Shown: piece by piece, positions 1 through 20,548 of the stretch
How the letters are laid out: each line of letters begins with the position of its first letter
Position numbering within the stretch: the first letter of the stretch is position 1
DNA from: a virus
DNA length: 20,548 nt
Direction: 5' to 3' (one strand)
IMG/VR virus record: IMGVR_UViG_3300047174_000192
Span: 1-20,548 of that record
Made by a program: the position numbers and the translations under genes
The notes under the pieces: generated by a model
What the model was told of the DNA's origin: nothing
The model's database searches: none
The model's input: the letters and a program-made list of their open reading frames with translations, nothing else

Positions 1-343
1 CTCGGGATAGCGAAGGCCCTCTAGCTTGGCGTCCTTTCGAGATGCAATCGGCGACATTATCCCGAACGGTTCCTAGAAATAGATGGTCGGGGTTGACACA
101 AGAGGGATTATCGCACTTATGGAGAACCCAAAGACCGTTCGGGATTGGTCCCTTAAACATTAAAAAAGATGCGTGATGGGCGCGATCCGAGTCGCCTCCA
201 AAATTAAAATAGCCGTACCCGTGGCCACGCTTGAGGCCCCCAAGCCAAAACCAACATCCGCTCGGGTGAACGCGATACATCGTGGAGAACTTGGCTTGTT
301 TAGTTGGGAATCGTTTCCATTTTGATGGATAACTATTAGCCAT
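1..343 (-). CDS. HNH homing-type endonuclease, 3' end beyond window
   Basis: The first 114 residues of an HNH endonuclease are visible; the C-terminus lies outside the window. The N-terminal half carries W31, W33 and a GYGYF stretch (42-46) typical of the small phage HNH_3-like enzymes. The paired H56-H57 precede the core LHKCDNPSCVNPDHL (74-88), which gives H75, C77, C82, N84 and H87 as metal and catalytic residues, followed by the usual GTVRDNVADCISKGR tail (91-105). The ATG at 343 has an AAGGA ribosome-binding site about 6 bases upstream and overlaps the stop of the preceding gene by 8 bases. The family makes nicks or breaks in DNA, and in phages acts as a free-standing homing or packaging-associated nuclease. 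Which of these roles applies cannot be told here. Confidence 0.88.
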   Translation of the reverse strand, partial: MANSYPSKWKRFPTKQAKFSTMYRVHPSGCWFWLGGLKRGHGYGYFNFGGDSDRAHHASFLMFKGPIPNGLWVLHKCDNPSCVNPDHLFLGTVRDNVADCISKGRQARGPSLSR

Positions 344-776
344 GTTGTTTCCTTGGGTTGGTTTCTAATTTGATTGTCTTGGCGTCCCGGCTCGCGAGCC
401 ATCCCTTCGCTTTTGCGGCCTTACGATGGCTTTCAATCCACCGATGACAATGATCGCATACGGCCTTCCAAAAACGTAGGTCATTAAGGAGCTTGCCTCT
501 TCCGCGAACATGATGAGGGTATGGAAGCGCCGGAGTTTTGATGTGAAGCTCCTTGCAAATAGCCGTGCAAAAGTGGTTCCTTGGATTCGCCCGCCATACG
601 GGCTTGAGCCTTCGGTAAAGTTCGTTTTCCTTTTTCTGCTTGTCGCTCACCGGGCGTATTCTTGACTGTGCTTTTCTTATCGAGGATCGAACCTTGTCAA
701 GGTCCCATGCCCATCGGTTGTTCTTCTCGTCCCAAATCGCGTCTTTATGCGGCTTGAGATGGCGTCGTGGTTTCAT
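336..776 (-). CDS. small HNH-like zinc-binding phage protein
   Basis: A basic 146-residue protein. The C-terminal half has a Cys/His arrangement: C70 and C74, then PHHVRGRGKLLND (87-99), then CDHCHRWIESH (107-117). This resembles the many phage proteins with a His-His-x-Arg-Gly-Arg segment followed by a C-x2-C-H-x-W-I segment, which are treated as degenerate or minimal HNH/zinc-ribbon nucleases. The N-terminal 60 residues are charged and probably not globular. The start is set by an ATGA overlap with the preceding gene. A longer reading from 869 would overlap that gene by about 97 bases and is not favoured. The function, nuclease or DNA-binding, is inferred from the motif only. Confidence 0.72.
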   Translation of the reverse strand: MKPRRHLKPHKDAIWDEKNNRWAWDLDKVRSSIRKAQSRIRPVSDKQKKENELYRRLKPVWRANPRNHFCTAICKELHIKTPALPYPHHVRGRGKLLNDLRFWKAVCDHCHRWIESHRKAAKAKGWLASRDAKTIKLETNPRKQHG

Positions 777-1153
777 AGGCCTAGGTTGAGTTGAGGCGTG
801 CACATGGCCCGATAGGAATCGACATCGTACCGCTTCACGAAGGCCCGGGCCAAGGCGTTGTTGATGCACCGATATTCAAAGATTGTACGTCCGGCGCTCG
901 CCTGGAATGTGCTTCGGCGCCAATTTCCGGTTTTTTCCACAAGACCCATCTTGGTGACCATCCGCCATGCCGAGCCTATGACGTTTCGGTCATCGTCGGT
1001 GAGGAGAAAATCGAAAGTCACTTCATCGGGCCAAAACACATCATTCTTCTCCGACGCCTTCTTGGCGATGAGAAGGCACGAAGTGAGGAGCTTCTTGTTT
1101 TTCCACGTAAACTGCCTAAGCGCGATCTCGTCTAAATGTTGATCGACGTTCAT
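773..1153 (-). CDS. phage protein with winged-helix-like C-terminal half
   Basis: 126 residues, no signal peptide or membrane segment. The segment around residues 53-95 (DDRNVIGSAWRMVTKMGLVEKTGNWR and on) has the look of a winged helix: a GSAWR helix, a MGLVEKTG turn, and an RRS..ASAGR wing. Similar small phage proteins contain the same pattern and are often annotated only as hypothetical. It starts in an ATGA overlap with the upstream small gene and ends in an ATGA overlap with the downstream HNH-like gene, so it is probably translated by coupling. A DNA-binding role is an inference from the predicted fold. Confidence 0.7.
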   Translation of the reverse strand: MNVDQHLDEIALRQFTWKNKKLLTSCLLIAKKASEKNDVFWPDEVTFDFLLTDDDRNVIGSAWRMVTKMGLVEKTGNWRRSTFQASAGRTIFEYRCINNALARAFVKRYDVDSYRAMCTPQLNLGL

Positions 1154-1367
1154 GGCTTGGAGGCAATTTCAATGGCCTTAAGGCCTATTCCATACATATA
1201 ACCGGTGGTCACAAGTAGGTTCTCTCGGGAGATTTCGTTATCCTCCTTGTAGCTCTCTTTATGAATCCGAGACCCCGCCTCGTAAGAAGAAAACTCACCC
1301 GGTAGATGGCAAATTTACGGTTGTAGGTGATATAGACTTGATAGAGGTCGGACAGGTTCTTTTTCAT
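1150..1367 (-). CDS. small conserved-looking protein split across two frames (frameshift)
   Basis: From the ATG at 1367 one frame reads about 24 plausible residues (MKKNLSDLYQVYITYNRKFA and on) and then turns into arginine-rich, non-protein-like sequence. The -1 frame, open from about 1317, reads as an acidic, well-composed protein (EFSSYEAGSRIHKESYKED and on). It ends at 1150 in an ATGA overlap with the next gene, exactly as neighbouring genes do. The second frame has no ATG, GTG or TTG after its upstream stop. The span is 218 bases, one short of 73 codons, so a single added base, for example in the GGG run near 1297-1299, would restore one 72-residue product. Possibilities are a sequencing indel, a real disabling mutation or programmed frameshifting. 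No function recognised. Confidence 0.55.
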
Positions 1368-1372
1368 GCGTT

Positions 1373-2098
1373 TTATTTGGGTAGGTTGGAGGCTAAAAAT
1401 TCGGGACACGCCTTAAGCTTAGCTCCGAGGCAAAACTCGCATTGCTTGCGCCCCGGTGTACGTTCGGCGTTCTCGTCGAGGGCGGATATGGACGCGATCT
1501 TTTCTTTCTCATAAAGAGATTGAAGCTCCTCCACCGAGAGCCGAGTGTGTTGGGAAATGGATTTATCGGGAAGCGCATAGTTGGGATGAATGAGAGCGAT
1601 TATGGCGCTTTTGATGGTGAATTTTTCCGAGTAGGCCACGAGCGTTCCCTCGGTAAACATCTGTTCATTTTGCTCAATCGGACCTACAGGAATGTATCCG
1701 GTATGAGGGTTGGGATGGCCGGTTTTGTAGTTGATGATGAGAGCGCGGCTATCGGGAGAGAAATAGACCACATCCGGTTTTGCGGAGAACAAAGGCTCTC
1801 CCTCGCCATCAAAGCCCCAAAACCGATTCTCGCGCACAACGGTAGAGCCCTCGAAATTGAGAAGCTCAACTAACCTACCTTCCTCAAAAACACACCGCTC
1901 ATAGCAAATGCGGTCGGAATGGTTGAGGGCATCCGGCGAGAGCTTGCCTTCGAGAGCCGCATGAATCTTATCACCACGAGAAGCTGCCCGCTTTTTGCCC
2001 ATTTCCTTGAGATGCTTTTCAAGGGCAAAGGAGCCGGAGCAAAGCATGATTCTAGGCATGGAGGATGCCGATGGGAGACCTTGGCGCTCGTCGATCAT
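1373..2098 (-). CDS. PD-(D/E)XK nuclease-like protein (Cas4/AddB/DUF2800 type)
   Basis: 241 residues. Motifs in order: PRIMLCSGSF (15-24), the opening typical of DUF2800/PDDEXK_1 phage proteins, with C20; RGDKIHAALEG (41-51) with H46; AKPDVVYF (106-113) with D109; ALIINYKTG (119-127); QNEQM (143-147); and a C-terminal cysteine group C220, C223, C231. C20 plus the last three match the layout of the 4Fe-4S-bearing Cas4/AddB nucleases. The residue expected to be the second catalytic Asp of the D-x-K motif is N123, so activity may be lost or altered. Position next to ERF suggests a role in recombination, such as end processing. It starts in an ATGA overlap with the upstream gene. Confidence 0.82.
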   Translation of the reverse strand: MIDERQGLPSASSMPRIMLCSGSFALEKHLKEMGKKRAASRGDKIHAALEGKLSPDALNHSDRICYERCVFEEGRLVELLNFEGSTVVRENRFWGFDGEGEPLFSAKPDVVYFSPDSRALIINYKTGHPNPHTGYIPVGPIEQNEQMFTEGTLVAYSEKFTIKSAIIALIHPNYALPDKSISQHTRLSVEELQSLYEKEKIASISALDENAERTPGRKQCEFCLGAKLKACPEFLASNLPK

Positions 2099-2562
2099 TT
2101 TTCGGGGAGGGCAAGGATGGTCTTCAAATTAGGCATCTCGCCGGGGTTGGATTTCATGAGAGCGGGAATGGCTACTTGTCCAAAAGTGCGCCCACCCCCA
2201 ATGACAAAATGTGCCAAAAATTCTTCCTCGAAAGTGGTGATTCCAACCTCGACGGCCTCAAGCTTGGCCTTGACGCAAAGGAGGAGCGCTCGCCATTTGG
2301 ACCGGCAGGCTTGCTCCCACGCTATATAGGACTTTTCCGGTGGAAGTGAAACGGTTTTGCCGTAACGCTTGGCCGTGGTAAAATCCTCTTTTCTAGGCAG
2401 GGGTAAGTCAAAACGAATAGCCCGATTCTTCACCTCGAACATCATCGTGGCTTTGTCCGGATCGTCCGCGATCATAAATCGCGTGCATCCATACTTATTG
2501 AGAATTTTACGAAGCTCCGCTTGGGACCTTTCGACGGAAACGGATGTGTCTTGCGCGTACAT
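2095..2562 (-). CDS. conserved phage protein of the recombination block
   Basis: 155 residues, soluble. It begins MYAQDTSVSVERSQAELRK, and has a middle part with an AWEQACRSKWRALLLCVKAKLEAVE helix region (81-105) and a GITTFEEEFLAHFVI segment (107-121). I recognise this as a widespread phage hypothetical family that usually sits near annealing proteins and Cas4-like nucleases, but know no assigned biochemical function. AGGGAT lies about 8 bases before the ATG at 2562, a good ribosome-binding site. The stop overlaps the next gene as ATGA. A role in recombination is suggested by context only. Confidence 0.8.
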   Translation of the reverse strand: MYAQDTSVSVERSQAELRKILNKYGCTRFMIADDPDKATMMFEVKNRAIRFDLPLPRKEDFTTAKRYGKTVSLPPEKSYIAWEQACRSKWRALLLCVKAKLEAVEVGITTFEEEFLAHFVIGGGRTFGQVAIPALMKSNPGEMPNLKTILALPEK

Positions 2563-2565
2563 AAA

Positions 2566-3144
2566 TTATCCCTGAACTCGAACGCCGGTTTTTTTGAAGG
2601 TCCGAACAAAAGGAATAGGGAATCCCGCCTTCGCCGCCGCAATGATGGCCGAACGCTTGGGCACAAGGTCAAATAGGCCCGGTGAAGCGGCAAATGCCTT
2701 CACGGGGTCTTCAACCTCGAAATCCCACACCTCGGTTGTTTGGATGCCCGCTCCCGCGCTTGCGTCCGAGATGGGTGCTCCGGTGGTGCGGGCCTCGGTC
2801 ACTTGTTGGGCACGTTGGCTTTCCACGTAGGCCGCAACAAGGGACTTGAGGCGTGATTCCTCGGCGAGGAGAGGGGCCGAAAACTCCTTGGCCGCGGCGT
2901 CGATGTCCTTGCCTAATTTGGTGATCGGAGCCTTGATATCAGCCCGCGATTCTTCCATGAATTTCAAGCATCCCTTGATAAGTCGGAGCACCGGATTACA
3001 TGCCTCCATGTCCTCCGGGCTTTTGATCGTAACAATTTTTTTGGCGGAATCCCGAGCCTGCTCAAGGAGCATGATGGCATCATCGGTGACGTTATACGTC
3101 ATCGTGGTGAGATTGGCCGCGAGGGCGAGTTTCTTATCGCTCAT
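2566..3144 (-). CDS. coiled-coil phage protein, partner of ERF annealing protein
   Basis: 192 residues from the ATG at 3144, which has AAGGAG 8 bases upstream and overlaps the ERF stop as ATGA; a longer reading from 3180 is not favoured. Residues about 20-120 are helical and charged (YNVTDDAIMLLEQA, then RLKSLVAAYVESQRAQQV), compatible with a coiled coil. The C-terminal part, VWDFEVEDPVKAF through PIPFVRTFKKTGVRV, matches a module seen in many phage proteins (DUF1351-like) encoded beside RecT/ERF genes, in which a predicted residue such as Trp-Asp-Phe-Glu precedes a PxxxxIR-type helix. The family is thought to assist recombination, though the mechanism is unknown to me. Confidence 0.78.
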   Translation of the reverse strand: MSDKKLALAANLTTMTYNVTDDAIMLLEQARDSAKKIVTIKSPEDMEACNPVLRLIKGCLKFMEESRADIKAPITKLGKDIDAAAKEFSAPLLAEESRLKSLVAAYVESQRAQQVTEARTTGAPISDASAGAGIQTTEVWDFEVEDPVKAFAASPGLFDLVPKRSAIIAAAKAGFPIPFVRTFKKTGVRVQG

Positions 3145-4142
3145 GATGCATTCTCCTTTTCCCATTCGGTCACAAACCAATTGATATTGATGATCGCCTT
3201 CTTGAGGGTTGACTCGTCTAGATCGGCAAGTGATTTAGCCTTTTTCGTGCGCTTGGCGTTGATCTTTTCTAGCGTCCACTCCTCCACGAGATTGTGCCGC
3301 TCGCAAAGCTTTCTAAACCCATCTAGTAGCCCTTCGGGAAAGTTTCCCGGCTCCATGGCGGAAGGCGAGGGATCGGGGTTCGGCTCGGGTGGGGCGGCTT
3401 CTTGTTTAGCCAATTCGAGCGTGGCCTCGTCGAGGGCGGCGCGGAGGGCCGCATCCTTGGCGTGCGCGGCTCGGCCTAGGGGCGAGTTAGGCTGTGAAAT
3501 TGGTTTCCATGTCCGAGCCCAATAAGCAAATCCCTTCGGCGCGTTGGCGTAGATTTCGCCGAGCTTTTTACCCTTAAACTCGTAGGTTTTGTCCTCATTG
3601 TTGCCGAAGGGAAGATGCCACGCCACTTCTCGCCACGGAAGCGCGGGCTTGGGAGCTTTTGGAGCGGGTTCCGGGCTATCGACTTCGGGATCGGTCATGA
3701 AGTCCTTAGTCGGGATCGTAAACATTTGCAAGATGGCGTACTTGAGCGCCACGGACATGGCCTTATTGCTGGATTTATCCCCCGCATCCATGCCTTCTCC
3801 TACCACTTCGCATTCAATCTTGGAGCCGTCCTCCGCATGGAAGGCAAACCGGATTTTGAGGATGCGATAGATGAGGAGGCCACCGTTCTTGGTTGCCCGT
3901 TCCTCGCGGGCTTGTTCGAGCACGGTGGTGGTGATGAAGATTCCGCTCTTAACAAATAAAGGGTGAATCTCATTAATCACATCGTCGATGCCTCGGTAGG
4001 CGTAGCCGCCCTGACTAGAATTTTGGCGATTCTTGTCGATAGCATCGATGTCCTTTTGGACGGCGAGAATGGCGCGGTTGATGGCCGGGTTCATGTAGGT
4101 ATTGATCGCCGTTTCCACGGCTTCTTTGGATGGAGTTTCCAT
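3141..4142 (-). CDS. erf: ERF-family single-strand annealing recombinase
   Basis: 333 residues. The ERF core is clear in residues about 20-150: GYAYRGIDDVINEIHPLFVKSG (46-67) and EGMDAGDKSSNKAMSVALKYAILQMF (116-141), the two signature blocks of the superfamily. ERF proteins form rings that anneal complementary single strands in phage recombination and genome circularisation. A Pro/Ala-rich linker (about 152-166) leads to a C-terminal segment (WHLPFG...KGKKLGEIYANAPKGFAYWA) that resembles the small exoX-like C-terminal module (inference). No clear ribosome-binding site precedes the ATG at 4142, 9 bases after the previous stop, so a start further in, such as M17, is possible. Confidence 0.9.
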   Translation of the reverse strand: METPSKEAVETAINTYMNPAINRAILAVQKDIDAIDKNRQNSSQGGYAYRGIDDVINEIHPLFVKSGIFITTTVLEQAREERATKNGGLLIYRILKIRFAFHAEDGSKIECEVVGEGMDAGDKSSNKAMSVALKYAILQMFTIPTKDFMTDPEVDSPEPAPKAPKPALPWREVAWHLPFGNNEDKTYEFKGKKLGEIYANAPKGFAYWARTWKPISQPNSPLGRAAHAKDAALRAALDEATLELAKQEAAPPEPNPDPSPSAMEPGNFPEGLLDGFRKLCERHNLVEEWTLEKINAKRTKKAKSLADLDESTLKKAIININWFVTEWEKENAS

Positions 4143-4151
4143 TGGGGATGC

Positions 4152-4424
4152 CTAGCTAACCGGAGTAAGGCTTTGGTATTGATCCAAACCCCACTTCATG
4201 AAGTAATACTTTCCGCCGCGTCCTCGTTTGGCCAAGGAATTGCGACGGAACATGCCCGGAAACCGCTCGGGATGAAACTTCACCTCTTTGCGGAAGTCGT
4301 GCATATTGATTTTGTGACCCTTGGCTTGTAGGTATGCGAGTGCTCCTTTGAAATCAAAGTCGCCCGTTACCACGTTATTTACCGGCGTGGAAATGGGTTG
4401 GGTCTTTTTGGGGGTTTTCTTCAT
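4152..4424 (-). CDS. small basic phage protein, unknown
   Basis: 90 residues, strongly basic, beginning MKKTPKKTQPISTP, with a middle block ALAYLQAKGHKINMHDFRKEVKFHPERFP and a GRGGKYYFMKWGLDQY C-terminus. The pattern of a short helix-turn-helix followed by a basic, aromatic tail would suit a DNA-binding accessory or excisionase-like protein, but I do not recognise a family. AAGGAG lies 11 bases before the ATG, inside the stop region of the upstream gene. Confidence 0.65.
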   Translation of the reverse strand: MKKTPKKTQPISTPVNNVVTGDFDFKGALAYLQAKGHKINMHDFRKEVKFHPERFPGMFRRNSLAKRGRGGKYYFMKWGLDQYQSLTPVS

Positions 4425-4432
4425 AAAATGAG

Positions 4433-4828
4433 TTACTCCTTGTGCCTGCGAAGGCGGTCGAGGAGCTTTGTGAGTTCCTTTTCCGCGCCTAAAATGTCGT
4501 TGGGATAGACGCGATAAATAGCCCGAATCTTCCCTTCGAGATGCACGGTATATTGCATGAGCGGAGAACTTGTTCGGCAGCTCTCCCGAAAAAACTTCTC
4601 GAAAGTCGAGACAATGCCGCAGCGGAGCTTGGATAGTTGATTCTCGGATGCCTCGCTTGATTTCTCATTCGGCACAAGGCCGGTAGGCACATCGATAGCC
4701 GCAATCTTGTCGGTCACGACCACTTCCGCGTCGGAGAAGGCCGGATTGACTTCTTTAAGGTAGGCGAGGATCGGGTCGAGCAACCCACGCATGTCGTTTT
4801 GCTCGCCGATGGTTAGAGTGTCGCTCAT
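4433..4828 (-). CDS. small phage protein, unknown
   Basis: 131 residues, soluble. It starts MSDTLTIGEQNDMRGLLD in an ATGA overlap with the preceding gene. The C-terminal 50 residues are basic and helical (FEKFFRESCRTSSPLMQYTV..., then LTKLLDRLRRHKE). No domain recognised. It belongs to the same coupled block as the genes on both sides. Confidence 0.65.
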   Translation of the reverse strand: MSDTLTIGEQNDMRGLLDPILAYLKEVNPAFSDAEVVVTDKIAAIDVPTGLVPNEKSSEASENQLSKLRCGIVSTFEKFFRESCRTSSPLMQYTVHLEGKIRAIYRVYPNDILGAEKELTKLLDRLRRHKE

Positions 4829-5034
4829 GACTTGGGCTCCTTGGATGGCGGCTCGGTTGGCATTTCGGAAAGTGGCTTTTCCAACATGGATTGAACAAAG
4901 GTCATGATCTGTGCAAACATGACCATGGCCATTGTCGGATTGGCCTCTTGTTCCTTCGTTATGGCGGGCTCGATATTTGTACCGAGTTCCACGCCGCCTT
5001 CGTTGTCTTCAAGGGTAATGGTGAGTTTTGGCAT
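4825..5034 (-). CDS. small acidic phage protein, unknown
   Basis: 69 residues from the ATG at 5034: MPKLTITLEDNEGGVELG..., followed by a methionine-rich helix (TMAMVMFAQIMTFVQSMLEK) and a Pro/Glu-rich tail. The opening is typical of short phage proteins with a beta-strand start. The ATG sits 5 bases after the upstream stop without a visible ribosome-binding site, and the stop overlaps the next gene as ATGA, both consistent with coupling. Function unknown. Confidence 0.6.
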   Translation of the reverse strand: MPKLTITLEDNEGGVELGTNIEPAITKEQEANPTMAMVMFAQIMTFVQSMLEKPLSEMPTEPPSKEPKS

Positions 5035-5039
5035 GGTCG

Positions 5040-5570
5040 TTAGGAAAGAGAGATGAAGCCGTGTGCCACGTCCCAACGGATGTGGCCGAGATGGGCGCCT
5101 TGCTTTTCGAGCTTGAGAAACTCCTCCACGGTCATGCCCTCTTTGTAGAGTTCAAAGACCTTGTGGGAACCGGACTCTTTGCGCTTCGGGTTCTCCGTGA
5201 CCTTGAGGTGAATTTTCTTGGTTACGTCGATACGGTGGCGCTTGCCTTCCGATTTCTCGGTCTTAGCGGCGACGATCTTTTTCTTCGTCTCAACCTTGGT
5301 AGGCTCGGGATTTTCGGTCTTGGCAATGCCTTTTTTCTCCGCGTTGCGGTAGGCGGTGAAAAGGGAAATAGAAATGTCTTTCGGCATGGAAGTCGCCTTT
5401 ACCTTTCGACCGCTCTTGGCGCTCACGTAGCCAAGGAATGTACCGCCGTCAAAAGCGGGAGCTACGCCTTGTTTGAAGCACTCCTCGAAAAGAGAGGCGC
5501 CGTCCCATTTGCGAGGCTTGTGCATCCGGATGGTGGCCTTGGGTTTGGTTTCGTCTATAGTCGTTGTCAT
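5040..5570 (-). CDS. phage protein with conserved C-terminal helical module
   Basis: 176 residues. The ATG at 5570 is preferred because AGGA lies 8 bases before it; a TTG at 5603 lacks this. The N-terminal part is Lys/Thr-rich. Residues about 30-70 resemble a small domain (LFEECFKQGVAPAFDGGTF), then comes a long Lys/Glu linker. The last about 45 residues (HKVFELYKEGMTVEEFL...HIRWDVAHGFISL) match a short module common in small phage proteins: Leu-Tyr-x-x-Gly-Met-Thr-Val, then W-D-x-x-H-G-F-I. It is the first gene of its block, behind a T-tract motif. Role unknown; a DNA-binding module is plausible. Confidence 0.72.
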   Translation of the reverse strand: MTTTIDETKPKATIRMHKPRKWDGASLFEECFKQGVAPAFDGGTFLGYVSAKSGRKVKATSMPKDISISLFTAYRNAEKKGIAKTENPEPTKVETKKKIVAAKTEKSEGKRHRIDVTKKIHLKVTENPKRKESGSHKVFELYKEGMTVEEFLKLEKQGAHLGHIRWDVAHGFISLS

Positions 5571-5609
5571 GGTGTTTTTCCTAATGGTTGATAATGTGCC
5601 CAAACTTGG

Positions 5610-5630
5610 TTAAAAAGCAACAAAAAACTT
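5610..5630 (-). repeat. 21-bp operon-boundary repeat, copy 1 (T-tract motif)
   Basis: These 21 bases are identical to 14734-14754. Read on the minus strand the core is GTTTTTTGTTGC followed by a TTTTTAA tract. It overlaps the stop codon of the gene at 5629-6573 and lies about 40 bases before the ATG at 5570. A TTGCTT hexamer could serve as -35 with CATTAT about 18 bases on, but the -10 is weak. Promoter or operator activity is inferred from position. Confidence 0.6.
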
Positions 5631-6573
5631 AATCGGCCTCCAAATCAAACCCGTGTTTTTTAAGGAGCGCGAGCGTGGCTTGCATCATGGCGACGGGGTC
5701 TTCCGCAGCTAAAGTCGGAAAATATCCGACGTAGAGATCGCCCTCATCGACGGCGCCGTGGCCTCCGAAGTTATCGAATCCCATGTTGAATGCCGCTTGG
5801 AACATAAATCTAGACTCGGCATCCTGGGCGCATGTAAAGAAGGCTAGAGCGTCAAGATCAAGCGGTTGATTAGCCGCTTTGATTTGGACTTCGATCATCA
5901 CGGTTGTCCGACGGCGAAAACCGGAGGAAATCCACACTTCGGCCCGGCGACCGGTGCGCTCAATAGCATCAATCGCCGCCATTGTTACCGCGCCTCGCGC
6001 TTGAGCTTGTTCGTGAGAATGGCCCATGGCCCCCGCATCCACATCAAGCATTACCTTGACGATGCGGTTGGAGGGCGAGAATTTGGCCTCGGATTCTTGC
6101 TTGTGGATCATGTTTTCGGGTTCACCCGAAAGAAACCGGCCCACATCCGGATAACCGCCATAGACCTCGTAAACTTGCTCTATCTTGGGTGCAAATTTAC
6201 GAAGCCGGTCGTCGATGCGACCCGATATTTCCGCACACTTAGCCGTCATCTCGGGCCATCCGAAACGAGCTTTCCTCATGGCATCATCCCATGTGGCGAA
6301 TATTTTCCCGCAGCTTTTGGCAGTAATGACGGTTCCGCGAGGGCTATCCGAATCGTTTTCTCGAAGCCTATCTTTTTCAATGTAGTTGAGAAATTCGGGA
6401 AGAGTGAATCGGTATACAATTCCGGAGTCGGTAACTTCTCCAACCTCATCCTTGATAGTCCACGCCTCGGGATAGACCGGTGGTACAATGCGCTTATCCC
6501 TTCCTGGAGGGGCATTGCTCGCCGATAAATCCAAGGCGGATTCCGCTTCCTTAATGATGTCGATGTCGTTCAT
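5629..6573 (-). CDS. partner of MoxR-like ATPase (DUF7192-like, possible VWA-like)
   Basis: 314 residues, soluble. Residues 138-155 (YGGYPDVGRFLSGEPENM) match a signature of phage and actinobacterial proteins encoded next to AAA ATPases, annotated DUF7192. The segment IVKVMLDVDAG (171-181) followed by alternating helices and strands (AAIDAIERTGRRAEVWIS, 199-216) looks like a Rossmann or VWA-like core, which would suit the known MoxR-VWA pairing, although no complete MIDAS (DxSxS) motif is visible. The start overlaps the ATPase stop as TAATG, so the two are made together. Likely a client-binding or assembly partner (inference). Confidence 0.7.
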   Translation of the reverse strand: MNDIDIIKEAESALDLSASNAPPGRDKRIVPPVYPEAWTIKDEVGEVTDSGIVYRFTLPEFLNYIEKDRLRENDSDSPRGTVITAKSCGKIFATWDDAMRKARFGWPEMTAKCAEISGRIDDRLRKFAPKIEQVYEVYGGYPDVGRFLSGEPENMIHKQESEAKFSPSNRIVKVMLDVDAGAMGHSHEQAQARGAVTMAAIDAIERTGRRAEVWISSGFRRRTTVMIEVQIKAANQPLDLDALAFFTCAQDAESRFMFQAAFNMGFDNFGGHGAVDEGDLYVGYFPTLAAEDPVAMMQATLALLKKHGFDLEAD

Positions 6574-7991
6574 TAGTTTGGCGCTCCCGTCATGTTCGAG
6601 TAATCCTTATTAAACCTTTTGGCGCGGCGTTGCGTATCCGTCTCCGGTTGGAGAAGCGGGCCTTTGGCCTTGGGTGGTTTGGCGTTTGAAATAGCAACCT
6701 CGGGGAGCGTGCTTTTGATTTTGGCAATGGCATCCTTGTCGAGGCCCTTCCAAAGGACGATCTCTTCGACTTTTTCCCTAGGCATGCCATTGGCGAGGAG
6801 CCGGGCGCCATCCTTGGAGGCGCGAGGACTCACCACATGGCGAACCTTGTGCGAGGCGACTTCTTTGCGCACGGCTTGAATGTAATTCACCCATGCGTCA
6901 TTTCCAGCGATAGCCCGTTCGAGCGCGTCATCGTACTCCCAATCGAGGAAGGCGAAGCGGTCGATGGTGGCGCCGTCCATTTGATTGCGACCCACGTAGA
7001 CCCGATCCGCGCCCATGCCAAAGGTGTTGGCCGCGGCGACGCAATAGAACTTTTCGTGCTTCTCCACCGTCCTATCGGGAAAATCCATCATGCCGTTGGC
7101 AATGGCCGCGTTGAAGGCCAAGACCGCTTGCGGCATGGAGCCGTCGATCTCATCAAAAAGGAACACGCCTCCGTGCTCGTAGGCCTCTCGGAATGGTGTC
7201 CGCACGACCTTGCCGTTGGCATCGGTAAAACCGGTGAGCTTGAACTCGGAGGTAATAGCTCCCGTGAAGTAGAACTTTACTCCGAGGCACTTGGCGACCT
7301 GTTGCGCCGCCGTGGTTTTTCCCGAACCGGCGGGGCCTACGAGATAGGCATTGAGCCCAGATCGAACGATCAAAAGAAGCTGGTCAAATTGCTTGTGTTG
7401 AATGCCGGTATTGACTTGGACGCCATCGACCAAAACCGAGGTTTTGAGGATGCGCTTAGCGGAGATTTGATCCACGAGCGCCTTCACTTTTTCGTCGATA
7501 ATGGTCTTGACCTTTTCCTCGTCGAGAGAAGGGGAGGTGGGATTGGGTGTGGCCACGGGCCTATCGGGATCGATAGGCGCGACATCGCCCACGATCTCCA
7601 CTACGCATTCACGGTTGCGACGGAGCCCGTCTTGGAGCGTGGCGTCGGGAAGGGTGAACTCAAGTTCCTCATTTTCCATGAGTTCCTTGATGGCCTCTTT
7701 GAGGGCCTCGCGGTCTTGATCGGCTTTCTTTTCTTCTCCCTCGGCGGAATCGCCCTCTCCTTCCCCCTTCTTTGGCGGGGTTTTTGAGGAGGCCAGAGAT
7801 TGCATGATCTTGCCGATCATGTCGATGGAATCGCCTTCGGTGGGCTCGCTAAAATCGGGCGCCACGGGAGTACCGTCGCCGTTCGCCGTGACTCCATGGC
7901 CGGGATTCTCGGGAAGAGACGGCTTGGCCCCTTCGAGTATCTTGCGAAGCATCAATGGAACCTCGGGCTTCGGTGGTAAAGTGTTTGTCAT
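6573..7991 (-). CDS. MoxR/CobS-like AAA ATPase
   Basis: 472 residues. An acidic, disordered N-terminus (1-190) precedes the AAA core: Walker A GPAGSGKT (219-226), ITSEFKLTGF (246-255), Walker B VFLFDEIDG (276-284), then sensor-type VAAANTFGMGADRVYVGR and MDGATIDRFA. The order fits the AAA_5/MoxR-CbbQ-CobS class, chaperone-like ATPases that remodel partner complexes. The ATG at 7991 is preferred over 8012 because a promoter-like pair ends 6 bases before it. No ribosome-binding site is seen for either. Placement ahead of the DUF7192-like gene and just downstream of the modification cassette is notable; the substrate is unknown. Confidence 0.88.
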   Translation of the reverse strand: MTNTLPPKPEVPLMLRKILEGAKPSLPENPGHGVTANGDGTPVAPDFSEPTEGDSIDMIGKIMQSLASSKTPPKKGEGEGDSAEGEEKKADQDREALKEAIKELMENEELEFTLPDATLQDGLRRNRECVVEIVGDVAPIDPDRPVATPNPTSPSLDEEKVKTIIDEKVKALVDQISAKRILKTSVLVDGVQVNTGIQHKQFDQLLLIVRSGLNAYLVGPAGSGKTTAAQQVAKCLGVKFYFTGAITSEFKLTGFTDANGKVVRTPFREAYEHGGVFLFDEIDGSMPQAVLAFNAAIANGMMDFPDRTVEKHEKFYCVAAANTFGMGADRVYVGRNQMDGATIDRFAFLDWEYDDALERAIAGNDAWVNYIQAVRKEVASHKVRHVVSPRASKDGARLLANGMPREKVEEIVLWKGLDKDAIAKIKSTLPEVAISNAKPPKAKGPLLQPETDTQRRAKRFNKDYSNMTGAPN

Positions 7992-7997
7992 GCCGTC

Positions 7998-8025
7998 AAA
8001 ATAACACAGCATTTACAAAGTACAA
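7998..8025 (-). promoter_or_regulatory. promoter for MoxR-like ATPase operon, near leaderless
   Basis: On the minus strand: -35 TTGTAC (8025-8020), 16-base spacer, -10 TATTTT (8003-7998), then 6 bases and ATG (7991). The upstream T-tract TTTTTTGTTG is shared with the plus-strand promoter at 17469, as is TTTGTA just inside the spacer. Transcription would begin at or next to the start codon. Confidence 0.6.
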
Positions 8026-8034
8026 CAAAAAACA

Positions 8035-8766
8035 TTAAAAAACTTTAGCGGTTCCTTTTAGCCTAAGCAAAACCTCGTTTTCCCTCGTGGGATGATCCGA
8101 AATCCATCGGCCCCATTTGGACCTAAGACGAATGATTGCCGAAAATTCCAACTCCGCGGTACGGTAATTTTGGCATCCGCCCTTGTTGGTGTAGTGGGCA
8201 AAATCAAGCGACAAGGAATCATCGCGGATCACGCCGCCATACTTGGCGAAATGTTGGCACGTGAAATCATAGTCCTCCTTGAGCCGCATGACCGGATCGT
8301 ACCGAAGCTCGGTGGGGAGAATGAGCGAAAAGCTTCCAATGACAAACGCCGCCGTTTTGATCGGTTTTTCGGGGTTGAAAAAGTAGGGGTTATTTGTCGG
8401 CGCCATTCCGGCCAATTTGAATGGCGATGAAGTGAGGTGGTCGAGGAGCGTGGTCACGGCGTCTTGGATGGTGATTTCCTCCTTTTTTTTCTTTCCGAAA
8501 ATGCGCTCGATCTTTTTCACATCGTCATCGACTTGTAGGCATGGCGCATTGAGCCGGAAAGCGGCCTCCAAGGCTTTATTCCGTCCCGCGACTAGTTCTA
8601 GAGCCGAAACCGTCTCCGACGCCCCCGCGAGGTTGTAGGCGTGTTTCTCGGCATTTGGGACAAACCATGTCGCGGGACCAATGAGGGCTTGGGTTTGGCC
8701 GACGTTTTGCGTCCGGCCCGAACTAATCACGGCCACATAGGCGCCCCCGAGATCGGGACGGATCAA
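8035..8766 (-). CDS. TET-associated glycosyltransferase (DNA base glycosylation)
   Basis: 243 residues, GT-A-like. Nucleotide-sugar N-terminus AYVAVISSGRTQNV (9-22), helix AGRNKALEAAFRLNAPCLQVDDDV (60-83) with the DDD metal motif at 80-82, then VIGSFSLILPTELRYD (142-157), the acidic KEDYDF (163-168) and HYTNKGG (191-197). These last two blocks are what I associate with the TAGT family, which adds sugars to hydroxymethylated bases made by TET/JBP enzymes. The start is TTG at 8766: AAGGAG lies 5 bases upstream and the TTGA overlaps the dioxygenase stop. It would act on phage DNA after the dioxygenase, protecting it from nucleases. The sugar donor cannot be told from the sequence. Confidence 0.82.
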   Translation of the reverse strand: MIRPDLGGAYVAVISSGRTQNVGQTQALIGPATWFVPNAEKHAYNLAGASETVSALELVAGRNKALEAAFRLNAPCLQVDDDVKKIERIFGKKKKEEITIQDAVTTLLDHLTSSPFKLAGMAPTNNPYFFNPEKPIKTAAFVIGSFSLILPTELRYDPVMRLKEDYDFTCQHFAKYGGVIRDDSLSLDFAHYTNKGGCQNYRTAELEFSAIIRLRSKWGRWISDHPTRENEVLLRLKGTAKVF

Positions 8767-9719
8767 AATAGCTCCTTGTCTTGCTTTTGGTAGGTCTCTT
8801 CCGTGGTGCGGATGGCGCGGAGGCGCTCCTCTTCCGCGGATTTGCATTGGGCCAATTTTTCTTGGTAGTAGCACACAAGGCTAATTCGGGTCCACGTGCC
8901 GGGCAGGCCTACAATCTCATCGTTCCCGTGGTACTCGTGCACGTCGCAAACAAGGAGATCGGTTGTTCGCATATCAACGGCCACGCGGAACTTAGGGAAG
9001 ACGGTGTAGCCGCGCCGATAGTTGCCACGGTTAAAGGCGGTCATGACGCCGAAGCCTTGCTTTAAATCACCGCTGTCCCGGTGGATGGCGGTGCGGAAAT
9101 TCTTGTTGGCCGTGATAGTAGTAAAGCTCGTTCCCGGAATGCGGAAGTCCTCGTGCGTGCGCTTCCAATACTCCATTTGGGCGGCATGGCGCTCGGGCAT
9201 GAGGCTCGAAAAAACCTCATCAATATACTCAAGGAGCGGGAGGCATTGGACGAACTTCGGAACCTCCGAGGCGGTAAAGGCGGTCATGCGGCAATAGGGA
9301 TTGCGGCTAGTCGCACCAAGGAAACCGAGCGTGCCGGAAAGCACTTTGTTGGCATCGGATTTCTTGGTCACGGTGCCATCTTTTTTTACAAACTTCACCC
9401 GCGCCGCTCCGGGCCTACCCGGAACCACTTTACGTCCTTTGACTTCACCATTTTCATCCGGCACAACAATTCCCGCCGCGAGCCCCCGATTCATTGAAGG
9501 AGTAGCCGCTTCTTCCCAAACGGGAAGGCTATCGATGCAAAGATTAAGCGGTAGTACGGCCTTGCGGAACTTGAGAAGCACGGTGCCATCCGGTTTGAGC
9601 ACATCGGCGTCCTCGGTAAGGACATGATCATACATGAGTCCATCGACTAGATGGCCCGCAAGCCGTTCCACGTCTTCATCCGGCAAGCAATCAGAGTTCG
9701 TTAGCGCGAGCGTCTTCAT
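8763..9719 (-). CDS. TET/JBP-family 2-oxoglutarate/Fe(II) dioxygenase
   Basis: 318 residues. The double-stranded beta-helix core lies in about 190-290: FRIPGTSFTTITANKNFRTAIHRDSGD (192-218) provides the Fe-binding H213-x-D215, CDVHEYHGN (258-266) the distal His (H264 or H261), and WTRISLVCYYQ (276-286) the 2-oxoglutarate-binding R278. This order and spacing are those of the TET/JBP superfamily, which hydroxylates 5-methylcytosine or thymine in DNA. The N-terminal segment (VLTEDADVLKPDGTVLLKFRKAVLP) is the typical phage-type entry. The ATG at 9719 overlaps the upstream gene by 29 bases; a weak GAAAA precedes it. No C5-cytosine methyltransferase is in the window, so whether thymine or 5mC is the substrate is open. 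Confidence 0.9.
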   Translation of the reverse strand: MKTLALTNSDCLPDEDVERLAGHLVDGLMYDHVLTEDADVLKPDGTVLLKFRKAVLPLNLCIDSLPVWEEAATPSMNRGLAAGIVVPDENGEVKGRKVVPGRPGAARVKFVKKDGTVTKKSDANKVLSGTLGFLGATSRNPYCRMTAFTASEVPKFVQCLPLLEYIDEVFSSLMPERHAAQMEYWKRTHEDFRIPGTSFTTITANKNFRTAIHRDSGDLKQGFGVMTAFNRGNYRRGYTVFPKFRVAVDMRTTDLLVCDVHEYHGNDEIVGLPGTWTRISLVCYYQEKLAQCKSAEEERLRAIRTTEETYQKQDKELF

Positions 9720-9969
9720 TTTCAAAAGTGAAGCGATAGGGAGGCTCGCTTCCAGTGATGGTAATGTTGCGGTAAATGAGCGGCGGTTTGTTGTAGTCGT
9801 CGATAATGAGGAGATTTCCATCGTGCAAAAACCACGGGATTTTATTCTCGTGGGCGTTCCTCCACGCAAACATCCAATCGGGCATGTGCTCGGGAGGAAT
9901 CACTACCATGTCGGGACGCCGAATGGATTCCGTTATCGGATTGGATTCCAAATTAAGAATTTCACTCAT
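9691..9969 (-). CDS. small unknown protein inside the modification cassette
   Basis: 92 residues, soluble, rich in Pro and aromatics: MSEILNLESNPITESIRRPDMVVIPPEHMPDWMFAWRNAHENK... with a beta-rich second half (NLLIIDDYNKPPLIYRNITI). It starts as ATGA on the ParB-like gene's stop and overlaps the dioxygenase start by 29 bases, so it is locked into this operon. No family recognised. Its composition of strands and turns might suit a small beta-barrel accessory protein. Confidence 0.7.
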   Translation of the reverse strand: MSEILNLESNPITESIRRPDMVVIPPEHMPDWMFAWRNAHENKIPWFLHDGNLLIIDDYNKPPLIYRNITITGSEPPYRFTFENEDARANEL

Positions 9970-10682
9970 GGCACGATGGCTTGTTTGGCCGCGTGGGTAT
10001 CAAGCGCAATTTCTAACGCCTTGGCCACCGTTTCGCTAATGTTGGCCGTGCCTAAGAGCGTCTCAAGCTTTTTGGCCTTCTCAATGATGCCAGGCCGAGT
10101 GGCCGTGGTGTAAAAAAGCTGCACCAAGGCTACTTGGCTCGGGAGGTTCATCATCTCTTTAGAGGTGAGCGGAGAAGTGAGCGATTGAGACTCTTGCGCT
10201 TGGACGTTAAATCCACTCTTGTCGCCGCGGAAAAGGTTCTCCATGAAATCGGTTTCAAGGCCTATCTCCTTTTGTGTGATCGTTTCATCCTCGGAGACGA
10301 GCTTGAGTACCGTGCGGAGCTTCTCCTCATCCCAATTCCCGCCGTGCGCGTTGGCGGCAATGTTGGCTGCGTAGGCGAAGTCCTTCTCCCAATCGACTTC
10401 CCGATAGCTGTGCTTACTTCCGTCTTTGAGGGTGATGTAGCCTAGACCAACGGTGCCTTGGTGGTCTTTGGGGAAGTATTTGGCTTCGATGGGACAATCC
10501 GGACCAAAGAGCGATGTGCGTTGGTGCCCGCCTACTAAAGTGCGTGTGCGCCGGTTGAAAACGATGCCCGAAAGATCGCCGAACTTCTCAAGACTCGCGA
10601 GGAGGTTTTCCTTTTGCTCCTTGGTTATTTTTCTCGGGTTAAGCTCGTCGGGAGCGAGTGCCGCTGTGGATTCAATGGCCAT
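9966..10682 (-). CDS. ParB-like nuclease-domain protein
   Basis: 238 residues. The ParB/Srx N-terminal domain is clear: LNPRKITKEQKENLLASLEKFG (14-35), then VFNRRTRTLVGGHQRTSLFG (41-60) with the GGHQR box (51-55). Residues 95-150 carry an ANIAANAHGGNWDEEKLRTVL helical part typical of phage ParB-like proteins. No ParA partner is nearby, so plasmid-type partitioning is unlikely. Phage TET/JBP loci are known to include ParB-like proteins, suggesting a targeting or modification role (inference). The ATG at 10682 is 7 bases after the upstream stop, with GGAG 13 bases before it. A start at 10742 is possible but would overlap the upstream gene by about 50 bases. Confidence 0.85.
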   Translation of the reverse strand: MAIESTAALAPDELNPRKITKEQKENLLASLEKFGDLSGIVFNRRTRTLVGGHQRTSLFGPDCPIEAKYFPKDHQGTVGLGYITLKDGSKHSYREVDWEKDFAYAANIAANAHGGNWDEEKLRTVLKLVSEDETITQKEIGLETDFMENLFRGDKSGFNVQAQESQSLTSPLTSKEMMNLPSQVALVQLFYTTATRPGIIEKAKKLETLLGTANISETVAKALEIALDTHAAKQAIVP

Positions 10683-10689
10683 AAATAAA

Positions 10690-11160
10690 TTAGCACTCCA
10701 ATTCGGGGGTTTGAGCAACGATTTCCTGTCGGATTTTCTCATCCGGAGCGACCCATCCGGGCGGCTTCATTTGCTTGCCCTCTCGAATCGTAGAACCGGA
10801 GCCAAACTTGGCTAGATTCGCCTCATGGACGAGTTCCCAGATCGGCTTGAGATCGATGCCACAAGCCACGGCGGTCCCTACCGAGACGTAAACTTGATCG
10901 CAAATTCCGTCGGCGATCTCGGCCAAATTCGGCTCTCCTTGTGGGAGAAGTTTGATCGTATCGCACACATCGTAGGTTCGTCCGTCTCCATTCTCCCAAC
11001 ATGGCTGTATACCTAGAGCCTCTAGTTGCTCAAAGGCTTCTTCAAGTATGAGTTTTGCCCGAAGAAGTCGGACCTCTTCGTTTGGGATAATTGGGTATTC
11101 GGGAGTGGCTTGCTTGGCCAATTCCATGAAATGCCGAACGTCGGATTGGATGTGATTCAT
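10690..11160 (-). CDS. MazG/PRA-PH-like NTP pyrophosphohydrolase
   Basis: 156 residues from the ATG at 11160; a longer reading to 11223 is not preferred. The all-alpha NTP pyrophosphatase pattern is visible: EVRLLRAKLILEEAFEQLEALG (residues about 29-50, with the E-E-x-x-E metal-binding stretch) and AEIADGICDQVYVSVGTAVACGID (about 80-103, with the second acidic pair E and D), ending WELVHEANLAKFG. Enzymes of this fold hydrolyse dNTPs or related nucleotides to monophosphates and pyrophosphate. As the first gene of the modification operon it may adjust nucleotide pools (inference). It sits behind a T-tract motif and has no clear ribosome-binding site. Confidence 0.82.
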   Translation of the reverse strand: MNHIQSDVRHFMELAKQATPEYPIIPNEEVRLLRAKLILEEAFEQLEALGIQPCWENGDGRTYDVCDTIKLLPQGEPNLAEIADGICDQVYVSVGTAVACGIDLKPIWELVHEANLAKFGSGSTIREGKQMKPPGWVAPDEKIRQEIVAQTPELEC

Positions 11161-11194
11161 TGGGAAGGCAAGGTTCGGTAACGATGCAATAAAA

Positions 11195-11236
11195 GGCAAC
11201 AAAAAACTCTTCAAACTTGCCAATTCTTTTTTGTTG
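11195..11236. repeat. divergent pair of T-tract motifs as an inverted repeat
   Basis: CAACAAAAAA (from 11197) and TTTTTTGTTG (11227-11236) are perfect inverted copies separated by 20 bases, between the divergent genes at 11160 and 11256. The same core is seen at 5610, 8021, 14734 and 17451-17473. Each copy faces outward to its own operon, suggesting paired promoters or an operator. No good -10 is evident for either side. Confidence 0.5.
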
Positions 11237-11255
11237 AATCACCTTATTCTCCGAA

Positions 11256-11810
11256 ATGCCACTCCTCGAACTTGATACGCGGGAGCGCCCGATTCTCCAA
11301 GAGCCAATCTATCGGCGCCAAGAAGACGAGACCGACCGAGAGTACGAATTTTTTCTCATTTACCGCGACATTTCGTGGGACGAGAGAACCCTCCGCAAAG
11401 CCACCGCCATCGCCACGGGAGTTCCCGAGGGAGAAGTGACGGTTCCTCACTCTCAAATCGCCGCCATGTCGGCCAAGTGGCAATGGCCCATGCGAGCCGA
11501 TGCCTATGATCTTTTCATCCAAGAGAACCGGAGCGAGCGCCAAGAAAAAATCGTGCTTCACATGAAAAGCGAGATCGAGCACACCTGTATGCGGTTGGTG
11601 TCGAAGATTGCCAAAATCACTAACATCGCCAATGCGGATGAGTTATTGCTTCCCGAAATGAAGCGCGACATGGCGGTGGTACAAGCCATGGTTCCGGAGG
11701 GCGGCGCCGGGAAGTTCATGCTTGAAACCTACAAGACAATCATCGGCCAAAAGCTACAGCTTGGGACAACCAAAAAGCTTCCACAACTTGAGTGGATTGC
11801 CGAAGCGTGA
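11256..11810 (+). CDS. probable small terminase or DNA-packaging accessory
   Basis: 184 residues. It starts MPLLELDTRERPILQEPIYRR and ends in a GTGA overlap with the large terminase, so the pair is co-translated. The middle contains an HTH-like part, WDERTLRKATAIATGVPEGEVTVPHSQIAAMSAKWQW (residues about 41-77), followed by PMRADAYDLFIQENRSERQEK, a pattern common in TerS-like phage proteins (W.W..RA.AYD). The second half is helical and may oligomerise. The TerS assignment rests on position and this pattern; no ribosome-binding site precedes the ATG. Confidence 0.62.
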   Translation: MPLLELDTRERPILQEPIYRRQEDETDREYEFFLIYRDISWDERTLRKATAIATGVPEGEVTVPHSQIAAMSAKWQWPMRADAYDLFIQENRSERQEKIVLHMKSEIEHTCMRLVSKIAKITNIANADELLLPEMKRDMAVVQAMVPEGGAGKFMLETYKTIIGQKLQLGTTKKLPQLEWIAEA

Positions 11811-13651
11811 AGCCCTACATCGAGGAGGCGCACCGCTTGGCGGGCCTCGAAAAGTTTGACGATTGCGCCCAAATTCTCATCGACAACCTCATCCGGCAAA
11901 AGCCGAGAGTTCCACCCGGCGAAGGCCTCCAATACTTGACTCAGCTTATTCCCGGAATGATCTCCCGAGGGATGCGCTTGGAGGTGGCGCATATCCTTTG
12001 GGGACACACCCAATTCAATGCCGAGCCGGAAAGTGTGAGGCTCATTTGGGATGAGGTCAAGAAAACGGCCACCATGCTCGTCCCCGGCGCGGGGGCCTTA
12101 GGCAAGAGCTACTCGCTCGCCGTCTACTTCCTTTTGGATTGGATCGAGGACCCGCTTTATACCGCGATCAAAGTGGTGGCGCCGACCGCCGAGCACGCCA
12201 AGCGCAATGTGTTTGCCCACATCAAAAATCTTCATCGCAACTCCACCATTCCGCTCCCCGGCCAAGTGAGAGAAGGCTCGATTCAGGCATCTAGCGATGA
12301 CAAGCAAGGCATCCACTTAGTCTCCATTCCTATTGGCGAGGATGGCGCCGGACGCCTCCAAGGCATGCACCCAACGCCAAGGAAACGCGCTCACCCCATT
12401 TACGGATCGCTCTCCCGCATCCGCGTGATCCTTGACGACGCCCAGGAGATTCCCGGCGGTATTTGGGACGACATCGACAACATGCTCATCACCTTGGATG
12501 GGATCGAGCACGTGAAGATCACCGCCGCCGCCAACCCACGCGACGTTGATTCCAAATTTGGGCGCCGTTGCGAGCCGGAGGATGGATGGTCTACGCTCGA
12601 CATTGAGACCTCTATCACATGGAAATCGAAGCTTGGGTGGGCCGTGGTGCGGCTCGATGGGGCGCGGTGCGAGAACGTGGTGCAAAAACGAATGGTTTAT
12701 GCGGGGCTCCTCTCCTACGAGGGTTACCGTCGCTACCTCCTTCAAGGCGATACGTCTCCGGAATATTACACCATGGCCCGTGGCTTCTTTCCAGTAAAGG
12801 GCCTTACCATCAACGTCATTCCAAGAGAGTTCATGGAGAAGGCCACCGCCCGTCTCAACTTTACGGGCCGAGTCACTTATTGCGCGGCGGTGGATTTGGC
12901 TTTCGAGGGAGACGATACGGCCCCAATGACGGTGGGCCGGTTCGGCTTGGCCACCGGCTATTCATTCCTCACCCCCGAAGGGCCTAAAACCGTGAACTTC
13001 GAGCGGGCCAAGTATGCCCTCCAAGCCGAAAGCCAATTCGATCTCATCAAGAATGACCCATCCAAGCAAATGATGCAAACCGTGTGGCTCGCCCATCAAA
13101 TCCGCACACATTGCCTCCGACTCGGCATCCCTGGAAGATGGGTTATTGTAGACCGAACGGGCAATGGTACCGGTGTCCACGACATCCTCAAATCCCCGTC
13201 GCCCACCGGCCTAGGAGAAGACGTGGTTGGAGTCCATTATGGTGCCGCGGCCACGGACAAAAAACTTTTCGCCGAGAGCACCGAACTTGCAAGCGATCTC
13301 TACGATGGCCTAGTCACCGAACTCTTTTTCGCCACCCGTAATTTTTTGGAATTTGACTATCTCAAAATCTCCCCAAGCCTAGACATTGCAGCCCTCACCG
13401 AGGAGCTATGTACGCGTCGATTCAAGCCGGGAACACGATCCGGAAAGGTTCGGGTGGAAGGTAAAAAAGAGTACAAGGCCCGAGGAAATAAAAGCCCGGA
13501 CAAAGCCGATTCCATTACCCTCCTCGTCCATCTCGTGCGCCTAAGAGAAGGCTTTGAAGCCATGCTTTTAAGCACCACCGAATCCGTGCGCGACCAAGAG
13601 ATCGAACCCGGTATTGTGGACCGCCTTCAATATATGGATTGGGGAAATTAA
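11807..13651 (+). CDS. terL: large terminase subunit
   Basis: 614 residues from the GTG at 11807, the GTGA overlap with the preceding stop; a GTG at 11792 is also in frame. ATPase domain: Walker A-like VPGAGALGKSY (92-102), VVAPTAEHAKRN (123-134), Walker B VILDDAQEIPGG (207-218, a DDAQ variant of the usual DEAH/DEC), and coupling motif ITAAANP (238-244). Nuclease domain, RNase H-like: D363 in AAVDLAF, D449 in WVIVDRTGNG, and the D565/D568 pair in KSPDKADSI. It cuts and pumps genome concatemers into the capsid through a portal. It is separated from all other plus-strand genes and followed directly by a convergent gene. Confidence 0.92.
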   Translation: MKPYIEEAHRLAGLEKFDDCAQILIDNLIRQKPRVPPGEGLQYLTQLIPGMISRGMRLEVAHILWGHTQFNAEPESVRLIWDEVKKTATMLVPGAGALGKSYSLAVYFLLDWIEDPLYTAIKVVAPTAEHAKRNVFAHIKNLHRNSTIPLPGQVREGSIQASSDDKQGIHLVSIPIGEDGAGRLQGMHPTPRKRAHPIYGSLSRIRVILDDAQEIPGGIWDDIDNMLITLDGIEHVKITAAANPRDVDSKFGRRCEPEDGWSTLDIETSITWKSKLGWAVVRLDGARCENVVQKRMVYAGLLSYEGYRRYLLQGDTSPEYYTMARGFFPVKGLTINVIPREFMEKATARLNFTGRVTYCAAVDLAFEGDDTAPMTVGRFGLATGYSFLTPEGPKTVNFERAKYALQAESQFDLIKNDPSKQMMQTVWLAHQIRTHCLRLGIPGRWVIVDRTGNGTGVHDILKSPSPTGLGEDVVGVHYGAAATDKKLFAESTELASDLYDGLVTELFFATRNFLEFDYLKISPSLDIAALTEELCTRRFKPGTRSGKVRVEGKKEYKARGNKSPDKADSITLLVHLVRLREGFEAMLLSTTESVRDQEIEPGIVDRLQYMDWGN

Positions 13652-14121
13652 GGCTTTTCTCCCGTGCCGTGGCAGGTGGGCACTCCCTCATCGGCGTAGT
13701 CTGGGGCTTCTTGTTTGGCTAGTAGGGCGAGACGAATACCTTCCATGAGTGTGCTTCTAGGTTCATGCCCGTAAGCCTCTAGTTTTGCTTCCGCTAGGGA
13801 AAGAAGATCACGCAGATTTGCATTCTCATCTTCATAGTTTTTGAGCACCTCCTGCTTATCCCTGCCGGACGCGGCGATGGCGGCTTGGACCGCATTAGCG
13901 TGTTTTTGGCAGAAACTCTTAGCACGCTCTCTTGATTCAAACCCATTCTCGCTATACCCAACGGTCTTGCCCATAAACTCAATCGAGGGACTGTAGCCAC
14001 CTTCGGCATTTCGATCTGGTGAGTACCGTCCTAGATCGTAGTCGAATCCGTTTCGGCAAGCTCTGTCCTCAGACCATTTTAGATTCTGCCCCGGCGTTTT
14101 CGTTTCAGGTTGTGTGGTCAT
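13648..14121 (-). CDS. accessory phage protein, unknown, compositionally distinct
   Basis: 157 residues: MTTQPETKTPGQNLKWSED..., a beta-type middle (YSPSIEFMGKTVGYSENGF), a helical heptad-like part (AKSFCQKHANAVQAAIAASGRDKQEVLKNYEDENANLRDLLSLAEAKLEA split over about residues 68-117) and a short Cys-ending tail. No domain recognised. Its stop codon shares the TTAA with the large terminase's stop. Unlike the rest of the window it holds 12 CTG/CAG trinucleotides in 474 bases, about what chance predicts, so it may have been acquired recently. No ribosome-binding site; TAAAAT lies 8 bases before the ATG. Confidence 0.68.
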   Translation of the reverse strand: MTTQPETKTPGQNLKWSEDRACRNGFDYDLGRYSPDRNAEGGYSPSIEFMGKTVGYSENGFESRERAKSFCQKHANAVQAAIAASGRDKQEVLKNYEDENANLRDLLSLAEAKLEAYGHEPRSTLMEGIRLALLAKQEAPDYADEGVPTCHGTGEKP

Positions 14122-14199
14122 AGAAAAAAATTTTAACTGTGAATAACGTTATAGGGTCGTAGCCCTGCGAGTGGTTCGCGTAGTGTCTCCAAAATAGTC

Positions 14200-14709
14200 T
14201 CATTCCATCCCCCTATCTTCGTAGAACTGGCTCCATTCGTTGCGCTTTGGATTGGGAGGAAAGAGAGTAGGCCGGGTTTGATTCCGGCTCGATGAGTTGT
14301 AGGTCGGTGAACTTATCGGGTTGCCGCCAGAGATATTCCCGTCATCCGTTGGATGACGCTCATCGTTCTGTTTCTCGTCAGCGTGTCCTTCCACGCCGCT
14401 ACTCTCCGTCCTTGCGGACGAAATTTCTTTTTCAATTTGTGCCACTTCGATTTTAAGACCTTGAATTTCGGTCTCCTCATCGTTGGCCTCTTTTTGGATG
14501 TTTAAGAGATCGTAAGTTAAGTGATCGATTTGGACTTGGACCAGAGGAATTGCGTTTGCCTTAGGTGATTTGTTTTTTATATGCTTTGATAATCCGAACA
14601 AAACAACAAAGGCAACAATTGTGCCAATAAGGATTATACCGACAATATCGATATAATAAAAGATGGGATTGTAAAAAATTGAATACGGATTGTGGCGATG
14701 TTTGGACAT
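14200..14709 (-). CDS. single-pass membrane protein with coiled-coil tail
   Basis: 169 residues. One membrane segment at about 16-40 (IFYYIDIVGIILIGTIVAFVVLFGL), flanked by a basic N-terminus MSKHRHN and KHIKNKSPK, followed by a heptad-type coiled coil (about 65-98, EANDEETEIQGLKIEVAQIEKEI split) and a low-complexity polar tail. The basic segment after the helix suggests it stays inside, which would put the long tail in the cytoplasm. AAGGAG is 10 bases before the ATG. A lysis accessory, inner-membrane exclusion or injection-related role is possible, but no signature decides it. The 78 bases between this gene and the next hold only weakly patterned sequence. Confidence 0.72.
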   Translation of the reverse strand: MSKHRHNPYSIFYNPIFYYIDIVGIILIGTIVAFVVLFGLSKHIKNKSPKANAIPLVQVQIDHLTYDLLNIQKEANDEETEIQGLKIEVAQIEKEISSARTESSGVEGHADEKQNDERHPTDDGNISGGNPISSPTYNSSSRNQTRPTLFPPNPKRNEWSQFYEDRGME

Positions 14710-14733
14710 GATGGATAGTCTCCTTAAATTTGC

Positions 14734-14754
14734 TTAAAAAGCAACAAAAAACTT
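14734..14754 (-). repeat. 21-bp operon-boundary repeat, copy 2 (T-tract motif)
   Basis: Identical over 21 bases to 5610-5630 and directly abutting the stop of the primase-helicase (14755). TTGCTT and AAGCAA flank a central TTT/AAA, making a short palindrome at 14730-14746. It lies upstream of the AAGGAG of the membrane protein gene. Promoter or operator function is inferred. Confidence 0.6.
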
Positions 14755-16497
14755 CTACGAGTTCCGGATGAACGGCTCAATTTGAGTGATGCGCAATGTC
14801 TCAAAATCATATTTGCAAAGAATTTTTAAGCCCGAGCCTATCTCCGATCCTTTCAAAACTTGGAGGCACATCTCGCTCTTTTTATCCGGATTGCGCGAGG
14901 CTCCAAGGAGGAGAGTCGAGCTATTCTCAATGGCTCCGGAGTCCTTGGCATCATTGATCGACATCTCACCGAAGGCTCGTTCCTTGTCCCGATTGACTTG
15001 GGAAGCCAAGACAATGATGACGTTGTATTTTTTGGCAAGGTATTTGAGTCCTTCGGCGATGTCGGTGAACCGCTCGTAGCGGGATTGTTTTCCTTCGCCA
15101 CGGATAAGCTGAATATAATCGATGAGGACAAGGTTTGGCTTGCGGCCAAATTTGAGTTCGCTTCTCCGGAGGATCGACTCTAGGGCCTTAAGCGTGACCG
15201 CCTCGGTGCAAAAGAGAACATGATCGAGGCCGCTTTGGGAAAAGTCGATGCGATCCCGGCGCATATAGACCTCTTGAATCGTTTTTCGCGAGTGGCCGGT
15301 GCCGCTTTGTAAGGTGCGCTCGAAGGCCTTCCGATCCGAAAGCTCAAGGTGGAAGTAGAGCGTGGCAAGATGCGGATGGGAGAGCGCGATGTTGGTGAGG
15401 AGCGAGGTCTTGCCCACACCGGTTTCCGCGATGATCGAGACAACCTCGCCGGGAACTAAAACAGCTTCTTGGAGGAGCGACATCCATCGGCCCAAGTGGA
15501 GGCAATTCGCGGTGTCGCGATGCATGGATTCCAAGTAGAGTTTTTCAAGATCGGCCATCGACTTGAGTGGGAGCGGCTCACCTTTATACAGTGGCTCTAC
15601 CGCATCCCGAAGCCGTAGGCATTCGCTCAAAAGCTCCGCGTCCGACATGCCCTCGGTGTGCTCAGAAATGTCCTTGGCGGGCGCCGGAACTTTGACGATG
15701 CGGATGGTGCGGGCTACGGGCTCTAGGCTCGTGCGAACCATGTTCACGTGCTCGCTTCCGGCGGGCGGCTTGCCGGGGAGGTCGTTGTCACCGCAAATGA
15801 TGATGTCTTTGCCGATCAAATGCTCGTTGTAGGAGTCAAGCCATTTGCCCGCCCCCCCTACATTTGTCGTTGCTACTAGGCCCGCGGCTCGGAGGGTGTC
15901 CGCGTCTTTCTCGCCTTCCACCACCCAAACTTCGGTGGCACGACGAACTTCGGGAAGAGCGTAAAGGACACGCTCCACGCCATCCATTGACCATGAGTAG
16001 CAGCCATCAGGCCTAACCGCTCGTTGCTTAAAATTCTTTGGTTCATACCGTACCGCCTCGTAAATGAGCTTTCCATTGGCATCGTGGTAGGGGTAGGCCT
16101 TGACGATCACGGGATCGGGATTTGGGTCGGCGAACGGATTTTCGATTTGCGGCGTTGATTGGGGCTTCACGTAGGTAGATACCTTTTTCTCGGAAAAATG
16201 CGTCCTAGGCCTATCCTCGTTCGATTTTGGCCTATCCTTGGAAAGAGTCCGAAGATATTCCGAGGCCGTCTTTCCATCAAACTTGGCCAAGAGATCGACC
16301 ACATCCCCCCCGCCACATCCGGCGCGGCAAATCCAAATATCGGCGTCCTTGGCGATGTCGAGCGACGGCTTCTTGTCGGAGTGAAACGGGCACAAACACG
16401 AGTCATTTTTGCCTCGGCCTACGAGGATGGAAACCCCACACCCCTCAAGCACCGAGCGCACGGTTTGCTTCGATTTAATCTCCTCGGAAACCGTCAT
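14755..16497 (-). CDS. fused primase-helicase (CHC2 zinc finger, TOPRIM, DnaB-like)
   Basis: 580 residues, T7 gp4-like in layout. Zinc finger: C36, H39, C57, C61 in CLCPFHSDKKPSL and ICRAGCGG. TOPRIM domain: VVEGEKDAD (192-200) and IIICGDNDLPG (232-242, D237/D239 metal ligands). Helicase domain: Walker A ETGVGKTS (358-365), HLELSDRKAFERTL (383-396), Walker B LVLIDYIQL (456-464), and sensor VLASQVNRD (496-504). It unwinds DNA at the fork and makes primers. The start is an ATGA overlap with the DUF1376 gene's stop. It ends just before the T-tract repeat. Confidence 0.93.
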   Translation of the reverse strand: MTVSEEIKSKQTVRSVLEGCGVSILVGRGKNDSCLCPFHSDKKPSLDIAKDADIWICRAGCGGGDVVDLLAKFDGKTASEYLRTLSKDRPKSNEDRPRTHFSEKKVSTYVKPQSTPQIENPFADPNPDPVIVKAYPYHDANGKLIYEAVRYEPKNFKQRAVRPDGCYSWSMDGVERVLYALPEVRRATEVWVVEGEKDADTLRAAGLVATTNVGGAGKWLDSYNEHLIGKDIIICGDNDLPGKPPAGSEHVNMVRTSLEPVARTIRIVKVPAPAKDISEHTEGMSDAELLSECLRLRDAVEPLYKGEPLPLKSMADLEKLYLESMHRDTANCLHLGRWMSLLQEAVLVPGEVVSIIAETGVGKTSLLTNIALSHPHLATLYFHLELSDRKAFERTLQSGTGHSRKTIQEVYMRRDRIDFSQSGLDHVLFCTEAVTLKALESILRRSELKFGRKPNLVLIDYIQLIRGEGKQSRYERFTDIAEGLKYLAKKYNVIIVLASQVNRDKERAFGEMSINDAKDSGAIENSSTLLLGASRNPDKKSEMCLQVLKGSEIGSGLKILCKYDFETLRITQIEPFIRNS

Positions 16498-17249
16498 ATA
16501 CCACTACCGTTCAAGTGCTTATTGTCATACTTGCCTTCCAAAATACTTACCACGGCATCATCGCTTCGGATAAACCAATCGATGTTAGCCTTCCACTTTC
16601 GGTCGTTCCTTCCGAGGAGGAAATTGGATATTTTTGCCCTCTCAAGCGCCGCTCGCCAATTCGAGCGCCAATACTCCGATTCAAGCCGAACCTTGAGATG
16701 AGATGCCCGCTTATCGGTAAGCGCCACACATTTCGGGAAGCTTGTGGCATTCCATTCGGTGACGATCTCCGCCGCCCCGGTTGAGAGATCGGAGGCATCG
16801 TCATCCGCAAACGGATTATCCGAAGAAGGGGTAGGGGTAGTATTATATGAAGATGAAGAATGAAGACCATGCTTTTTGCTTCGCCGTAGCTTATGCACCT
16901 TCGATGCTAGTGCATGCCGTCTAGCCTCACCTTTTTCTCCCTCCCATCCTCCGAGGGCGTTTTGGGAGCGAGATTGTTTAAAGGCCTTTTGCTTTTGGCG
17001 CGTTTTTTCGAGTCGATGGTTTTGCAAACCACCATTTCCATCCGATGCAAACTTATGCATGATCGATGCAAGTGCATCTTCGGTGCATCCGGCCAAGATG
17101 CAAAGCCTTTTAGGATCAAGTGGTAATGTTCCCTTATCCCATTGATGGCATAGGAGCCTAATGTAGGCCCCGGTTTCTTCCGCCGTGAACGAGGCGGTGC
17201 CGTTGAGAAAATCTCCGGCGTAGAATTGAAAAGCGGGAGGCTTATTCAC
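16494..17249 (-). CDS. DUF1376-type replication protein
   Basis: 251 residues from the GTG at 17249, which has GAGG 6 bases upstream; a longer start at 17264 is possible. The N-terminus PPAFQFYAGDFLNGTASFTAEETGAYIRLLCHQWDKG matches the DUF1376 (YdaU-like) winged-helix domain. A Ser/Thr/Asp-rich linker (about 130-145) leads to the C-terminal ESEYWRSNWRAALERA...NDRKWKANIDWFIRSD...ILEGKYDN module seen in many phage replication initiators or helicase loaders. Directly upstream of the primase-helicase, it probably helps load the helicase at the origin (inference from family and position). Confidence 0.85.
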   Translation of the reverse strand: MNKPPAFQFYAGDFLNGTASFTAEETGAYIRLLCHQWDKGTLPLDPKRLCILAGCTEDALASIMHKFASDGNGGLQNHRLEKTRQKQKAFKQSRSQNALGGWEGEKGEARRHALASKVHKLRRSKKHGLHSSSSYNTTPTPSSDNPFADDDASDLSTGAAEIVTEWNATSFPKCVALTDKRASHLKVRLESEYWRSNWRAALERAKISNFLLGRNDRKWKANIDWFIRSDDAVVSILEGKYDNKHLNGSGI

Positions 17250-17373
17250 AAACACCCTCATCACCTAAAGCGTGAGCACCGATGGTGACCATGGAGACGC
17301 GGCCCCCGTAAAGGGTTGAAACTCCCACCGCCGATGCCCACGCTTTAGATGTTGAAGATGCCGTCTTTTTCAT
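17242..17373 (-). CDS. possible 43-residue leader or early peptide
   Basis: ATG at 17373, stop at 17242, overlapping the GTG start of the DUF1376 gene by 8 bases, which is the local style of coupling. The peptide reads MKKTASSTSKAWASAVG... with little charge after the start and no known motif. No ribosome-binding site is visible and an inverted repeat (17265-17348) runs through it, so it may be a structured leader rather than a gene. Confidence 0.4.
   Translation of the reverse strand: MKKTASSTSKAWASAVGVSTLYGGRVSMVTIGAHALGDEGVCE
17265..17348. repeat. imperfect inverted repeat inside the leader region
   Basis: CTAAAGCGTG (17265-17274) pairs exactly with CACGCTTTAG (17339-17348). Extended arms of 21 bases (17265-17285 and 17328-17348) match at about 17 positions, with about 42 bases between. 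It sits between the divergent promoter region and the DUF1376 start. It could be a stem in the minus-strand message, an operator or part of an origin. Confidence 0.55.
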
Positions 17374-17468
17374 TTGGTTCGGCGAGGTTGCCGTAGGCCG
17401 AAAGCTTAAGCAACTATTTTTCAAAAAATACTCATTTTTACTCTCAAAAAGTTTTTTGTTCTTTTTTG

Positions 17469-17496
17469 TTGCACTTTGTACGGCCTATCGTATGAT
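17469..17496 (+). promoter_or_regulatory. strong sigma-70-like promoter for right-hand early genes
   Basis: -35 TTGCAC (17469-17474), 16-base spacer, -10 TATGAT (17491-17496), preceded by two T-tracts (TTTTTTG at 17452-17458 and 17462-17468). Only 9 bases separate the -10 from the ATG at 17506, with no ribosome-binding site, so the message would be nearly leaderless. The divergent side (17374-17468) is AT-rich with no clear minus-strand promoter. Confidence 0.65.
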
Positions 17497-17505
17497 GTCG
17501 TCCTT

Positions 17506-17820
17506 ATGAGTCGCAAAATTACCGAGCAAGTGGCCTCCGCATTCTTGAATCGCCGCCCGAAAAGCATTGGCAATTCGAGCACCGATGGTCACGTGCTTCT
17601 TCTCCATGGAAATCGCATTGCCGAGTGGCATGGCGATGATCTTTGGATCACCAATGCCGGATGGTCGAGCAACACGACAAAGGAACGCTTAAATGGTCTT
17701 CCCGGTGTGCGTATCCACCAAAAAGATTTTGCGTGGTTTCTCAATGGAAAACAATGGGACGGTTCATGGACTTCCGTTTCACTTTGGAACGCCGGAAAGT
17801 CCTCACTTTCTCTTGCCTAA
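17506..17820 (+). CDS. conserved small phage protein
   Basis: 104 residues from the ATG at 17506; the in-frame TTG at 17476 is inside the promoter. It matches a common family of phage hypotheticals with SRKITEQVASAFLN at the start, HGNRIAEW (34-41), WITNAGW (47-53), TKERLNGLPGV (58-68) and W.LNG..W.G.W near the end. These are known as short proteins of early or mid clusters with no assigned function. First gene of the right-hand operon. Confidence 0.82.
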   Translation: MSRKITEQVASAFLNRRPKSIGNSSTDGHVLLLHGNRIAEWHGDDLWITNAGWSSNTTKERLNGLPGVRIHQKDFAWFLNGKQWDGSWTSVSLWNAGKSSLSLA

Positions 17821-17823
17821 AAA

Positions 17824-18060
17824 ATGAAATACTACTACTCCGCATGGCGCGACATTAGCGCCGTCAATATAGCGGGCGATTGGATCGCCCTTCGCAATAC
17901 CGAACGCATCGACACGTCCGATTGGGAGCAACTCTCCATCGAGGACGCGCCGACGGAAGCCATCGAGGCCCTCGTAGGCCGAGTGACGCTTCCCGCTGAG
18001 GATATTTTCCCCGAGCTTGCCAAGGCCGAGCGCACACCCTACGTGGCCCTTGCCGCCTAA
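17824..18060 (+). CDS. small phage protein, unknown
   Basis: 78 residues, acidic, with an N-terminal MKYYYSAWRD and a compact body (GDWIALRNTERIDTSDWEQLS). The ATG is 3 bases after the upstream stop with no ribosome-binding site, so coupling is likely. No family recognised. Confidence 0.68.
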   Translation: MKYYYSAWRDISAVNIAGDWIALRNTERIDTSDWEQLSIEDAPTEAIEALVGRVTLPAEDIFPELAKAERTPYVALAA

Positions 18061-18097
18061 ATTTCAAAAACCCCAAACCAAAAGGAAAGTAGACAGC

Positions 18098-18565
18098 ATG
18101 AACAACGAGGAACAAAAACCAAACATCGGCGTCGAGGCGGCTCTTGCCATCGATCTCTCGGTTACTATCAAACGAGTTGGCCTAGGCCAATACTTGTTCA
18201 AGGTGGTGGTGGCCCAAGGACCGGAAGGAAAGACGCTTAACGATGAGAAAATTTGCTCAACTCTTATTGAAGCGAGCGAACGACTCGACATCGTGACCCA
18301 CATCCGAATCGACTCCGCCAACCAAAAAGTCACGGCTCGGCTTAACGTGACCGGAACCCACAAGGATTCCCACGAGAAGCAATCCGTGGACGAGACGGAG
18401 ACCTTCGATCACCCAATCCCGGCGCTTGTTTGGGTCATGTCCAAGCAAGCATCGCTCCTTCGCCAACTTTCCAATGGCGAAGAGTGCGATTGCCCGAATT
18501 GCACGAAGGAACGGGCGGAAAAGGTTAAGCCCGAGATCAAGCTCGGTGACGAGCCGAAGGCCTAA
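18098..18565 (+). CDS. phage protein with C-terminal CxCxxC, unknown
   Basis: 155 residues; a longer reading from 18017 is not used because AAGGAA lies upstream of this ATG. A beta-rich middle (QYLFKVVVAQG, then HIRIDSANQKVTARLNVTG) suggests a small sandwich or barrel fold. C-terminal ECDCPNC (about 128-134) is a knuckle-like zinc-binding candidate. Position in the early plus-strand block. No family assignment. Confidence 0.72.
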   Translation: MNNEEQKPNIGVEAALAIDLSVTIKRVGLGQYLFKVVVAQGPEGKTLNDEKICSTLIEASERLDIVTHIRIDSANQKVTARLNVTGTHKDSHEKQSVDETETFDHPIPALVWVMSKQASLLRQLSNGEECDCPNCTKERAEKVKPEIKLGDEPKA

Positions 18566-18577
18566 CGACCGATCAAA

Positions 18578-18628
18578 ATGGCCCGGAGCGCGAGACAAGG
18601 CGCACGGGCCGAGAAAGCAAATTTATGA
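18578..18628 (+). CDS. possible 16-residue peptide in intercistronic hairpin
   Basis: ATG at 18578 reads MARSARQGARAEKANL and stops in an ATGA overlap with the next gene's start, as real genes here do. It has no ribosome-binding site and coincides with a hairpin. It may couple translation across the gap, or be chance. Confidence 0.2.
   Translation: MARSARQGARAEKANL
18580..18610 (+). other. GC-rich stem-loop between genes
   Basis: GGCCCG (18580-18585) pairs with CGGGCC (18605-18610), and an inner GCGC pair (18588-18591 with 18600-18603) extends the stem across a small bulge, leaving an 8-base loop. There is no T-run after it, so it is not a standard terminator. An mRNA-stabilising or processing stem is more likely. 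Confidence 0.6.
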
Positions 18629-18861
18629 ACGAAAAACCCGAAAAGAAAGCACTCGATATTTTTAAGTTGGATGTAGGCATCGAGCACATCGAAGGAAAGG
18701 GCTACAAGTGCCGCATCCAATGCAACGCCAACGGAAACATCTTTGACGAAACCGACATGTATACTTCCCTCGAAAGTTGCGCCCGAGCGGCACAACAAGG
18801 ATTTGCGGAAATAGCGGAGATGGTCTCCAAAATGCCCAAGCAACACGTTAATGCGATCTAA
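18625..18861 (+). CDS. small phage protein, unknown
   Basis: 78 residues. The charged start MNEKPEKKALDIFKLDV leads into two strands (YKCRIQCNANGNIFDET) and a C-terminal helix (ESCARAAQQGFAEIAEMVSK), a beta-beta-alpha-like arrangement. It follows the GC-rich stem. The stop is overlapped by 11 bases by the next gene's ATG. No family recognised. Confidence 0.7.
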   Translation: MNEKPEKKALDIFKLDVGIEHIEGKGYKCRIQCNANGNIFDETDMYTSLESCARAAQQGFAEIAEMVSKMPKQHVNAI

Positions 18862-19282
18862 CTTCCACCATCTCGACAAGTACCGTGTACTCGATGGCCG
18901 CATGGGGTCAACCCCGAGTGATGGGCGATATGGGTTCTTCTTGATTCCGGTGCGCGACATTTCAAAAAAGCCTCACGACACTTGGGTTCTCTATTGCCTA
19001 GCGAGCGCCGCGGATGAGCCCGAGGCCGAGGGATGGGAACACGTCTCACTTAGAGTGGAGAGCGCAACCGATCCCAAGGCCGGTAGGCTCCCAACTTGGG
19101 AAGAGATGTGTCTAGCTAAAAAACTCTTTTTTGAGCCTAACGAGTGCGTGGTGCAATTCCACCCGCCGGAGAGCGAGTACGTGAACGCGCATCCCAACGT
19201 GCTCCACCTTTGGCGCAATACCCAATTCGATTTCAAAACCCCGCCCACTCTCTTGATTGGGCCTAAACCAGAAAGCAAGTAA
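18851..19282 (+). CDS. DUF7694-like phage protein
   Basis: 143 residues with the conserved block of this family: GWEHVSLRVE (61-70), LPTWEEMCLAKKLFFEPNECVVQFHPPESEYVNAHPNVLHLWR (79-121) and a TPPTLLIG ending. The family is common in phages, is short, and has no assigned reaction; the invariant HPPxSEYVNxHP...LHLWR stretch suggests a specific binding or catalytic site. It overlaps the preceding gene by 11 bases. Confidence 0.86.
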   Translation: MRSNFHHLDKYRVLDGRMGSTPSDGRYGFFLIPVRDISKKPHDTWVLYCLASAADEPEAEGWEHVSLRVESATDPKAGRLPTWEEMCLAKKLFFEPNECVVQFHPPESEYVNAHPNVLHLWRNTQFDFKTPPTLLIGPKPESK

Positions 19283-19287
19283 GCACC

Positions 19288-19551
19288 ATGACTACCATTG
19301 AAACCAACAATAAACCACAAGCTTTTGTCGCCGTAATGCGGGCTCGCAAACCCCTCACGAAAGAAGAAGTCACCGGTTTCCATATCCTCGTTACCAACGG
19401 CGGGGAAAAGCACGCCAAGTTCGGCACAATCCAAGAGTCGCTCCGTCGTCATCCGGAGCACATCGACATCGACGAGCCGCAAGTTATGGAACTCTCTCGG
19501 GAAGACCTTACCAAGATGCTCGGCGCTCTCGATGGCGCCGAAGTGTCCTAG
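19288..19551 (+). CDS. small acidic phage protein, unknown
   Basis: 87 residues, with HILVTNGGEKHAKFGTIQESL in the middle and an acidic C-terminus (LSREDLTKMLGALDGAEVS). The ATG is 5 bases after the upstream stop, with only a weak AGT-type signal before it. No family recognised. Confidence 0.65.
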   Translation: MTTIETNNKPQAFVAVMRARKPLTKEEVTGFHILVTNGGEKHAKFGTIQESLRRHPEHIDIDEPQVMELSREDLTKMLGALDGAEVS

Positions 19552-19578
19552 GCCTAAAACAAAAAAGGAAATACAGCT

Positions 19579-19857
19579 ATGAAAGGCACACAAGCCAATG
19601 AAGGGCATACCATGGTCGTGGGAACTCGGGTTGAGTTCTCCAAAATCGGTTGCCCGCAAAATGTGGGTAATCCCGAGGATGTTATTTTCCTCGTGAAACC
19701 CGCCAAACACATGGGAGGAAATCCCATCGCTCTAATGCTCCCGCCGAAAAACGCCGCGGAGCTTGCTCACGCCATCCTCGCCGCCGCCGGAAACGTCGCG
19801 CCGTCCGATTGCATGGTAAGCCTCGACGATGAGATCGAGGAACAAACAAAGAACTAA
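19579..19857 (+). CDS. small phage protein, unknown
   Basis: 92 residues with a good ribosome-binding site (AAGGAA about 8 bases before the ATG). The body has VVGTRVEFSKIG, FLVKPAKHMGG and a helix NAAELAHAILAAAG, a small mixed fold. No family recognised. It lies in the continuous plus-strand block. Confidence 0.7.
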   Translation: MKGTQANEGHTMVVGTRVEFSKIGCPQNVGNPEDVIFLVKPAKHMGGNPIALMLPPKNAAELAHAILAAAGNVAPSDCMVSLDDEIEEQTKN

Positions 19858-19861
19858 AATT

Positions 19862-20170
19862 ATGGGTTACTACATCCCCGGCCTACAGAACAAAAACAAA
19901 GCCGATCAAATCATCTCAAAGTGGCCCGACGCCATCCTGCTTGGCTCCGCGCCAAGTTGGGATGCCGTGCCGAGCGACAAGGCCATCATTTGCGTGGTGG
20001 ATAACGGGCCATTTGAAGCCGCGGGCTACGCTTTTAGCGAGCGAGAACTTGCCGTCTTCAACCACCATGGCGGTCGATCCATCAACGATGATCGTCGGCC
20101 TAGAAAATGGCTCCTCATGGACAAGCCAACTGTGGAGAAGATCACGGGCTATGCGGAGGATCACCGATGA
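19862..20170 (+). CDS. small phage protein, unknown
   Basis: 102 residues beginning MGYYIPGLQNKNKADQIISK. A Rossmann-like opening (AILLGSAPSWDAV and AIICVVDNGPFEAAGYAFSEREL) and a DDRRPRKWLLMDKP segment hint at a nucleotide-binding or hydrolase-type fold, but no motif settles it. It starts 4 bases after the preceding stop and ends in ATGA with the next gene. Confidence 0.7.
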   Translation: MGYYIPGLQNKNKADQIISKWPDAILLGSAPSWDAVPSDKAIICVVDNGPFEAAGYAFSERELAVFNHHGGRSINDDRRPRKWLLMDKPTVEKITGYAEDHR

Positions 20171-20517
20171 GGCCTATCTACCGAAATTGGGACGAGCAAG
20201 ACAACGCGGCGGCGAGGGCGGAGGGTGGGGCCAACAACCACATCTTCCGGCCCACCGAGACGAGCGCATGGTATGTGAGCTACTCGCCTCGAAGCCAATT
20301 CGTCTCACCCGAGAATCCGCAACCCGAGACGCTTTTGGGCCACTACGAAAATTGGCCTAAAAACCCCAAGGACCTTTGCCTCGCCGGAGACCACCGCAAG
20401 CCAATCTCCGAGGCCTACGAGGAAGGCGGCGAAGAAGCCGTCTTGGCCTATTTTAAATCCCAACCCGACATCACACCGGAAGCGGTCAAGTTTGTCCGCA
20501 AAATGATCAATCCATGA
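20167..20517 (+). CDS. small phage protein, unknown
   Basis: 116 residues with a strong ribosome-binding site, GGAGG 7 bases before the ATG, inside the upstream gene. Central part WYVSYSPRSQFVSPENPQPETLLGHYENW, and a C-terminal helix SQPDITPEAVKFVRKM. No family recognised. Confidence 0.7.
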   Translation: MRPIYRNWDEQDNAAARAEGGANNHIFRPTETSAWYVSYSPRSQFVSPENPQPETLLGHYENWPKNPKDLCLAGDHRKPISEAYEEGGEEAVLAYFKSQPDITPEAVKFVRKMINP

Positions 20518-20548
20518 GCAACATCCTCACCCGCATCAACGCCGCCAA
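20514..20548 (+). CDS. start of a further plus-strand gene, truncated
   Basis: ATGA overlap with the preceding stop, followed by 10 in-frame codons (MSNILTRINAA). The remainder is outside the window, so only the start can be supported. Confidence 0.55.
   Translation, partial: MSNILTRINAA

What the first reader, a model, noticed from the sequence alone, without database searches (positions are those of the whole stretch)
1..20548. Trinucleotide CTG/CAG (symmetric CWG) is nearly absent, in all frames and both strands
By eye, 11221-13650 (2430 bases) holds 8 CTG+CAG against about 76 expected, and 8761-9720 holds 3 against about 30. The avoidance is not codon use alone: all 11 Trp codons of the large terminase are preceded by a base other than C, although C-ending codons are frequent, and intergenic DNA is also poor in it. 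CWG is its own complement, so a symmetric 3-base target is a simple explanation: restriction avoidance, or methylation at CWG followed by deamination.
Basis: seen in the sequence. Interest (0 to 1): 0.85.

Follow-up and report, generated by a model that had tools for sequence, protein, structure and literature searches.

The report
Phage genome purged of CTG/CAG
A bacterial virus has removed about six in seven of the three-letter words CTG/CAG expected in its sequenced 20 kb, in every reading frame and on both strands, most likely because each copy exposes its DNA to a cutting or nicking enzyme with an unusually short target; the enzyme is still unknown.

Summary
The window has 83 CTG+CAG where dinucleotide shuffles give 518 +/- 19. 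A synonymous-codon shuffle leaves the deficit at codon phases 1 and 2 (47 seen, 272 expected), so it is not codon use. CCG/CGG is normal.

CTG and CAG are reverse complements, i.e. one duplex word. A symmetric 'CWG' target is therefore possible but not shown.

Deamination is excluded as the main cause. The word is lost at whichever codon position has a synonym, often at the middle T/A.

The closest relative found, a syntenic 68.8-kb phage contig (terminase 64% identical), has nearly normal CTG (observed/expected 0.90). Of its 262 CTG/CAG in 13 orthologues the window keeps 5 (1.9%), against 19-32% for control words. A two-gene block, 13641-14720, is near normal (0.72), probably a recent import.

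The same genome lacks 11 of 29 testable 6-bp palindromes, against 2 of 1746 non-palindromes. This is classical type II restriction avoidance and makes a restriction-type agent for CTG the best reading.

That agent, the host and the DNA chemistry are unidentified. The window encodes a TET/JBP dioxygenase with a TET-associated glycosyltransferase, but the relative does too without purging CTG.

The parts
1..13640 (.). main CTG/CAG-poor segment: replication, modification, recombination and terminase genes
   Evidence: observed/expected 0.13-0.16 per segment
13641..14720 (.). block with near-normal CTG/CAG (19 sites): two small minus-strand genes, 13648-14121 and 14200-14709; probable recent import
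   Evidence: observed/expected 0.72; Poisson P 8e-9 against the rest; 13648-14121 has no phage match; 14200-14709 weak PHROG spanin match E 0.006
14721..20548 (.). most depleted segment, not homologous to the sister phage apart from a weak helicase match: primase-helicase, DnaD-like gene, small plus-strand genes
   Evidence: observed/expected 0.09; tblastn against the sister
8763..9791 (-). TET/JBP 2-oxoglutarate dioxygenase (DNA base oxidation)
   Evidence: PF12851 E 2.5e-23; H237, D239, H288, R302 invariant in alignments
8035..8769 (-). TET-associated glycosyltransferase (TAGT-like)
   Evidence: PF20691 E 0.0019, below cut-off; homologues directly downstream of TET in other phages, invariant DD pair D82 D83
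9966..10742 (-). ParB-like protein upstream of TET; same order in the sister and in HTVC112P
   Evidence: phrog_620 E 1.4e-17; synteny
9691..9969 (-). 92-aa protein of unknown function between ParB and TET
   Evidence: open frame; no Pfam or PHROG match
11256..11810 (+). terminase small subunit
   Evidence: phrog_6299 E 1.2e-9
11810..13651 (+). terminase large subunit (64% identical to the sister)
   Evidence: tblastn to annotated terminases; sister
14755..16497 (-). own primase-helicase (CHC2 zinc finger, Toprim, DnaB_C); the sister has a DnaB helicase without a primase domain at this point
   Evidence: Pfam; sister helicase
336..869 (-). HNH endonuclease, shared with the sister (49%)
   Evidence: phrog_740 E 3.2e-7
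6573..7988 (-). CobS/MoxR-like AAA ATPase, paired with DUF7192 gene 5629-6573
   Evidence: PF00004 E 5.1e-11, phrog_249, PF23822; 55-56% and 48% identical to the sister

Best explanation
The duplex word 5'-CTG-3'/5'-CAG-3' is a recognition word of a DNA-damaging, restriction-type activity that this phage lineage meets in its hosts. Each copy costs a little, for example through inefficient cutting or nicking at a 3-bp site, and purifying selection has removed about 87% of copies outside the imported block by any synonymous route. Shown: depletion at DNA level in all frames and both orientations, loss by selection-like substitutions, lineage specificity, and simultaneous elimination of 6-bp palindromes. 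Inferred: that the agent is a nuclease, that it belongs to the host, and that the 3-bp word is its whole target.
For: Not codon use. Not one mutational process: the replaced base is whichever one is synonymous, and in orthologues CAG becomes CCG or CGG at phase 1 while CTG becomes TTG, GTG or ATG at phase 2. The sister phage is nearly normal (0.90) and only 5 of its 262 CTG/CAG survive in the window, against 19-32% of control words. No long flanking motif explains it: all eight one-sided contexts stay at 0.10-0.28, with mild heterogeneity over 16 contexts, p 0.011. The same genome lacks 11 of 29 six-bp palindromes with expectation of 5 or more, against 2 of 1746 non-palindromes, the signature of type II restriction avoidance in non-temperate phages (PMC6286503). 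Three-base nicking enzymes exist, Nt.CviPII (CCD) and R/AG in chloroviruses (PMC7019647), and so do CNG and TCTG cytosine methyltransferases (PMC9636781). Implied scaled cost is about 2-3 per site, so selection is weaker per site than against the absent palindromes.
Against: I recall no orthodox restriction enzyme with a 3-bp target. A fully active enzyme would still find 64 sites in 19.5 kb, so sparing 13% makes sense only if each site is a weak hazard. No host is known and no matching enzyme was found. Among 319 other phage loci of at least 4 kb none shows uniform depletion of this strength.
Confidence: 0.47

Rival explanations
1. Avoidance driven by the phage's own DNA modification. CTG/CAG, or CWG, is the word at which its modification pathway (a methyltransferase in the missing part of the genome, or thymine oxidation by the TET/JBP enzyme, then TAGT glycosylation) places bulky bases. 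Copies are selected against because the modified word is costly or is the target of modification-dependent host nucleases.
For: An apparently intact TET/JBP enzyme and a TAGT lie in the window. CNG and TCTG cytosine methyltransferases exist. Modification-dependent nucleases have 1-4 base words, for example RlaI VmCW and MspJI mCNNR (PMC3874153). L045, a TET phage with a C5-methyltransferase gene, has a weaker but context-uniform CTG depletion of 0.62.
Against: The sister has ParB-TET-TAGT too, with CTG at 0.90. Hundreds of TET or TAGT phage loci have normal CTG (mean 1.03). No methyltransferase gene is in the window and no C5-methyltransferase in the sister. L045's deficit shrinks to 92 vs 120 after codon shuffling in ten genes.
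Confidence: 0.17
2. Self-protection by sequence avoidance: the phage encodes a nuclease or nickase that degrades host DNA at CTG/CAG, and its own genome has been emptied of the word.
For: Phage HNH proteins can be nickases with 3-5 base words (phage Gamma HNH; PMC8845596). An HNH gene lies at 336-869.
Against: That HNH gene is shared with the sister (49%), which does not avoid CTG. No other nuclease candidate is specific to the window; the rest of the genome is unseen.
Confidence: 0.1
3. Primase effect: CTG is the initiation trinucleotide of gammaproteobacterial DnaG or of the phage's own primase, and excess start sites are selected against.
For: DnaG of E. coli, P. aeruginosa and Y. pestis primes at CTG (PMC5204125). 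The window carries its own primase-helicase whereas the sister has a DnaB helicase without a primase domain.
Against: T7, whose primase starts at GTC, does not avoid GTC/GAC: observed/expected 0.96. From general knowledge, E. coli does not avoid CTG either. Depletion here is strand-symmetric.
Confidence: 0.07
4. Methylation of CWG followed by C-to-T deamination, or another mutational bias.
For: TAG/CTA and TTG/CAA are mildly enriched. C-to-T is the commonest single replacement at phase 2 (15 of 30).
Against: Sites are lost at the W base when that base is the degenerate one (NCA and NCT before G at 2% and 4%), and C before TG is replaced mainly by A and G relative to control. Leu CTG of the sister became CTC or CTT more often than TTG or CTA (21 vs 8).
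Confidence: 0.03
5. CRISPR PAM avoidance: CTG or CAG is the PAM of a prevalent host CRISPR system.
For: PAM depletion in phages is documented (PMC4246573).
Against: Published effects are small (group medians of about -0.4 log2 or less), whereas here log2 is about -2.6. The same genome also avoids 6-bp palindromes, which points to restriction.
Confidence: 0.05

Closest known systems
Restriction-site avoidance in virulent phage genomes (orthodox type II R-M)
   Same: Selection-like loss of a short DNA word by synonymous change on both strands, in a genome that also lacks many 6-bp palindromes
   Different: The word has 3 bases, is not a strict palindrome, and is reduced to about 13-16% rather than to zero
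Three-base nicking endonucleases of chloroviruses, Nt.CviPII (CCD) and R/AG
   Same: Enzymes with 3-bp words do exist
   Different: Other words, algal viruses; no homologue found or sought at sequence level here
Short-site cytosine-5 methyltransferases (CNG, TCTG, CC; PMC9636781)
   Same: CNG and TCTG overlap the avoided word
   Different: They methylate rather than remove sites; CCG/CGG is not avoided here, so the avoided set is not CNG
Phage TET/JBP-TAGT DNA hypermodification cassettes
   Same: ParB-TET-TAGT gene order present in the window and its sister
   Different: The cassette is common in phages with normal CTG, so it does not by itself explain the purge
PAM depletion in phages (CRISPR)
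   Same: A short word depleted on both strands
   Different: Known cases are far weaker

Membership tests
Restriction-type site avoidance | word depleted beyond composition and codon use | tested here: met
Restriction-type site avoidance | depletion absent in relatives not under the pressure | tested here: met
   sister at 0.90; 1.9% retention against 19-32% for controls
Restriction-type site avoidance | palindromic word of at least 4 bp | tested here: not met
   the word is CTG/CAG, symmetric only if the middle W is degenerate; residual flanking contexts 0.10-0.28
Restriction-type site avoidance | a matching host enzyme | not testable with these tools
   host unknown; no prokaryotic relative of the window identified as host
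C-methylation followed by deamination | sites lost specifically through C-to-T or G-to-A | tested here: not met
TET/JBP dioxygenases | PF12851 domain with HxD...H...R residues | tested here: met
TAGT glycosyltransferases | PF20691 match above cut-off | tested here: not met
   18.6 bits against a cut-off of 27.5; nevertheless clear homology to proteins encoded next to TET in other phages
Phage hypermodification at CTG | modified base at the word | not testable with these tools
   needs virion DNA
Primase-site avoidance | phages with a known primase word avoid that word | tested here: not met
   T7 GTC/GAC 0.96

The most novel reading that the evidence does not exclude
A bacterial restriction, nicking or modification-dependent system with a 3-base-pair target (CTG/CAG, possibly symmetric CWG) exists and is common enough in this phage's hosts to have reshaped its genome at about 430 sites in 20 kb. 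The extreme form is that the word is the phage's own TET-TAGT hypermodification site and is punished by modification-dependent nucleases.
Probability: 0.35. Interest if true: 0.85.

Novelty: new variant of a known kind. Interest (0 to 1): 0.62.

Why it matters
Site avoidance is normally seen for 4-8 bp restriction sites. A context-broad purge of a 3-bp word implies a selective agent with an unusually short target, which a host must tolerate about every 40 bases of its own DNA. Finding that agent would reveal either a new kind of defence or a cost of phage DNA hypermodification. The nearly normal sister phage and the un-purged imported block make the question testable.

Tried and rejected
TET/TAGT as sufficient cause: rejected, since the sister and hundreds of TET or TAGT loci have normal CTG. 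A longer degenerate motif: not supported by flanks, although GCTGT is spared somewhat (0.42) and ACTGA is absent. RNA-level selection: rejected, since CTG and CAG are both depleted on the sense strand. Codon use: rejected. Deamination: rejected. Primase site: unsupported. Other loci with low CTG: L318 (0.30), L167 and L199 are context-dependent (CCTG/CTGG or neighbours) and resemble ordinary restriction avoidance; only L045 (0.62) is uniform, and weak. CTC/GAG depletion in other phages is context-dependent, strongest at CTCC in L129 and L124, possibly Shine-Dalgarno-like, and is not a parallel. Host identification failed: no close relative beyond one contig in viral contigs; TET hits in bacterial assemblies are unrelated phages. 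No tRNA or Rfam hit.

Full report
What is there. The window is a 20,548-base virus record, linear and probably a fragment. It is a tailed-phage genome with terminase, ERF recombinase, primase-helicase, an AAA ATPase paired with DUF7192, and a ParB / TET-JBP dioxygenase / TAGT glycosyltransferase cassette.

The depletion. CTG occurs 41 times and CAG 42 times, against 268.5 and 248.5 expected. Dinucleotide shuffles give 518 +/- 19. CCG/CGG is normal at 1.06. Because CTG is the reverse complement of CAG, this is one duplex word; symmetry is possible, not proven. In 32 genes, synonymous codon shuffling predicts 272 occurrences outside codon phase 0 and 47 are seen; both CTG and CAG are depleted on the sense strand. 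Leu codons: CTG 8 of 552; Gln: CAG 26 of 195. Non-coding DNA is also poor (5 in 1220 bases).

Selection, not deamination. In fourfold NCN codons followed by G, third-base A and T fall to 2% and 4%, against roughly 15-24% before other bases; this removes the middle W of the word. In fourfold codons before TG, C falls to 6% (45% before other T-codons) while A rises from 17 to 43%, G from 13 to 27%, and T stays at 24-26%. Loss by whichever base is free is what selection against the word predicts. Deamination predicts loss at C only.

Lineage and time. Among 319 other phage loci of at least 4 kb (relatives of the TET, AAA and TAGT genes plus reference phages), mean observed/expected is 1.03, s.d. 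0.15. The nearest relative, IMG/VR contig 3300027994_000002 (68.8 kb), is collinear over at least 15 genes (terminase 64%, PRA-PH 61%, AAA 55-56%, TET 53%) and has 0.90 overall. In 9.5 kb of codon-aligned orthologues it has 262 CTG/CAG, of which the window keeps 5 (1.9%); ten control words are kept at 19-32%. So the purge belongs to the window's lineage. The segment 14721-20548, which is not homologous to the sister apart from a weak helicase match, is equally or more depleted (0.09), so the pressure acts on modules of different origin. By contrast 13641-14720 carries 19 sites at 0.72, most simply a recent import not yet adapted.

Strength. Comparison with the sister's codon choice gives scaled selection of about 2 (Gln) to 2.9 (Leu) per site. 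This assumes equilibrium and is rough. The cost per site is small but real.

Restriction context. The same window lacks 11 of 29 testable six-base palindromes (CGGCCG, GCCGGC, CGATCG, CTCGAG, GGATCC, TTCGAA, GAGCTC, CGCGCG, GCGCGC, GGGCCC, GAATTC), while 2 of 1746 non-palindromes are absent. The sister avoids several of them too. PMC6286503 reports that such avoidance concerns mostly orthodox type II systems and non-temperate phages. The phage is therefore under restriction pressure, which raises the probability that CTG is a restriction-type word as well. Three-base enzymes have precedents among chlorovirus nickases and methyltransferases. That the palindromes are at zero while CTG is at 13-16% suggests a weaker hazard per site, such as nicking or an inefficient or occasional activity. 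This step is inference.

Why not the TET cassette alone. The TET enzyme looks catalytically intact and the TAGT is related to proteins encoded directly downstream of TET in other phages. But the sister has the same order with a divergent TAGT plus two further genes, and large numbers of TET or TAGT phages have normal CTG. Modification could still matter if the word, set by an unseen methyltransferase, is the modified site; modification-dependent nucleases do use very short words. I keep this as the main rival.

Other rivals. Primase-site avoidance has no support from T7 (GTC/GAC 0.96), although gammaproteobacterial DnaG does prime at CTG and the window, unlike the sister at this point, carries its own primase-helicase. 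PAM depletion as published is far weaker.

Limits. The host, the rest of the genome and the DNA chemistry are unknown. The gene calls in small ORFs are mine. The library of papers is open-access only, so absence of a prior report is weak evidence of novelty.

Noticed in passing
window, whole: Eleven 6-bp palindromes with expectation of at least 5 are completely absent while 4-bp palindromes are near normal (0.92): strong type II restriction avoidance, partly shared with the sister.
   Followed up: yes
window 13641-14720: Two small genes with near-normal CTG density and lower GC in the second gene; probably a recently imported block.
   Followed up: partly
window 14755-16497 and L323:14014-15309: The window encodes a primase-helicase whereas the sister phage has a DnaB helicase without a primase domain: exchange of replication module.
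   Followed up: partly
L324:2305-3656: In the sister, TET and TAGT are followed by two genes that look by eye like a sugar kinase and a nucleotidyltransferase, absent from the window; possibly supply of an activated sugar (no Pfam match).
   Followed up: partly
L020:941-2650: A 569-aa open frame that appears to join a TET/JBP domain to a TAGT-like domain in one protein (read from the sequence; not tested with profiles).
   Followed up: no
L328:8213-11266: Terminase large subunit of a distant relative seems to be interrupted in frame by an intein-like insert (terminase matches split at about residue 206-211).
   Followed up: no
L318 and L045: Two related TET phage contigs with lower CTG: L318 at 0.30 with CCTG and CTGG almost absent plus zero CATG, CCGG, ACGT and TCGA; L045 at 0.62, even across contexts, with a C5-methyltransferase gene.
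   Followed up: partly
L124, L129, L137: CTC/GAG is depleted to about 0.3, most strongly CTCC in L124 and L129; may be avoidance of Shine-Dalgarno-like GGAG rather than of a DNA target.
   Followed up: partly
L073: ACG/CGT is almost absent outside codon phase 0 (3 against 49 expected) in an AT-rich TET phage contig.
   Followed up: no
sister contig G021, 1-32000 versus 32001-68846: CTG observed/expected is about 0.98 in the structural half and about 0.83 in the early/replication half: a mild asymmetry, unexplained.
   Followed up: no

Follow-up and report, generated by a model that had tools for sequence, protein, structure and literature searches.

Which base does a viral TET/JBP-type oxygenase modify when no cytosine methyltransferase lies beside it, and what is built on the oxidized base? 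We addressed this question at a minus-strand locus of record IMGVR_UViG_3300047174_000192, a genome fragment whose 20,548 bases were all analyzed here as the window. The five open reading frames between positions 8,035 and 11,160 encode, in transcription order, a PRA-PH/MazG-like protein, a ParB-like protein, a 92-residue orphan, a TET/JBP dioxygenase and a TAGT-family glycosyltransferase (Table 1). All five were present in the order and on the strand given by the initial annotation, which had regarded them as a complete-looking DNA base hypermodification cassette. Profiles, fold comparison and synteny bore out the pairing of TET/JBP enzyme and glycosyltransferase, but "complete" was an overstatement, because neither the PRA-PH gene nor the 92-residue gene is conserved along with the core. 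We consider it likely (probability about 0.72) that the TET enzyme hydroxylates thymine in DNA to 5-hydroxymethyluracil (5hmU) and that the glycosyltransferase caps it with a sugar, which would make the cassette a phage counterpart of the base J pathway.

Table 1. Features of the locus, in window coordinates
Feature	Position	Strand	Evidence
PRA-PH/MazG-like nucleotide pyrophosphohydrolase	10690..11160	-	PF01503, E 9e-11
ParB-like protein	9966..10742	-	phrog_620, E 1.4e-17
92-residue orphan between ParB and TET	9691..9969	-	no family match, no homologue
TET/JBP-family Fe(II)/2-oxoglutarate dioxygenase, 318 aa	8763..9719	-	PF12851, AlphaFold2, Foldseek
HxD Fe(II) ligands H213-R-D215	9075..9083	-	same residues in all 56 aligned sequences, and kept across phage TET clades
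Third Fe(II) ligand H264	8928..8930	-	invariant in alignments
2-oxoglutarate-binding Arg R278	8886..8888	-	invariant in alignments
Q286, aligned to TET2 H1904	8862..8864	-	Arg in 55/55 clade members
TAGT-family GT-A glycosyltransferase, 243 aa	8035..8766	-	PF20691, phrog_842, homologues, AlphaFold2
DDD metal/nucleotide-sugar motif, D80-D82	8521..8529	-	D81-D82 invariant in relatives

The TET gene begins with an ATG at 9,719, and its open frame runs on to 9,869. In a profile search, the protein matched PF12851 with 82.4 bits (E 2.8e-23; cut-off 34.9), and Tet_JBP was its only match in a general Pfam scan. The AlphaFold2 model (pLDDT 92.2) has the double-stranded beta-helix fold of TET enzymes, and its top 26 PDB matches in Foldseek were all NgTET1, CcTet, TET2 or CMD1. 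The H-x-D...H...R residues, previously described as intact, show no or almost no variation among the aligned phage TETs. Judging from sequence and model, this enzyme most likely oxidizes a pyrimidine methyl group in DNA. Position 286 is presumably a base-reading site, and the specificity of the window enzyme may have shifted, since it has Gln where every clade member has Arg. R286Q is accompanied by D135G, R136A and G236R, and several such columns are conserved in 94-100% of the clade. A single-residue rule separating thymine from cytosine enzymes was rejected: the window clade is distinguished by N266 and R286, yet V266 and mostly L286 occur in those TETs of actinophages that also lack a C5-cytosine methyltransferase (C5-MTase).

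The glycosyltransferase most likely starts at a TTG at 8,766 that overlaps the TET stop codon, an arrangement that probably reflects translational coupling. Its score against the TAGT profile PF20691 was 18 bits (E 0.003), under the curated cut-off of 27.5, and phrog_842 was matched at E 3e-4. Its homologue in locus L015 (E 2e-54) scored 24 bits and other homologues 37-105 bits, with the relatives in L077 and L044 above the cut-off. The TAGT identity proposed earlier was therefore not reached by the window protein's own profile score but held through its clustering with above-cut-off members; bridged by these relatives, the protein is, by sequence, a divergent member of the family. The AlphaFold2 model (pLDDT 84) gave GT-A structural matches, in line with the predicted fold, and the DDD motif was found as described. 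A TET gene lies within 2 kb in 52 of the 65 close relatives of this glycosyltransferase, and in L026 TET and the TAGT homologue are fused in one open reading frame.

Relatives were retrieved with a five-sequence TET alignment (A2); an eight-sequence alignment was too diverse as a query, and the window TET alone retrieved no relatives from viral contigs. Searches with PADLOC and NCBIfam gave no decisive match, and a host-genome scan pointed to no clear host, its six hits being metagenome-assembled contigs. Among the relatives, ParB proved to be a much stronger TET partner than the initial annotation had implied: in 73 of about 86 loci it precedes TET by one or two genes. The window ParB-like protein has no Pfam match (PF02195 included); equivalent genes in relatives match PF02195, down to E 5e-13, and together with the phrog_620 match this favors the ParB-like call. 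The MazG/PRA-PH-like call stood, as did the description of the 92-residue protein as an unknown. A PRA-PH homologue was detected in only three relative loci, in none of them adjoining TET; the gene is co-oriented, yet probably outside the cassette. For both PRA-PH and the 92-residue gene, membership is unproven because they do not co-occur with the core in relatives.

We then compared the genes that accompany the ParB-TET pair. Across 86 loci, tailoring genes were ADDT in 34, TAGT in 23 and FkbM in 14, and these were almost mutually exclusive. Sister loci have the same ParB-TET pair followed by ADDT (PF18724, E 4e-23), the amino acid:DNA transferase that acts in thymidine hypermodification, along with a kinase and an amidotransferase; no ADDT was found in the window record, itself a fragment. 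One and the same site holds TAGT in L015 and a GATase-C10-ADDT-kinase module in L016/L018, where TET, ParB and TerL are 89%, 83% and 87% identical to those of L015. This swap points to a common 5hmU intermediate. The conserved unit is a ParB-TET core plus a swappable tailoring module. The P-loop kinase is not diagnostic of thymine, as it is also found in a C5-MTase-linked Melnitz phage. We regard it as fairly probable that ParB-TET-TAGT loci of a large phage family make base-J-type glycosylated 5hmU from thymine in finished DNA, that thymine and not 5-methylcytosine is the substrate for most clade members, and that ParB-TET is a core into which sugar, amino-acid or (with FkbM) methyl tailoring can be plugged.

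The initial annotation had reported no C5-MTase in the window and had offered two options: either thymine is oxidized directly, or the methyltransferase is encoded at another site. Indeed, PF00145 was absent from the whole 20,548-base record, which is weak evidence alone because the record is a fragment. Of the 50 records with the window TET type, 47 lacked PF00145, and so did 6/6 complete phages of this type, 8/8 complete phages with actinophage or MED4 TET types (in all, 14 complete phages of the window or a related type) and 50/50 records found independently through the glycosyltransferase; contigs of up to 137 kb were among these records. It was present in L052 and L076. The C5-MTase-linked TETs that we recovered form a clade separate from the window TET, and in this Melnitz-type control clade PF00145 occurred in 36/36 records, versus 3/50 for the window type (Fisher 4e-21, kinship not corrected for). 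The thymidylate-synthase-type profile PF00303, which covers dUMP/dCMP hydroxymethylases, was missing from 24/25 and 28/28 records; the phages thus showed no alternative source of 5hmU or 5hmC of their own. P12024L gp28, a "DNA methyltransferase" adjoining TET-TAGT, was discarded as a C5-MTase candidate, being of the N6/N4 type.

These counts bear on the possibility that TET oxidizes 5-methylcytosine made by a phage- or host-encoded C5-MTase elsewhere and that the glycosyltransferase acts on 5hmC, which we judge unlikely. Such a route would agree with known phage TET biochemistry of the C5-MTase-TET-GT type (Burke et al. 2021, as cited in PMC11404850), with the incompleteness of the window record, and with the C5-MTase pairing seen in the Melnitz clade and in L057, a locus whose glycosyltransferase is related to that of the window and in which a small C5-MTase-like gene follows two genes further downstream. 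It is opposed by the near-absence of C5-MTase among relatives and by the coupling of the window TET clade to ADDT, and sparse host 5-methylcytosine would leave little DNA modified. Of the two options, the comparison favors thymine, because relatives with complete genomes or long contigs lack a C5-MTase and TETs of this type go together with enzymes of thymidine hypermodification. The phage's own genome, being incomplete here, may still encode a C5-MTase.

T2/T6 TAGTs add a second glucose onto glucosyl-5hmC (PMC13216743), and TAGT can therefore act on a sugar rather than a base. It is thus conceivable, though improbable, that TET makes 5hmU and that the glycosyltransferase adds a second sugar or targets another acceptor, such as phage or host surface glycans, so that the mark is not simple glycosyl-5hmU. 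The naming of phrog_842 after the T2/T6 enzymes and the promiscuity of GT-A folds would suit this idea; the predicted coupling and the L026 fusion to TET, the TET linkage of most relatives, and the lack of another DNA glycosyltransferase in the window (PF11440 gave no match, in a search with no positive control) speak against it. The window enzyme shares the GT-A family PF20691 with the T2/T6 beta-glucosyl-HMC-alpha-glucosyltransferase (PMC13216743), bridged by intermediate homologues, but has no adjoining T4-type glycosyltransferase or hydroxymethylase, and its acceptor is probably 5hmU. Very improbable, in our estimation, is a cassette that acts on RNA or a free nucleotide, or that has lost function here: the four TET departures fit such divergence, but all catalytic residues are kept, the open reading frames are intact, and the confident TET model is nearest to DNA-acting TETs.

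Trypanosome parasites make base J by oxidizing thymine and then attaching a sugar. Like the window, the kinetoplastid pathway (JBP1/JBP2 and the base J glucosyltransferase) combines a TET/JBP oxygenase with a glycosyltransferase and no cytosine methyltransferase; the likeness would extend to the conversion of T to 5hmU to glycosyl-5hmU that is proposed for the window. Unlike in JBP1/JBP2, no J-DNA-binding or SNF2 domain was identified in the window TET by the general Pfam scan, and the enzyme has a ParB partner instead. We infer the substrate, the acceptor and the identity of the sugar on this model: TET would hydroxylate the thymine methyl group directly in DNA, and the TAGT-family enzyme would use a nucleotide-sugar donor to glycosylate the 5hmU hydroxyl, yielding a base-J-like glycosylated thymine. 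The product may shield phage DNA from host nucleases, and the ParB-like core partner probably binds, tracks or positions the machinery on DNA. If so, phages would have their own counterparts of the base J pathway, the unexplained ParB-like partner would gain a role, and the loci would supply DNA thymine dioxygenases and 5hmU glycosyltransferases for use as tools.

To our knowledge, the phage TET-type enzymes studied so far act on cytosine, and Burke 2021 and Pyle 2024 reportedly describe phage C5-MTase-TET-GT cytosine hypermodification. Those phages likewise use a TET followed by DNA glycosyltransferases, whereas nearly all relatives of the window TET lack a C5-MTase, and ParB is the partner instead. 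Because the clades with and without C5-MTase separate cleanly, thymine-versus-cytosine specificity is directly testable in cultured phages (HTVC112P, P12024L and Klevey). Phage thymidine hypermodification (M6 and ViI; 5hmU DNA kinase, ADDT/aGPT-PPlase2) resembles the sister loci in its ADDT and kinase and in the proposed 5hmU intermediate. It differs in that 5hmU would here arise post-replicatively by TET and not via a dUMP hydroxymethylase, and in that the window has a glycosyltransferase in place of kinase and ADDT. A five-gene cluster of Rhodococcus equi phage Tonitrus, annotated, by annotation only, as possible thymidine hypermodification (PMC11955845), shares with the TET loci a parB-like gene, a tet-like J-binding protein, aGPT-PPlase2 and a kinase; it names no glycosyltransferase, and the window has one.

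Reading of the open reading frames confirmed the five minus-strand cassette genes at 8035-11160, in the order proposed by the initial annotation. Profile searches identified the TET protein clearly and gave a weak TAGT (TET-associated glycosyltransferase) match for the glycosyltransferase (GT), which sequence clustering linked to the TAGT family via intermediate homologues. The GT most likely starts at TTG 8766, which overlaps the TET stop codon and thus suggests translational coupling of TET and GT. The CobS-like gene begins a couple of dozen bases past the GT stop, and it and the DUF7192 gene are possibly on the GT transcript. The product of 11792-13651 had no matches in Pfam, PHROG or NCBIfam searches and is probably a very divergent terminase large subunit.

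Features of the window and of loci (L) with relatives of its TET or GT in other viral sequences
Feature	Coordinates	Position and strand	Match
PRA-PH domain protein		first in cassette, minus	PF01503, E 9e-11
ParB-like protein		3' of PRA-PH gene, minus	phrog_620, E 1e-17
92-aa orphan protein		between ParB-like and TET genes, minus	
TET/JBP protein		minus	PF12851, E 2.8e-23
Glycosyltransferase		last in cassette, minus	PF20691 (TAGT), weak, E 0.003
CobS-like AAA ATPase	6573-8012	3' of GT, same strand	phrog_249, E 2e-61
DUF7192 protein	5629-6573	3' of CobS-like gene, GT strand	E 2e-23
Probable terminase large subunit	11792-13651	adjoins terminase small subunit match	
187-aa conserved protein	L015:2376-2939	directly 3' of TET	
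TET-TAGT fusion	L026:941-2647		both domains above cut-off
Serendipitous gene row	L093:1773-3651		
Radical SAM/SPASM and cupin genes	L186:7718-9092	3' of ParB-TET-GT	
UDP-galactopyranose mutase (phage C48C1)	L007:11847-12854	two genes 3' of TET	

Predicted structures contained both the Fe(II)/2OG core and the GT-A fold expected of the two enzymes. The TET model (mean pLDDT 92.2; 56-sequence alignment) matched only TET or CMD1 structures among its first 26 PDB matches, the best being NgTET1 with 5mC DNA (E 3e-13). The GT model (pLDDT 84.4) matched the GT-A glycosyltransferases B4GALNT1, COLGALT1, KfiA and K4 chondroitin polymerase, as well as related nucleotidyltransferases. The catalytic residues described as intact, namely Fe(II) ligands H213, D215 and H264 and the arginine R278, are invariant in the window TET clade and conserved in other phage TET clades. 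The window TET departs from its clade at D135, R136, G236 and R286; since position 286 aligns with TET2 His1904, which reportedly contacts the base in published TET2 structures, its specificity could differ from that of its clade.

Searching viral contigs with a five-sequence TET alignment gave at least 555 relative-encoding stretches; 80 loci were read. In 73 of some 86 loci a ParB gene precedes TET by one or two genes, and in nearly all of these it is the immediate neighbour; the pairing extends to actinophages, with one small gene intervening in Klevey. The PRA-PH gene does not travel with the cassette in relatives; its product might act on nucleotide pools. ParB domains also occur fused to DNA methyltransferases (PADLOC MTase_II match, residues 21-76; phrog_498), which would suit a role in DNA modification. 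The gene sets 3' of TET are interchangeable. One combines a class II amidotransferase with a GNAT (or unnamed) protein, an amino acid:DNA transferase (ADDT; PF18724, E 4e-23) and a P-loop kinase; the alternatives are an FkbM methyltransferase and a TAGT. ADDT was found in 34, TAGT in 23 and FkbM in 14 of the approximately 86 loci, with one locus shared between ADDT and TAGT (Fisher 3e-5, shared ancestry ignored) and one between TAGT and FkbM. The FkbM-type gene lies at +1 from TET, straight after ParB-TET, in L002 and 13 other loci, and its product could O-methylate 5hmU.

Three loci from related phages (L015, L016 and L018; TET 89%, ParB 83% and TerL 87% identical) carry different contents at one site: a TAGT homologous to the window GT (~40% identity) in L015, and GATase-C10-ADDT-kinase in L016 and L018. 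ADDT is established to act on 5hmU in DNA in phages M6 and ViI (5hmdU route summarised in PMC6449724). Because near-identical TETs stand beside either module, TET should, by analogy, feed 5hmU to both. In L026, TET and TAGT form one 569-aa protein. The 187-aa protein, conserved in a group of close relatives (L015, L013 and L016-L020), is without a Pfam match.

The window, the whole 20,548-base record, is a fragment with replication and terminase genes; no head or tail genes were recognised among those scanned, so the remainder of the phage genome is unseen. The C5-cytosine methyltransferase (C5-MTase; PF00145) that the initial annotation suggested might lie elsewhere was sought in relatives. 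None of the six complete phages with the window TET type carries it, and 47 of 50 records of that type (contigs of 9 to 137 kb) lack it; the other three have it, L057 at a distance of two genes from a TET-TAGT pair. Eight complete phages whose TETs are of the actinophage or MED4 types lack it as well. By contrast, all 36 records of a separate TET clade around Methylophilales phage Melnitz, mostly shorter contigs, carried PF00145 (Fisher 4e-21, shared ancestry ignored), so the search was sensitive and contig size does not account for the difference. Only four changes on the TET tree are required by the C5-MTase label. The PF00303 family, to which thymidylate synthase and pyrimidine hydroxymethylases belong, had no match in 24 of 25 records of one set and in all 28 of a second. 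An independent search that used the window GT plus two homologues as queries gave 65 relatives, with TET within 2 kb in 52 and elsewhere in the record in two more, and C5-MTase in 0 of 50 records. Their TETs were of two types (~29 window-clade-like, ~19 of another), indicating that the GT family pairs with both and that neither usually brings a C5-MTase.

We propose that TET would oxidise thymine in DNA to 5hmU, that the GT would attach a sugar to the new hydroxyl, with ParB as a putative DNA-binding or positioning partner, and that the glycosylated base may block nucleases, as in other hypermodified phages. Among downstream genes, ADDT alone supports thymine, since a P-loop kinase is encoded by the C5-MTase-linked phage Melnitz as well. 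Alternatively, the TAGT may act on a sugar rather than on the base, as T2/T6 TAGTs use an already attached sugar as acceptor (PMC13216743). Burke et al. (2021), as cited in PMC11404850, demonstrated phage TET activity in C5-cytosine hypermodification, whereas thymine is the proposed substrate of the window TET; the cassette offers a sharp, testable substrate prediction. The 2025 annotation of Tonitrus lists parB, tet-like, aGPT-PPlase2 and kinase genes that might together hypermodify thymidine (PMC11955845). A 2019 paper notes that there had been no report of glucosylated 5hmdU from phages (PMC6449724); the glucosylated dihydroxypentyluracil of SP-15 is another modification (PMC5977210).

Several relatives carry candidate sugar-tailoring genes. 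TET, TAGT, PIG-L deacetylase and P-loop kinase genes are consecutive in Serendipitous phage, which suggests a deacetylated amino-sugar. The radical SAM/SPASM and cupin sugar-isomerase-like proteins of L186 suggest further sugar tailoring, and the mutase of C48C1 hints at galactofuranose. Phage TET/JBP proteins were reportedly predicted by Iyer et al. in 2013 to yield hydroxymethyl pyrimidines for further tailoring. Actinophage gp2 proteins labelled 'queuine tRNA-ribosyltransferase' (phrog_6059; L093, L170 and L171) and the 'putative SNF2 DNA repair protein' of Cr30, DLP_6, S-CBWM1 and HTVC112P appear to be misnamed TET/JBP dioxygenases.
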